From contig JAKQJM010000011.1 of assembly GCA_029561145.1 (NCBI GenBank), positions 1 through 56,952 of the forward strand: 56,952 bases of DNA, read 5' to 3'. The translations under genes were made by a program, and so were the position numbers. Positions 1 through 56,952 of this stretch are shown in pieces; position 1 is the first letter of the stretch; each line of letters opens with the position of its first letter. Origin of the DNA: Pseudomonadota bacterium. Lineage in GTDB: Bacteria; Pseudomonadota; Gammaproteobacteria; Xanthomonadales; Rhodanobacteraceae. Below the pieces are notes generated by a model. That model was not told the DNA's origin, made no database searches, and saw only the letters and a list, made by a program, of their open reading frames with translations.

Positions 1-1
1 C

Positions 2-631
2 CGCACGGAAAGCTTCGCCTATCTCGATCGGATCCTGAACTTCGCGACTGTCCGATGGGACGGGCAGCGGCTCCAGCTGAATCCGTTCCAGGGTGCGACA
101 CGATCCTTGTTGCCCGCTGGGGGTTGGCTGTTCCGCGCGGACGACAGGACGAGACCATCGCACGTGCTGCACGTTTCGGATGACGCGCGGCGAATCATCG
201 CGGACGGCTTTCGCAGCTACGAGCAAGTCGGGCTGTGGCGCATGCTGCCGCTTTGGCTCAGTTTCGCTGCGGGAATGCTTGGATTGGCGTATCTGCTCCT
301 GATCGGCATCCTGCGCATGCTGCGCCGTCGATTGCGCGCTTCCGACCCGCTGTTCGTTGCGTTCCTCGCCGCCGTCGCGCTGTTTCTTCCGATACCTTTG
401 TTCCTTGGCCAGTCGTTCCTGCAGCTCGGTGACCTGACTCCCGCAAGCGCGCTGCTGGCATTGGTGACAGGCCTGCTGCCGCTCGCGATGCTGTTCGGGT
501 TGTGGCGTTCGTCCGGTCAAGACGCAGCAGATCGAAGCGTGCGGCGGGACCGGCTGGCGATGCTCGGCGTGCTCCAGTGGGTTGTCGTGCTTGCGTTCTG
601 GGGGTTGGTACCGCTGCGCCTGTGGGTCTAG
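2..631 (+). CDS. C-terminal part of a multi-pass membrane protein, possibly a serine-hydrolase-type protein
   Basis: The reading frame is open from the window edge, so only the last 209 residues are present and the true start lies outside. The visible part has a soluble stretch of about 75 residues (LLPAGGWLFRADD and following), then hydrophobic segments: roughly one before RMLRRRLR, two in the middle and one at the extreme C-terminus. Beta-lactamase-like serine hydrolases of Xanthomonadales often carry a short beta-rich region followed by C-terminal membrane helices, and this layout resembles them. That assignment is inference, because no catalytic SxxK motif is in view. The next gene, for a secreted cupin, starts 149 bp downstream on the same strand. 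Confidence 0.55.
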   Translation, partial: RTESFAYLDRILNFATVRWDGQRLQLNPFQGATRSLLPAGGWLFRADDRTRPSHVLHVSDDARRIIADGFRSYEQVGLWRMLPLWLSFAAGMLGLAYLLLIGILRMLRRRLRASDPLFVAFLAAVALFLPIPLFLGQSFLQLGDLTPASALLALVTGLLPLAMLFGLWRSSGQDAADRSVRRDRLAMLGVLQWVVVLAFWGLVPLRLWV

Positions 632-780
632 CAGCCCAGCTCAACCGCTCGTTCGAGCCCAGGTCGCTTTCCAGCACCAGCAACCCGGCAGGTTATGCTT
701 GCGATGCTGTCGGCCGCGCCGCGCTGGTCGGCTTGACGCCGGTCCCAGGCAGCAATCCATCATCCCGGCGAGGTGGCGTT

Positions 781-1347
781 GTGCATGCCAGATCGTCTAG
801 CCTGATTCTCTCGCTCGCTGGAATGGGCGGTGCGATTGCGCAAGGCGCGACGCACCCCGCTGCTCCGGCAACTGCCATTAGCGCCACGGAAATCAACGCG
901 GAAATGGAGCGGAAGAATACCGGCGCGCTCGCGGACTCCGTTCTGCGCGTGCTTCCCGTCGAGTCCGGCTACAACGTCGGAGTATCGGTTGTACGCCGCT
1001 CGCAGGTGGACGGAAAGACGCCGCCTGACGCCATCGTGCATGACGCGATCACCGAGGTGTATCAAGTAATCGAAGGCGGCGGCGTGCTTGTCACGGGAGG
1101 AGCGCTGGAAGCTCCGACACCCTTCCCGATCGACGGAGCCATCGTGCGTCAGATAATCGGGCCCAGTTCTTCCGGCACGGTGATCGTGGGCGGAACAAGA
1201 CACAGGGTCGGTCCTGGCGACATCGTCGTCATCCCGCCGCACACGCCGCACGGATTTGTCGAGATCACCAGCGAGCGAATTGTCTACACGCTGATCCGCG
1301 TTGATCCGCAACAGCTCCTTGAGTTGCGCAGCGGGCCTGACCAGTGA
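781..1347 (+). CDS. Secreted cupin-domain protein
   Basis: This 188-residue protein is predicted to be exported and to fold as a single cupin barrel. The first 25 or so residues from the GTG start are hydrophobic with an AQGA-like cleavage region. The frame extends further upstream, but that part overlaps the preceding gene and reads as low-complexity arginine-rich sequence. The GTG at 781 has a purine-rich AGGTGG just upstream, so I chose it. The cupin core shows an HDAITEVYQVIEGGG segment (first cupin motif) and, near the end, GPGDIVVIPPHTPHGF (second motif with its histidines). Metal binding is therefore plausible. The substrate cannot be inferred; small cupins of this type include isomerases, dioxygenases and ligand-binding proteins. 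Confidence 0.75.
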   Translation: MHARSSSLILSLAGMGGAIAQGATHPAAPATAISATEINAEMERKNTGALADSVLRVLPVESGYNVGVSVVRRSQVDGKTPPDAIVHDAITEVYQVIEGGGVLVTGGALEAPTPFPIDGAIVRQIIGPSSSGTVIVGGTRHRVGPGDIVVIPPHTPHGFVEITSERIVYTLIRVDPQQLLELRSGPDQ

Positions 1348-1526
1348 TCTTGCCATTGCCGCCTGGCGACTCGTTCAGACCGTTGCGTGCTGCGGCCTGA
1401 CTCCGACGTCATGCGTCGACGGCATTCCACCGCTTGTTTCTCGCCGTGTTCGCATCGGGCTGTTGCATCCGCATCGAAGGGTCTCTCCAGCAGCTTCGTG
1501 CAGTCGCCGCAAACACGTCGATCTGC

Positions 1527-2426
1527 ATGAACAGCCAGAGCCACAAGCGCATCCGCCGGGGCGTTGCGCGCGCGATCGGAATCATCGGTTCGGTGGCCAT
1601 CATCGGAGCATGTTGGGTTTTCGGCGCTTCCGAATGGAAACTGCGTCGTGTCCACGACGTTCCGCTTGTCGGGATTCGAGACACGGCTGGCTCACCCGAC
1701 CCTGCCGAAGGCGAGCGCATGGCCAGGATCGTGGGCTGCTGGTCGGGCTGTCACGGAGATACGGGACAGGGCGGGCAAATCGACATGGAGGGTTACTACC
1801 GCGTCACGGCGCCCACGCTTTCATCCGTGCTTCCGCTGTACAGCGATGCCGAACTGGTCCGGCTGGTGCGCTTCGGAGTCAAGCGTGATGGCAGCACGCT
1901 GCTGGGCATGACGTCCTATACCTTCTTTCCGCTTGGCGACGAGGATCTGGCCAACATCATTGTTCACCTGAGAAGGCAGCCGCTGCTGCCAGCCGTGCCG
2001 CGCGAACGCGCGATCACGTGGACCGCCCGGCTCAGGCTTGCGCAAGGAAAATGGCAGGTTGCCGCAGATCAGATCGATCCGGCGCGACCCCGCTGGGGCG
2101 AGCTGCCGCGAACAAGCGCTTTCGAGCGCGGGCGCTACCTGGCATCGATCACCTGTACCGAATGCCATGGGCTCGAATTTCGCGGAAACGAGTTCAATGA
2201 CAACACCTACGACGGCGGTCCTTCGCTGGCGATCGTCGCGATCTACGACAGGGATGCGTTTCGCGAACTGATGCGCACCGGCAAATCCGTTGGCGGACGT
2301 GATCTTGGCGAGATGGCCTGGGTGGCGCGCAACGGATTTGTCCATTTCAAGAAAGGCGAAATCGATGACATCCGTACATTCCTCAGGACGTATCATGGTC
2401 TTCCGGAGGACGAGGGTGACCACTGA
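1527..2426 (+). CDS. Membrane-anchored diheme cytochrome c with an atypical CX3CH first haem site
   Basis: From the ATG at 1527 the protein is 299 residues, with an N-terminal basic stretch and one hydrophobic anchor (around GIIGSVAIIGACWVFG) before a periplasmic part. Two haem-binding sites are visible. The second is canonical, C210-T-E-C213-H214. The first reads C71-W-S-G-C75-H76, three residues between the cysteines instead of two. Both lie in cytochrome-c-like contexts (GERMARIVG before the first, FERGRYLASIT before the second). The likely role is electron transfer from a periplasmic dehydrogenase, but no dehydrogenase is adjacent. A longer frame starts at 1434, but its first 31 residues look non-coding. 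The start is moderately certain because no strong ribosome site is seen. Confidence 0.8.
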   Translation: MNSQSHKRIRRGVARAIGIIGSVAIIGACWVFGASEWKLRRVHDVPLVGIRDTAGSPDPAEGERMARIVGCWSGCHGDTGQGGQIDMEGYYRVTAPTLSSVLPLYSDAELVRLVRFGVKRDGSTLLGMTSYTFFPLGDEDLANIIVHLRRQPLLPAVPRERAITWTARLRLAQGKWQVAADQIDPARPRWGELPRTSAFERGRYLASITCTECHGLEFRGNEFNDNTYDGGPSLAIVAIYDRDAFRELMRTGKSVGGRDLGEMAWVARNGFVHFKKGEIDDIRTFLRTYHGLPEDEGDH

Positions 2427-2546
2427 CGAGGCGATGACTTGGCCATTCAGGCGGGTCGGATGAAGCGGCACTCCGCTGCCGGAGTCGCGTTGTCGCGCCG
2501 TCGTTCGATGCCGTGCCAATTCCCATTTCGGTCCGGAGTTTTCCGA

Positions 2547-2937
2547 ATGTCGCCAAAGCAGCTCGTGCATGAACGGGTGTCCCGCTTCAACTCGGTGGAT
2601 AGTGAAGGATTGGCTTCGCTCCATGCGCCGGATGCGATGAATCAACCAACTGGTCACGCAGCCACTGCCGGGTCGGGAAGCGATCCGAAGGATGTTCCTG
2701 ATAGAGTTTGGTCGCGCGAAGATGGCCTGCATCGTCGAGAATCTCAGCGAGGACGGCGAACGGGCGATCCTCGAATGGTCGGGTCCGACTGGTCTCCTGG
2801 GTTGCGGATTCTTCCACGTCCGCAACGATCGGATCATTTTCCAGCGCGGCTATCCTGATCAGCTGTCATTCTTTGGTGCTCAGGGCATTCCGGTTCCAGC
2901 GGATTATCCGGGCGCCTGGCAATTCTTGGAGAGCAAA
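2547..2937 (+). pseudogene. SnoaL-like (NTF2-fold) protein gene with a single-base frameshift
   Basis: The first 31 codons, from ATG 2547 (MSPKQLVHERVSRFNSVDSE and on to DAMN), read in one frame. The rest, from about 2641 (QLVTQPLPGREAIRRMFL onward to GCGFFHVRNDRIIFQRGY), reads in the next frame. Removing one A in the CAACC run near 2644 joins the halves into a continuous SnoaL-like domain of about 130 residues. The restored text matches the family's usual G-x-GFFHVRNDRI ending. The gene is therefore either broken or carries a sequencing/assembly insertion. The second half has no stop codon before the next gene and continues in frame into the VOC gene at 2938. SnoaL-like proteins are small cyclases, isomerases or ligand binders; the substrate is unknown. 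Confidence 0.7.
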
Positions 2938-3318
2938 ATGAAACGTGTAACCGGCATCGGCGGCATCTTCTTCAAATCGCAGGATCCAGAGCGTCTTGGC
3001 GCCTGGTATCGCGATCACCTTGGACTGGACGTGACCGAGTGGGGTGGCGCGATCTTTCAATGGGGAGGTCCCGACAGCGCGCCCGGAATGACGATCTGGA
3101 GCCCGTTTGGCCAGGACACGAAAAAAATGGAGCCGAGCTCCGCGCCGTTCATGATCAACTTTCGCGTGGCGGACCTCGGCGCGCTGCTTGCCGCGCTGCG
3201 CAGCGAAGGTTGCGAGGTCATCGACAACACCGAGCCTTCGGAATACGGCAAGTTCGCGTGGGTGATCGATCCAGAGGGCAACAAGATCGAACTCTGGGAG
3301 CCGCCCGCCGGCCAGTAA
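2938..3318 (+). CDS. VOC family protein (glyoxalase/bleomycin-resistance fold)
   Basis: The 126-residue product has the two-module vicinal-oxygen-chelate layout. The first half has IGGIFFKSQDPERLGAWYRDHLGL. The second half ends with the hallmark GKFAWVIDPEGNKIELWEP, whose last glutamate is a usual metal ligand. The chosen ATG at 2938 has GGAGAG 5 bp upstream. The same frame is open upstream and contains the C-terminal part of the SnoaL-like gene, so a fusion protein is possible, but the ribosome site and the domain boundary favour a separate start here. Members include glyoxalase I, dioxygenases and antibiotic-binding proteins. The sequence does not distinguish these. Confidence 0.85.
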   Translation: MKRVTGIGGIFFKSQDPERLGAWYRDHLGLDVTEWGGAIFQWGGPDSAPGMTIWSPFGQDTKKMEPSSAPFMINFRVADLGALLAALRSEGCEVIDNTEPSEYGKFAWVIDPEGNKIELWEPPAGQ

Positions 3319-3386
3319 GGCCTGCGCTCCTCGCGTCGATTCGCCCGCACACGTTCGTCGAGTCCTACCCGGCGCTGCAGCGACGC

Positions 3387-4838
3387 TCACGCCGGGATCG
3401 GTGCGGGATCGTGCCTGCCTTTGCGTGCGCCTCGGGCAATCGCGATCGCGACGACGATCAAGCCCGTCGCCACCGCAAATGCGGTCTTCGTGCCCTGGTC
3501 GACAGCAGGTGCAAGCGCGCTGGCGAGGTCGCCCGTTCCTGCTGCGAGCGCGAAGACGGCGCCCATCAGCGAAGCGCCGCTGACCAGGCCGAGGTTGCGC
3601 GACATATTGAGCAATCCCGAGATGAGCCCGCGCTGGCCTGCGTCGACTCCGCTCATGACGGCGGTCGTGTTGGCGGCCTGGAAGACGGCATATCCGATCG
3701 TGACGACGACCATCGGCGCAACATAGCCGGCGATGCCCGCCGTCGCCGGGATCAGCGACAAGGCAAGACAGGCCGAGGCCATGCCGATCAGTCCGGCCAG
3801 GGCCATGCGTCGCGCGCCATGACGGTCGACCAGGTGACCGGCCGGCACGCCTGCCAGCGCCGCGGCGAGCGGACCTGCCGACATCACGAGTCCGATCGCG
3901 GCGGCATCGAGCCGGAGCGCGCGTGCGAGATGAAAAGGTCCGACCACAAGCGTCATCATCATCACCGTGGCGACGATCGCATTCGTCGCGAGAGCGGAGC
4001 GCAACACGCGATCGCGGAACAAGTCGAGCCGGATCAGCGGTGCGGCGATCTTCTTCTCGACGTGGACGAAGAGGGCACCGCCCACGCCCGCGCCGAGCAA
4101 CAGCATCGCGTTGAGCGGGCCGATCTGGCCGTGACCTGTGGTCATCGCCAGTGCGTAGGCGCCGAGCGTCAAGACCAGCAGCAATGTTCCGATCCGGTCG
4201 AATGCCCGATTGCCGGTCTGCGCGTCGGCGCGATCGTCAGGCAGGCTGCGACCGGCGAGGACCGCAGCGACGAGTGCGATTGGCACGTTGACGAGGAAGA
4301 TCCAGCGCCATCCCGATGCGGCGATCAGCATGCCGCCGAGCGACGGGCCGAGCGCGGTGCCGATGGCCGACATCGTGCCGAGCAATCCCATCGCACTGCC
4401 GGTCTTCGATTGCGGGACAATGCCACCGACCATGGCCATCGCCAGCGCCATCATGATGGCAGCGCCGAGTCCCTGTGCTGCGCGCGCCGCGATCAGCAGC
4501 CCGAGTGTCGGCGCGATCCCGCACAGCAGCGACGCGGTTGCGAACAGCGACAGCCCCGTCAACATCAGGCGTCGCCGGCCGAGGATGTCGCCGAGTCGTC
4601 CGACGCTGACGATCAGGCTGGTTGTCGCGACAAGATAGGCAAGCACGATCCACTGCACGGCCTGGAACGAGGCAGCGAACGCCTGTGCGATCGCGGGCAG
4701 CCCGACATTGGCGCTGCTGGTGCCGAGCGATGACAGCAGCATCGCGAGGCAAAGGCTGGCGAGCGGGCCGCGCGAGGACGCGCGCGCTGCCGGCATCGCA
4801 GTGTCGGAGTCTGCTGATCGCGCAGCCGGGGTGCCCAT
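3387..4838 (-). CDS. MFS multidrug/solute exporter, DHA2 (EmrB/QacA) type
   Basis: This 483-residue inner-membrane protein has about 14 hydrophobic helices. Motif A between helices 2 and 3 reads GRLGDILGRRRLMLTG, and the motif C-like region reads LGPSLGGMLIAASGWRWIFLVNVPIAL, both typical of the 14-helix drug:H+ antiporter family. The N-terminal 25 residues are hydrophilic. It is divergently transcribed from a LysR-type regulator whose start is about 140 bp away, which suggests that the regulator controls it. Such pairs usually export toxic compounds or metabolites. The substrate cannot be read from the sequence. Confidence 0.9.
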   Translation of the reverse strand: MGTPAARSADSDTAMPAARASSRGPLASLCLAMLLSSLGTSSANVGLPAIAQAFAASFQAVQWIVLAYLVATTSLIVSVGRLGDILGRRRLMLTGLSLFATASLLCGIAPTLGLLIAARAAQGLGAAIMMALAMAMVGGIVPQSKTGSAMGLLGTMSAIGTALGPSLGGMLIAASGWRWIFLVNVPIALVAAVLAGRSLPDDRADAQTGNRAFDRIGTLLLVLTLGAYALAMTTGHGQIGPLNAMLLLGAGVGGALFVHVEKKIAAPLIRLDLFRDRVLRSALATNAIVATVMMMTLVVGPFHLARALRLDAAAIGLVMSAGPLAAALAGVPAGHLVDRHGARRMALAGLIGMASACLALSLIPATAGIAGYVAPMVVVTIGYAVFQAANTTAVMSGVDAGQRGLISGLLNMSRNLGLVSGASLMGAVFALAAGTGDLASALAPAVDQGTKTAFAVATGLIVVAIAIARGARKGRHDPAPIPA

Positions 4839-4977
4839 GCTGGTTTCCTTGAGGACTGACTCCCGGGCGGAGTGACATCACGATAGGTGCTCGAGTGACG
4901 TGGCGGAAGACGCAGCAGTTGCACTTCATCCGTGCATCAAACGCCCCATATCGTCCAACCGGTGCTATCGTCCGGCC

Positions 4978-5865
4978 ATGGGCACGCCTGATCTCAACCT
5001 GCTCGTCACCCTGGATGTGCTGCTTGCCGAAGGCAGCGTTGCCGCGGCAGCGCGGCGACTGCGCCTGAGTCCATCGGCGATGAGCCGGGCGCTTGCTCGA
5101 CTGCGCGCGACAACCGGCGATCCCCTGCTGGTCAGGGCGGGCCGGGGCCTCGTCGCGACGCCTCGCGCGCTCGAACTGCGCGAGCGTGTCGGGCCGCTCG
5201 TCGAAGCAGCAAGGACCGTGTTGCGTCCGACCGAGGCACTCAAGCTGGAACGGCTCGAACGGACCTTCACGTTGCGTACCAGCGATGGCTTCGTCGAGAA
5301 CTTCGGTCCGGCCCTGCTCGCGCGGACCGCATCCGAAGCGCCAGGCGTGCGTCTGCGCTTCGTCGGCAAGCCCGACAAGGACGGCACGCCGTTGCGCAGC
5401 GGCACGATCGATCTCGAAACCGGCGTCGTGGTCGACACGACACCGCCCGAACTGCGCGCGCAGGCCTTGTTCACTGATCGCTACATCGGCGTCGTTCGAT
5501 CAGGGCATCCGCTCGCGCGCGGCAAGCCCAGCGCGGCGCGCTATGCGAAAGGCAGGCATGTGCATGTGTCGCGACACGGCCTCGATACGGGACCGATCGA
5601 TGAAGGCCTCGAAGCACTCGGATTCGCGCGCGACATCGTCACGATCGTCGGCGGCTTCTCGATGGCGCTTGCCCTGGCACGAGGCTCCGACCTGATCGCG
5701 AGCGTTCCGGAGCGGCACACCGGGAATCTGCGCGCCGGCATGCACAGCTTTGCGCTGCCGATCGTGCTTGCGAAGATGACCGTGTCGATGCTCTGGCATC
5801 CACGCCTCGACGGCGACGCGGCGCACCGCTGGCTGCGCGGCTGCGTGAGGGATGTCTGTGCGTGA
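4978..5865 (+). CDS. LysR-family transcriptional regulator
   Basis: From ATG 4978 the protein is 295 residues. The N-terminal winged helix-turn-helix reads DLNLLVTLDVLLAEGSVAAAARRL followed by SPSAMSRALARLRATTGDPLLVRAGRGL, the standard LysR pattern. The rest is a substrate-binding domain of periplasmic-binding-protein type (FTLRTSDGFVENFGPALL and on). An upstream in-frame ATG at 4900 would add 26 residues that lack LysR similarity, so it was not used. The gene is divergent from the MFS exporter at 3387-4838, the arrangement expected for a regulator and its target. The inducer is unknown. Confidence 0.9.
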   Translation: MGTPDLNLLVTLDVLLAEGSVAAAARRLRLSPSAMSRALARLRATTGDPLLVRAGRGLVATPRALELRERVGPLVEAARTVLRPTEALKLERLERTFTLRTSDGFVENFGPALLARTASEAPGVRLRFVGKPDKDGTPLRSGTIDLETGVVVDTTPPELRAQALFTDRYIGVVRSGHPLARGKPSAARYAKGRHVHVSRHGLDTGPIDEGLEALGFARDIVTIVGGFSMALALARGSDLIASVPERHTGNLRAGMHSFALPIVLAKMTVSMLWHPRLDGDAAHRWLRGCVRDVCA

Positions 5866-5917
5866 AGCGATCGCCGTGCGACAGGCATAGACTGGCCGCT
5901 GGCCTCGGAGCACGCGC

Positions 5918-6595
5918 ATGCGCAATCTTGATTTCAGTTCCTGGCAGACGATGCTGTCGACGCTGTTCGGCCTGGCCGTGATCACCTTGATCGGCGTGGG
6001 CGTGCGCTTGATCGCGATGCAGACGATCCAGCAACGTCGCGAGCGCGAGAACCGCCAGATCAACGAACGCCTGCGCACCCTGATTGCGGCCTACAAGACG
6101 CTGGGCGGATCGTTCACCGGCAATCTTGAGGTCGATCCGACTCATCTGCGCGATCTCAGGCATGCCCACGAACGCGCGGCGGCGGCCGGGCAAGTGCTGC
6201 CGATGCCCGCGGAAGGATCCGGTGCGGACCGATCGCGGCGCGTGCGTGACGCCGTCGAGGCGGCGTTGTCGGACATCATCCTGCTTGGCACCGGGGAACA
6301 GATGCGACTTGCGGCGATCGCTGCCTCGGAACTGGCAGCGGGTCGGCCAACGCATACAGCCGACCTTGTCGTCTCGCTGAGGACGTTCATCCGCCAGGTG
6401 CTGGATCTCGATGCAGTGCCGAGCGACGTTTCGATTCCGCGCCAGGGGCCTACGCGCCCTTCGGGCACGCGCGGCAAGGGCGACGCTGGAGGCAAGGACA
6501 ACGCAGGACGTGGCGGCGGCAAGGCAGGTGGCGGAATCGGAGGCGGCATGGGCGGCGGCATCAGCCTGGACGACGCCCACGATCCGCATCGTTGA
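5918..6595 (+). CDS. Membrane-anchored protein of unknown function with Gly-rich tail
   Basis: I do not recognise this 225-residue protein. It has one hydrophobic segment near the N-terminus (FGLAVITLIGVGVRLIAM). A charged, probably helical stretch follows (QQRRERENRQINERLRTLIAAYKTL is the start of it), then an alpha-rich middle domain (VRDAVEAALSDIILLGTGEQ). The last 50 residues are dominated by glycine, lysine and arginine and end GGGISLDDAHDPHR. It starts 52 bp after the LysR gene on the same strand and may be cotranscribed. The topology suggests a short N-terminal tail, one membrane pass and a cytoplasmic body, but that is inference. Confidence 0.65.
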   Translation: MRNLDFSSWQTMLSTLFGLAVITLIGVGVRLIAMQTIQQRRERENRQINERLRTLIAAYKTLGGSFTGNLEVDPTHLRDLRHAHERAAAAGQVLPMPAEGSGADRSRRVRDAVEAALSDIILLGTGEQMRLAAIAASELAAGRPTHTADLVVSLRTFIRQVLDLDAVPSDVSIPRQGPTRPSGTRGKGDAGGKDNAGRGGGKAGGGIGGGMGGGISLDDAHDPHR

Positions 6596-6943
6596 GGCAA
6601 CGCTGATCCCGTGGCGCAATCGACATGCCAATTGCCAGCGTGCCGATCCCGCTGCGTCGCATGGGAAGGACTGACCACTCGGCGATGAGCATCGTCACCC
6701 AGTCCGGGACGAGCGGCTGGAGCTGCTTTCCGCATCCCGACCACGCCGCCAGAGAGTTGCGCCAATGGAGCAGTGTTGCGCAGAGCCGCCGCGGGCGACC
6801 CCGCGTGCACAAATCGATTCAACGGCCACGTTCCGATCAATGGTAGCTTTGTCTGCGCCACACCCAAGCGAACGGTAACGGTGACCTGGCACGACTCTCG
6901 GACATCGACACCCACCCAAGCCAGGGTTCGCCTGCAGTCCTGC
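6596..6943 (+). other. Intergenic stretch before the diguanylate cyclase gene
   Basis: I see no gene here. The diguanylate cyclase frame can be extended back to 6773, but the added residues are not hydrophobic or conserved-looking, and a signal peptide begins only at 6944. No clear promoter, terminator or repeat is visible. Confidence 0.5.
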
Positions 6944-8968
6944 ATGCGCGGCCTGGCGATGGCCTGCGCCCTGCTCGGAATGCCCGCCGGTCATTGCTGG
7001 GCGATGACCGCATCAACCTCGAATGAGGCGCTGGTCGAGCAACTGCATGCCCTTCAGGGCAACGCCCCGGCGTCGACCGGCGCCGCCGCGCAGCTCGCGC
7101 GGATCGAGGCATCGATACCCGACGATGCACCGTATCCGCTGCAACGTGAACTGGCGCAGGCACGGATGAGCGTGCTCGGCGGAAACCAGAGCGTCGATCA
7201 GCGACTGGCTGCGATGAAGGCATTGCGCGATCTCGCCGAAGCCCATGGCGATGTCGATACGGTCAGCCTGATGGACATCCGGCGCATCTACATGAGCCAT
7301 GCCGACGACGATATCGGCAAGTTCATCGACCAGCTCAACGGGGTGCGCGCGCATATCCGCTCGGATGCCTCGCCCGAAGTGATGGAGGCGCTCGAGCTCA
7401 GTTACGGCAACATGTATTTCGATGCCGGCAACTTCGATACGGCGTTGCGGCACCAACTCGCCGCGCTCGACTGGGCCGGGAAACTGCCGTCTGGCAGCGA
7501 AAGCGCGCGCCTGTTCCGCCTGAGCACGATTGCCGATCTCTACAACGCAATGGAACTTCCCGATCCCGCCCTCGAATACGTCGATCGCGCGTTCGCCCTG
7601 CCGGTCGATCCGTTTCCGGTGCAGAACCGGATATCCCTGCTCTCGACGCGCGCCATCGCGTTGCTGAAGAAGCGTCGTCTCATCGAGTCGGACAACGCAC
7701 TGCGCGAAGCGGAAGGCCTGCTCGATGGCGAGCAGCCGGCCTTCACGACCTTGCGTGTCGGTGCCGCGCGCGCCGAATGGTTGCTCGCGATGGAAAAGTC
7801 GCAGCAGGCGATCGCAGCGATCGATCGCATCGAGGCACTGGCCACGCAGCGTGAGGACAGCTACTACCTGGCGCGGGCGCGCATGCTTCGCGGGCATGCG
7901 CTGATGCAACTCGACCACGTCGATGCGGGGCTTGCCTTGATGCAGAGCTCCACCGAACACTTCATCGACACGGGCCAGATGGTCGATGTGCTCGATGGCC
8001 TCGATCGGCAGATCCGCACCTTGCGCGACAAGAAACTGTTTGGCCGCGCGGTCGAAGTGATGGAGCGCCGCCAGCGCTTGTGGTCGCAGCTGTTCCGCAA
8101 CGAACGCGGCCGCGCGATCGCGGAAGCAGAGGCGCGCCATACGGCGCAGGACCTCGAACATCGCATCTCTGCCTTGTCGATCGAAAACCGCGTCCAGCAG
8201 CAGCGGCTGCGCGCCGAGCGCATGGGCAAGGCGCTGGCCCTCGTGCTGGCATTGTTCGCGATCAGCGTGAGCGCAATGTTGTACGTGGCCATCCGCCGCG
8301 CGCGCAAGGAGCGTGACCGCTTGTCCGACGTCGTGCGTTTCGATGCGTTGACCGGCGCTTCGAGCCGCTACCAGTTCCAGCGACGGCGCGTGCATGCCCC
8401 GCCGCAGGGCGACACCGGCACGTCGTTGACCGGGTTGCTGTTGCTCGATCTCGATCATTTCAAGGCGATCAACGACCAGCATGGGCACGAAGCCGGCGAC
8501 GCGGTACTCAAGACCGTCGTCGAACGCATCCGTCGCGTCCTCGACAGAACGGATGAGCTGTACCGCTGGGGAGGCGAGGAATTTCTCGTCATCCTCAACC
8601 ATCGCGACAGCAGCACGACACTCGAGCGCGACGTGCGGGGTTTGCTGGCCGGGATCGAGGGTGCGCCGGTGCCCTGGCACGGACAGTCGATACCGGTCAG
8701 CGTGTCGGGCGGCTACGTGCAGCATCCGCTCGCGCAAGGCTGGCGGGCGCCGTTGTCGGATGCGATCCGCTGGGCCGATGCCGCGCTTTACCTGGCCAAG
8801 AACACGGGACGTCGTCGCGTCGAGCACGTCGAAATACGGGAAACCGGACGCATCGAGTTGATCGGGCGACGTCCGATCGACATGCCGCAACTGCTCGATT
8901 GGCAGCGCCGCGGATACCTGCGGATGCGCACCCTGATCGCCGAGAATCGGAACAGCGCGGCGAGCTGA
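6944..8968 (+). CDS. Diguanylate cyclase with periplasmic TPR-like sensor region
   Basis: From ATG 6944 the product is 674 residues: signal peptide (MRGLAMACALLGMPAGHCWA), a long helical periplasmic region resembling tetratricopeptide repeats (about residues 35-380), a coiled-coil stretch, one transmembrane segment (about 428-449) and a C-terminal GGDEF domain. The active-site loop is W-G-G-E-E-F at about residue 541-546, so it should make cyclic di-GMP from two GTP. The inhibitory I-site RxxD five residues before GGEEF is absent: the arginine position is Asp. Product inhibition may therefore be weak. A short tail of about 45 residues follows the domain. The architecture suggests that a periplasmic signal is passed through the membrane to the cyclase. 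Confidence 0.9.
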   Translation: MRGLAMACALLGMPAGHCWAMTASTSNEALVEQLHALQGNAPASTGAAAQLARIEASIPDDAPYPLQRELAQARMSVLGGNQSVDQRLAAMKALRDLAEAHGDVDTVSLMDIRRIYMSHADDDIGKFIDQLNGVRAHIRSDASPEVMEALELSYGNMYFDAGNFDTALRHQLAALDWAGKLPSGSESARLFRLSTIADLYNAMELPDPALEYVDRAFALPVDPFPVQNRISLLSTRAIALLKKRRLIESDNALREAEGLLDGEQPAFTTLRVGAARAEWLLAMEKSQQAIAAIDRIEALATQREDSYYLARARMLRGHALMQLDHVDAGLALMQSSTEHFIDTGQMVDVLDGLDRQIRTLRDKKLFGRAVEVMERRQRLWSQLFRNERGRAIAEAEARHTAQDLEHRISALSIENRVQQQRLRAERMGKALALVLALFAISVSAMLYVAIRRARKERDRLSDVVRFDALTGASSRYQFQRRRVHAPPQGDTGTSLTGLLLLDLDHFKAINDQHGHEAGDAVLKTVVERIRRVLDRTDELYRWGGEEFLVILNHRDSSTTLERDVRGLLAGIEGAPVPWHGQSIPVSVSGGYVQHPLAQGWRAPLSDAIRWADAALYLAKNTGRRRVEHVEIRETGRIELIGRRPIDMPQLLDWQRRGYLRMRTLIAENRNSAAS

Positions 8969-8981
8969 TCGCTTGCGCGAC

Positions 8982-9002
8982 GCGGCTCAGGAAACCAGCC
9001 GC
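8982..9002. terminator. Small inverted repeat between convergent genes
   Basis: GCGGCT at 8982-8987 and AGCCGC at 8997-9002 form a 6-bp stem with a 9-nt loop, between the ends of the diguanylate cyclase and GH92 genes. There is no U-tract, so this is a weak terminator candidate. Confidence 0.3.
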
Positions 9003-9024
9003 ATCCGCTGCAAACACCTCATGC

Positions 9025-11382
9025 TCAACGGGGACTCATCGAATACGGTCGCGCCGTCCTTCCGCTTGCCCATTCCTTGTCAGGTGCGGCCTGCATCGTG
9101 AAATGCAGTTCGCCGCCAGCCATGATTTCCTCGTGGCGGATGAAGCTGCGCTCGAGCGGCTTGCCGTCGAGGGTGACCGCGCCGATGTAGGGATGCGCGT
9201 CATCGAGATTCGCGGCGACGATCGTGAAGCGTTTGCCATTTGGCAGGTTCATCGCGACGCGATCCAGGAACGGACGCCCGATCACATACTCATTGCTGCC
9301 CGGCGCTACCGGATAGAAGCCAAGCGCGGTGAACACGTACCACGCCGACATCTGGCCCAGATCGTCGTTGCCAGCGAGTCCGTCGACACGCGCCGCGTAT
9401 TGCGAATCCATGATCTGCCTGAGGCGCTCCTGGGTGCGCCATGGCTGGCCCGCGTAGTCGTAGAGGTAGGCGACGTGGTGACTCGGCTCGTTGCCGTGCG
9501 CATACCAGCCAATCAGGCCGGTGATGTCTTCCATGTGCTCGAACAATTTCGGATCGACCGTTGCGTTGAACACGGCGTCGATGCGCCGCACGAACTTCGC
9601 GTCGCCGCCATGCGCGGCGATCAGGCCGGCGATGTCCTGCGGCACGTACCACGAGTACTGCCAGGCATTGCCTTCGGTGTAGTCGGTGCCGTAGCCGCTC
9701 GCCGCGGCGTCGAACGGCTCGCGGAATTTTCCATTGGACAATTTGGCGCGCAGGAAACCGCTGTCCGGATCGAAGGTGTTGCGCCAGTTCGCGGCGCGCT
9801 TGTCGAACTGCCTGGCGACATCGGTCTTGCCGATCTCACGCGCCATGCGTGCGATCGTCCAGTCGTCGAACGCATACTCGACGGTCTTCGAGGCTGCTTC
9901 GCCCTCGCGGTCGATCGGCACGTAACCGAGCTTCATGTAATCGCCGATGCCGTCATACGGCGCGTAGCTGGCGCTCGCGACCATCGCATCGAGGGCGGCA
10001 TCGGCGTCGTAGCCGCGGATGCCCTTCATGTAGGCGTCGGCGATCACCGGTGCCGCGTGGTAGCCGATCATGCACCAGGTTTCGAGGCCGTGGAACGCCC
10101 ATACCGGCAGGATGCCGTAGGGGCTTTCGCGGCGCGATGCGAGCAGCGAGTTGACCACGTCGTTGGTGCGTTGCTCGGGCTGGATGATCGTCAGCAGCGG
10201 ATGCAGCGCGCGATAGGTATCCCACAGCGAGAATGTCGAGACGTGGCGGTAGCCCTCTGCGCGGTGCACGGCATTGTCGGGCCCGCGATAACGACCGTCG
10301 CTGTCCATGAACAGGCTCGGCGCCATCAGGCTGTGATAGACCGCGGTGTGGAAGCTTCGACGCATCGCGTCGGGGGCATCGACTTCGAACACGCCGAGGG
10401 CGTCGGTCCAGGATTTCCTCGCCGTGCCACGCACGCGATCGAAATCCCAGTCCGGCATCTCCGCATCGAGATTGGCGATCGCGCCATCCTCGCTGACCGG
10501 CGAGATCGCGACCTTGACGACGAGCTCGCGCGTCGCCGCCGGGAAGTCGAGCACGCCGACGAGTGCGCGTCCTTCGATCTGCGCGCGCGCGGCCGGATCG
10601 TTCTCGGCCGGTGGCGCAAATCCCTTGTAGGGGATGTCCTGCTCGGTATCGTGCAAGGCGTGCCCGCTCGGCGCGGTCGAGAAGCGCATCGCGAAATACA
10701 GTTGCCGACCCGCGGCCCAGCCACGCGTCTCGCGAAAGCCGGTCAGGGTTCCGTCCGCATGCAGGCGCAGGCGCGACCAGAGGACCTTTCCCGGGTAGGC
10801 GTACATGCTCGTGCGCAGGTCGACCAGCACATGCGCCGCGCGGGACGCGGGAAACTTGTAGCGATGCACGCCGATGCGTTCGCCGGCGGTGAGCTCGGCT
10901 CGGATGCCGTAATCGGCGAGGCTGACCGCGTAGTAGCCCGGTTCCGCTTTCTCGTCGGCGTGACTGAAGCGCGAGAAGTAGCCGCTGCCGGGTTGTCCGA
11001 CCGTGCCAGGTTCGAGCCGCACGTCACCGGTGATCGGCATGACCAGCAGGTCGCCGAGATCGGAATGACCTGTGCCGGAAAAATGCGTATGCGAGAAACC
11101 GAAGATCGTCGTGTCGTCGTGCCGATAGCCGGCCGCCCATCCATAGCCTTCCTTGCGCGTCTTCAGTTGCGTGTCCGGACTGAGCTGGACCATGCCGAAC
11201 GGCACAACGGCGCCCGGGAAGGTATGGCCTTCGCCACCCGTGCCGATGAATGGATCGACAGCGGCGTAGGCGCGTTCCGCGGAATCTGCGCCGGCCGCAT
11301 GCACGACGAGGCTGGTCGATGCGACAAGGCAGGCGCCCAGCGTCGCACGCAGGAGCGAAACGGCCGGGAGTTCAAGACGCAT
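9025..11382 (-). CDS. Secreted GH92 alpha-mannosidase
   Basis: From ATG 11382 (preceded by GAGGAA) the protein is 785 residues with a signal peptide ending near VASTSLVVHA. A longer frame to 11469 adds 29 hydrophilic residues before the signal peptide and is unlikely. GH92 hallmarks are clear: DPFIGTGGEGHTFPGAVVPF at the N-terminal beta-sandwich, YTEGNAWQYSWYVPQD in the catalytic (alpha/alpha)6 barrel, and GNDDLGQMSAWYVFTALGFY near the C-terminus. The family consists of calcium-dependent exo-acting mannosidases that trim mannose from N-glycans and related glycans. It is divergent from the LacI-permease-kinase-isomerase-GH47 operon and should feed it mannose. Linkage specificity cannot be fixed from sequence alone. 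Confidence 0.93.
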   Translation of the reverse strand: MRLELPAVSLLRATLGACLVASTSLVVHAAGADSAERAYAAVDPFIGTGGEGHTFPGAVVPFGMVQLSPDTQLKTRKEGYGWAAGYRHDDTTIFGFSHTHFSGTGHSDLGDLLVMPITGDVRLEPGTVGQPGSGYFSRFSHADEKAEPGYYAVSLADYGIRAELTAGERIGVHRYKFPASRAAHVLVDLRTSMYAYPGKVLWSRLRLHADGTLTGFRETRGWAAGRQLYFAMRFSTAPSGHALHDTEQDIPYKGFAPPAENDPAARAQIEGRALVGVLDFPAATRELVVKVAISPVSEDGAIANLDAEMPDWDFDRVRGTARKSWTDALGVFEVDAPDAMRRSFHTAVYHSLMAPSLFMDSDGRYRGPDNAVHRAEGYRHVSTFSLWDTYRALHPLLTIIQPEQRTNDVVNSLLASRRESPYGILPVWAFHGLETWCMIGYHAAPVIADAYMKGIRGYDADAALDAMVASASYAPYDGIGDYMKLGYVPIDREGEAASKTVEYAFDDWTIARMAREIGKTDVARQFDKRAANWRNTFDPDSGFLRAKLSNGKFREPFDAAASGYGTDYTEGNAWQYSWYVPQDIAGLIAAHGGDAKFVRRIDAVFNATVDPKLFEHMEDITGLIGWYAHGNEPSHHVAYLYDYAGQPWRTQERLRQIMDSQYAARVDGLAGNDDLGQMSAWYVFTALGFYPVAPGSNEYVIGRPFLDRVAMNLPNGKRFTIVAANLDDAHPYIGAVTLDGKPLERSFIRHEEIMAGGELHFTMQAAPDKEWASGRTARPYSMSPR

Positions 11383-11756
11383 GCGGGAATTCCTCGAGGG
11401 TAGGTGGGCGGACGGTTCCCTTGCCGGGAACGACGATGGCTGGTTCGACATCGTGAAGCTCCAGGGCATGTGTCCTTGCCTGGGGCGATTGTCGAGGGAG
11501 GTGGGCGCGACGCAGAGGGGAGGGTTCCCGTCGCGCCCGGCAACGTCGTCTGCGCAGACTACGGCGCTGTCTTCGTGCTGTCCTTTCCCCTCCGGGTTCC
11601 TGCTCCGCGATGCGCAACATCAAATCCCGGATGTGTTCACCTCGACAATCGCCCCCGCATAAACGTCGTCCGTCCACATCGCCATTCGTCAGGACAGGGT
11701 CGCGGAGCGGCAATGCCCGGGTTCCGCCGCTGCCCACACATTGCCTGAGAGGTGAA

Positions 11757-11772
11757 TTTGGAACGATCCAAA
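11757..11772. promoter_or_regulatory. LacI-type operator, copy 1
   Basis: The sequence TTTGGAACGATCCAAA is an inverted repeat (TTTGGA/TCCAAA) with a central CG, the symmetry typical of LacI-family operators. It lies 117 bp upstream of the LacI start and 374 bp from the GH92 start. A near-identical copy lies 98 bp downstream. Confidence 0.7.
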
Positions 11773-11854
11773 ACAAAAATCTAGCACAGGCGCTCGACGC
11801 CGTCTTGCTGCGGTGCACCGTGCTGGTCCCTCGCTGCGAAGGCAAACTCATTGG

Positions 11855-11870
11855 ATTGGAACGATCCAAA
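11855..11870. promoter_or_regulatory. LacI-type operator, copy 2
   Basis: ATTGGAACGATCCAAA repeats 15 of the 16 bases of copy 1, ending 18 bp before the LacI start codon. A repressor bound here would probably block transcription or translation initiation of its own operon. The 98-bp spacing of the two copies is compatible with looping. Confidence 0.7.
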
Positions 11871-11888
11871 TGTGATGACCCGCCAGGC

Positions 11889-12923
11889 ATGTCCGCCACG
11901 AAACTGACCCTCAATGATGTCGCTCGCGGTTGCGGAGTCTCGCGTGCGACGGTTTCGCTGGTGCTGCGCGGCAGTCCGCTCGTGCACGCCGAAACGCGGG
12001 CCAGGGTCGAGGCCGAGATACGTCGCGTCGGCTACATCTACAACCGGGCGGCGGCCAACCTGCGCTCACGCTCGGCGTCCAGCGTGGCGCTGGTCATCAA
12101 TGATCTTTCCAATCCATTCTTCGCCGAATTCGCCGCAGGTGTCGACGAAGCGCTGGCGGCTGTCGGCTTCGTGACCTTGCTGGGCAGTACCGGTGAGTCG
12201 GTCGCGCGTCAGCAGGCCGTGCTGGCTTCGCTGGTCGAGCATGCGCCGGCCGGCATCATCCTCTCGCCGGCCGAGGGCAGCGACGGCGCAGCGGTGGCGC
12301 GCGTGGTCGGCGATCACATGCCCGTGCTTGTCTTCAACCGCGAACTCGGCGGCGATTGGGACTATCTGGTGATGGACAATCTCGTCGGTGCGCGGCTCGC
12401 CACCGAGCACTTGATCGCGCTCGGCCATCGACGCATCGCGTTCTATGGCGGCCACCGCGATTCGAGTTCGTGCCACCAGCGTCGCAAGGGCTATCTCGAA
12501 GCGCTCGCCAATGCCGGCGTCGAGGCCGAACCGCGCTGGCGTATCGAAACTGCGCCGACCCGGCTCGAAGCGGCGCGCCAGGCGGGCGCCCTGTTTGCAA
12601 GCGATCCGGCGCCAACCGCGGCAGTCTGCTACAACGATGCCGTCGCGCTCGGCCTGCAACTCGGCCTGATCGCGCGCGGACGTCGACCCGGTGTCGATTT
12701 CGCCCTGGTCGGTTTCGACGATATTCCCGAAGCGGCGCTCAGCGTGCCACCGCTGACCACGATTGCAACCGCGCCACGCGCGCGCGGACGCCAGGCCGCC
12801 GAACGCATCCTCGAACGCATGCGCGATCCGTCGATCGCGAACGCGCAACATTCGATTGCCGTGCAACTGATCGTGCGTGAGAGCAGTTGCCCACCCCCCA
12901 CGATGCACGGAATTCCCGCATGA
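11889..12923 (+). CDS. LacI-family transcriptional regulator of the mannoside locus
   Basis: The 344-residue protein starts with a LacI helix-turn-helix (LTLNDVARGCGVSRATVSLVL), then the hinge region with SRSASSVALVINDLSNPFFAE, and a periplasmic-binding-protein-like effector domain ending FALVGFDDIPEAALSVPPLTTI. The ATG at 11889 gives the standard LacI N-terminus; the frame is open much further upstream but that part is intergenic. It is the first gene of a packed operon (ATGA overlap with the permease), and two palindromes upstream are probable binding sites. The effector is likely a sugar of the pathway such as mannose or a mannobiose, which is inference. Confidence 0.92.
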   Translation: MSATKLTLNDVARGCGVSRATVSLVLRGSPLVHAETRARVEAEIRRVGYIYNRAAANLRSRSASSVALVINDLSNPFFAEFAAGVDEALAAVGFVTLLGSTGESVARQQAVLASLVEHAPAGIILSPAEGSDGAAVARVVGDHMPVLVFNRELGGDWDYLVMDNLVGARLATEHLIALGHRRIAFYGGHRDSSSCHQRRKGYLEALANAGVEAEPRWRIETAPTRLEAARQAGALFASDPAPTAAVCYNDAVALGLQLGLIARGRRPGVDFALVGFDDIPEAALSVPPLTTIATAPRARGRQAAERILERMRDPSIANAQHSIAVQLIVRESSCPPPTMHGIPA

Positions 12924-14230
12924 ACGATCGCACAGCAAGTCCGCGCACGGCGCTGATCGTCGCGACCACCCTGTTCTTCATGTGGGGCTTCATCACCGTG
13001 CTCAACGATGTGTTGATACCGCATCTCAAATCGGTGTTCACGCTGAACTATGCACAGGCGATGCTCGTGCAGTTCATCTTCTTCGGCGCGTATTTCGTCA
13101 TGTCGCTGCCGGCCGGCAGGGTCATCGCGCGCCTCGGCTACCGGGCCAGCATCGTGATCGGCCTCGGCGTCACGGGTGTCGGTGCCCTGTTGTTCATCCC
13201 TGCCGCGCAGTGGGTTTCGTATCCGCTGTTCCTGCTGGCTTTCTTCGTGCTCGCCAGCGGCATTACCTTGCTGCAGGTCGCGGCCAACCCGTACGTATGC
13301 CTGCTCGGCGAGCCACGCCTGGCTTCGAGCCGGCTGAACCTCGCCCAGGCGCTCAACTCGCTCGGCACGACGATTGCGCCTGCGCTCGGCGGTGCGCTGA
13401 TCCTGTCGGGGGGCGTGCTCGGTGCGACTGAACTCAGTCGACTCGGTCCCGCCGATCTGCTCGCCTATCGCAGCGAACAGGCCGCGCTCGTGACAGGGCC
13501 CTACATCGGCCTCGCGGTGACCTTGTTCATCCTCGCCGTCGTGGTCTGGCTGTTTCGCCTGCCGGCATTGACCGAAGCGACCGCGCGTGGGGATGCGCAG
13601 CGCCATCGCTTTGCCGACGTGCTCGGCTTCCGCCACGTGCGGCTCGGCGTGATTGCGATCTTCCTGTATGTCGGCGCGGAGGTCGCGATCGGCAGCTTCC
13701 TGATCAACTACCTGTCGTTGCCCGGGATTGGCGCCATCAGTGAAGCGCAGGCTGCCGGCTACGTTTCCCTCTATTGGGGTGGAGCCATGATCGGCCGCTT
13801 CGTCGGCTTCGCCCTGTTGCGCTGGTTCGATCCGCGGCACCTGCTCGGCCTGTTCGCGGCAATCGCCTGCGTGCTCGTTGCGACGACGCTACTGAGCCAG
13901 GGATCGGTCGCCCTATGGAGCATCGTCGCGGTCGGCCTGTTCAATTCGATCATGTTCCCGAACATCTTCACTCTCGGCATCGCGAAGATGGGCCCGATGA
14001 CCGACAAGGCGTCGAGCCTGCTGATCATGGCGATCGTCGGCGGCGCAATCATTCCACTGCTGCAGGGACTGCTCGCAGACCGGATCGGCATCCAGCACGC
14101 ATTCGTGCTGCCGCTGCTCTGTTACCTGTTCATCATTCACTACGGATTTTCCGGCTCACGCATCGAAGACGGATCCACCTTGCCCGACGATGCCGTATCG
14201 GCCAGTCCGGCGCGCGCGGCGGGGCACTGA
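12920..14230 (+). CDS. FucP/GluP-type sugar:H+ symporter (MFS)
   Basis: This 436-residue inner-membrane protein has about 12 helices. The N-terminal pattern TTLFFMWGFITVLNDVLIPHLK and the segment LLQVAANPYVCLLGEP are hallmarks of the fucose/glucose/galactose permease (FGHS) family. The start at 12920 overlaps the stop of the LacI gene as ATGA, indicating translational coupling. In this operon the expected cargo is mannose or fructose released by the mannosidases. Substrate identity is inferred from context only. Confidence 0.9.
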   Translation: MNDRTASPRTALIVATTLFFMWGFITVLNDVLIPHLKSVFTLNYAQAMLVQFIFFGAYFVMSLPAGRVIARLGYRASIVIGLGVTGVGALLFIPAAQWVSYPLFLLAFFVLASGITLLQVAANPYVCLLGEPRLASSRLNLAQALNSLGTTIAPALGGALILSGGVLGATELSRLGPADLLAYRSEQAALVTGPYIGLAVTLFILAVVVWLFRLPALTEATARGDAQRHRFADVLGFRHVRLGVIAIFLYVGAEVAIGSFLINYLSLPGIGAISEAQAAGYVSLYWGGAMIGRFVGFALLRWFDPRHLLGLFAAIACVLVATTLLSQGSVALWSIVAVGLFNSIMFPNIFTLGIAKMGPMTDKASSLLIMAIVGGAIIPLLQGLLADRIGIQHAFVLPLLCYLFIIHYGFSGSRIEDGSTLPDDAVSASPARAAGH

Positions 14231-14231
14231 C

Positions 14232-15239
14232 ATGAAACCGGTTGTATGTTTCGGTGAGGCGCTGGTCGATTTCCTGCCGGTGGCATCGGCGGATCCATCG
14301 CAACCGCGGATTTTCCAGCAACACGCAGGCGGTGCTCCGGCGAATGTCGCGGTCGCGGTAGCCGCACTGGGTGGCAAGGCCGAGTTCGTCGGCATGCTCG
14401 CCCTCGACACGTTCGCCGAATTCCTGCTCGACAGCCTGCATCGAGCCGGCGTCGGCACCCACCACGTCCAGCGCACCGGTGCCGCACCGACGGCATTGGC
14501 TTTCGTCAGCCTCGACGCGCACGGCGAACGCAGCTTCAGTTTCTACCGCCCGCCCGCCGCGGACCTGCTGTTCCGCGAGAGCAAGCTGTCGGCGAGCGCA
14601 TTCATCGACGCGTCCATCTTCCACGCGTGCTCGAACTCGCTGACCGAACAAGGCATCGCACAAACCACGCTGGGCTGCATGCGCCGTGCCCGCGATGCAG
14701 GCGTGCTCGTCAGTTTCGACATGAACCTGCGTCCCGCGCTGTGGCCACAGGGGGTCGATCCGGGTCCGCGCATCCATGCCGCGCTGGCCCTTGCCGACCT
14801 GATCAAGCTCAGCGCGGAGGAGCTGGCCTTCCTCGCCGACATGGCCGGCGGTGAAGCGGCTGCCCTGAACAGGATCCGCAACGGTCATGCCAAGCTGATC
14901 CTGGTCACCGACGGCGCGCGTCCTCTGCGCTGGTACACGAGGCAAGCCGAGGGCATCCTCGACACCTACACGGTCCACGTGATCGACAGTACCGCCGCAG
15001 GCGATGCGTTCAGCGGCGGCCTGCTGTTCGCACTCGCACGCGTCGGCGTGCAGGCATCCGACCTTGATACGCTACTCGACGATCCCGCACGTCTCGAGTC
15101 CATCCTGCGATTCGCTTGTGCCTGTGGCGCACTGGCCACGACCCGTCGCGGCGCGTTTGCGGCAATGCCGGCTCGTGCGGAGGTCGAGATCCTGATGCAG
15201 ACACCGGTGTCCGGACATTTGAAGGTGGCCTCGCTGTGA
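14232..15239 (+). CDS. PfkB-family sugar kinase, probably fructokinase
   Basis: The 335-residue protein has the ribokinase/PfkB signatures: CFGEALVDF at the N-terminus, the first signature GGAPANVAVAVAALGG, and the second, DSTAAGDAFSGGLLFAL, which holds the catalytic base D258. It starts 1 bp after the permease stop. Fructokinases of this type phosphorylate fructose at O6 and start with GEALVDF, which fits well. In the operon it would take fructose made by the AGE-family isomerase into glycolysis as fructose-6-phosphate. Another hexose or 2-keto-3-deoxygluconate cannot be excluded. Confidence 0.88.
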   Translation: MKPVVCFGEALVDFLPVASADPSQPRIFQQHAGGAPANVAVAVAALGGKAEFVGMLALDTFAEFLLDSLHRAGVGTHHVQRTGAAPTALAFVSLDAHGERSFSFYRPPAADLLFRESKLSASAFIDASIFHACSNSLTEQGIAQTTLGCMRRARDAGVLVSFDMNLRPALWPQGVDPGPRIHAALALADLIKLSAEELAFLADMAGGEAAALNRIRNGHAKLILVTDGARPLRWYTRQAEGILDTYTVHVIDSTAAGDAFSGGLLFALARVGVQASDLDTLLDDPARLESILRFACACGALATTRRGAFAAMPARAEVEILMQTPVSGHLKVASL

Positions 15240-16453
15240 CAACCCTGCCGGATTTCTGGTCGATCGACTTCCTTCGTTCGCACATCGCGCGGACGATGGA
15301 TTTCTACCATCCGCACTGCATCGATCCATCCGGCGGCTTCTTCCACTATTTCATGGACGATGGCAGCGTCTACGATCACAGCAGTCGCCACCTCGTCAGC
15401 AGCACGCGCTTCGTTTTCAACTATGCGATGGCCGCACGCGAGTTCGATCGCGGCGACTATCTCGAGGCGGCACGCCACGGACTCGCCTACTTGCGCGAGG
15501 TGCATCGGGATCCGCGCAGCGGCGCCTATGCGTGGACGATCCGCGATCGCGAGGTCCTCGATGCGACGCGCCACGCCTATGGCATGGCCTTTGTCCTGCT
15601 CGCCTATGCGACTGCACTGCGCGCCGGCATCGGCGAGGCCGGCGCGTGGCTCGACGAAACCTGGCAGTTGCTCGAGGCGAGGTTCTGGGACGCGGACGCG
15701 GCGCTGTATCGCGACGAGGCCGATGCCGAATGGCGTTTCTCGCCGTATCGCGGACAGAACGCGAACATGCATCTGACCGAAGCGCTGCTGGCCGCATTCG
15801 AGGCGACGCGGGAGCCGCGCTATCTCGATCGCGCAATGACAGTCGCTGATGCGATGACGCGTCGGCAGGCGGCGCAGGCCGGTGGGCTGGTCTGGGAACA
15901 CTACGACGAGAACTGGAACATCGACTGGAACTACCATCGCGACGATCCGAAGCACCTGTTCCGTCCGTGGGGATTCCAGCCCGGCCACCAGGCCGAATGG
16001 GCCAAGCTGCTGTTGATGCTTGAACGTCATGCGCCGCGGGAATGGCTGTTGCCGACCGCGACGCGGCTGTTCGAAACCGCGATCGAGCGCGCCTGGGATG
16101 ACCTCAATGGCGGCCTCTGCTACGGCTTCGCGCCGGACGGATCGATCTGCGATGGCGACAAGTATTTCTGGGTGCAGGCCGAAGCGCTGGCCGCAGCGGC
16201 CCTGCTCAGTGCGCGCACCGGCGATCTTCGCCACGTCGACGACTACGACAAGCTGTGGGCATATGCGTGGCGCTTCTTCGTCGATCACGAACACGGTGCG
16301 TGGTACCGCATCCTCGATCACGAGAACCGCAAATACTCCGAGGAAAAAAGTCCCGCCGGAAAGACCGACTATCACACGATGGGCGCCTGCCACGAAGTGC
16401 TCGCCCTGATCCGGCGTTCGCCGGTTCCGACGAAAAGTGCAGGCGTTGCGTAG
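15236..16453 (+). CDS. AGE-family sugar isomerase/epimerase, probably mannose isomerase
   Basis: Starting at GTG 15236 (overlapping the kinase stop as GTGA, with AAGGTGG upstream) the protein is 405 residues, the usual length of the N-acylglucosamine 2-epimerase superfamily. Conserved (alpha/alpha)6-barrel segments include RHAYGMAFVLLAYA, NANMHLTEALLAAFEA, FRPWGFQPGHQAEWAKLLLML with candidate catalytic H251, KYFWVQAEALAAA, and DYHTMGACHEVL with H380 and H386. The family interconverts mannose with fructose or glucose, or epimerises N-acyl sugars. Next to a fructokinase and two mannosidases, mannose-to-fructose isomerisation is the best reading. Mannose 2-epimerase is the main alternative. No signal peptide, so it is cytoplasmic. 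Confidence 0.85.
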   Translation: MTTLPDFWSIDFLRSHIARTMDFYHPHCIDPSGGFFHYFMDDGSVYDHSSRHLVSSTRFVFNYAMAAREFDRGDYLEAARHGLAYLREVHRDPRSGAYAWTIRDREVLDATRHAYGMAFVLLAYATALRAGIGEAGAWLDETWQLLEARFWDADAALYRDEADAEWRFSPYRGQNANMHLTEALLAAFEATREPRYLDRAMTVADAMTRRQAAQAGGLVWEHYDENWNIDWNYHRDDPKHLFRPWGFQPGHQAEWAKLLLMLERHAPREWLLPTATRLFETAIERAWDDLNGGLCYGFAPDGSICDGDKYFWVQAEALAAAALLSARTGDLRHVDDYDKLWAYAWRFFVDHEHGAWYRILDHENRKYSEEKSPAGKTDYHTMGACHEVLALIRRSPVPTKSAGVA

Positions 16454-16515
16454 GAGGCCCCGGCTCGCGCAACAGGGATGCGCACATACCGTGAACAAGT
16501 GAAGGAAATCCACGC

Positions 16516-17979
16516 ATGAAAAATCGACTTGTCCTCGGTTTTGTCCTCTGGCTGGCGGCGGCCCCTCCCGCCGTTGCCGCATCCACGCCGGATGCAAGCC
16601 ACGTTTCAGCGGCTGAATCCGCCCGCCTCGCCGCCGAGGTGAAGTCGGAGTTCCTGCATGCGTGGAAGGACTACCGCAAGTACGCCTGGGGACATGATGA
16701 TCTCGCGCCCCTCAGTCACAAGCCGCACGACTGGTATGCGGAGCCGTTGCTGATGACGCCGGTCGATGCGCTCGACACGCTCATCGTGATGGGCCTGACC
16801 GACGAGGCCGATGCAGCGCGCGAACTGATCGCGACGAAACTCGATTTCGACAAGGATATCCACGTCAAGAATTTCGAGATCACGATCCGCCTGCTCGGCG
16901 GCTTGCTGTCGGGCTATCAGCTGAGCGGCGACGAGCGCCTGCTGGCCAAGGCCGAGGACCTCGGCCAGCGCCTGCTGCCGGTGTTCGATTCGCCGACCGG
17001 GTTGCCGTATGTCGAGATCAACCTGCGCACCGGCAAGACGCGCAATCCGAAGACCAACCCGGCCGAGACCGGCACCCTGCTGCTTGAGTTCGGCACCTTG
17101 TCCAGGTTGACCGGCAAGCCGGTGTACTACACCAAGGCCAAGCGCGCTCTCGTCGAGACCTTCAAGCGCCGCTCCAAACTCGGACTGGTCGGCTCGGTGA
17201 TCGATGTCGAGACCGGACAGTGGCTCGATACGGATTCCCACATTTCGGGCGGTATTGATTCGTACTACGAGTATCTGTGGAAGTGCTGGCGCCTGTTCGG
17301 CGACGACGACTGCCTTGCGATGTGGAAGTCCGGCATCGCGGCGGTCAACACGCACCTGGCCGACGACGTCGATGGCGCGCTCTGGTACGGCGCCGCCGAC
17401 ATGCACACGGGCAAGCGCACGCATTCGACCTACGGCGCGCTCGACGCGTTCTTCCCGGCGCTGCTTGCACTTTCCGGCGACACCGCACGCGCGGCGCGAC
17501 TGCAGGATTCCTCGTTCCGCATGTGGCGGATCCACGGTATCGAGCCCGAGGTCTACGATTACCGCAGCGGCGAAATTCCATATCCGGGCTATGCACTGCG
17601 TCCCGAGATCGTCGAATCGGCCTACTCGCTGAGCCACGTGACACGGGACCCGAAATACCTCGCGATGGGCCGCACCCTGTTCCGTGATTTCGTCAGGCAT
17701 TGCCGCAACGATGTCGGCTACGCGGCCTTGCAGAGCGTGATCACGAAGCAGAAGAAGGACCGCATGGAGAGCTACGTGCTCGCCGAGACATTCAAGTATT
17801 TCTACCTGTTGTTCAACCCGGCCGCACTGGACTTCGACGCGATCACGTTCAATACCGAAGCGCATCCGCTGCGTGCCACATGGGCCAGGCAGGCCGCGAC
17901 CGATCCCGCGGGTGCCGGCACTCTGCGCACTGGCGGCGCGCAGGGCGGAAACGATCTGCCCGGCGCCGCGGGCAACTGA
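16516..17979 (+). CDS. Secreted GH47 alpha-1,2-mannosidase (bacterial)
   Basis: The 487-residue protein has a signal peptide (cleavage near PPAVAA) followed by a class I mannosidase barrel: EFLHAWKDYRKYAWGHDDLAPLS, NFEITIRLLGGLLSGY (candidate acid E121), GGIDSYYEYLWKC (D248), LRPEIVESAYSL (E364), and TFNTEAHPL close to the C-terminus, whose threonine coordinates calcium in this family. The three carboxylates sit at the places described for the family. GH47 enzymes are inverting alpha-1,2-mannosidases best known from eukaryotic ER and Golgi; bacterial members are much less common. It lies 62 bp after the AGE gene, probably the last gene of the operon, and should remove outer mannoses of high-mannose glycans in the periplasm or outside. 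Confidence 0.92.
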   Translation: MKNRLVLGFVLWLAAAPPAVAASTPDASHVSAAESARLAAEVKSEFLHAWKDYRKYAWGHDDLAPLSHKPHDWYAEPLLMTPVDALDTLIVMGLTDEADAARELIATKLDFDKDIHVKNFEITIRLLGGLLSGYQLSGDERLLAKAEDLGQRLLPVFDSPTGLPYVEINLRTGKTRNPKTNPAETGTLLLEFGTLSRLTGKPVYYTKAKRALVETFKRRSKLGLVGSVIDVETGQWLDTDSHISGGIDSYYEYLWKCWRLFGDDDCLAMWKSGIAAVNTHLADDVDGALWYGAADMHTGKRTHSTYGALDAFFPALLALSGDTARAARLQDSSFRMWRIHGIEPEVYDYRSGEIPYPGYALRPEIVESAYSLSHVTRDPKYLAMGRTLFRDFVRHCRNDVGYAALQSVITKQKKDRMESYVLAETFKYFYLLFNPAALDFDAITFNTEAHPLRATWARQAATDPAGAGTLRTGGAQGGNDLPGAAGN

Positions 17980-18162
17980 CGCACGCCAATCCGCACGGCA
18001 TCCACACGACAATCCGGAGCGACCGGAGGTGTCACGATCGGCGCGACGAACACCGAGATCAACCACCGCAGCATCCCGATTGGATGCTCGCACGCCGATC
18101 GATCGCTTGACGCAACCGCCGCGACGCACGATCGTGGCCGTACCTGGAGCCCGGGACACACC

Positions 18163-18552
18163 ATGCAATTCCTCCTGTTGATCTATACCGACGACGAAAT
18201 GCTCGAAGCCCTGCCCGACGGTGAATTCGATGCGCGAATGAACCACTGTTTCAGGAACGCCGACGAAATGCGCGAGCAGGGCACCTTGATCGATTCGCAG
18301 CAGCTCGAAGCCGCGTCATCGGCGAGGAGCGTGCGTTTCCGCAATGGCAAGCTGAGCGTGGTCGACGGACCGTTCGCTGAAACCAAGGAACTGCTTGGCG
18401 GCTTCAACCTGATCGAGGCGGCCGATTACGAGGAAGCGGTGCGTATCGCGGCGAGCTTTCCGTGGACGCAGACCGGTTGCGTCGAGGTCCGCGCGGTGCG
18501 CGACATGGACGCGGTGCGGCGGCGCGTTGGGGCGGTTGTTCCCGCGCGGTGA
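18163..18552 (+). CDS. YCII-related (DGPF) domain protein
   Basis: The 129-residue protein begins MQFLLLIYTDDEMLEALPDG and contains the DGPFAETKELLGGFNLIEA motif diagnostic of the YCII/DGPF family, followed by EEAVRIAASFPW. These small proteins have a ferredoxin-like fold and often accompany ECF sigma factors, but none is adjacent here. The biochemical function of most members is unknown. It stands alone, 183 bp after the GH47 gene. Confidence 0.88.
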   Translation: MQFLLLIYTDDEMLEALPDGEFDARMNHCFRNADEMREQGTLIDSQQLEAASSARSVRFRNGKLSVVDGPFAETKELLGGFNLIEAADYEEAVRIAASFPWTQTGCVEVRAVRDMDAVRRRVGAVVPAR

Positions 18553-18601
18553 ATTCACCCGGCAGGGGCGAGTCACCGTACATCGCCAAGCCGCGATACC
18601 G

Positions 18602-18951
18602 ATGACCGACCATGACGAAGCGTGGGGAAAGATCACGGCGCGCTGGAGGCGGGGCAGGAGGCTTGGCCTTTTTCATCTGCTCGTGGTCCTGTGCTTGTCT
18701 ACCTGTTTTCTTTCCCGGTCACAGGGTGGTCTCCCGAGCGCTGGTTGATTGGTGGAGCACCGGTCGGGTACTTCATCGTGTCCTTTGCGCTCTGGCTGGT
18801 GGTTTTCATCCATCTGCTCTGGCGCGACCGCTACTACACTTGCCCGCAATGCGGTACGCGAGTCAGGCCGTTCGGAGGAACCGACCTTCCGGGCTTGAAC
18901 CCTCAGCCGTGCCCGAGCTGCGGTTTGCGCGCGCCATCGCCACCCTACTGA
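18602..18951 (+). pseudogene. Small membrane protein with C-terminal zinc ribbon, probably frameshifted
   Basis: The downstream frame (usable from 18622) encodes membrane segments (VLVYLFSFPVTGW and YFIVSFALWLVVFIHLLW) followed by CPQCG and CPSCG, a four-cysteine zinc ribbon. The plausible N-terminus, however, lies in the other frame from ATG 18602 (MTDHDEAWGKITARWRRGRR then a hydrophobic run). One missing base somewhere in 18680-18710 would join them into a protein of about 116 residues with charged N-terminus, two helices and ribbon. Alternatively only the ORF from 18622 is used. The function is unknown. Confidence 0.45.
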
Positions 18952-19108
18952 GCACGTGTGCCCTGATTCGGGCCGTACGGAGCCAATCGGACGCGGGTGA
19001 CGAACGCTGCATCGTCATTTTCGCGGCTGCGTGGCGGTTGCATGGTTTGGAGTGGCCGCATCGTCCCCATATGCTGGGATCCGGCCTGGCTGACGACGGA
19101 CGCCCTCG

Positions 19109-20956
<1,848 letters not shown>

Positions 20957-21285
20957 GCTGATCGGTCCTGCGGCCAGCGCAGCGGACGCAGCGAACGAGA
21001 CGAGTGGCGCATGCGTGCGAAGCCGCTTGGGCGGATGGCATCGGCAGCAAGTGAACGGCTGCCATCCAGCCAGCGTTCGGGTACGTGCGCGGCGCAGCCT
21101 CCACGAGAACGCCGTTTCCCTGCCCGCGTACCGCTGGACCCAGCGCCGGCAACGGCTCCCACGGTCGTCGCAGCAGCGCCAAGGCATCCTCGGCTGCCGC
21201 GAGCATGCGGATGATGTGATCGCCTGGCAGTAGGCATATGATCGGCGCGACCCGACATTGCGGGCCAGGGAACAGGGGAATTCCG
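20957..21285. other. Intergenic stretch, nothing recognised
   Basis: I found no gene, RNA or repeat here. Open frames in this stretch run opposite or across the neighbours without family-like sequence. A ribosome-site-like AGGGGAA lies just before the next start. Confidence 0.5.
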
Positions 21286-22251
21286 ATGAAGATCGCTCCG
21301 ATGGTGACTGTGCTTTGCGCGGTGATCCTGACGTGTCCATTCGATGCTCACGCCGGCGGATCGGCGAACCCGAGTTGTGCCAACTCGGACAAGGTCGTGC
21401 GCTTTGACTTCACCGGAGCGCAACAATCGTTCGTCGTTCCGGCGAATGCAATCAGTGCTCTCTATATCGAAGCGAACGGCGCCCAGGGCGGTTCCGGTCA
21501 GCTGGGAGGGAATGGGTCCGTGGGCGGCGAGGGTGGGCGAGGCGGTTTCGTTTCCGGAAACCGGGCAGCCTCTTCGGGCACGACGCTGAACATCTTCATA
21601 GGTGGACAGGGCACCACGACTCTTGGTGGCTTCAACGGCGGTGCAGATGGTGGAAATTCCAATGCAGGCGGCGGCGGCGGCGCGACCGACATTCGGGTCG
21701 GAGGCGTTGCGCCCGGCAATCGAATCCTCGCGGCGGGTGGCGGTGGCGGTGGTGGTCGTGGCGGTTGCGAGGCCAGCACTGTGGCCGGCGGCAATGGCGG
21801 CGCGAGCGGTCAGTCTGGCGCGGACGGCACCAGCGCGCCGACCTCCGGTGGCGTTGCGGGTGGCGGCTCGGGTGCCGTGGGTACGGCGGGGGGTGCAGCG
21901 GGATTGGGCTGTGCGGGCTTTCTCGGTACGAATGGGCTGACCAGCGTCGACAGCACGGGCGGCGCCGGCGGTTCCGGCCAGGCCTGCTGCTGCTTCAGCG
22001 CGCAGAGCATTCCCGCAGGTGGCGGTGGTGGCGGTGGCTTTCTCGGCGGTGGCGGCGGCGGCGGCGGATCCGCCGGCACGCCCGGTTGTTCCGGCAACGA
22101 CAAGGGAGCCGGTGGCGGCGGCGCGGGCGGTACCAATTTTACCGGCGGGCTCACCAATGCGTCGGTTACGGCTGCCTCGAACTTCGGTAACGGGAATGTT
22201 CTCATCTGCTACATATCAACGGATCTGATCTTCAAGAACGGCTTCGACTGA
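21286..22251 (+). CDS. Secreted glycine-rich protein with C-terminal IFKNGFD tail
   Basis: From ATG 21286 (AGGGGAA upstream) the protein is 321 residues. A signal peptide (MKIAPMVTVLCAVILTC, cleavage near AHA) is followed by a beta-rich segment (VRFDFTGAQQSFVVPA). A long glycine-dominated region then has runs of six or more glycines, scattered cysteines (a QACCC cluster) and TDIRVGG. Such Gly-rich domains occur in large secreted and surface proteins. The chain ends STDLIFKNGFD, the [IL]FxxGF[DE] tail also found on four other exported proteins in this window. No enzymatic motif is present; a structural or matrix role is inference. Confidence 0.8.
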   Translation: MKIAPMVTVLCAVILTCPFDAHAGGSANPSCANSDKVVRFDFTGAQQSFVVPANAISALYIEANGAQGGSGQLGGNGSVGGEGGRGGFVSGNRAASSGTTLNIFIGGQGTTTLGGFNGGADGGNSNAGGGGGATDIRVGGVAPGNRILAAGGGGGGGRGGCEASTVAGGNGGASGQSGADGTSAPTSGGVAGGGSGAVGTAGGAAGLGCAGFLGTNGLTSVDSTGGAGGSGQACCCFSAQSIPAGGGGGGGFLGGGGGGGGSAGTPGCSGNDKGAGGGGAGGTNFTGGLTNASVTAASNFGNGNVLICYISTDLIFKNGFD

Positions 22252-22483
22252 TTCGAGCGGCCCGTTCCGCTGCTCGTTCGCGTTCCGCGGTGCATCGCGT
22301 GCGCGAAAAGCACCGGACAGGTTGAATCCGGGCAGCGGACGTAGCGCAGCAGGTGCCGAGCCTCGCGATGCCGGGCCGGCAAGGTCTGTGCTCGCCGTGA
22401 TTTCCCCGGTGCCGTATCGTTCGCGCACTGGACGTTCCGCGGCGTGCGTCGCCTGCGTCATTCCCCACCTGGCAGGGTTGATC

Positions 22484-23572
22484 ATGGTTCCACCGACCAA
22501 GCGTGCCGCGAAACCATCGGACCAATCGCGCCGGCAGGATGCCCCGCGATCGATCAACCTGGCACTGCAGGGTGGCGGTTCGCACGGAGCATTCACCTGG
22601 GGCGTGCTTGATCGGCTGCTCGAGGACGGTCGAGTCACGTTCGACGGCATTTGCGGCACGAGTGCCGGCGCAATGAATGCCGTACTCGTCGCACACGGAC
22701 TCATGCACGGCGGAAGCGAAGGCGCGCGCGCCAGCCTCGCGAATTTCTGGGGACGCGTCGGACAGATGGGTGCGATGCTCAATCCGGGTGCGGCGCTGCT
22801 GGCCGGCAACCCGATCGCGAATTCCGGTTCGGACCCGATCCTCGCGACCCAGCAATGGGCGATCGAATCGTTCACACGCACGTTTTCGCCATACCAGTTC
22901 AATCCGCTCAACGTGAATCCGCTGCGCGACCTGCTTGCCGGTTGCGTCGATTTCGACGCCCTGCATCACTGCGATCACGTCAAGTTGTTCCTGTGCGCGA
23001 CGAACGTTCGCAGCGGCAAGGTGCGCATCTTCGACAACGCGGCGATGTCGGTCGATGCGGTCATGGCATCGGCCTGCCTGCCACACCTGTTCCACGCCGT
23101 CGAGATCGACGGCGAGCACTACTGGGATGGCGGCTACATGGGCAACCCCGTGCTCTATCCCTTGTTCTACCAGACAGCGACGCGTGATGTGGTCGTCGTC
23201 ATGGTCAACCAGATGTGGCGCGACGAGGTGCCGACGACCTCGGCGGGGATCGAGGATCGACTGAACGAGATCAGCTTCAACTCATCGCTGATGCGCGAGA
23301 TGCGAGCAGTCGAGTTTGTCAGCCGCCAGTTGACCGAAGGCTGGTTGAAACCCGAGTACGCCAAGCGCATGCGCCACATACTCGTGCACCTGATCCGAGC
23401 CGACGCCTTCATGGGCACCCTGTCGGCAGCGAGCAAGATCAGTACCGATACGCACTTCCTCGCCAGCCTTCGCGATCTTGGGCGGGCCTCGGCCGAACAA
23501 TGGTTGAACGCGCATCATGCGGACCTCGGCCGGCGCAGCACGGTCGATCTGCGCCGCGAATTTCTCGACTGA
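22484..23572 (+). CDS. Patatin-like phospholipase
   Basis: From ATG 22484 the protein is 362 residues. The patatin hallmarks are the oxyanion loop LALQGGGSHGAFTWGVLDRLL, the nucleophile motif GTSAG with S60, and the catalytic aspartate in YWDGGYMGNP (D215), which together form the Ser-Asp dyad. The longer frame upstream (to 22322) adds arginine-rich sequence without family similarity. No signal peptide is seen, so it is likely cytoplasmic or membrane-associated. It should hydrolyse acyl esters of phospholipids or related lipids. The gene stands apart from its neighbours. Confidence 0.9.
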   Translation: MVPPTKRAAKPSDQSRRQDAPRSINLALQGGGSHGAFTWGVLDRLLEDGRVTFDGICGTSAGAMNAVLVAHGLMHGGSEGARASLANFWGRVGQMGAMLNPGAALLAGNPIANSGSDPILATQQWAIESFTRTFSPYQFNPLNVNPLRDLLAGCVDFDALHHCDHVKLFLCATNVRSGKVRIFDNAAMSVDAVMASACLPHLFHAVEIDGEHYWDGGYMGNPVLYPLFYQTATRDVVVVMVNQMWRDEVPTTSAGIEDRLNEISFNSSLMREMRAVEFVSRQLTEGWLKPEYAKRMRHILVHLIRADAFMGTLSAASKISTDTHFLASLRDLGRASAEQWLNAHHADLGRRSTVDLRREFLD

Positions 23573-23638
23573 ATTTCGCGTGTCGCTGCGCGTGGCGGAA
23601 GTCGTCCGCTTCCATCATGGTTCCGGGTGCTGCGTCGA

Positions 23639-24094
23639 TCAGAGCAATCGGCTCATGAACACGCTGTGCCGGTCCACGACGTAGTCGGCGAACGGATCGC
23701 ACGCGACGAAACCGAAGCGCGCGTACATCGCGCGGGCCGGTTCGAACGCGGCCATCGATCCGGTTTCGAGGCTGAGTCGTCGATAGCCGCGCTGCTTCGC
23801 CACCGCGAGCATGTGGCCGAGCAGGGCCGCAGCCACTCCCTGGCGTCGACAGGCATCGGCCGTGCGCATCGACTTGAGCTCGGCGTGCCCGGCATCGAGT
23901 TCCTTCAGCGCGCCACAACCAAGCAGCCGCTCACCATCCCAGGCACACCAGAACGTGATTTCGGGTTGGCGCAGTGCATCGATATCCAGGGCATGAACGC
24001 TTTCCGGAGGGGAATGGAGGGCCATGCTCTGCAGATGCTGGTTGAGCAGGTCGTGAACGGCGGGGCTGTCCAGATCGTCGGTACGGATATCCAT
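23639..24094 (-). CDS. GNAT-family N-acetyltransferase
   Basis: The 151-residue protein starts MDIRTDDLDSPAVHDLLNQH and contains the acetyl-CoA-binding motif A region ELKSMRTADACRRQGVAAALLGHML, with the R-x-x-G-x-A pyrophosphate loop, then GYRRLSLETGSMAAFEPARAMYARFGF. This matches the YsnE-like branch of GNAT. The frame continues to 24604, but that part overlaps the start of the divergent carboxypeptidase gene. The acceptor is unknown; it lies convergent with the patatin gene. Confidence 0.88.
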   Translation of the reverse strand: MDIRTDDLDSPAVHDLLNQHLQSMALHSPPESVHALDIDALRQPEITFWCAWDGERLLGCGALKELDAGHAELKSMRTADACRRQGVAAALLGHMLAVAKQRGYRRLSLETGSMAAFEPARAMYARFGFVACDPFADYVVDRHSVFMSRLL

Positions 24095-24244
24095 GAAAAA
24101 TCCGGTTCGGGTGGCGGTTGGGATCTGTTTGCGGCGGAGTCGCATTGCTGCGTTGCCGCAGGATTTCATCGCAGTTGCCGTCGTCGGATCAAGCGCTTTG
24201 TGCTGCTGTAATATGCCGGGCTTTGCCAACCCGGAAGCCTGTAC

Positions 24245-26698
24245 ATGCGCATCCTGTTGTTCGCTGCGGTCCTTGTCTCGTGCGTCGTCAGCGACGTCAA
24301 TGCCGGGGAATGGGTCATCGACGCAAGGTGGCAGGATACTTCCGAACTGGCGCGGATCGCGCCGAACTTCCAGCATCTCAAGGTCGATCGCAAGAATCAT
24401 GTCGCGTCGCTGATTGCGGATGATGCCCAGCTCGCTGTCCTCGACGAGCTGGGCGTCGCCTACTCGGTCGATGTGGTGGGCACGGCGAACATGCGCACGT
24501 TCTACGCCGAGGCGTTCAACGTGACTCGAGCGATTCCGGGTTACGCGTGCTATCGCACCGTCGAAGAAACCTACGCGACGATGGACCAACTGGTGGCGAC
24601 GCATCCGACGCTCGCCAGGGCGATCGATATCGGGCCCACCTGGCAGCGCACCCAGAATTCGTCACAGGGTTATCAGATGCGCGTTCTGCGCATTGGCAAT
24701 TCCGCGACGGATGCGAGTATTCCGGACAAGCCCGACATGGTCGTGTTCAGTTCGATCCATGCGCGCGAATACGCGCCAGCCGAGGTCAATACGCATTTCG
24801 CCGAATGGCTGCTCGACAACTACGGGACCGACCCCGAAGCGACGTGGCTGGTCGATCACGAGAACTTCCACCTGATCCTGCAGGCCAATCCCGATGGCCG
24901 AAAGAAGGCGGAAACCGGGCTCTCCTGGCGCAAGAACACGAATACGGCGTCGGCGAGTTGCGGCAACAATTCGGGCATCGACCTCAATCGCAACTTCCCG
25001 TTCCACTGGGGCATCGTGCCGAACAACGGCGGCTCCAGCGGTTCGATCTGCAACGAAACCTATCGCGGACCGCTGTCCAACTCCGAACCGGAGACGGCCA
25101 ACCTGGTCAGCTACGTGGCCGGCGTGTGTGGCAACGACGGCGTCTGCAGCGGTGGCGTGCTGCCTGATCGTCGCTCGGGTCCGCTGCATCCGGCGAACGT
25201 CAACGGCGATGGCGGCGCCGCGGCGCCGGATGACTATCCGGGCATGTTCCTCGACGTGCACAGCTATGCCGAACTCGTGCTCTGGCCGTGGGGCGATACC
25301 TCGAGCGCGGCGCCGAATGGCGCTGCGCTGCGTGCTTTCGGCAAACGCCTCGCGTGGTTCAACCATTATTCACCGGGCCAAGCCGACACGCTCTACCCGA
25401 CCGATGGAACCACCGACGACACGTTTTACGGATTGCTCGGCGCTCCTTCCTATACCTTCGAGCTCGACGAGGCTTTCTTCGAATCCTGTGACGCGCTGGT
25501 CAACACGACAATCCCGCGCAATCTCGAAGCGCTGCGCTACGCCGCACGAAACCTGCACGCGCCTTATCGATTGCCCGCTGGACCGGATGTCACGCAACTG
25601 GTCGCGAGCCCCGACCTGCTCAGCGCAGGAACGGGCATCACGTTGACCGCACGCTTCGACGACACGCGGTACAGGGAAGAAGACAGCGCAACCGAACCGG
25701 TGCACAACATTGCATCGGCGGCGGCCTATCTGGATGGCCTGCCGTGGGAAGGCGCGTTGTCGATCGCCCCACTTGGGCCGGTCGACGGTGCCTTCGACAG
25801 CCCGGTCGAGGAAGCTGGCGCGGCCATTTCCACGACCGGGCTTTCGAACGGCAAACACCTGCTCTTCGTGCAGGGCAGCGATACCTCGTCGCAGGCCGGC
25901 AGCCCCAATGCCGTATTCATCGAAGTCGCCGAGCCGGGCGAAATTGCCACTCTGGCCGGCACGATCAGCGCGTTGCAGGGCGGTGTGCCGCTGGCTGCAA
26001 GCGTGCGGGTCAGTAATGGCAGCACCGGGGAAAGCCGCAACGCCCTGAGCAGCGCAAGCGATGGCGGCTACCTGCGCCCGATGTATCCCGGCAATGTCGA
26101 CATCCATGTCGATGCGCCAGCCGGGTATCTAGATGAAGATCTCAACGGGGTCAGCCTGACCGGTGGCCAGACGCAGGTGCGCAATATCGCCTTGTACAGT
26201 TCATGCGCGGTGTTCGTGGATGATGTGGAATCCGGCGCGAATGGCTGGACCGCAGCGTCGCCGTGGGTCCGCTCGAGCAGCGTGGGCGGAAACGCGGGCT
26301 TTGCATGGGCGACACCGAACTATGGCAACAACCAGAGCAGCAGCCTGTCGCGAACGCTCGATCTGACCGGCTATGCCGAAAGCAGCCTGAGCTTTGACGA
26401 TCGTTGTGACACCGAGTCCGGCTACGACTTCGGGCGCGTCGAGATCTCGGTCAATGCCGGCGGCAGCTGGACCTCGCTCTACCAGTGCTCGGGCCGCACG
26501 AGTTGGCAGCACAATCGCCTGACCCTGCCTGCAAGCACCGACAATCTCGCCGGCCTGCGCCTGCGCTTCCGCCTGACCAGCGACGGCAATACGACCCGTC
26601 CCGGCGGATGGGCCATCGACAACATCGTCCTCGAATCCGGCGGCGCGCAATGTCGCGCCGACCAGATCGACCGCATCTTCACGCACGGATTCGAATAG
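24245..26698 (+). CDS. Secreted M14 zinc carboxypeptidase with IFTHGFE tail
   Basis: The 817-residue protein has a signal peptide (MRILLFAAVLVSCVVSDVNA), a short propeptide-like domain, then an M14 peptidase domain. Zinc ligands are H172 and E175 in SSIHAREYAPAE and H339 in FLDVHSYAELVLWPWG; the catalytic glutamate is E406 in YTFELDEAFFES. The region SGIDLNRNFPFHWG holds the substrate-binding Asn-Arg pair. After about residue 440 come beta-rich accessory domains, including a carboxypeptidase-regulatory-like segment (GTISALQGGVPLAASVRVSNG) and a domain like those of MAM/immune-inhibitor proteins (CAVFVDDVESGANGWTA). It ends DQIDRIFTHGFE. It should cleave C-terminal residues from external peptides. 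Confidence 0.92.
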   Translation: MRILLFAAVLVSCVVSDVNAGEWVIDARWQDTSELARIAPNFQHLKVDRKNHVASLIADDAQLAVLDELGVAYSVDVVGTANMRTFYAEAFNVTRAIPGYACYRTVEETYATMDQLVATHPTLARAIDIGPTWQRTQNSSQGYQMRVLRIGNSATDASIPDKPDMVVFSSIHAREYAPAEVNTHFAEWLLDNYGTDPEATWLVDHENFHLILQANPDGRKKAETGLSWRKNTNTASASCGNNSGIDLNRNFPFHWGIVPNNGGSSGSICNETYRGPLSNSEPETANLVSYVAGVCGNDGVCSGGVLPDRRSGPLHPANVNGDGGAAAPDDYPGMFLDVHSYAELVLWPWGDTSSAAPNGAALRAFGKRLAWFNHYSPGQADTLYPTDGTTDDTFYGLLGAPSYTFELDEAFFESCDALVNTTIPRNLEALRYAARNLHAPYRLPAGPDVTQLVASPDLLSAGTGITLTARFDDTRYREEDSATEPVHNIASAAAYLDGLPWEGALSIAPLGPVDGAFDSPVEEAGAAISTTGLSNGKHLLFVQGSDTSSQAGSPNAVFIEVAEPGEIATLAGTISALQGGVPLAASVRVSNGSTGESRNALSSASDGGYLRPMYPGNVDIHVDAPAGYLDEDLNGVSLTGGQTQVRNIALYSSCAVFVDDVESGANGWTAASPWVRSSSVGGNAGFAWATPNYGNNQSSSLSRTLDLTGYAESSLSFDDRCDTESGYDFGRVEISVNAGGSWTSLYQCSGRTSWQHNRLTLPASTDNLAGLRLRFRLTSDGNTTRPGGWAIDNIVLESGGAQCRADQIDRIFTHGFE

Positions 26699-26899
26699 CT
26701 GCCGCTTAACCCGCCGATGCGGTGGGCGATTCGGGCATGACGGGAGTGATACGGATCATCGCTGGCGCGCGACACAGGCGCGGTGCGATGCGTTGCGGTC
26801 TGCGCGGGCGAGGATCAATCGCTGGAGACGAAGCGTAGCGGGTGCGATGTCAAAGCCGGCCGCTTTCCGGCGCGGTGCTGGACGCGACTTCTCGCGCGA

Positions 26900-27151
26900 T
26901 CAGGCGCGCGTCACGCTGCGCTGCTGGGCACGGAAGCGTTGCAGGGAATCGCGCAGGGCGTCGCTGCGGTCGCGCATCAGCTTCAACTTGGTCCGTGCGG
27001 TGATCAGCCGTACCTTGAACATTTCACTGCGCTGCCATTCCTCGGTTGCCATCGGCTGATCGGCGATCTGAGCCGGAGCGGAGATCGGCGCGGCGTGGCC
27101 AAGATGGCGCAGCGCGATGTCGAATTCCTGGGGGTCGAACTTGACCGGCAT
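26900..27151 (-). CDS. Small charged protein of unknown function
   Basis: I do not recognise this 83-residue protein. The start at 27151 has GAGGAAC upstream and gives MPVKFDPQEFDIALRHLGHA. The C-terminal half is strongly helical and basic (EEWQRSEMFKVRLITARTKL and RDSLQRFRAQQRSVTRA). The frame continues further upstream to 27394, but that part is compositionally like intergenic DNA. It has no hydrophobic segment. The regular heptad-like spacing suggests a helical bundle or coiled coil. Confidence 0.5.
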   Translation of the reverse strand: MPVKFDPQEFDIALRHLGHAAPISAPAQIADQPMATEEWQRSEMFKVRLITARTKLKLMRDRSDALRDSLQRFRAQQRSVTRA

Positions 27152-27785
27152 CGGTGGTTCCTCGGATACGCTGAGTTGTTCGTGGGTTGCCCGGGAAACT
27201 TGCCGCATTCCCGTCTTTTCGCGATTCCCGGGCACTGTACCCGCACCGAATACCCGGAAATGCGAACTGGCCCGCTTGTCCACGGCCTGCCTGCAATGTG
27301 CCGAATGCCGTGGCGCGAAAGTGTGACGGGTGCCACGGGATTGGTGGGTGCCCAGGGTCGGCCTGGCGCGGACCTCCCATCGACACATCCGCACGGCGGC
27401 TTTCCTGGTGGATGCCGCGCGCAGGGAAACCGGCCGCGGGGAATCGTTCGACGACCCGAACCACTCGCGCTGGCGCGTTGCGAGTCGGCTGGATTGTCAT
27501 TCCGGGCGGCGAATTCGGCCCGATGAGCGCGTGCCTGGAGTGACGCGAGCAAGGCGGATGACGAAGGCATCCAGCGATGGATGTGCTGGAACCGCGCCGG
27601 CTGCGAGCGGGCATCAGCATCGCAGGAGCAGATGCCCCGCGTGGCACACGAAGCGCGCTGTACCAGCGATCGTGGAGCCCGGCATGCCATCCGTTGCTGC
27701 CGGTTTCGCAAATGCGGCATGCTTGCTTTTGCGCACTCGCGGACCGGCGTATGCTTTGCCCCGGTCGAACTCAGGGAGCAGAGCG
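27152..27785. other. Intergenic stretch of about 630 bp, nothing recognised
   Basis: No frame here gives family-like sequence. Frames that cross it are arginine- and proline-rich and look like shadow coding. A promoter for the M15 peptidase gene is expected near the right end but is not identifiable. Confidence 0.5.
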
Positions 27786-28397
27786 ATGCAGATCGAGGAT
27801 ATGGTGCGTGCCGTGCAGGCGAAACTCGGCGTCGGTGTCGATGGACGCGCGGGACCCGAAACCTGGGGTGCGATCTACAAGCGGATCGTCGACAAGGCTT
27901 CCCCGGTCGGTATCGCGCTGACCGAGGTCGGCGACCTCGCCAACTCGCGCAGCGAGAAGATCATCGAACGACTGCATCCGCGTGTCCGGCCGTATGCGCG
28001 TGCGCTCTATTTCAAGGCGCGCGAGCACGCCCTCACGATCAACATCATCAGCGGCCTGCGCAGCTATGCGGAGCAGGATGCGTTGTACGGACAGGGCCGT
28101 ACGCGGCCGGGCGACATCGTGACCAATGCGCGTGGCGGCTACTCCAACCACAACTTCGGCATCGCCTTCGATATCGGCCTGTTCGAACGCAACCAGTACC
28201 TCGGCGAGTCGCCGATGTACAAGGCAGTCGGGGCGCTCGGCGTCGAGCTGGGCCTGGAATGGGGCGGCAACTGGAAGACGATCGTCGATCAACCGCACTT
28301 CCAGCTGCGCCCGGAATGGGCGGCCGACCTGAGCGAACGCCAGATGCTTGCCGGGCTGCGCGATCGTGTCGCCGCGGGAATCGACGCCTACGCCTGA
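27786..28397 (+). CDS. M15 peptidase (endolysin/VanY-like) cell-wall hydrolase
   Basis: The 203-residue protein has a short N-terminal helical region like a peptidoglycan-binding module (MVRAVQAKLGVGVDGRAGPE), then an M15 domain: SGLRSYAEQDALYGQGR, SNHNFGIAFDIGLF (zinc ligands His and Asp in the HxxGxAxD spacing) and QPHFQLRPEW (third ligand). Such enzymes cleave D-amino-acid-containing bonds in peptidoglycan peptides. No signal peptide or membrane helix is seen, which resembles phage endolysins that depend on a holin. No phage gene is near. The ATG at 27786 follows GGAGCAGAG. Confidence 0.88.
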   Translation: MQIEDMVRAVQAKLGVGVDGRAGPETWGAIYKRIVDKASPVGIALTEVGDLANSRSEKIIERLHPRVRPYARALYFKAREHALTINIISGLRSYAEQDALYGQGRTRPGDIVTNARGGYSNHNFGIAFDIGLFERNQYLGESPMYKAVGALGVELGLEWGGNWKTIVDQPHFQLRPEWAADLSERQMLAGLRDRVAAGIDAYA

Positions 28398-28439
28398 CCG
28401 TCGCCGCACGGGATGTGGGCGACGCTGGATTGCGTTGGC

Positions 28440-31400
28440 CTATGCCGCGTTGCGACCGAGCGAAGGATTGCGCCATGCATTGAGCAGATCATCCTGGCGC
28501 TTCATCGCGTCGGCGTGGAAGCGCTCCTTGACATGGCCATAGCCGCGGATGTGCTCGGGGATCGATGCGATATCGACGGCGAGAGCGTGGTTCTCGTTGT
28601 CGAGGCCGGCCAGCAGCTCGTCGATCTGCGTGGAATAGTCAACGATGAGCTGGCGTTCCATCCTGCGCTCGGCGGTGTAACCGAAGATGTCCAGCACACC
28701 ACCGCGCAAACCCTTCAGTTTGCTCAGCAGGCGAAACGCCTTGAACACCCAGGGTCCGTATTCAGCCTTGCGCAGGCGACCTTCCGCATCCTTCTTCGCC
28801 AGCAGCGGCGGAGCAAGATGGAAGTGGATCTGGTAGTCGCCTTCGAAGGTTTCGCGGATCTTCTTCTCGAAATCACCGCTGGTGTAAAGACGCGCGACCT
28901 CGTATTCATCCTTGTACGCCATCAGCTTGAACGCGTAGCGCGCGACGGCCTGGGTCAGGCTCGTGAATGCCGGCGTCTTTTGTTGTTCGATGCGGCTCAC
29001 CTTGTCGACGAGAGCCTTGTACTTCGCGGCGTAGGCGGCGTTCTGATAGCCCGTCAGGAACGCGATGCGACGTGCGATCTGCTCGTCGAGCGAACTGCTC
29101 AAGGCCAGGTCGTCGAGTGCTTCGGCCGTGTTCGCGGACGCAAGCGATGATGTCGCCGTTCGGGCGCCTTCTGCCGCGGCGAGAACGGAACTTGCCGTGT
29201 GGCGCACGGGCAGGTTCAGCGGAATCGCTCCCGATGGCAGTCCGGCCGCGCCAATGCCTGCGGCCTTCCTCACGACAGCCATGTCGTGCGCGCCCATGCG
29301 GCCCCAGTTGAAAGCGGACTTGTTCATTTCAATCGCCGCACCGTTGAGCTCGATCGCACGCACCAGCGAGTCGAGGCTGACCGGCACCCAGCCCTTCTGC
29401 CAGGCGTAGCCCAGCATGAAGAGGTTGGCCGCGATCGTGTCACCGAGCAGGGCCGTGCCGAGCTGGGTGGCATCGATCAGTTCAGGCTCGTTGCCGTCGA
29501 GCGCGATGCGTACGGCATCGACGATCTGCTGCGCCGGGAACTGCATGTCCGGCTTGGTCGTGAACGTGCCGGGCATCGCCTCGTAGGTGTTGAGGACGAC
29601 GTTCGAGCGGTTCGCGCGGATCTTCGACAGGGCCCAGTAGTCATTGACCACGACCATGTCGCAGCCGAGCACGAGGTCGGCTTCGCCAGCGGCGATGCGC
29701 ACGGCGTGGATCTCGGCCGGATCCCTGGCGATGCGCAGATGGCAGGTCACGGCACCGCCCTTCTGGGCGAGTCCGGTCTGGTCGAGCACGGTACTACCCT
29801 TGCCTTCCAGGTGTGCGGCCATGCCGATCAATGCGCCGATCGTGACCACGCCGGTGCCGCCGATGCCGGTGACGAGGATGTTCCATGGCTGATCGAGGTC
29901 CGAAGCGAATGCCGGCATCGGCAGGCTGTCGAAATCGACCTCGCCTGCACCCGCCTTCCGCGCTTTCCTGACGCCGCCGCCGTGCACGGTCACGAAGCTC
30001 GGGCAGAAACCCTTCACGCAGGAATAATCCTTGTTGCAGCCGGACTGGTCGATCTCGCGTTTGCGACCGTATTCGGTGGGCTTCGGCAATACCGAGACGC
30101 AGAACGACTTCTCGCCGCAGTCACCGCAGCCTTCGCAGACCAGGGTATTGATGAAGACCCGCTTCTTCGGATCCTCGAGCTTGCCGCGCTTGCGTCGACG
30201 CCGCTTCTCGGTCGCACAGGTCTGATCGTAGATCAGCACCGAGGTGCCCGGGATTTCGCGCATGCGCTTCTGCACGGCGTCGAGTTCGTCGCGATGGATG
30301 AATTCGACGCCAGCCGGGAAGATCTCCGGTTTCGACCATTTCCCGATATCGTCGGAGACGACGATGATCGTCTGCACGCCTTCGGCACGCATCTGGTGGG
30401 CGATGTCCGGCACGGTCAGGGTGCCATCGACGGGCTGGCCGCCGGTCATCGCGACCGCGTCGTTGTAGAGGATCTTGTAGGTGATGTTGACCTTGGCCGC
30501 GATCGCCTGACGGACCGCGAGTGAACCGGAGTGGAAATAGGTGCCGTCGCCGAGGTTCTGGAACACGTGTTTCGTTTCGGTGAACGGGGCCTGCCCGCAC
30601 CACGTCGCGCCTTCGCCACCCATGTGCGAGAACGTATCGGTGCTGCGGTCCATCCACGTCACCATGTAGTGGCAACCGATACCGCCGTGCGCCCGCGAGC
30701 CTTCCGGCACGGCGGTCGAGGTGTTGTGCGGGCAGCCCGAGCAGTAGTGCGCCGCGCGCGGGAAGTTCGCACGCGGCAGGGTCAATTCCTGTTCCTTGGC
30801 CTGGATCCAGGCCACGCGCGAGCGGATCGCCTCGCTCGTGAAGAAGCGCGCCAGGCGTTTCGCGATGACCAGCGCGATCATCGCCGGGGTCAGTTCGTTG
30901 GTGCTTGGCAGGACCCAGTTGCCGGCTTCGTCGTACTTGCCGACCACGCTAGGCCGCGTTGGCCAGTTGTACATGTATTCCTTCATCTGCGATTCGATGA
31001 AGGAGCGCTTTTCCTCGACGACGATGACGTCTTCGAGGCCATTGGCGAATTCGCGGATGCCGATCGGTTCGAGCGGCCAGGTCATGCCGATCTTGTAGAC
31101 GCGGATGCCGATCTCGCGCGCATCGTGCGCGCTGATACCGAGGTATTCCAGCGCCTGCAGCACGTCGAGATAGCTCTTGCCGGTGGTGACGATGCCGAGC
31201 CGCGCCTTCGGCGAATCAAGCACGATGCGATCTATGCGGTTGGCCCGGGCAAAGGCCGTTGCCGCCTGCACGGCGTACTGGTGCAGGCGCATTTCCTGGT
31301 TCAGCGGCGGATCCGGCCAGCGGATATTCAGGCCACCATCCGGAAGCACGAAATCTTCGGGCATCAGGATATCGAGCTGATGCGGATTGACGTTGACCGA

Positions 31401-32060
31401 GGCCGAGGATTCGACGGTTTCCGCAATCGTCTTGAATCCGACCCAGCGTCCGGTGAAACGCGACATGGCCCAGCCGAGCATGCCCATGTCGAGGATGTCC
31501 TGGACCCCGGCCGGATTCAGGATCGGCATCATCGCCGAGACGAATTCCAGCTCCGAACCGTGCGGCAGGGTCGAGGAACGGCAGGCATGGTCATCGGCGG
31601 CCAGCGCCAGCACGCCACCGAACTTCGAAGTGCCCGCCGCATTGCCGTGCTTGAACACGTCGCCGCAGCGATCGACACCGGGACCCTTGCCGTACCACAT
31701 CGAGAAAACGCCGTCGACCTTGGCGCCCGGGAACAGGTTGGTCTGCTGGGTGCCCCAGACCATCGTCGCGCCGAGATCCTCATTGAGGCCCGGCGTGAAC
31801 TCGATGTTCGAGGATTTCAGGTGCTTCTTCGCCTTCCACAGCTCAAGGTCGAAACCGCCGAGTGGCGAGCCGCGATAGCCCGAGATGAAACCGGCCGTAT
31901 TGATGCCGGCCGCACGATCGCGCATCTGCTGCATCAGCGGCAGGCGCACGAGCGCCTGCACGCCGGAAAGGTAGATGCGGCCTTCACGCCGCGTGTACTT
32001 GTGATCGAGCGTGTACTCGGTGTCGATGGCTGGCGCGAGCGAGCTGGCGGGGACGGACAT
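28440..32060 (-). CDS. Indolepyruvate:ferredoxin oxidoreductase, fused alpha-beta chain
   Basis: This 1206-residue enzyme oxidatively decarboxylates aryl-pyruvates or related 2-keto acids to acyl-CoA, passing electrons to ferredoxin or flavoprotein. The N-terminal pyrimidine-binding half (SGVQALVRLPLMQQ, GFISGYRGSPLGG) is followed by the TPP-binding half with CSGCPHNTST, GGEGATWCGQAPFTETKH and NLGDGTYFHSG. Cysteines in CEGCGDCGEKSFC, with further C-x-C pairs, suggest Fe-S binding. The C-terminal gamma-like domain has ILVTGIGGTGVVTIGALIGMAA. I chose ATG 32060; a TTG at 32090 is possible. The single-chain form is typical of proteobacterial degradation of aromatic or branched amino acids. Confidence 0.93.
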   Translation of the reverse strand: MSVPASSLAPAIDTEYTLDHKYTRREGRIYLSGVQALVRLPLMQQMRDRAAGINTAGFISGYRGSPLGGFDLELWKAKKHLKSSNIEFTPGLNEDLGATMVWGTQQTNLFPGAKVDGVFSMWYGKGPGVDRCGDVFKHGNAAGTSKFGGVLALAADDHACRSSTLPHGSELEFVSAMMPILNPAGVQDILDMGMLGWAMSRFTGRWVGFKTIAETVESSASVNVNPHQLDILMPEDFVLPDGGLNIRWPDPPLNQEMRLHQYAVQAATAFARANRIDRIVLDSPKARLGIVTTGKSYLDVLQALEYLGISAHDAREIGIRVYKIGMTWPLEPIGIREFANGLEDVIVVEEKRSFIESQMKEYMYNWPTRPSVVGKYDEAGNWVLPSTNELTPAMIALVIAKRLARFFTSEAIRSRVAWIQAKEQELTLPRANFPRAAHYCSGCPHNTSTAVPEGSRAHGGIGCHYMVTWMDRSTDTFSHMGGEGATWCGQAPFTETKHVFQNLGDGTYFHSGSLAVRQAIAAKVNITYKILYNDAVAMTGGQPVDGTLTVPDIAHQMRAEGVQTIIVVSDDIGKWSKPEIFPAGVEFIHRDELDAVQKRMREIPGTSVLIYDQTCATEKRRRRKRGKLEDPKKRVFINTLVCEGCGDCGEKSFCVSVLPKPTEYGRKREIDQSGCNKDYSCVKGFCPSFVTVHGGGVRKARKAGAGEVDFDSLPMPAFASDLDQPWNILVTGIGGTGVVTIGALIGMAAHLEGKGSTVLDQTGLAQKGGAVTCHLRIARDPAEIHAVRIAAGEADLVLGCDMVVVNDYWALSKIRANRSNVVLNTYEAMPGTFTTKPDMQFPAQQIVDAVRIALDGNEPELIDATQLGTALLGDTIAANLFMLGYAWQKGWVPVSLDSLVRAIELNGAAIEMNKSAFNWGRMGAHDMAVVRKAAGIGAAGLPSGAIPLNLPVRHTASSVLAAAEGARTATSSLASANTAEALDDLALSSSLDEQIARRIAFLTGYQNAAYAAKYKALVDKVSRIEQQKTPAFTSLTQAVARYAFKLMAYKDEYEVARLYTSGDFEKKIRETFEGDYQIHFHLAPPLLAKKDAEGRLRKAEYGPWVFKAFRLLSKLKGLRGGVLDIFGYTAERRMERQLIVDYSTQIDELLAGLDNENHALAVDIASIPEHIRGYGHVKERFHADAMKRQDDLLNAWRNPSLGRNAA

Positions 32061-32290
32061 GGCGGATACCGGGCTATGCAGCAAGGGCAAGAGCGGAATT
32101 GTACCAGCGCCACGCGCGGTTCCGGCCCGCAGCCGGTCCTGGGTGGCGGATTCGAGAACGGCTGGCCCGACGCTGGAGCCGCGATATCAAGAGGCGGTCG
32201 GCGAGGCAGCCTCGAACGACTGCGCCGTGCGTTTATCCGGGAGTGGCGATCCGACGCACCGGGCGCTGGCCTCCGCCACCGGCAATCGGG

Positions 32291-32941
32291 CTAGCGCAAA
32301 CTCAGCGAGCAGTTGAAAGCCACCGTGATGCGTTCGCCTTCACCGTAGAACGGCAGGACCTGGTGCAGCAGCCAGGACGGAAACAGGACGAGTTGGCCCG
32401 GTTGCAGGGAAAGGCCGTAGTTCTGCGTGCCGAACGGGAATTTGAAGCGCTCGTTGCCGGCGTCGAGATACATCGATTGGCCGATGTGCGGATGCAGGAA
32501 ATTGAGCAGCCCGCTGTCCGGCTGGTTGGCGTCGTGTTCGCCGGCGGACACGCAATAGACACCGGACCAGCTCGCCAGTGGATGGTTGTGCACGCCGAAA
32601 AAACCGTTGCGCCGCGTCACATGGAACCAGGCGTCGGTCTTGATGTTGAGCCGAGCGCGCGTCGCCGCGTCATAGCCATTGAGTTCGGCGGCGATCTGGC
32701 TGACACGCGAAAGGCAGAAATCGCGCAGCTCGACGATCGCGGGTTCGGGCCATGAAAACAGATGGAAATGACTTTCGAAAACCTGCTCGTTGCGCAGCGT
32801 GATCGGCCCCGGGTTGGCGTGCCGCTTGCCCTCCTGTTCACGCGCAATGAATAGATCGCGCAGGGCCGTATTCAGCCGAACGGGATCCGGATGTTGGTCA
32901 TAACCGAACGGGACCGGAAACAGGGCCTTGATCTGCAGCAT
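32291..32941 (-). CDS. 2OG-Fe(II) oxygenase-like protein
   Basis: The 216-residue protein resembles the putative 2-oxoglutarate/Fe(II) oxygenase family that includes phage-type proteins. Its double-stranded beta-helix segments include FHVTRRNGFFGVHNHPLASW (with candidate iron ligand His), NFLHPHIG, and LVLFPSWLLHQVLPFYGEGE followed by RITVAFNCSL, where the second His and the 2OG-binding Arg fit the usual spacing. The substrate is unknown, possibly a protein side chain or small molecule. It lies between the large oxidoreductase gene and the sterol-desaturase gene, all on the minus strand but with 230 and 71 bp gaps. Confidence 0.82.
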   Translation of the reverse strand: MLQIKALFPVPFGYDQHPDPVRLNTALRDLFIAREQEGKRHANPGPITLRNEQVFESHFHLFSWPEPAIVELRDFCLSRVSQIAAELNGYDAATRARLNIKTDAWFHVTRRNGFFGVHNHPLASWSGVYCVSAGEHDANQPDSGLLNFLHPHIGQSMYLDAGNERFKFPFGTQNYGLSLQPGQLVLFPSWLLHQVLPFYGEGERITVAFNCSLSLR

Positions 32942-33012
32942 GGGGCAGGCTGTCGAAATTCAGGAGTCGCCACTCTACCCGCTGCGTTGCAACGTGCAAC
33001 GTCAGCGTCGCC

Positions 33013-34221
33013 CTAGGGCAGCGGCTTGGCCCGGAATGGAAACATCTGCTGGGCGACGAAACCATCGGGCATGTAGTCGCCGACCACGCCGTACTGGTTC
33101 GGCAACTTGCGGTCCGCCTTCACCGCGGTGCCGAACAGGTAGTCGATGAACGAATAGTGCGCGGCGTAGTTGCGATCGATGGCCTCGTCGTCGGAGGCGT
33201 GGTGCCAGTGATGGAAGTCCGGCGTCACGATCAGGTACTTGAGCGGCCCCCACGGCACGCCGACGTTGGCGTGGTTGAGCACTGCCTGGAATCCGACCAC
33301 GATGATGTAGACATTGATCACGGCTTCGCTGAAGCCGATCACGAACAGCGGTGCGACCACGAGTACGCGGGTCACGATCACCTCGAGGATGTGCTGCCGG
33401 GATCCGGCCAGCCAGTCCATCGTCTTCGTGCTGTGGTGGACCGAGTGGAATTTCCAGAGGAACGGAATCTCGTGGTAGGCGCGATGCGTCCAGTACTGCG
33501 AAAGATCGGCGACGAGGATGCACAACAGCACCTGCGGCAGGAACCAGATGCGCTGCACGGCAAGCTGGAAATCGTGCTGGACCATCCAGCCGAAGCCGTG
33601 GTGGATGACGAAGTTGACGGTCAGCAGGATCAGGCCGACGAGGAAGTGATTGACCGCGAAATGCTTGAGATCGGTCTGCCATTCGCGGCGGAACACCGGC
33701 TGGCCCTTGCGCAAAGGCAGCAGCTTCTCGATCGCGACGAAGATCAGGGTCGAGCCGAGCAGGTCGAGGATGAACCAGTCGAGGCCGATGTATGGCGTGT
33801 TGTCCGGAAAATCGCCGACCGGCACGCGCGAGCCGCCGAAAGCCACCGCGATGATCACGAGGGCGAACGCGAGCAGGTTGAGATTGCGTCGCACGCCAAG
33901 CACGAGATTCGACAGCGACAGCGCGCCAGCAATGAGCAAGGCGATGAACATGGCCTGGCGCAGCACGTCGACCGAATACTGGTGGCGCAACTCGGGCGTG
34001 GTCAGGTATTCGGGAAAATGGAAGGCGAGGACGCCAAGCAGGCAGAGGAAGCCGAGCGTCAATGCGATGATAGTCGCGATCAGCCCCTTGCCGAACCGCA
34101 GCTCGCCGCTGCTCGCGAGCAGTCCCGAGGTTTCGTCGACCGTGGAACGAACAATGTTCGCAGGCGCTTTCGCCGCGGCGCCGAGCGTGTACGGAATGCG
34201 GCTGATCGATCGTTTCGACAT
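33013..34221 (-). CDS. Sterol desaturase/fatty acid hydroxylase family protein
   Basis: The 402-residue integral membrane protein has about six hydrophobic segments and three histidine boxes of the di-iron family: HRAYH in YWTHRAYHEIPFLWKF, HSVHH just after, and HWHH in DFHHWHHASDDEAIDRN. All iron ligands look intact. About 150 residues precede the catalytic region and include two or three extra helices, longer than minimal members. The family hydroxylates or desaturates sterols, fatty acids, carotenoids or ether lipids. The substrate is not readable. Confidence 0.9.
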   Translation of the reverse strand: MSKRSISRIPYTLGAAAKAPANIVRSTVDETSGLLASSGELRFGKGLIATIIALTLGFLCLLGVLAFHFPEYLTTPELRHQYSVDVLRQAMFIALLIAGALSLSNLVLGVRRNLNLLAFALVIIAVAFGGSRVPVGDFPDNTPYIGLDWFILDLLGSTLIFVAIEKLLPLRKGQPVFRREWQTDLKHFAVNHFLVGLILLTVNFVIHHGFGWMVQHDFQLAVQRIWFLPQVLLCILVADLSQYWTHRAYHEIPFLWKFHSVHHSTKTMDWLAGSRQHILEVIVTRVLVVAPLFVIGFSEAVINVYIIVVGFQAVLNHANVGVPWGPLKYLIVTPDFHHWHHASDDEAIDRNYAAHYSFIDYLFGTAVKADRKLPNQYGVVGDYMPDGFVAQQMFPFRAKPLP

Positions 34222-34384
34222 GGGTTCCGGTCGTCCAGGTGGGGTGTCGCGAGGTCGGTATCCGCCGCGGATTCTATCCGCATTTCATTCCGCCGGACCG
34301 ATGCGGGGCAATCGAGGGCGATGCTCCTTGCATGCGGCTGCGCGCGTGCTCTAACCTCGCCCTTCGCTTGAGGGGAACCGACCC

Positions 34385-35701
34385 ATGTTCGATGCCATTG
34401 GCCACATTGCGTTTGGTCTGTTCGGCCTTGCCGTCCTGATTTCGATCGCCGTCCTGTTTTCCGCCAACCGGCGCGCGATCAGCTGGAAACTCGTCGCGAC
34501 GGGCGTGCTGCTGCAGATCGTCTTCGCAGCGCTCGTGCTCAAGGTTCCGCTTGGCCGCGAGGTGTTCAACGGCATTGCGACCGGCTTCGTCAAACTGCTC
34601 GACTATGTGCGCGCCGGATCGGATTTCATCTTCGGCAGTTTCATGGACACCTCGAAATTCGGCTTCGTCTTCGCGATCCAGGTGCTGCCCACGATCATCT
34701 TCTTTGCGGCCCTGACCGGTGTCCTCTACCACCTCGGCATCATGCAGATGATCGTCAAGGGCATGGCCTGGGTCATCACCAAGGTCATGAATGTGTCCGG
34801 TGCGGAGACCACGTCGGTCTGTGCCAGCGTGTTCATCGGCCAGACCGAAGCGCCGCTGACGATCAAGCCCTATATCGAGCGCATGACCCAATCCGAACTG
34901 ATGACGGTGATGATCGGCGGCATGGCGCATATCGCCGGATCGGTCATGGCCGCCTACGTCGGCCTGCTTGGCGGCGATGACGAAGGCCAGCGCATCTTCT
35001 TCGCCACGCACCTGTTGACCGCCAGCATCATGGCCGCGCCGGCGACCCTGATGCTGGCCAAGATCCTGATGCCGGAAACCGAGGAGCCGCTGACGCGCGG
35101 ACAGGTCAAGCTCGACGTCGAGAAGACCACGGCCAATGTCATCGATGCCGCTGCGACCGGTGCGGCTGATGGCCTGCGCCTCGCCCTCAACGTCGGCGCC
35201 ATGCTGCTCGCCTTCATCGCCCTGATCGCCCTGCTCAATGCGCCTTTCCAGTGGCTCGGCGCGCACGCCTGGGGTGCCGATCCGGCATCCTCGCTCAACG
35301 GCTGGCTCGGCGTGCAATTCGGCCATCCGGTCGAGCTTTCGTTGCAGACCCTGTTCGGCTGGGTGCTTGCGCCGATCGCTTGGATCATCGGCGTGCCATG
35401 GCAGGACGCGACCCTGGTCGGCAGCTTCATCGGACAGAAGGTTGTCATCAACGAGTTCGTCGCCTACGTCGACATGGCCAAGCACATCGACCAGATGACC
35501 GAACACAGTCGACTGATCGCGACGTATGCGCTCTGCGGTTTCGCCAACTTCTCGTCGATCGCGATCCAGATCGGCGGCATCGGCGGCCTTGCTCCGAGTC
35601 GCCGCCCCGATCTCGCCCGCATGGGTCTGAAGGCCGTTCTGGGCGGCTCGCTGGCTACGTTCATGACCGCAACCATCGCCGGTGTGCTGAGCCTGCTTTG
35701 A
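34385..35701 (+). CDS. nupC: Concentrative nucleoside transporter (NupC/CNT family)
   Basis: The 438-residue inner-membrane protein (GAGGGGAA before the ATG) has the CNT hallmarks: VLPTIIFFAALTGVLYHLG, GQTEAPLTIKPYIERMTQSEL, AHIAGSVMAAYVGLLG, and the C-terminal ALCGFANFSSIAIQIGGIGGLAP. These lie in the re-entrant loops that bind the nucleoside and the coupling cation. It imports nucleosides with H+ or Na+. The last 40 bp, overlapping its stop codon, recur exactly 2.76 kb downstream (see repeats). The gene symbol refers to the family rather than to proven orthology. Confidence 0.92.
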   Translation: MFDAIGHIAFGLFGLAVLISIAVLFSANRRAISWKLVATGVLLQIVFAALVLKVPLGREVFNGIATGFVKLLDYVRAGSDFIFGSFMDTSKFGFVFAIQVLPTIIFFAALTGVLYHLGIMQMIVKGMAWVITKVMNVSGAETTSVCASVFIGQTEAPLTIKPYIERMTQSELMTVMIGGMAHIAGSVMAAYVGLLGGDDEGQRIFFATHLLTASIMAAPATLMLAKILMPETEEPLTRGQVKLDVEKTTANVIDAAATGAADGLRLALNVGAMLLAFIALIALLNAPFQWLGAHAWGADPASSLNGWLGVQFGHPVELSLQTLFGWVLAPIAWIIGVPWQDATLVGSFIGQKVVINEFVAYVDMAKHIDQMTEHSRLIATYALCGFANFSSIAIQIGGIGGLAPSRRPDLARMGLKAVLGGSLATFMTATIAGVLSLL

Positions 35702-35702
35702 T
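35663..35702 (+). repeat. 40-bp direct repeat, copy 1 (3' end of the nupC-like gene)
   Basis: This 40-bp stretch, from ATGACCGCAACC to CTGCTTTGAT, encodes the last residues and stop of the transporter. An identical copy lies at 38425-38464. Similarity continues weakly for about 25 bp upstream and about 10 bp downstream of both copies. Confidence 0.9.
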
Positions 35703-35754
35703 GATCGATGCGGGTTGCATCGATCTCTCCGTGCGGGAAAGGAGCTCCTCAGAC

Positions 35755-38394
35755 ATGCCCTACATTAGCGTCATCGCCTTCATGATCGCGACGATCAGCT
35801 TGGCGGTGTCTCCCGCTCAGGCGCAGAATCTTGCTTGGCGCTCTGCTGTGACGATGGATGTGCCGGCGGGTGCAGGTATCGACACTGCCAACGCGATGCT
35901 GGACGATCCGGCCTCGAACCGCCTCGTCGCGATGATCACGAACGAGAGCGCATACGCGGAGAACTACCGCTATCGCGCCATGGCGACCGATACCTCGACA
36001 GGTGACCTGGTCTGGTCAGCCGAACTCGGAAGCGAATGCCAGACGCGCAGCGGAGCGTACAGCTTGGTTGTGCCCATCGCGGGTGGCGATGTCGTGGTCG
36101 TGGCGCAGGCGATCGGTTCTACCAGTATTGGTTATGGATTCACCTGCGTGATGCGCCTGCGGGGAGCGGATGGAAGTGTCGTGTGGTCGCGCTCGCTGAG
36201 CGCGTCGGGCGCCGTCCTCTATGTCAACGCACTTGTGCCAGATGTCGATGGGAATTTGTTCGGGGGCGGAAGAAAAGGTGCCAACGCCTATTCGTTGAGG
36301 TTGGATGCGGGGACGGGTCAGACGCTCTGGGAACAAGACATTGCACCGACCAGCGGTTTCTCCTCGGCAAGGATTATCGCTGCTGCCGCTGGGTCGACTA
36401 ACGCCGCCGTGCTGCAATTGGTCGAGCAGGTGACGACCGTGCCGACGCATCAGCGACTGTTGGGAATCGACCCGCGCGCGGGGACTTCGCGATGGACGCA
36501 ACCACGCTGCATGGACGGTGCTGCGACTACCCAGAATGCGTCGAACGACATCAGGCTGCGCATGTTGGCCGATGCCACTTTCGAGTTCGTTGCAAGTTGC
36601 GGGAATGGGGCCGAAAGGAGAGTGGAACTTGGTCGCGTCAATGCGTCAACCGGTACGATTCTGTGGCAGCGTGAGTTGCCGCAGTCGAATCTATATCGGG
36701 CCTTCATCGACACCAATGGCAACTTTCTTCTGGACGGGACGCTGCTGGTCGATGGCAACGAGGTCGGTATCTCGCGCCTCGACGCGGTTTCGGGAGACCT
36801 GCAATGGTCGCTGCCGAGGCCATCCGTGCCACCAGGCGTTCCGCCGTATGTGACGAACCGGTTGCTGGCAACCGACACGCATGTGCATGTGCTTGAGTTG
36901 TTCGTTGAGTATTCCAGCTACGTGACCTCAGCAGCGGTTGCAACCTATTCGGCAACGATGGGCGAGTTTCTTGGGCGTTTCGACGCGGGTTTTCCGAGTG
37001 CCGGCTCCGCCCTGTGGCCCGGCCTGTCGATGCGCGCGCGCGGATCCGGCGAGGTCCTGATCACGGCATTGAGTGCCCAGAATCTCAACGCGGGAGCGAG
37101 CCTGTTCGAGGTGCGGCTGAACGTTTACGCCCAGCTATCGGCGTGGTCGAGGAAGTTGCCACTCATGGCTCCGCGGCCATTCGTCCCGCTGTCGGCTGAT
37201 GAGTCGATGCGCCAGATGGCGTGGAGCTCGGCACAGGAGCCGGGCATCGTGCTGGGAGGCAGTGGTACTAACCAGAATAACTATACCTATCCAAGAGTTG
37301 CCAAGATCAGTGCACTCGACGGTCGCGTGCTTTGGCGCTGGCAGACCGATTCGCGGGCGCGCGGATTCGTCTCTTCCGTCTTCGACGATGCGGCCGGCAA
37401 CATCATTGTTGCCGGTTCGAACGGATGGGACGATCCCACGCTTCTGCTCGCCAAGCTCGATGGCGCCGATGGAAGTTCGATCTGGGAATCCAGCGTGCCC
37501 GAACCTCGGCCGGCCCTCGATGCCATTTCTGGCTCTGACGGAACGATCGTGGTCTTGCTCGGTCATGTCGAAGCGGAGTCCGGCTTGCCGAACCGTGTTG
37601 CCAAGTACTCGGCGTCGGACGGCAGTCCGGTCTGGAGTACCGCAATTCCCGACAGCGTGGAAGGGGATATCGGAGAATCCCGCCTCGCACCCGGCCAAGG
37701 CGGATCAGTTCTTGCCATGACCCGGTTCCGGGCATCATCCAGCGTGTTTGGCTCGCAAGTTGCCCGATTCAACAACACGAATGGCGAGATGCTTTGGCTG
37801 CGCAGGCTCCAGAACAGCGATGGTTCCGGACCTATCGCCCTGTTGTCGGCAGCCAATGGCGATGTCATTGCGGCAAATCACGGCTTCGCATGGCGGATCG
37901 GTGGCGCGACCGGCGTCATTCTCTGGCAGAAGGCATTGCCTCACCAAGCCTGGTCGATGATCGTCGATGCGCAAGACCAGCTTTTGATTGGCGGAACGCA
38001 GAACGGTCAGCGCGCCATCTCGCGAATCAATCCTGCGAACGGGACGGCGCTATGGACGACATTGATTCCGATCCTCAATGACGAAGGCCATCCGGAGCTG
38101 GTTTCGAAACTCTCCCATTCCTATGACGACAATGTCTTCGCCGTGGGGGGCGACGAGTATGGCAACGACATGCTTGCGAAATTGTCGCCATTGAACGGCA
38201 GCTTGATCTGGCAGACCGTGAGCGGAGTCCGTGAACCGTTCTCTGATATGTCGGGTTTTCCGGTCTCGATGATCGAGGCGCCCGATCACAATCTGTTCGT
38301 GAGCGGAATGGATAGCCGTTCGCCCTCGACTTGGGCCGTGAGCAAGGTGACGGGAAGTTTTGCCGATGGCATCTTCGCGACGGGGTTCGACTGA
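35755..38394 (+). CDS. Secreted PQQ-type beta-propeller protein with IFATGFD tail
   Basis: From ATG 35755 (AAGGAGC upstream) the protein is 879 residues with a signal peptide (cleavage near PAQAQ). The body repeats short blade-like units ending in a tryptophan motif, for example GDLVWSAELG, GSVVWSRSLS, GQTLWEQDIA, GTILWQRELP, GRVLWRWQTD, GSSIWESSVP, GEMLWLRRLQ, GVILWQKALP, GTALWTTLIP and GSLIWQTVSG. This is the PQQ/pyrrolo-quinoline-repeat fold. No catalytic residues of PQQ dehydrogenases are evident, so a binding or adhesive role is possible. Codon use looks less GC-rich than its neighbours, and the gene is bracketed by a 40-bp repeat, both signs of acquisition. It ends DGIFATGFD. Confidence 0.88.
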   Translation: MPYISVIAFMIATISLAVSPAQAQNLAWRSAVTMDVPAGAGIDTANAMLDDPASNRLVAMITNESAYAENYRYRAMATDTSTGDLVWSAELGSECQTRSGAYSLVVPIAGGDVVVVAQAIGSTSIGYGFTCVMRLRGADGSVVWSRSLSASGAVLYVNALVPDVDGNLFGGGRKGANAYSLRLDAGTGQTLWEQDIAPTSGFSSARIIAAAAGSTNAAVLQLVEQVTTVPTHQRLLGIDPRAGTSRWTQPRCMDGAATTQNASNDIRLRMLADATFEFVASCGNGAERRVELGRVNASTGTILWQRELPQSNLYRAFIDTNGNFLLDGTLLVDGNEVGISRLDAVSGDLQWSLPRPSVPPGVPPYVTNRLLATDTHVHVLELFVEYSSYVTSAAVATYSATMGEFLGRFDAGFPSAGSALWPGLSMRARGSGEVLITALSAQNLNAGASLFEVRLNVYAQLSAWSRKLPLMAPRPFVPLSADESMRQMAWSSAQEPGIVLGGSGTNQNNYTYPRVAKISALDGRVLWRWQTDSRARGFVSSVFDDAAGNIIVAGSNGWDDPTLLLAKLDGADGSSIWESSVPEPRPALDAISGSDGTIVVLLGHVEAESGLPNRVAKYSASDGSPVWSTAIPDSVEGDIGESRLAPGQGGSVLAMTRFRASSSVFGSQVARFNNTNGEMLWLRRLQNSDGSGPIALLSAANGDVIAANHGFAWRIGGATGVILWQKALPHQAWSMIVDAQDQLLIGGTQNGQRAISRINPANGTALWTTLIPILNDEGHPELVSKLSHSYDDNVFAVGGDEYGNDMLAKLSPLNGSLIWQTVSGVREPFSDMSGFPVSMIEAPDHNLFVSGMDSRSPSTWAVSKVTGSFADGIFATGFD

Positions 38395-38424
38395 TCCCAT
38401 GGGCACGGCTCGCCGGACACCTTA

Positions 38425-38464
38425 ATGACCGCAACCATCGCCGGTGTGCTGAGCCTGCTTTGAT
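38425..38464 (+). repeat. 40-bp direct repeat, copy 2
   Basis: This is an exact second copy of the 40 bp at 35663-35702. It lies 30 bp after the propeller gene and is not part of any gene here, so it looks like a remnant or duplicate of the nupC 3' end. Confidence 0.9.
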
Positions 38465-38581
38465 CAGCGATGACGCAGAGTATGCGAGACCCTCAAAGTC
38501 CCTAAACCACCGTTCGAGACTTGGTTCTCGACCGCTGGTTCCCGATTCAAGTCGAAACAAATTCCTCGCTTCTTTTTCCAT

Positions 38582-38631
38582 CGGCGGGAGAAGGAACAGC
38601 AAAGCCCCTTGCTTTCCGTTTTCGCCCGCCG
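38582..38631. terminator. Long imperfect hairpin between convergent genes
   Basis: CGGCGGG at 38582-38588 pairs with CCCGCCG at 38625-38631. Inside, AGCAA and TTGCT form a second paired segment with GAAGGAA/TTCC between. It could terminate transcription of the propeller gene or of the convergent gene at 38678-40402, though no clear U-tract follows. Confidence 0.4.
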
Positions 38632-38677
38632 GTGTGGAGAAGGAGTGAAGCGCGGCGCGCGGCATTCTTGTGCTGAA

Positions 38678-40402
38678 TCAATAGCTGGCCGCAGCTTGCA
38701 TCGTTGCGGGATCGAAGCCGTCGCTGAACAGGGCATCGCGCAGGACGACGATCGCCATGTAAGCCGTATCCCTCGCGCCGACGGGATCAATGACACGCAC
38801 ACCGACCTTGACCTGCACAGGTTGCGCCGTGCCGGCTGCATAGGTCGCGCTGGCCGTGCTTGCGCTGGCATCGTCGAAGTCTCCATCGCCGTCGAGATCC
38901 CAGGCATAACCCAGCACGCCCGCTTCGGGATCAATGCTGTTGTCCGCGCTGAACGTGATCGCGCGCGGCGGTCCGTCCGCGGTCGAGCCGGCTTCGACGG
39001 CGATCGCCGCGGAGGGCGCAAGATTTCGCTGCGCGGGATTCGTGTCCCAGGAAATGCGACCGATGCGGCCGTTGTTGATATCGACGAAGAACACGTCGTC
39101 GCCGGGTCCGGTAGTCAGATCGACCAGGCCGAGATTGCCTTGCCCGAACAGCTCGGCGCTGCTGTCGGTGACTGGATCGGGAATGCCGTCCTGATCGGTG
39201 TCCTTGATCACGCGGATGCTGTTGTGGATGTAATCGGCGAAGAACAGCGCGTTGTGGTATGCGCTCGGCCAGGTTTCACCAGCGTAGAAGACAATTCCCG
39301 AAATTGCCTCGTTGCTGGTGTGCTGGTACGCGTAGAACGGCGCTGAAACCGGTGTGCGGCCGCCGCTGTCAGCATTCGCGTAGAGAGCCGCGCACAACGG
39401 GCGTGCGGTGTATTCGCTGACATGCGCGTGGTTCTCGAAACACGGCCAGCCGAAATTTCGAAGTCCCGGCGACGTTGTTGCATCCGGGATCAGGTTGATC
39501 TCCTCCCAACTGCGCCAGCCCACGTCGCCGATCCATATCTCGGAGGTACCCGGGCGCATCGTGAAGCGATACGGATTGCGCAGGCCGTAGGCGAGAATGC
39601 GGCGCGCATTGTCCGAAGCGCCTTCGATATCGGCCAGGGGATTCCCCGGCGCACCGCGGCCGCTGTCCGGATCGACCCGCGCGATCGTGCCGTTGAGCCA
39701 GACCTGGCCGGTGTATTGATCCTCGACTTCGAGTCCTTGCGCGCGCAAGGCGCCCCCCTGGTTTGCTGGCGAGCGCAGATCCGGCCAGTCCGGGTTGCCG
39801 ATCTGACCCCAATCGGCGTGGACAAAGGCCGCGCCATCGCCGCCGCCGACATACAGATAGCCATCGGCGCCGAAGCGCAGCGTGCCGATCGAATGGCTCG
39901 GATACTGCTGGTACCAGTCCTCGATCAGCACCTGTTCGTCGGTTGCGAGGTTTCCGCTGAGGGTCAGGCGCGAGAGGCGACCGCTGATCACGCAACCGGC
40001 GAAGTCCGCGGTCGGATTCGGGCAATCGCTTGCCGGCCAGCGCGGGGGCAGGTCGTTGAACAGGCCGCCGTTGAACGAGTACAGCACGTAGAAGTAGGGC
40101 CGCTCGGGAAAGCGCGGATCCAGTTCGAGGCCGAGCAGGCCGCGATCCTGATACTGGTGGACGATCGCACCGAGGTTGGCGATCTGCTCGGGCACGCCAT
40201 CGAGCAGGTTCCGGTACATCCAGATCCTGCCGGTCTTCTCGGCGACGAAGACCCGGCCATCATGGGCAAACCGGATCTGGGTCGGCTGGTCCCGGTTGCC
40301 GATCGGAAACGTGTGACGGAAATTGACTGTCGGCCAGGATTGCGCGCCTGCCGTCACTGGCGTCATGGCGATCAACAGGCTGAGCCAGCCACGCCAGTTC
40401 AT
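38678..40402 (-). CDS. Secreted glucose/sorbosone-dehydrogenase-like propeller with PKD-like domain
   Basis: From ATG 40402 the protein is 574 residues: signal peptide (MNWRGWLSLLIAMTPVTAGA), a six-bladed GSDH-type propeller, and a C-terminal PKD-like domain (APSAAIAVEA, then GYAWDLDGDGDFDD). Propeller markers are GLLGLELDPRFPERPYFYVL, RRILAYGLRNPYRF and EIWIGDVGWRSWEEINLI. Relatives include soluble PQQ-dependent aldose dehydrogenases, so oxidation of sugars is possible, but the PQQ and calcium ligands cannot be verified here. Near the end it has ALFSDGFD, the same tail as other exported proteins, but with ten extra residues (PATMQAAASY) after it. Confidence 0.88.
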   Translation of the reverse strand: MNWRGWLSLLIAMTPVTAGAQSWPTVNFRHTFPIGNRDQPTQIRFAHDGRVFVAEKTGRIWMYRNLLDGVPEQIANLGAIVHQYQDRGLLGLELDPRFPERPYFYVLYSFNGGLFNDLPPRWPASDCPNPTADFAGCVISGRLSRLTLSGNLATDEQVLIEDWYQQYPSHSIGTLRFGADGYLYVGGGDGAAFVHADWGQIGNPDWPDLRSPANQGGALRAQGLEVEDQYTGQVWLNGTIARVDPDSGRGAPGNPLADIEGASDNARRILAYGLRNPYRFTMRPGTSEIWIGDVGWRSWEEINLIPDATTSPGLRNFGWPCFENHAHVSEYTARPLCAALYANADSGGRTPVSAPFYAYQHTSNEAISGIVFYAGETWPSAYHNALFFADYIHNSIRVIKDTDQDGIPDPVTDSSAELFGQGNLGLVDLTTGPGDDVFFVDINNGRIGRISWDTNPAQRNLAPSAAIAVEAGSTADGPPRAITFSADNSIDPEAGVLGYAWDLDGDGDFDDASASTASATYAAGTAQPVQVKVGVRVIDPVGARDTAYMAIVVLRDALFSDGFDPATMQAAASY

Positions 40403-40424
40403 CCTCGCATTCCCGTCGGGCGCG

Positions 40425-41282
40425 CTACTCGCCGAGTTCCTCGCGCATGAACTCGGGCATCGACAGCGCCGACTTGTGGATCTCGGCGTTGTAATAGCGC
40501 GTGTGGAAACGCTTGGTCTGGGCGCCGCGCTCACGGAAATCGGAGAGATCGGCGCCCTTGCGCGCGAGGGTCGCGCTCCACCAGCCGGTCGGATAGCACG
40601 GCTGCGGGAAGGTCAGGGTACGAACGGCCTGGAAACCCGCCGTGCGCATCGCCGAGCGCATCGACTTGATCAAGCCGAGATGGGCCAGCGGCGATTCGCT
40701 CTGCTGGACGAAGATGCCGCCACTGCGCAATGCCTTGAAGCAGCTCGAATAGAACGCCGCGTTGAACAGGCCTTCGGCCGGACCCACCGGGTCGGTCGAA
40801 TCGACAATGACCATGTCGACCGATTCCGGCTCGCAGTCGGCCATGTACTTGATGCCGTCATCGAACAACAATTGCGCGCGCGGATCGCTGTTCGCCTCAC
40901 AGAGTTCGGGGAAATACTGTTCGGCCAGGCGCGTCACGCGCTCGTCGATCTCGACCTGCACCGCGTGTTCGACCACTTCGTGGCGCAACACTTCGCGCAA
41001 CGTGCCGCAATCGCCGCCGCCGATGATGACGACGCGCTTGGCGCGCGGATGGGTGAACAGGGCCGGATGCGACATCATCTCGTGATAGAAGAAGTTGTCG
41101 CGCGTGGTCAGCATCATGCAGCCGTCAATGACCATGAGCTTGCCCCAGTCGGTCGAGTCGTAGATCTCGATCGACTGGAACGGGGTCTGTTCGGCGTGCA
41201 GGCGCGCATGGGTGCGAAAGCCGATGGACGAGCCCGACGATTCGTGGGCTTCAGTGAACCAGCTTTGCTCGGGCGTGGACAT
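40425..41282 (-). CDS. speE: Spermidine synthase
   Basis: The 285-residue protein transfers the aminopropyl group of decarboxylated S-adenosylmethionine to putrescine. Signatures are VVIIGGGDCGTLREVLRH (nucleotide-binding loop), QVEIDERVTRLAEQYFPEL and VDMVIVDSTDPVGPAEGLF, which holds the catalytic aspartates. The length is typical. It is divergent from speA with a 271-bp gap, so polyamine synthesis from arginine and its final step lie together, though speB/aguAB and speD are not in the window. It is 22 bp from the start of the propeller gene on the same strand. Confidence 0.95.
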   Translation of the reverse strand: MSTPEQSWFTEAHESSGSSIGFRTHARLHAEQTPFQSIEIYDSTDWGKLMVIDGCMMLTTRDNFFYHEMMSHPALFTHPRAKRVVIIGGGDCGTLREVLRHEVVEHAVQVEIDERVTRLAEQYFPELCEANSDPRAQLLFDDGIKYMADCEPESVDMVIVDSTDPVGPAEGLFNAAFYSSCFKALRSGGIFVQQSESPLAHLGLIKSMRSAMRTAGFQAVRTLTFPQPCYPTGWWSATLARKGADLSDFRERGAQTKRFHTRYYNAEIHKSALSMPEFMREELGE

Positions 41283-41553
41283 ACGGACTTCCTTGATTTG
41301 GTTGGCTGCGTGCGCCTGGTCGAAGGCGGAAACGGTGGCTGCCGAATTGTAGCCGGTTGCCTGGATTTGCGCGCCGTCGGCGCGGCGCTGTCATAGATGA
41401 TTGACATTCCGGCCCTGTGGCATGGCCCAGTGGCGCGAAAGCAATGGTTACAATGCGCGCCCCGATCGATCCCGCGGCATGCGAGGCTTCCGATGGTCGG
41501 GGTACTTGCGTCCAGGCCTGCCGCTGCGACGTCGCTGCCTTCCGGAGGAAATC

Positions 41554-43443
41554 ATGAGCAAATCCTGGACTACAGACGACGCCCGCCACACCTATGCGAT
41601 TGCGAACTGGGGCGAAGGCTATTTCGATGTCGGCGTTGACGGCGCCATTATGGTCAAGCCACGCGCGGCGGACGGCCCCGCCGTGAGTCTGCCTGCCGTC
41701 GTCGAAGCAGCCCGCGCACTCGGATCGCGAATGCCATTGCTGGTGCGATTCGGCGACATCCTCAACGATCGGCGAGCGCGGCTGCAGGCGGCGTTCGCCA
41801 AGGTGATGGCCGATTGGGATTATGCAGGGGGCTACACCTCGATCTATCCGATCAAGGTCAACCAGCAGAAAAACGTAGCCGGCGAACTCGCTTCCGCCGG
41901 CGGCGATGGTTTTGGTCTCGAAGCCGGATCGAAGCCCGAGCTGATGGCGGTACTCGCGCTCGCGCGTCGTGGCAGCGTGGTCATCTGCAATGGTTACAAG
42001 GATCGCGAATACATCCGTCTTGCGCTGATCGGACGCAAGCTTGGCCTCGAGATCTTCATCGTCATCGAGAAGCCCTCGGAGTTGCGCTATGTGATCGAAG
42101 AGGCGAAATCGCTCGGCGTCGAGCCGCTGCTCGGTGTGCGCATGCGCCTGAAGAGCCTCGGTGCCGGCAAGTGGCAGAACTCGGGCGGTGACAAGGCCAA
42201 GTTCGGTCTCACCCCGCGCCAGTTGCTGACCCTGATCGAGCAACTCAAGGCGGCCGGGCTTTCGCATGCGCTCAAGCTGCTGCATTTCCACATGGGATCG
42301 CAGATGTCGAATGTGCGCGACATTGCGCGCGGCATGCGCGAAGCCGTGCGCTATTTCGTCGAACTTTCGCAGCTCGGATTGCCGATTCGCTACATGGATG
42401 TCGGCGGCGGTCTCGGCGTCGATTACGAAGGCACGCGTTCGCGCTCGGAATGTTCGATCAACTACGGGCTCGATCAATATGCCTCGAGCGTCGTCGGCGC
42501 GCTGGCCGAAGCCTGCGCCGAATACAAGTTGCCGCATCCGCATGTGTTGACCGAATCCGGTCGCGCACTGACTGCACATCATGCCGTGCTCGTGGTCAAT
42601 GTCAGCGAGATCGAGGAATCCCCGCGCGGCGCCGTGCCCGAGGCGCGTGCGGACGAACCAGCCGTGCTGCGCCGGCTGCGTGAAGTCCATGCCGAAATCG
42701 ACGTGCGCCCGCCGACCGAGCTCTATCACGAGGCGCAGTACCATCTTGCCGAGGGCCAGTCGCTGTATGCGCTCGGCCAGCTCTCGCTCGCCGATCGCGC
42801 GCAGCTCGATGATCTGTATTACGCGATCGTCAACGCCGTGCGCGCGCGCCTGAAGCCTGACGAGCGATCGCACCGCCAGGTGCTCGACGAGCTCAATGAG
42901 ACCCTGGTCGACAAGTATTTCGTCAACTTCTCGGTGTTCGAGTCGGCGCCCGACATCTGGGCAATCGATCAGGTATTTCCGATCGTGCCGATCCGCGGCC
43001 TCGATCGGGAACCGGATCGGCGTGGCGTGATCGCCGATCTGACCTGCGATTCGGATGGCCGCATCGATCACTACGTCGACGCCGACGGCGTCGATGTCAG
43101 CCTGCCCCTGCATGCCCCGGTGCACGGCGAAACCTATCTGCTCGGCCTGTTCATGGTGGGTGCGTACCAGGAGACGCTCGGCGACATCCACAACCTCTTC
43201 GGCGACACCGATGCGATCAGCGTCAAACTCACCGGCGATGGCTATGAAATCAGCCATCAGCGCCGCGGCGACAGCACCGATCTCATGCTCGACTATGTCG
43301 GCTACGACCTTTCGGCGTTGCGCGAAGAGTATCGCGCCAAGATCGTCGCAGCCGGCATTGCCGGCGATGAGGCTATCGCACTGGCCGATACGCTCGAAGC
43401 CGGCCTGACCGCCTACACCTATCTTGCGGAGACTGCGGAATGA
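41554..43443 (+). CDS. speA: Biosynthetic arginine decarboxylase
   Basis: The 629-residue PLP enzyme converts arginine to agmatine, the first step of putrescine synthesis in this route. GGAGGAA precedes the ATG at 41554. The PLP lysine lies in SIYPIKVNQQKNV; the glycine loop is DVGGGLGVDYEGTRS; the active-site region ends TESGRALTAHHAVLVVNV. The C-terminal part has SVFESAPDIWAIDQVFPIVPIR and GAYQETLGDIHNLFGD, both conserved in SpeA. It is slightly shorter than E. coli SpeA (658 residues). The following gene overlaps its stop by ATGA. Confidence 0.95.
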   Translation: MSKSWTTDDARHTYAIANWGEGYFDVGVDGAIMVKPRAADGPAVSLPAVVEAARALGSRMPLLVRFGDILNDRRARLQAAFAKVMADWDYAGGYTSIYPIKVNQQKNVAGELASAGGDGFGLEAGSKPELMAVLALARRGSVVICNGYKDREYIRLALIGRKLGLEIFIVIEKPSELRYVIEEAKSLGVEPLLGVRMRLKSLGAGKWQNSGGDKAKFGLTPRQLLTLIEQLKAAGLSHALKLLHFHMGSQMSNVRDIARGMREAVRYFVELSQLGLPIRYMDVGGGLGVDYEGTRSRSECSINYGLDQYASSVVGALAEACAEYKLPHPHVLTESGRALTAHHAVLVVNVSEIEESPRGAVPEARADEPAVLRRLREVHAEIDVRPPTELYHEAQYHLAEGQSLYALGQLSLADRAQLDDLYYAIVNAVRARLKPDERSHRQVLDELNETLVDKYFVNFSVFESAPDIWAIDQVFPIVPIRGLDREPDRRGVIADLTCDSDGRIDHYVDADGVDVSLPLHAPVHGETYLLGLFMVGAYQETLGDIHNLFGDTDAISVKLTGDGYEISHQRRGDSTDLMLDYVGYDLSALREEYRAKIVAAGIAGDEAIALADTLEAGLTAYTYLAETAE

Positions 43444-44315
43444 GCGACATCAAGGCCGGCTTCGTCGGGCTCGGCGCGATGGGACGGCCGATGGCCGGCC
43501 ATCTTTCCCGCGCCGGGCTGCTCGCGTCGGCCTGGACACGTACGCCGGCGAACACCCGGGCGGTCGCCGTCGAACTCGGTCTCGACGAACCGGCGAGTCT
43601 GGCCGAGCTGGCCGCGCGCTGCAACGTGATCGCCTTGTGCGTGCCGGCGGATGCGCACGTGCTGGCCAATGTCGAAGTGATTGCCACGAACGCACAGCCA
43701 GGAACGATCGTCATCGATCATTCGACAGTCTCCTCGGTGACTGCAGTCCAGGCATGCGAGCGCATGCGCGTGGCGGGTGGCGAGTTCATTGATGCGCCGG
43801 TTTCCGGTGGCGTCGAGGGAGCCCGCAACGGCAAGCTGTCGATCATGGTCGGCGGCGATGCGTCGGCGCTCGAACGGGCGCGACCCGTGCTCGAATGCTA
43901 TGCCGCGAAGATCAGTCACATGGGCGGAATCGGCGCCGGCCAGAACACCAAGGCCGTCAACCAGGTGCTCGTCGCCGGGATTGCCCAGGCGGTCTGCGAA
44001 GGTCTCGCGCTCGGTGAGGCGCTCGGCCTTGATGCCGACAGTCTGATCCCGACACTGCTTGCCGGTGCGGCAGGCAACTGGTTTCTCGACAAGCGCGGCG
44101 CGACGATGCTGCGCGACGAGTTCCAGGTCGGTTTCAAGCTCGGCCTGCTGCACAAGGACCTCAAGATCGTCCGGGAATTGGCCCGCGATGCAGGCACCGA
44201 TCGCAGTGGCATCGAGAAATCGCTGGCCGACTATGCGGTCCTGATGGCGCAGGGGCATGCCGACGACGATATTTCGGCCCTGATCCGCCTGAAGCGGGCC
44301 GTTGCGACACGCTGA
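43440..44315 (+). CDS. 3-hydroxyisobutyrate dehydrogenase-family oxidoreductase
   Basis: The 291-residue protein has the NAD(P)-binding GFVGLGAMGRPMAGHL at the N-terminus, the substrate motif FIDAPVSGGVEGARNG, and the catalytic lysine K171 in GAGQNTKAVNQVL, with GNWFLDKR and GLLHKDLKIV farther on. The family includes 3-hydroxyisobutyrate, tartronate semialdehyde and succinic semialdehyde reductases. It overlaps speA by 4 bp (ATGA), so the two are translationally coupled. A role in polyamine breakdown (succinic semialdehyde reduction) is possible but is inference. Confidence 0.92.
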   Translation: MSDIKAGFVGLGAMGRPMAGHLSRAGLLASAWTRTPANTRAVAVELGLDEPASLAELAARCNVIALCVPADAHVLANVEVIATNAQPGTIVIDHSTVSSVTAVQACERMRVAGGEFIDAPVSGGVEGARNGKLSIMVGGDASALERARPVLECYAAKISHMGGIGAGQNTKAVNQVLVAGIAQAVCEGLALGEALGLDADSLIPTLLAGAAGNWFLDKRGATMLRDEFQVGFKLGLLHKDLKIVRELARDAGTDRSGIEKSLADYAVLMAQGHADDDISALIRLKRAVATR

Positions 44316-44461
44316 GATTGGCCTAACGCCTTGTTTACACGCGCAGGGATAGGCTGCGGGCCGACTCTGCTTGTGGCGAATCGATCACAATGCCACGCGC
44401 GCGCGGTGGCATGGCGCGCTTCCCCACGCGACACTCGCCATTCCCCCTGGAGGTTTTGTCC

Positions 44462-45772
44462 ATGCGATTTCCCCGACATCTCGTGACCCTGGCATTCCTG
44501 TTTGCAGGTGCCGCAGCGACCGCACAGACCATCCCCGGACTTTCGGTTTCCGCCGTTCCGGGCAGCTACTCCGAACCTGTCGCCGTGCGCGCGCCCAACG
44601 ATGGCAGCGGACGGATCTTCATCGTGCAGAAGAACGGGCTGATCAGGATCGTCAAGAACGGCGTCGCGCTCGGCACGCCGTTCCTCACGGTTCCGGTCAC
44701 GACCAACAGCGAAAGCGGCTTGCTGGGACTCGCGTTCCATCCAAACTTCGGCAAGATCGGCCTGCCGCACAACGACGAGTTCTACATCGCATTCACGCGT
44801 CCCAGCGCCGATCCGCGTCTCGGCACCACGCCGGACCAGGCTATCGCGCGCTACACGGTTCCCTCGCTCGCTTCCGATGTGGCCAACCCCTCGGGGACGC
44901 TCGTCTTGCGCGTGCCGGACCTCGCCGGCAACCACAACGGCGGTGACATCCATTTCGGTCCGGACGGCTATCTCTACTATTCGATGGGCGACAGCGGCGC
45001 GCAGAACAATCCGTACCACTTTGCCGAATGTCTGTGGAAGAAGCCGGCGACTACGGGCAGCGCCTGTGGCGACACGTCCGGTACCCAGTACTACCTGCTC
45101 GGCAAGATGCTGCGCGTTGATGTCGACACGCGTGGCGGCGCGGTGACTGCCGACATGTGCGCCTCGTCGGGCATCAGTCCTGCCCAGTACGCAATCCCGC
45201 CGAGCAATCCGCACGTCGGCACGAACAACACCTGCGATGAAATCTTCCTGCATGGTTTCCGCAATCCGTGGCGATTCAGCTTCGACCGCCTGACCGGCGA
45301 TCTGATCATCGGCGATGTCGGTCAGGGCAGCTATGAGGAAGTGACCGTGCAAGCCGCCGGAACGGGTGGCAGCGATCACGGCTGGAGTCGCTGCGAGGGT
45401 CGTCACTACTTCGACACCGCGGGTTCCGGAACCACCTGTCCTGCAACCACGGCCACGGTCGCGCCAGTGATCGAATACAGCCACTCGTTCGGATGTGCGG
45501 TCTCCGGCGGTTATGTCTACCGCGGACCGTCAATGCGCCTTCGCGGCACTTATTTCTACGGCGATTCCTGCGTGGGTGCGCTTTGGTATGCGACCGCCGG
45601 CGCAGCGCAAACGGACTGGTCCCCGTCGGGCATCAAGAACACCAACCTGACCGTCGGCGCTCCATACGGATACGGTGAGGACGAATACGGAAACCTCTAC
45701 CTCGCGCAGTCGAACGGCGTGGTCAACAAGCTGGTTTCGGACTTCATCTTCGACGATGGTTTTGACGACTGA
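44462..45772 (+). CDS. Secreted glucose/sorbosone-dehydrogenase-like propeller with FIFDDGFDD tail
   Basis: From ATG 44462 the protein is 436 residues with a signal peptide (MRFPRHLVTLAFLFAGAAAT, cleavage near AQT). Blades carry ESGLLGLAFHPNFGKI, GNHNGGDIHFGPDGYLYYSMGD, FLHGFRNPWRFSFDRLTGDL, IIGDVGQGSYEEVTVQ and DHGWSRCEGRHY, the GSDH pattern; the histidine in GNHNGGDIHFG is the usual place of the active-site base. Six or more cysteines may form disulfides. It ends VSDFIFDDGFDD. It may oxidise sugars with PQQ, but ligand residues need alignment to confirm. It starts 146 bp after the reductase gene. Confidence 0.88.
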   Translation: MRFPRHLVTLAFLFAGAAATAQTIPGLSVSAVPGSYSEPVAVRAPNDGSGRIFIVQKNGLIRIVKNGVALGTPFLTVPVTTNSESGLLGLAFHPNFGKIGLPHNDEFYIAFTRPSADPRLGTTPDQAIARYTVPSLASDVANPSGTLVLRVPDLAGNHNGGDIHFGPDGYLYYSMGDSGAQNNPYHFAECLWKKPATTGSACGDTSGTQYYLLGKMLRVDVDTRGGAVTADMCASSGISPAQYAIPPSNPHVGTNNTCDEIFLHGFRNPWRFSFDRLTGDLIIGDVGQGSYEEVTVQAAGTGGSDHGWSRCEGRHYFDTAGSGTTCPATTATVAPVIEYSHSFGCAVSGGYVYRGPSMRLRGTYFYGDSCVGALWYATAGAAQTDWSPSGIKNTNLTVGAPYGYGEDEYGNLYLAQSNGVVNKLVSDFIFDDGFDD

Positions 45773-45824
45773 CCGGCTCGCCGGGTGAAATCCCTGATCC
45801 GGAATGGCGAGGGCGGGAACAACA

Positions 45825-45843
45825 GGGCGCGGGTGACGCGCCC
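45825..45843. terminator. GC-rich hairpin between convergent genes
   Basis: GGGCGCG at 45825-45831 and CGCGCCC at 45837-45843 form a perfect 7-bp stem with a 5-nt loop, midway between the convergent propeller and SPOR genes. It lacks a U-tract, so terminator function is only plausible. Confidence 0.4.
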
Positions 45844-45922
45844 CGCCTGGCGGGTCCGATCGGAACGCTGATCCGCGTGTCGGTTCGAGAGCGGCGACGA
45901 CCCGCCAAGTGCCGGACCCGGA

Positions 45923-46525
45923 TCAGTGGCCGCCTTCTTCCTTCAGGGCGATCGCATTGAAGCCGTTGTCCGACAACGATGCCTTCGCGGTCTCGAGGTC
46001 GCTTGCACTCGCATAGGGCCCGAGCCGGACCCGGTTCCAGGTCTTGCCGTTGATCGTCACCGGATAGACCTGGGCAACGAAGCCGAGGATGGCGAGCTTG
46101 GCCTTGACCTCGTCAGCCGCTTTCGCTGATGGGTAGGAGCCGACCTGCAGCAAGTAGCGCGCATCGACCGATACCGGCGGCGTCGCGCTGTTGGCGGGGG
46201 CCTGGGCTGCTTCGGCGCGGGCCTTGGCGGAGATTTCGGCGTCGGGAATGACGACTTCCATTTCCGGCAATACCGAGTAGAAATCGTAGTTCTTGCGCGG
46301 TTTGTCCTTGGCTTCGACGAGCGGCGGATCGGTCTCGCGCGGCGCAACAGCCTCTGGATTCGGCTGCGGTCCGGTTTTCTTGCGCAGCATGGGTGCCCAA
46401 TCGCTGCCGAGGAAGACCATTGCCACGATGAGTCCGAGCAGGACGCCAACCCCGAGCCAAATCCAGGCCGGCACAGCCGGGCGCGATCCGCCGCGAGTGG
46501 CCTGTTTGCGTGAACGTGAAGCCAT
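45923..46525 (-). CDS. SPOR-domain membrane protein (FtsN-like layout)
   Basis: The 200-residue protein has a basic cytoplasmic N-terminus (MASRSRKQATRGGSRP), one transmembrane helix (AWIWLGVGVLLGLIVAMVFL), a proline-rich linker with YDFYSVLPEMEVVIPD, and a C-terminal SPOR domain (RYLLQVGSYPSAKAADEVKA to the end). SPOR domains bind denuded septal peptidoglycan, so a division or cell-wall role is likely. It lies 70 bp after argS on the same strand, a common arrangement for such genes. Whether it is the true FtsN cannot be decided. Confidence 0.9.
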   Translation of the reverse strand: MASRSRKQATRGGSRPAVPAWIWLGVGVLLGLIVAMVFLGSDWAPMLRKKTGPQPNPEAVAPRETDPPLVEAKDKPRKNYDFYSVLPEMEVVIPDAEISAKARAEAAQAPANSATPPVSVDARYLLQVGSYPSAKAADEVKAKLAILGFVAQVYPVTINGKTWNRVRLGPYASASDLETAKASLSDNGFNAIALKEEGGH

Positions 46526-46595
46526 TATCGGGTCTCCTGGAGTCGGGTCGTGGGCGACGAGCCCATCGTCGCGCAGAGGTTCGAGTGGGTGAGGG

Positions 46596-48278
46596 TCACA
46601 TGCTTTGCGGCGCGGAAACGCCGAGCAGGTCGAGTCCGTTGGCAAGCACGACGCGTGCTGCATCGGCCAGCACGACACGCGCGTCGCGCATGACCGCATC
46701 GTCGACGATGAACTGGTGAGCGTTGTAGTAGGCGTGGAATGCCGCGGCGAGCTCGCGCAGGTATTGTGCGACCAGCTGCGGATCGAGATTCGCGGCGGCC
46801 GCTTCGACCACCTCGGGATAACGCGACAGCTCGCTCATCAGGGCGCGCTCCTGCTCGCTGTCGAGACGCGCCAATGCGCCGAGGCCAGCCGCGCTATCTG
46901 TCGTGATGCCGCGCTCGGCGAGCTGGCGGTGAACGCTGCAGACGCGGGCATGCGCGTACTGGATGTAGTAGACCGGGTTGTCGTTGGTCTGGGCACGAGC
47001 CAGATCGATGTCGAAGACAAGCTGGGAATCGGTCTTGCGCGCGACGAGGAAGTAGCGCGTCGCATCGCGGCCGACCTCGTCGATGAGGTCGCGCAAGGTA
47101 ACGTAACTGCCTGCGCGCTTGGACAGTTTCACTTCCTCGTTTCCGCGCATCACCGTGACCATCTGGTGCAGCACGTATTCGGGCCAGCCCTTGGGAATGC
47201 CGATATCGAGCGCCTGCAGGCCGGCACGCACCCGATTGACCGTTGAGTGGTGATCGGCGCCCTGCTCGTTGATGACGCGTTCGAAGCCGCGCCTCCACTT
47301 GCCCTCGTGGTAGGCCACGTCGGGCACGAAATAGGTGTAGCCACCCTCGGACTTGCGCATGACCCGATCCTTGTCATCGCCGAAGTCGGTGGTCTTCAGC
47401 CACAACGCACCGTCCTGTTCGTAGGTGTGACCCGCCGCGACCAGCTCCTTCACCGTGTGCTCGACCTTGCCTTCGCTGTACAGCGAGGATTCGAGGAAAT
47501 AGACATCGAATTCGACGCCGAATGCGCGCAGGTCGAGGTCCTGCTCACGGCGCAACCAGGCCACGGCGAAGCGCCGGATCGAATCGAGATCATCGATCTT
47601 GCCGCTGGCGCTGATGTCGCGGCCATCGGCGTGCACGGTTTCACCGGCAAGGAAATCGCGAGCGACATCCTTGATGTAGTCGCCTCGGTAGCCGTCGCTG
47701 GGCCAGTCCGCGTGATCGGGCTCGATGCCCTTGCCGCGCGACTGCACGGACAGGGCGAGATTCTCGATCTGCGCGCCGGCATCGTTGTAATAGAACTCGC
47801 GCGTCGCCGCCCAGCCATTGGCGTCGAGCACCCGGGCAAGACTGTCGCCGACCGCCGCTCCGCGACCGTGGCCGACATGCAGCGGCCCGGTCGGATTCGC
47901 CGACACGAACTCGATCTGCACCTTGCGACCATTGCCGCTGGCATTGCGACCGTAGTTGCTGCCCTTGTTGATGATCGTTGCGACTTCGGCATGCATCGCC
48001 GCAGCGCCGAGGAAGAAATTGATGAAGCCCGGACCGGCGATCTCGATGCGCTCGACGCGCGGATCATTGATCGCTGCGGCAATCGCGATGGCGATGTCGC
48101 GCGGCTTGCTTCCGGCCTGCTTGGCCAGGGTCAGCGCAACGTTGCAGGCGAAATCGCCATGGGCGCGATTGCGCGTACGCTCGACGACGAAAGCCGGCGC
48201 CGGGGCGTCAGGCAGGGTTTGTTGCGCACGCAGGGTTGCGAGCGCTCCATGGATCAGCTCGCGCAAGGCGTCTTTCAC
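46596..48278 (-). CDS. argS: Arginyl-tRNA synthetase
   Basis: From GTG 48278 the protein is 560 residues, usual for this class I synthetase. It has the N-terminal Arg-tRNA D-loop domain ([20 protein letters not shown]), the HIGH-type motif in [21 protein letters not shown], the KMSKS-equivalent region near [20 protein letters not shown], and an anticodon-binding C-terminal domain ([20 protein letters not shown]). A longer frame to 48407 exists, but the GTG matches the family's normal N-terminus. It charges tRNA-Arg with arginine. It sits upstream of the SPOR gene. Confidence 0.95.
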
Positions 48279-48721
48279 GGCGGGATTCGGTTGGAAGCGG
48301 GTGGTCCATTGTAGGGTGCGCGCGTTGTTTCCCGAAACGTGGGTGGTCAAACCGCCTCTGCAGCTTGATGCATCGGGCCAGCGCGCTATCGACAACTGAC
48401 CGGGCAATGCGGTGATCCGCCTGGCCGATTCCGATGGTCAGGATTGGCGCGCGATCCAGCCCGATGCTTGCGCCGGCAGCGCAAACGGCGTAGCGCCGCC
48501 CTTGTGGATAACTGTGTGGGAAACAGGCTCCCGCGGCGCGTATGCGGCGAGAAAAATCAAGGACTTGCTGGCATCTTCGCATGATGGCGGCATCGTAAGT
48601 CGTTGATTTATATCACGAAGCCTCAACACGCTTGGCGGCGTGCGCGGATCACGTGCGGATACGATCGGTGGTGTCCGCAATGTGCATGGTTTTTGCTGCC
48701 GCTGCGCGGCAGGATGCTTGA
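48279..48721. other. Intergenic stretch upstream of argS
   Basis: No gene is visible. A single perfect DnaA-box-like TGTGGATAA lies at 48503-48511, not clustered with others. The stretch near 48600-48660 is comparatively AT-rich. No terminator is recognised. Confidence 0.5.
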
Positions 48722-49786
48722 TCAGACCAGTCCAGCGACTGTTTCGCAGTAGGCCTTGAGTACCTGGCGACCGCTTTCGGGCCTGCCATGCATCGCGATT
48801 CGCGCACGCAGGCCGAGGCTCAGCGATTTCAGGCGCGAGGCATTGGCATCCTTCGCCGCGCCGAATGCTTGCCGTCCCAGTTCCGAATTGAAGCGATGCA
48901 GGTCGAAAAAGAAGCGGTCCTGGCCGTCGGTCAGGAAGCCGAGAACGGGCTGGGCGCTTTCCGGCGTTTCGAGATCGCGACGACACAGCATCTCGCGTTC
49001 CAGGCAAAGGTTTTCGGCGCTCGTGGCAAATCGCGCGAACGGTTCGGCGACATTGGCGGTATCGAGATCGGCAGCGATCAGGGCCAGGTCGTGCGCATGC
49101 AGGAGACCGGCATCGTCGCGCCAGCCAGGTCGATGCTTGTCGAGCTTGCGGGCGAGCTTTGCAGCCAGTGCACCACCTGACTGGACAAGTTCGGCCGCAT
49201 TGAAGGCGGCGCCACCCGGAGGTGGCCGTGCGTCGAACGTGCTGCCGGCGATGGTCAGCTCGAGCGCCTGGTAGATGTCGGCATCGGCATCGCGGGAAAA
49301 TCCGGTGTGGTCGAGCAGGCGGAAGGTCTCCTCGATGCTGGCCCGCTCGTTGGACCCGACCCCGGCTTCGTACATCGACTCCTCGCGTTGGCGGAGGTCG
49401 TGGCAGCCGGCGAAAAGATGGAGCACGCACCAGTCGCGCAAACCGAGGGCGAGCACGCCGTGGATTGCGATCAGGCGACTGATCCGATCACGCAGGATGT
49501 CGAGGATATGTTCCTCGTTGTGGTAGGCATGGAAATCGTCGCTGAGACTGCCGTGACGACGGGCCAGGCGAACGTAAGCGATCCGGATGGCATCGGCGCA
49601 GCGTTCAAGCAGGACATCGGCGTCGGCCTGTGTCGACAGCAGCGGAGCAAGTTGTGCGTGACGCTCGGCAAGTGCCTGGTCGAGCGCCTGCAGACGCTCT
49701 CCGGCCAGCCTGCGTGCCGCTGCAACATCGGGCAGTTCCAACTCGGTCTGGTCCGCTGCAAAGTTTCGTGGAAACCCGAATATCAC
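48722..49786 (-). CDS. HD-superfamily hydrolase-like protein
   Basis: From a GTG at 49786 the protein is 354 residues; an AGGAGG lies 12 bp upstream, a little far, so the start is uncertain. The HD signature is HAYHNEEHILDILRDR followed by LHLFAGCHDLRQREES, in which the His and the HD pair would bind metals. The rest is helical with charged segments and no membrane helix. It looks like the predicted metal-dependent HD phosphohydrolases related to COG4339. The natural substrate is unknown. The gene ends beside an intergenic region and precedes radC on the same strand. Confidence 0.75.
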   Translation of the reverse strand: MIFGFPRNFAADQTELELPDVAAARRLAGERLQALDQALAERHAQLAPLLSTQADADVLLERCADAIRIAYVRLARRHGSLSDDFHAYHNEEHILDILRDRISRLIAIHGVLALGLRDWCVLHLFAGCHDLRQREESMYEAGVGSNERASIEETFRLLDHTGFSRDADADIYQALELTIAGSTFDARPPPGGAAFNAAELVQSGGALAAKLARKLDKHRPGWRDDAGLLHAHDLALIAADLDTANVAEPFARFATSAENLCLEREMLCRRDLETPESAQPVLGFLTDGQDRFFFDLHRFNSELGRQAFGAAKDANASRLKSLSLGLRARIAMHGRPESGRQVLKAYCETVAGLV

Positions 49787-49863
49787 GTCGTGCCACCGCC
49801 TCCTGACCGCTGTGGCTCCGAGTATAGAACGTGGCCGGCATGCCGGCATCCATCCGCGGAGGC

Positions 49864-50526
49864 TCAGATCCAGCCGCGTCGAGCAAGTGACGTGGGGGCC
49901 CCTTCGCCGATCACGAAATGGTCGAGAACACGAATGTCGACGAGTGCGAGCGCATCGCGAAGGCGCACGGTGATCGCGCGGTCGGCCGCGCTGGGCTCGG
50001 ACACGCCGGACGGATGGTTGTGGGCGAAGATGACGGCGGCGGCGTTGTGTGCAAGGCAATGGCGCACGACCTCGCGTGGGTGCACGCTGGCACCGTCGAT
50101 CGTGCCGCGGAACAGTTCCTCGAATGCGATCACGCGGTGGCGATTGTCGAGAAAGAGACAGGCAAAGACTTCATAGGGGTAGGCGGCAAGACGCGATTTC
50201 AGGTAGCGCGCGCTGGCGTCGGGATCGGTCAACGCGGTCGATGCGCGCAATTCGGAATCCAGATAGCGTCGGCCGATCTCGAGTGCTGCCTGGGTCCGGC
50301 ACCAAGCCACCGGGCCCAGCCCGGAATCCTTCTGTGGCGCATGCAGCAGTGCCTTCAGGCCGCCGGCGCGGACGAGCAGGTCGCGCCCCACGTCGACCGC
50401 GCTGGCGCCGCGATGCCCTGAGCCGATGAAGACCGCCAGCAGCTCCGCGTCGGACAGGTTGCCGGCGCCGCGGTGACGCAGCTTCTCGCGCGGTCGCTCG
50501 GTGTCTGGCCAGTCCCGGATAGTCAT
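49864..50526 (-). CDS. radC: RadC-family JAB-domain protein
   Basis: The 220-residue protein starts [20 protein letters not shown] and has an N-terminal helix-hairpin-helix-like region ([14 protein letters not shown]) plus a C-terminal JAB/MPN domain with the zinc motif [20 protein letters not shown]. RadC proteins are widespread; their role in DNA repair is doubtful and the biochemical function is unsettled. It is divergent from coaBC, which starts 116 bp away, a conserved arrangement in gammaproteobacteria. Confidence 0.93.
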
Positions 50527-50642
50527 TTCAGCTGCCGAAGTGCGATATCGGTACTTTATGCAGCGCGACGGCGTACCGGCAGCGGCGCGGCGCTTGAATT
50601 TGGGTAAGCTTGCGCCTCCTCGTGATGTCAGAAATCTCCTAC

Positions 50643-51866
50643 ATGAGTGATGTTCCGTTGCAAGGTTTGCGTGTCCTGCTCGGTGTCACTGGCGGGATCG
50701 CCGCTTACAAGTCGGCTGACCTGGTCCGGCGCTTGCGCGATGCAGGCGCGGATGTGCGCGTCGTCATGACCGAGAACGCGACGCGCTTTGTCGGCGCATT
50801 GACCTTCCAGGCGCTTTCCGGCCATCCGGTACGCACGAGTCTCTGGGATGAATCCGCCGAGGCGGCGATGGGTCACATCGAACTGGCGCGCTGGGCCGAT
50901 CTGGTGCTGATCGCGCCGGCTTCGGCCGACGTACTTGCACAACTCGCAGCGGGACGCGCGGAGGACCTGCTGGGAACCCTCGTCCTGGCGAGCAAGGCGC
51001 CGCTCGCAGTTGCGCCGGCAATGAATCAGCAGATGTGGGCGCATGCGGCCGTGCAGGCAAATCTCGAGACGCTGCGGCAACGCGGGGTGCGCATCCTCGG
51101 CCCGGCCAGCGGCAGCCAGGCCTGCGGCGACGTGGGGGACGGGCGCCTGCTTGAGCCTGCCGAGATCATCGAAATGCTCGCCGCGGAGCGTGGGCCACGC
51201 CCGTTCGCCGGGGTTCGCGTCCTGGTCAGTGCCGGACCGACCTACGAAGACATCGATCCGGTGCGTTATATCGGCAATCGAAGCTCCGGCCGGATGGGAT
51301 TTGCCGTTGCCGCGGCGGCCATCGAAGCGGGCGCCCGGGTGCTCCTGGTGGCAGGCCCGGTCGACTTGCCGACACCAGCCGGCGCCGCGCGCATCGATGT
51401 CCGCAGCGCGCGGCAGATGCGCGATGCGATCATCGGCGCCGCACCGGAGCACGACATCTTCATCTCGGCCGCTGCAGTCGGTGACTACCGTCCGCAATCG
51501 ATCTCGCCCTCGAAATTGAAGAAGAGCGGCCAGCCGCTCGCCCTGGAACTGATCCAGAACCCGGACATTCTTGCCGAGGTGTCGGGCCTGGTCGGCCGGC
51601 CGTTCCTGGTCGGCTTCGCCGCCGAAACCGACGATCTCGAGCATCAGGCGCGCGACAAGCTCGAGCGCAAGGGACTCGACATGATCGCGGCGAACCGGGT
51701 CAGCACCACCTTGGGTTTCGAGCGCGATGAAAATGCGCTGCTCCTGCTTTGGGCTGGTGGCCGCGAGGAACTCGGTCAGGCCGACAAACGCAGTCTGGCA
51801 CGCACGTTGGTGGATCGGATTGCACGGCGCTATGCCGCTGGATCAGCTGGACCCGCCGCACCATGA
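50643..51866 (+). CDS. coaBC: Bifunctional phosphopantothenoylcysteine decarboxylase/synthetase
   Basis: The 407-residue protein makes 4'-phosphopantetheine for coenzyme A. The N-terminal CoaC flavoprotein part has [38 protein letters not shown] with the catalytic His, APAMNQQMW and [13 protein letters not shown], where C161 is the active-site cysteine. The C-terminal CoaB part has [20 protein letters not shown] and the SKLKKSG motif. An ATG at 50625 is possible, but 50643 gives the usual N-terminus. The dUTPase gene overlaps its stop as ATGA. Confidence 0.95.
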
Positions 51867-52321
51867 GCGTGCCGATCGCGCTGAAAATCCTCGACCCGCG
51901 ACTCGGCCGCGATTTCCCGCTGCCTGACTACGCGACGCTGGCGTCCGCAGGCCTGGACCTGCGCGCGATGGTCGATGCGCCACTGGTACTGGCGACCGGG
52001 GTCTCGATGTTGATCCCGAGCGGCATGGCGATACACATCGGCGATCCGTCACTCTGTGCAATCGTCCTGCCGCGCTCGGGTCTGGGCCACAAGCACGGTA
52101 TCGTCCTCGGCAATGGGGTCGGACTGATCGACGCGGATTACCAGGGCCCGTTGATGATCTCCTGCCTCAATCGTGCAAGCGAACCATTCACGATCAATCC
52201 GGGCGAACGCATCGCCCAGCTCGTTTTCATGCCGGTCGTGCGAGCGCGCTTCGAAATAGTCGAGGCGTTCGATCCGAGCCAGCGCGGCAGTGGTGGGTTC
52301 GGGAGTTCGGGTCGTCATTGA
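51863..52321 (+). CDS. dut: dUTP diphosphatase
   Basis: The 152-residue trimeric dUTPase hydrolyses dUTP to dUMP and pyrophosphate. Motifs are in order: [10 protein letters not shown] (1), [10 protein letters not shown] (2), [15 protein letters not shown] (3), [13 protein letters not shown] (4) and [12 protein letters not shown] (5). The start overlaps the coaBC stop, so the two genes are translationally coupled, as in many gammaproteobacteria. Confidence 0.96.
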
Positions 52322-52440
52322 GCGGACCGCATGTCGCAGGACGAATACCGAAAAGATGTGACGGGATTGCTGCATGCGGCGGGACGCCTTGATAGGCTAC
52401 CGGGTCGAGGGTCAACGGTGGGCCGGCAGGGGTAAAAGGA

Positions 52441-54858
52441 ATGGCAGAAGCGAACCAGCCTGCGGGCGCACCCCGGCGTGCGAATTCGCGCTTTGCCGCG
52501 ATCATGACGGTCGTGCTTGGCCGGTTGAAGACGCTGCTACCGCTCGCGATTGCGACAATCCTGATGCTGCTCGGCTTCTTCCTGATCTGGCAATGCTCGC
52601 TGGTCTATAGCGAAAGCGACAGCTTCGAGGCGGCGCAGGCCGCCCGCAAGCGCGCCGTGAGTGATATCGGCGCGAAAATCCAGCAACTGAACCAGCAAGC
52701 GACCGAGATCGTGCAGTCGCCGGTCGTGCTCGATGCACTCGGCAGTGCCGATCCGCAAGGTCTGGCGGCCGCTGCCGAAGCGGTCAAGGCGCAGTGGCCC
52801 GAAGTTGTCGAATCGACGTTCTACACGGCTGAACTGCCGGAAGTGCGCGGACAGGACCTGAAGACCTTCGGCTACTGGCGTGCGCAAATGCTCATGCAGG
52901 CCCAGATGGGCATGGCGCCGGCACCGGCGCAGGTGCACGGCGGTCCAGGCAACCAGCAGCTCCTGGTTCTCGTCCAGCCGGTCGTGAGTGCGGGGAAACC
53001 GGTCGCCTATGCGTCGTTGTCGCTGCCATCACGCGTGATCATCGATATCCTCGGACGCGTCGCCCGCGGTGGTGCGCGCATCGACCTTCGCCAGGGTGAT
53101 GGCCGCGGGGATACGCAGATCGCAAGCTCGGGAAATTCGCATGGCAGTTCGATCGGCGATCTGGGCGAGCCGATCGCTGGATCACGCTTGCGCCTCGCGA
53201 TCGCCGACCCCGACAACCAGATCCTGGTTACGCGCAACTTGTGGGCCCTCGTTCCGGTCACCCTGCTTTGCCTGTTGGGTGGCTTCGTTGCGCTGTGGCT
53301 GCGACAGGTCGGAATGCAAGGCGCTGCCAATGCGTTCCGCCCCGGAAAAAGATCCAGCACAGAGGAAATCACCTTGGCCCAGGCCATCGAACAACAAGCC
53401 GCAGCAGCGGTCGCCGCGCCGGTCGCACCAAAGCACGGCAAGGCCGAACCATCGAAACCGAAGCTACCGGAGCGAAAGGTCAGCATCAACCGCAGCATTT
53501 TTCGCGCCTACGATATTCGCGGCGTGCTCGGTCAGACCCTGACCAACGACATCGCCCGCCAGATCGGTCGCGCGATCGGCAGCGAAGCGCAGGAACGCGG
53601 ACTTCGCGAAATCGTCGTCGGGCGCGACGGTCGACTTTCCGGTCCGGATCTGTCGGCCGCACTCATTGACGGTTTGCGTGCGGCGGGTTGTGACGTGATC
53701 GATATCGGCCTGGCGGCTACGCCGCTGACCTACTTCGCGGCCTATCAGTTGCAGACCGGCTCCTGCGTGTCGGTGACCGGCAGCCACAATCCGCCGGACT
53801 ACAACGGGTTCAAGATCGTGCTGGGCGGGGAGACCCTGTCTGAAGGCGCGATCCAGGATCTCTATGGGCGAATCGCCGAAGACCGCCTGAGCAGCGGCTC
53901 GGGTGGATTGCAGGTGATGTCGCTCAACGACGATTACATCAACCGGATCACCGACGACATCCAGGTCGAGACCAAGCTCAAGGTTGTCATCGACTGCGGC
54001 AATGGCGTGGCCGGCGCGATCGCACCGGCCGTGCTCGCCGGGATCGGCTGCGATGTCCATGAGCTTTACTGCGATGTTGACGGGGAGTTCCCGAACCATC
54101 ATCCGGATCCATCCGACCCGCACAATCTCCAGGACCTGATCCTGTCGGTCAAGCAGACCGGCGCCGACATCGGCCTCGCCTTTGATGGCGATGGCGATCG
54201 CCTCGGCGTGGTCACACGGACCGGCGAAGTGATCTATCCGGACCGCCTGCTGATGCTGTTCGCGATCGATGTGCTGAGCCGCAACCCGGGCGCGACGATC
54301 ATCTATGACGTCAAATGCACCGGCCACCTGCAACCGTTGATCCTGCAGCACGGCGGCAGCCCGATCATGTGGCGGACCGGCCACTCCCTGATCAAGGCGA
54401 AGATGCGTGAAACCGGCGCGCAACTTGCCGGTGAAATGAGCGGTCATTTCTTTTTCGCCGAACGTTGGTACGGATTCGACGATGCGGTGTATGCCGCGGC
54501 GCGGTTGCTTGAGATCGTCGCCGGCGATCCCGAGGGGCGCTCGCCGGAGGCGATCTTTGCTTCATTGCCAAAGGGCGTGTCGACGCCGGAGCTCAAGATC
54601 GAACTGCATGAAGGTGAACACTATCGGTTCATCGAGGCGTTCAAGGCCAAGGCGAATTTCGAAGGCGCACGTTTGACCACGATCGACGGTGTGCGCGCCG
54701 ACTGGCCTGACGGTTGGGGCCTGGTCCGTGCGTCGAATACGACACCGGTGCTGGTCCTGCGCTTCGATGCCGACAGCGAGATCGCGCTCAAGCGCATCCA
54801 GGCCGTATTCCGCGAACAGCTGCAGGCGGTCGATCGCGCGCTTGCGCTGCCGTTCTGA
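52441..54858 (+). CDS. algC: Phosphomannomutase/phosphoglucomutase with membrane-anchored periplasmic N-terminus
   Basis: The 805-residue protein joins an N-terminal region with two transmembrane helices (about 32-51 and 264-286) enclosing a periplasmic domain to a C-terminal alpha-D-phosphohexomutase. The mutase has the phosphoserine motif TGSHNP (446-451, S448), the metal loop DGDGDR (582-587), and the sugar-binding GEMSGHFFF. Its catalytic domain alone is about 455 residues. The mutase domain should interconvert mannose-1-/6- and glucose-1-/6-phosphates for LPS and exopolysaccharide. Pseudomonas AlgC also exists as a long membrane form. The gene lies 119 bp after dut, as in other gammaproteobacteria. 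Confidence 0.93.
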   Translation: MAEANQPAGAPRRANSRFAAIMTVVLGRLKTLLPLAIATILMLLGFFLIWQCSLVYSESDSFEAAQAARKRAVSDIGAKIQQLNQQATEIVQSPVVLDALGSADPQGLAAAAEAVKAQWPEVVESTFYTAELPEVRGQDLKTFGYWRAQMLMQAQMGMAPAPAQVHGGPGNQQLLVLVQPVVSAGKPVAYASLSLPSRVIIDILGRVARGGARIDLRQGDGRGDTQIASSGNSHGSSIGDLGEPIAGSRLRLAIADPDNQILVTRNLWALVPVTLLCLLGGFVALWLRQVGMQGAANAFRPGKRSSTEEITLAQAIEQQAAAAVAAPVAPKHGKAEPSKPKLPERKVSINRSIFRAYDIRGVLGQTLTNDIARQIGRAIGSEAQERGLREIVVGRDGRLSGPDLSAALIDGLRAAGCDVIDIGLAATPLTYFAAYQLQTGSCVSVTGSHNPPDYNGFKIVLGGETLSEGAIQDLYGRIAEDRLSSGSGGLQVMSLNDDYINRITDDIQVETKLKVVIDCGNGVAGAIAPAVLAGIGCDVHELYCDVDGEFPNHHPDPSDPHNLQDLILSVKQTGADIGLAFDGDGDRLGVVTRTGEVIYPDRLLMLFAIDVLSRNPGATIIYDVKCTGHLQPLILQHGGSPIMWRTGHSLIKAKMRETGAQLAGEMSGHFFFAERWYGFDDAVYAAARLLEIVAGDPEGRSPEAIFASLPKGVSTPELKIELHEGEHYRFIEAFKAKANFEGARLTTIDGVRADWPDGWGLVRASNTTPVLVLRFDADSEIALKRIQAVFREQLQAVDRALALPF

Positions 54859-54935
54859 CGGTTTCGTTGGTGCAGCGACGCCACGATGCCGCACGCGGGC
54901 GGCATCCGTGATGTTTCGGGAGATTCGATCGGCGA

Positions 54936-55571
54936 TCAGTGCTGCTTGTACTTGTCGCTCAGGGCTCGATAGTGCTCAAGTTCACCGACGAAGCCGGCGG
55001 CCGTGGCTTCGCGCTCGGCGGTCTGCCGATTCAACTGCGCATGCTGGGCGTCGATCTTGGTCCGCACGTCGCTGATCTGGCCGCTCAACCTGGCGGGGAC
55101 CGGCTTGTCGTTGCTCTCGAATTCGGCGGCACGCCCGAGCAGGTCGGTCAGACTGCGCTCGAGGCTCTCGAGCCCGGTGGTCAGGCTCTTGACGTGCAAG
55201 TCGATCATTTCCAACTGTTGCTGCTGATTGGCCTTGAGATCCTCCTCGGTCGGATTGGCCGCCAGCAGTTGCCGGTCGTCGCGTTTCTGTCGTTCGGCGG
55301 CATCGTTGTTTGCACGTGCAACGGCAGCATCCGCCTTCGCTGCCGCGCGTTCCTCGGCCGTCTTGGCCGGTTCCACGCGTTTGACCAGAATGCCCTGGGC
55401 ATTGATCACATCGTAGCCACGGACGCCCGCATCGGACGGGAGGCTGTCGGTGTAATGCAGGTTGCCTTCGGCGTCGCGCCATTTGTAGCGGACGCTACCC
55501 GCAGCGACGACCGCAGTGGCAGCCAGCGAGGCGACAAGGACGGCGATCAGACGGAATGTCGGTTTGCGCAT
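54936..55571 (-). CDS. Secreted DUF4124-domain protein
   Basis: From ATG 55571 (AGGAGT upstream) the protein is 211 residues with a signal peptide (MRKPTFRLIAVLVASLAATA). A DUF4124 domain follows (VRYKWRDAEGNLHYTDSLPS), then a long charged, coiled-coil-like region (about residues 70-205). DUF4124 proteins are periplasmic and of unknown function; the aromatic and Gly-rich domain resembles a small beta sheet. It lies between the algC-like gene (convergent) and pyrE, upstream on the same strand. Confidence 0.88.
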   Translation of the reverse strand: MRKPTFRLIAVLVASLAATAVVAAGSVRYKWRDAEGNLHYTDSLPSDAGVRGYDVINAQGILVKRVEPAKTAEERAAAKADAAVARANNDAAERQKRDDRQLLAANPTEEDLKANQQQQLEMIDLHVKSLTTGLESLERSLTDLLGRAAEFESNDKPVPARLSGQISDVRTKIDAQHAQLNRQTAEREATAAGFVGELEHYRALSDKYKQH

Positions 55572-55632
55572 GGGAATGGACTCCTGAATTTCGAGTATAG
55601 GCGAGGACCGCCGGCGCGCGCTGGGTCCGCCG

Positions 55633-56286
55633 TCAAACCCCGTACAGGCGCCGATACTCCTGCAATCGCGGCAGTTCATCGGCCAATTCGGAGCGCTCGC
55701 CAGTCAATGCAAGAAGCTCGCCGAAGCCGACGATGGCGATCACCGGGATGTCGAATTCAGCGCTTACTTCCTGAGCCGCCGAAAAAGCACCGCTGCCTCG
55801 CTCCTGCCGGTCCAGTGCGACAAGAACGCCGACCGGCTGCGCGCCATGATGACGGATCAATTCAAGCGACTCGCGAATTGCGGTTCCGGCGGTAATCACG
55901 TCATCGACAATCAGGACACGCCCGTGCAGTGGAGCCCCGACCAGGACTCCACCTTCGCCGTGATCCTTGGCCTCCTTGCGATCGAAGCCATAGGGAATGT
56001 CGCGGCCCCGCTCGGCCAGGCCGATCGCGGTCGCGACCGCCAAGGGCACGCCCTTGTAGCTCGGGCCGAACACGAGCTCGCAGCGAAGATTGGCCCGCTC
56101 GATCTCGGCCGCGTAGGCGCGGCCGAGTCCGGCGATCGCCACGCCCGTGCGGAGCTGCCCGGCGTTGACGAAGTAGGGCGACTTGCGCCCGGACTTGAGC
56201 GTGAACTCGCCGAAGCGGACGACCTCGTAGCGAACGAGCAGATCGACGAAAGCTTGCTGGTGGGGCTGGAGCACGAGTCGCAACAT
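55633..56286 (-). CDS. pyrE: Orotate phosphoribosyltransferase
   Basis: The 217-residue enzyme makes orotidine monophosphate from orotate and PRPP. It has FGEFTLKSGRKSPYFVNAGQ at the N-terminus, GPSYKGVPLAVATAIGLAER, the flexible-loop KEAKDHGEGG, and the PRPP-binding VLIVDDVITAGTAIRESLEL. The Met at 56286 gives the expected start; the frame extends upstream into the next gene's end. Its position next to the coaBC-dut-algC block matches other gammaproteobacteria. Confidence 0.95.
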   Translation of the reverse strand: MLRLVLQPHQQAFVDLLVRYEVVRFGEFTLKSGRKSPYFVNAGQLRTGVAIAGLGRAYAAEIERANLRCELVFGPSYKGVPLAVATAIGLAERGRDIPYGFDRKEAKDHGEGGVLVGAPLHGRVLIVDDVITAGTAIRESLELIRHHGAQPVGVLVALDRQERGSGAFSAAQEVSAEFDIPVIAIVGFGELLALTGERSELADELPRLQEYRRLYGV

Positions 56287-56303
56287 ACCAGGCCATGCCC
56301 AGG

Positions 56304-56888
56304 TCAGCCCGCACGGTCGAGCTGGACCAGCACGAGTTCGCCAGCGCCACGCACGAGCAGCGGCGCGGCGTCGCCGGACTCGCACTCGCACAGCACGCTG
56401 TCGTCGGCCTCGACCTGCAGCGAGTCGAGGACCGCGTGTCCGCGCAGCACGTGGACCAACCACACGCGACCCGGGGCGCGCTCGAGCGGGAGCGGCGGGC
56501 CGAGCGTCGCGCTCGTGAGCAGGTGATCGAAGACGCCGCGGCGGGTCATCACGTTGAAGTCGCGGGTGGGTCCGCCGAGCAAACTAGCGCGCGCGGGCGA
56601 GTCGCCCGAGAAGCGCAGCGGCTTGCCGCGCTCGCGCAGCTCGACGGGCGCTCGCTCACCGACCTCGAGCAGCATGCCCGCGCCAGCGAGCACGAGGATG
56701 CTGCGATCGATGCCCGGGAACGCGGAGAACTCGGCGTCGGCGTCGACCTCCGCGATGCTCACCCGCCAGTCGAACTCGCCCTGGACGAGCTCGTCCCGCG
56801 TAGGCTGGCTCGCCAGCTCGGTCGTCCAGCCGAGACCATTCTTCCAGCGCATTCGTCGGGCGGCGGCACGATGGAGCAGGCTGAGCAC
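56304..56888 (-). CDS. HutD-family protein
   Basis: The 194-residue protein has the HutD/Ves marker MRWKNGLGWTTELA near the N-terminus and FDWRVSIAEVDADAEFSAFPGIDRSILVLAGAG, then FSGDSPARASLLGGPTRDFNVMTRRG, matching the bicupin HutD fold. HutD is usually linked to histidine utilisation, but no hut genes are in view, so it may be a general regulator-like bicupin. It lies 17 bp upstream of pyrE on the same strand. Confidence 0.88.
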   Translation of the reverse strand: MLSLLHRAAARRMRWKNGLGWTTELASQPTRDELVQGEFDWRVSIAEVDADAEFSAFPGIDRSILVLAGAGMLLEVGERAPVELRERGKPLRFSGDSPARASLLGGPTRDFNVMTRRGVFDHLLTSATLGPPLPLERAPGRVWLVHVLRGHAVLDSLQVEADDSVLCECESGDAAPLLVRGAGELVLVQLDRAG

Positions 56889-56952
56889 GGGCCATCCTAA
56901 CAGCCTGCGAGAGCGTCGAGCGGCCCGCAGCGACCATGCGCGTGGGCGAGCG

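Follow-up and report, generated by a model that had tools for sequence, protein, structure and literature searches.

The window, which is the whole stretch of 56,952 nucleotides analysed here from a genome of the Rhodanobacteraceae (order Xanthomonadales; Dokdonella, to judge by named homologues), raises the question of why several exported proteins should end in nearly the same seven residues. The five tails with a common motif that an earlier note had read there are all in frame, and each closes an open reading frame (ORF):

21286..22251, + strand: Gly-rich exported protein of 321 residues with a signal peptide (ORF; without a Pfam match)
22228..22248, + strand: tag IFKNGFD (context STDL-IFKNGFD), 0 residues after it (ORF reading)
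24245..26698, + strand: M14 zinc carboxypeptidase of 817 residues with CarboxypepD_reg and MAM-like domains (Pfam; CarboxypepD_reg match slightly below the cut-off)
26675..26695, + strand: tag IFTHGFE (context DR-IFTHGFE), 0 residues after it (ORF reading)
35755..38394, + strand: PQQ_2/BamB-like propeller with a signal-peptide-like start (Pfam; start re-read as ATG 35755, gene caller's initial start 36622)
38371..38391, + strand: tag IFATGFD (context DG-IFATGFD), 0 residues after it (ORF reading)
38678..40402, - strand: GSDH propeller of 574 residues with a PKD-like stretch (Pfam; PKD_4 match below the cut-off)
38711..38731, - strand: tag LFSDGFD (context DA-LFSDGFD), followed by 10 residues (ORF reading)
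44462..45772, + strand: GSDH propeller of 436 residues (Pfam)
45746..45766, + strand: tag IFDDGFD (context DF-IFDDGFD), followed by 1 residue (ORF reading)

The bodies that carry these tails had been counted as five unrelated ones, but the two GSDH propellers are relatives, so that the window holds at most four. Among 14 loci homologous to the M14 gene, ten have the motif, two (L214 and L215) lack it and have a different end, and the script could not read the other two (L211 and L216). AF2 modelling of the M14 protein from ten sequences (mean pLDDT 67, pTM 0.42) gives residues 809-817 a pLDDT below 50, which places the tail beyond the confident part of the model and says no more.

The pattern is real and far more widespread than the five genes of the window. 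Across the whole genome, the motif occurs at 60 sites without a stop anchor, versus 2 for the reversed control, and at 15 sites with one, versus 1; a generalised tag pattern gives 53 sites versus 0. A 1.05 Mb sample of the same genome (778 called genes, in stretches picked around motif sites) contains 56 in-frame motifs, of which 49 are no more than 20 residues from the C-terminus, four are among the first 70 residues and three are elsewhere; six scrambled or changed motifs have 1-5 matches each, 0-2 of them C-terminal. The 49 C-terminal copies are 49 distinct DNA strings using all four glycine codons, and thus conservation is evidently due to selection on the protein level. These strings and the reversed controls rule out chance or a DNA repeat as the origin of the tag, even though in one other genome (G446) the pattern without a stop also picks up an unrelated DNA repeat. 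A special glycine codon was also considered and rejected: usage in the tag departs from the genome average, yet glycine before phenylalanine elsewhere departs similarly (GGA, 243 of 954), and the difference that remains is modest (p 0.006).

The consensus is [DE]-x-[IL]-F-x-[DN]-G-F-[DE], followed by 0-15 residues, 15 being the limit of the search. The motif ends the protein in 70 of 155 tails, while the other 85 carry further residues, at most 15 within that limit; 133 end at the motif or no more than four residues beyond it. An aspartate or glutamate stands two residues upstream in 115 of the 155, a position that was not part of the selection. The tag is carried by many unrelated exported proteins, mostly at the C-terminus, at times near the mature N-terminus and at times in tandem. 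Of the proposed C-terminal recognition signal, the shared signal and its mostly C-terminal position therefore stand, but the N-terminal tags rule out a purely C-terminal one. Nor is the tag limited to the wording GFE, since lineages have dialects of their own (GFE, RFE, SFE).

Long forms of the tag (IFADGFESGDVSSWSMTCP* in L201, and IFADGFETGDTSAW opening a longer stretch in L202) resemble what we take to be the first strand of a jelly-roll or MAM-like domain (IFxDGFESGDxxxW). They could suggest that the tails are the stump of such a strand, passed around without function, but this is very improbable, because 133 of 155 tails stop at or just after the motif, the bodies are many and unrelated, and sites fall away with a secretion system described below. 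A tag that arose from such a strand could still have a function today.

GlyGly-CTERM, PEP-CTERM and MYXO-CTERM signals consist of a C-terminal signature motif, a transmembrane helix and a basic tail. None of the 155 tails is built in this way, the 70 without a residue after the motif and the 85 with at most 15 alike, and no match to a tail model was seen among the NCBIfam matches covered, which rules out a sortase-like signal and agrees with the earlier note that the tail resembles neither a sortase nor a PEP-CTERM signal. Among all NCBIfam matches of 13 tagged proteins up to E 10, and among the first 25 of 40 families matched by 51 tagged proteins, none falls on the tail and none is a type IX secretion (T9SS) sorting domain. 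The type IX C-terminal domain of Bacteroidetes likewise addresses many secreted proteins from their C-terminus, but it is folded, about 80 residues long and removed, whereas the tag has 7-9 residues and is not always C-terminal. One weak PorZ match (E 0.006) covers residues 124-237 of a 947-residue tagged protein, far from its tail; with no T9SS sorting-domain match among the families covered, a type IX signal is ruled out. A published description of the tag was not found in the open-access literature, in keeping with the suggestion that the tail is not a described signal.

Tagged proteins are predominantly exported. A crude signal-peptide rule is passed by 37 of 51 tagged versus 255 of 701 untagged genes of the window's genome (2 tagged and 24 untagged genes at contig edges left out), so that neither of the refutations named in the earlier note, no enrichment among secreted proteins or a non-exported majority, was borne out. 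Of the 14 tagged genes that fail it, at least five have, on inspection by eye, a signal-peptide-like start beyond the reach of the rule, and another, a PilZ protein (L084), is probably a chance motif. The C-terminal signals of type I secretion go without an N-terminal signal peptide, which does not fit these proportions, whereas type II substrates possess a Sec or Tat signal peptide, as the tagged proteins do under the crude rule. A tagged DUF1501 protein has, by eye, a Tat-like start (RRDFLKG), and thus the tag probably acts after folding. Two of the 51 tagged proteins match the NCBIfam LapA model, and LapA is T2SS-dependent in Legionella according to a passage of PMC6617341; by such matches, some tagged proteins are related to known type II cargo. 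Around the tagged genes of this genome, where 156 of 725 untagged genes have a tagged gene at most two genes away, four neighbour families are weakly over-represented (3/3, 3/4, 4/7 and 5/12 members, uncorrected p 0.01-0.09), none convincingly after correction.

Many Xanthomonadales possess a second type II secretion system, here T2SS-A, with a PDZ domain in its GspC. By-eye naming of the ORFs next to model matches gives gspC-D-E(-F) and, apart from it, a gspG-N operon. The window's genome has gspC-D-E (L219), the full operon of the other system, B (L220), and a T2SSK match with two pseudopilin genes in a region that the gene caller resolved in part (L299); the gspG-N operon is clear in other genomes (L300-L302). 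T2SS-A therefore looks complete, as type II export from the window's genome would demand, with names assigned partly by eye. GspC-A exceeds the cut-off of the T2SSC model in 7 of 7 cases and that of the PDZ model in five, falling slightly below it in two (the protein of the window's genome scores 26.1 versus 27 bits), whereas the counterpart in the B operon matches neither model in 3 of 3.

The tag family is restricted to Xanthomonadales among the genomes searched: none of 271 genomes elsewhere in the class, surveyed for tags only, has more than five stop-form matches. Within the order, T2SS-A was scored by a GspD-A HMM (above 600 bits in 85 genomes, with shorter fragments in G421, G408, G445 and G412, the last at 171 bits, counted as positive), the machines profiled being the secretin families and T2SSK, a short model that also matches short ComEA-like ORFs and long other ORFs. 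Counted as pattern sites rather than individually read genes, with controls of up to 12 in AT-rich f9 genomes, at least ten sites of the generalised pattern are present in 83 of 89 A-positive genomes (median 44) versus 6 of 71 A-negative genomes (median at most 2), or in 79 of 85 versus 10 of 75 if the four fragment genomes are scored as absent; a Fisher test on these counts ignores phylogeny. The same pairing is found inside families (f and g denote numbered families and genera of the order): A-positive genomes of f1 have 37-132 sites and A-negative ones 0-5, and the corresponding numbers in f2 are 69 and 0-2. An intermediate secretin, presumably Xcs-like, is present in eight f2 genomes, which have 0-2 sites.

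On a GspD-B tree of 45 genomes, the A label switches four times, and T2SS-A was thus lost about four times in the order. After three of the losses (four f2 rows, G016 and a six-row f1 clade, counted without its member G011) 0-2 sites are left, and after the fourth, in f8, sites are thinned to 0-23. A genus that is A-positive and seemingly tagless, g35, has a variant (in G340, F-x-D-R-F-E at almost every listed place) at 22-85 sites versus 0-2 in the control in six of seven genomes, and at 4 versus 2 in the seventh (G386, 1.8 Mb); both f7 genomes have a variant at 13-15 sites versus 0-1. Of the six A-negative genomes with at least ten sites, four are fragmented or incomplete (G417, 530 contigs; G350, 90% complete; G360, 77%; G416, 88%, 400 contigs). 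The other two, G363 and G393 of f8, are 97-98% complete and have C-terminal tags; they are not explained by the pairing with T2SS-A, the exceptions to which are mainly in f8. The A-positive genomes with fewer than ten sites are G448, G379, G420, G386, G364 and G436, and G364 and G436 have nine stop-form sites each.

Because the tag tracks T2SS-A and is largely missing without it, it is probably an address label read by that system. We put at about 0.55 the probability that this linear tag marks folded periplasmic proteins for T2SS-A in Xanthomonadales, a reading that rests on comparison of genomes. Tagged proteins would cross the inner membrane by Sec, in some cases by Tat, and fold in the periplasm, where the part of T2SS-A that receives cargo, most likely GspC-A with its PDZ domain and/or the N-domains of GspD-A, would bind the flexible tag, whether C-terminal or, in some proteins, near the mature N-terminus; T2SS-A would then carry them across the outer membrane to the outside of the cell. 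The export part of the earlier suggestion of an uncharacterised export or surface-attachment pathway probably holds, but the pathway is probably not an unknown one, given a distribution that matches a PDZ-type type II system; what is undescribed is the tag.

Since the co-occurrence rests on about four independent losses, any gene lost together with T2SS-A fits equally. Another machine might therefore read the tag, for instance a receptor in the periplasm, a protease or a translocon of the outer membrane that has yet to be described, and the cross-genome profiles covered secretins and T2SSK only, while G363, G393 and the like keep tags without GspD-A. This is nevertheless quite improbable, as the pairing is the same in the f1, f2 and G016 losses, site numbers do not overlap inside f1 and f2, and part of the cargo resembles type II cargo.

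If GspC-A is the receptor, it would not as a rule act through classical PDZ binding, in which the ligand has a free C-terminus at the bound residue: residues after the motif in 85 of 155 tails and the N-terminal tags mean that such binding cannot be the rule, although binding of an internal peptide is possible. At the thresholds used, no PDZ column of GspC-A co-varies with the switch from G to R in g35; three GspD-A columns change with it, in one clade only.

Haft and Varghese reportedly described GlyGly-CTERM together with rhombosortase in 2011. The present tag resembles that system in being C-terminal on differing exported proteins, with a dedicated machine alongside and a link to type II secretion, but it lacks the transmembrane helix and basic tail, may be followed by residues, is also N-terminal and tandem, occurs dozens of times per genome and accompanies a T2SS itself. 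By analogy with GlyGly-CTERM after rhombosortase processing, the tag could hold cargo on the surface via a receptor, T2SS-A exporting that cargo through other structural signals; tags would vanish with T2SS-A because cargo no longer reaches the surface. Choice-of-anchor domains, which by name adjoin differing anchor signals, are present on tagged proteins (Q in five and J in three of the 51), as are matches to the rhombosortase-dependent M36 model (5 of 51) and a myxosortase-dependent one (2 of 51); where positions are given (residues 771-798; another up to 1172), the M36-type matches fall in the domain preceding the tag, and these models, with MXAN_5453, are named body families. In passages of the respective papers, protease activity of Wenzhouxiangella AB-CW3 is cell-bound and absent from the medium (PMC7691419), which may be comparable, and GlyGly-CTERM of Vibrio VesB acts jointly with a separate T2SS signal (PMC13393428). 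Anchoring is still unlikely, for no transmembrane or basic segment follows the motif, and tags also lie near the N-terminus and in tandem.

Recruitment by T2SS-A has partial precedents. Against it, T2SS of this general type function elsewhere, to our knowledge, without such a tag. Passages of PMC7949064 and PMC12369372 state that type II substrates are without a common linear signal. Loop 3 of Dickeya PelI, as described in part of PMC7949064, is a flexible nine-residue stretch read by GspC and GspD of the Out T2SS; the tag is also short and flexible, with the same reading proposed, but loop 3 is one structural loop of one protein, and the tag is one linear motif that recurs in each genome on dozens of proteins, many unrelated. 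In Vibrio, the EpsC PDZ domain is needed for VesB (a passage of PMC12369372), and GspC selects cargo there through its PDZ domain as proposed here, but that text places the information in an Ig fold, with only one substrate strongly concerned. The tag is tentatively, at slightly less than even odds, the first portable linear type II secretion tag, with 7-9 residues at either end, in GFE, RFE and SFE dialects, sufficing for unrelated folded proteins.

How a T2SS chooses its cargo is an open question, and a tag with dozens of copies per genome, dialects and natural losses makes it testable by a simple peptide experiment in environmental bacteria that can be cultured. If the reading is true, the tag would allow prediction of exoproteomes across the Xanthomonadales and could provide a secretion handle for biotechnology.

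The tag, a linear motif of the form [DE]-x-[IL]-F-x-[DN]-G-F-[DE] that is mostly C-terminal on exported proteins, was found in frame at all five places in the window where the earlier note had reported a common tail; its description of the five bodies as unrelated holds except that two of them, the GSDH propellers, are relatives. A search of the full genome (3.6 Mb, 149 contigs) by DNA pattern, with the reversed pattern as control, gave 15 sites of [IMLF]F..GF[DE] directly before a stop codon (1 in the control) and 60 sites of the same pattern without the stop (2 in the control). In a gene-level sample (1.05 Mb including the window, picked around sites, 778 genes called), 56 motifs are in frame: 49 within 20 residues of the C-terminus, four among the first 70 residues and three at other positions. 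Of the four, the one on a PilZ protein looks fortuitous. In this sample, each scrambled or altered motif matched 1-5 times, with 0-2 of the matches C-terminal. The 49 C-terminal tags are encoded by 49 different DNA sequences.

Tag anatomy was derived from 155 tails taken from several of the order's families (ORFs of at least 120 residues, motif within 15 residues of the end), found by a search that fixed both phenylalanines and restricted position 5 to G, R or S. Two residues upstream of the motif is D or E (115 of 155); position 1 is I or L (139), position 4 is D or N (120), position 5 is G (140), R (11) or S (4), and the last residue is E (111) or D (44). The motif is followed by no residues in 70 tails, 1-4 in 63 and 5-15 in 22. 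Tandem tags occur at loci L197, L198, L131 and L314, and tags near the mature N-terminus in the window's own genome (L024, L027, L075), G040 (L186, L192, L194), G038 (L127) and G363 (L160). In an AF2 model of the window's M14 peptidase (ten sequences; mediocre, mean pLDDT 67), residues 809-817 have pLDDT below 50. The tail variants IFLDDFEA (L194, 13766-14230) and LIFENDFEILN (L228, 1049-2944) exist, so the true number of tags is probably above the pattern counts. Tails starting with FF instead of IF, such as FFMTGFENESP, are found in one genus of family f10 (G413; L159, L164, L169, L184). A long form, IFADGFE(S/T)GDxSxW (L202, 2069, minus strand; L201, 8319, plus strand), resembles the first strand of jelly-roll/MAM-like domains, and the tag may have originated from such a strand. 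The tag was compared with T9SS, T1SS and CTERM signals by their general features. Searches of an open-access library with tag strings listed no relevant paper by title, and no description of the tag was found among the papers listed there for sorting signals, T2SS signals or the taxa.

At least one motif directly at a stop codon (stop-form) was found in 64 of 274 genomes sampled across the class. Three of the 274 belong to this order; the 271 others have at most 5 such matches per genome (controls up to 3), and their true-stop cases have at most 56 open codons upstream (16 of 30 fetched loci read). Within the order, the stop-form is spread patchily over 79 of 160 genomes. Homologs of the M14 peptidase were found in Dokdonella, other Xanthomonadales-type records and one metagenome-assembled genome (MAG) filed as Alcanivoracaceae, and the motif is present at 10 of 14 such loci (12 of the 14 read; L213 has 27 residues after it), the homologs of Vulcaniibacterium (L214) and Lysobacter (L215) ending without it. 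By these homologs, the window's genus is probably Dokdonella. The Alcanivoracaceae-filed MAG (L212, tail IFMHGFE) is the sole tagged record outside the order by name; possibly it is misfiled or reflects a transfer. In G446, copies of a DNA repeat (ATATTTCATGAAGGGTTCGA, exact or nearly so; e.g. L158, L163, L168) are dispersed and match the no-stop pattern, thus inflating the no-stop counts of this genome.

The tag is associated with a second type II secretion system (T2SS-A), whose GspC has a PDZ domain. Tagged genomes tend to encode two secretins and untagged genomes one (TIGR02517 profile, 50 genomes), and the two types are split by well-supported branches in a tree of 20, in which the divergent second secretin of G361 falls on the A side with a long branch. 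An HMM built from 14 type A secretins (GspD-A) exceeds 600 bits in 85 of 160 genomes. Fragments only (171-535 bits) in G421, G408, G445 and G412 were scored positive because of their high score per aligned position; eight intermediate f2 genomes (427-532 bits) were scored negative, and the remainder fall below 190 bits. With a generalized tag pattern, at least 10 sites were found in 83 of the 89 A-positive genomes, where the median is 44 (control: median 2, maximum 12), versus 6 of 71 A-negative genomes (medians 2 and 1), or 79 of 85 versus 10 of 75 if the four fragment genomes are called absent. Within families f1 and f2, the ranges of site counts in A-positive and A-negative genomes are fully separate. 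The Fisher test of the association (p = 2.5e-30) ignores relatedness; a safer basis is a tree of 45 genomes built from GspD-B, the other secretin, and on this tree the A label changes four times, as forced by well-supported branches. These changes are read as losses of T2SS-A because each of the 12 families includes one or more A-positive genomes. After loss, 0-2 sites remain in four f2 entries, G016 and a six-entry f1 clade (no count for G011). The fourth group is f8, where 0-7 sites were counted in five of its seven genomes, 10 in G393 and 23 in G363. G053, with no secretin match, has 2 sites versus 3 in the control. The f8 genomes G363, G416 and G393 lack GspD-A and keep 10-23 sites (L303-L309, L318), with C-terminal tags read in G363 and G393; either T2SS-A was lost recently or the tags have another reader.

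Genus g35 and family f7 possess T2SS-A and seemed tagless with the glycine pattern. With a glycine-free pattern, six of the seven g35 genomes gave 22-85 sites against 0-2 in the control (4 versus 2 in the seventh), the two f7 genomes gave 13-15 against 0-1, and A-negative G013, G021, G047, G042 and G053 gave 2-6 against 0-5. Among the places listed, nearly all G340 sites read F-x-D-R-F-E. ORFs end in IFQDRFEQP, IFADRFE and LFADRFE in G340, and in VFQDGFEGARTGVVFADGFE and IFSDSFEGP in G041, most of those read having a visible signal peptide. Thus, the rule held where failure was possible, since these seemingly tagless A-positive groups carry variant tags.

Loci of T2SS-A
L219: gspC-gspD-gspE of the window's own genome, adjoining trxA and rho (neighbors named by eye)
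L300, L301, L302: second locus, gspG-H-I-J-K-L-M-N, clear
L299: second locus of the window's own genome, only partly resolved by the gene caller

In G024 (after one intervening gene), G050, G045 and G339, gspC-gspD-gspE is followed by gspF, ftsE and ftsX-like genes. GspC-A exceeds the cut-off of the T2SSC model in seven of seven cases and of the PDZ model in five (26.1 in the window's own genome and 23.5 in G040, versus 27); both models were unmatched by the B-operon counterpart in three of three. A GspC HMM matched 41 of 46 further loci, two partially or weakly (G332, G361x), with no match in G432 and G448 (fetch cut by contig ends), the f9 loci G403 and G441, and the Xcs-like G424. In PDB searches, GspC-A of G024 matched OutC (6hcg) best, then DegQ/DegP PDZ entries and GspC PDZ entries (2i4s/2i6v), and GspD-A of the window's own genome matched T2SS secretins.

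Tagged proteins would cross the inner membrane by Sec or Tat and then fold, and the flexible tag would be recognized in the periplasm by T2SS-A, which would transport the protein out. The main rival explanation gives the tag a surface-anchoring role after export by T2SS-A. For recognition by T2SS-A, the candidate receptor is the GspC PDZ domain or GspD, given their published roles (PMC7949064, PMC12369372). Simple PDZ binding is disfavored, as residues often follow the motif and no PDZ change in GspC-A accompanies the RFE wording of the tag.

Many folds were found among 51 tagged proteins scanned with NCBIfam and Pfam (first 25 of 40 and first 25 of 45 families, respectively). Those listed include subtilases (5), M28 (2), LapA-model (2) and reprolysin (2) peptidases, choice-of-anchor domains Q (5) and J (3), GSDH (3), PHB depolymerases (2), DUF1800, DUF1501, endonuclease I, FG-GAP, sortilin-like and other proteins; five of the 51 match a rhombosortase-dependent M36 model. 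LapA is reported to be T2SS-dependent in Legionella (PMC6617341), and by homology this kinship to known cargo supports a putative type II export of tagged proteins. In each of five neighboring DUF1800/DUF1501 pairs (Pfam names for L027 and L072, others named by similarity or eye), one partner is tagged:

L019, 12946-16096: degenerate N-terminal tag on the DUF1800 protein
L027, 13050-16170: N-terminal tag on the DUF1800 protein
L072, 15960-19240: C-terminal tag on the Tat-type DUF1501 protein
L192, 8685-11715: N-terminal tag on the DUF1800 protein
L194, 10388-13676: N-terminal tag on the DUF1800 protein

This suggests a single tag per exported complex and, because one partner of each pair is tagged, fits recognition of folded complexes.

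In T2SS-B, the other system, an Xps-like operon precedes the gene of an NPDG protein of the NPDGLGQVLIYPYYT type:

L220, 11769-13376: NPDGLGQVLIYPYYT-type protein
L222, 12870-14351: same type
L231, 12343-14046: same type
L348, 13677-15245: same type
L352, 7221-8807: same type
L356, 7153-8796: same type

XpsC (formerly XpsN) reportedly has a 2P domain with a single predicted helix (PMC11981180). The protein behind T2SS-B fits NpdA, an S-layer protein reportedly encoded behind a 12-gene gsp cluster (PMC10765051), in a study that includes Dokdonella in its table. These bacteria thus seem to have two type II secretion systems, one located next to an S-layer gene and one associated with the tagged proteins.
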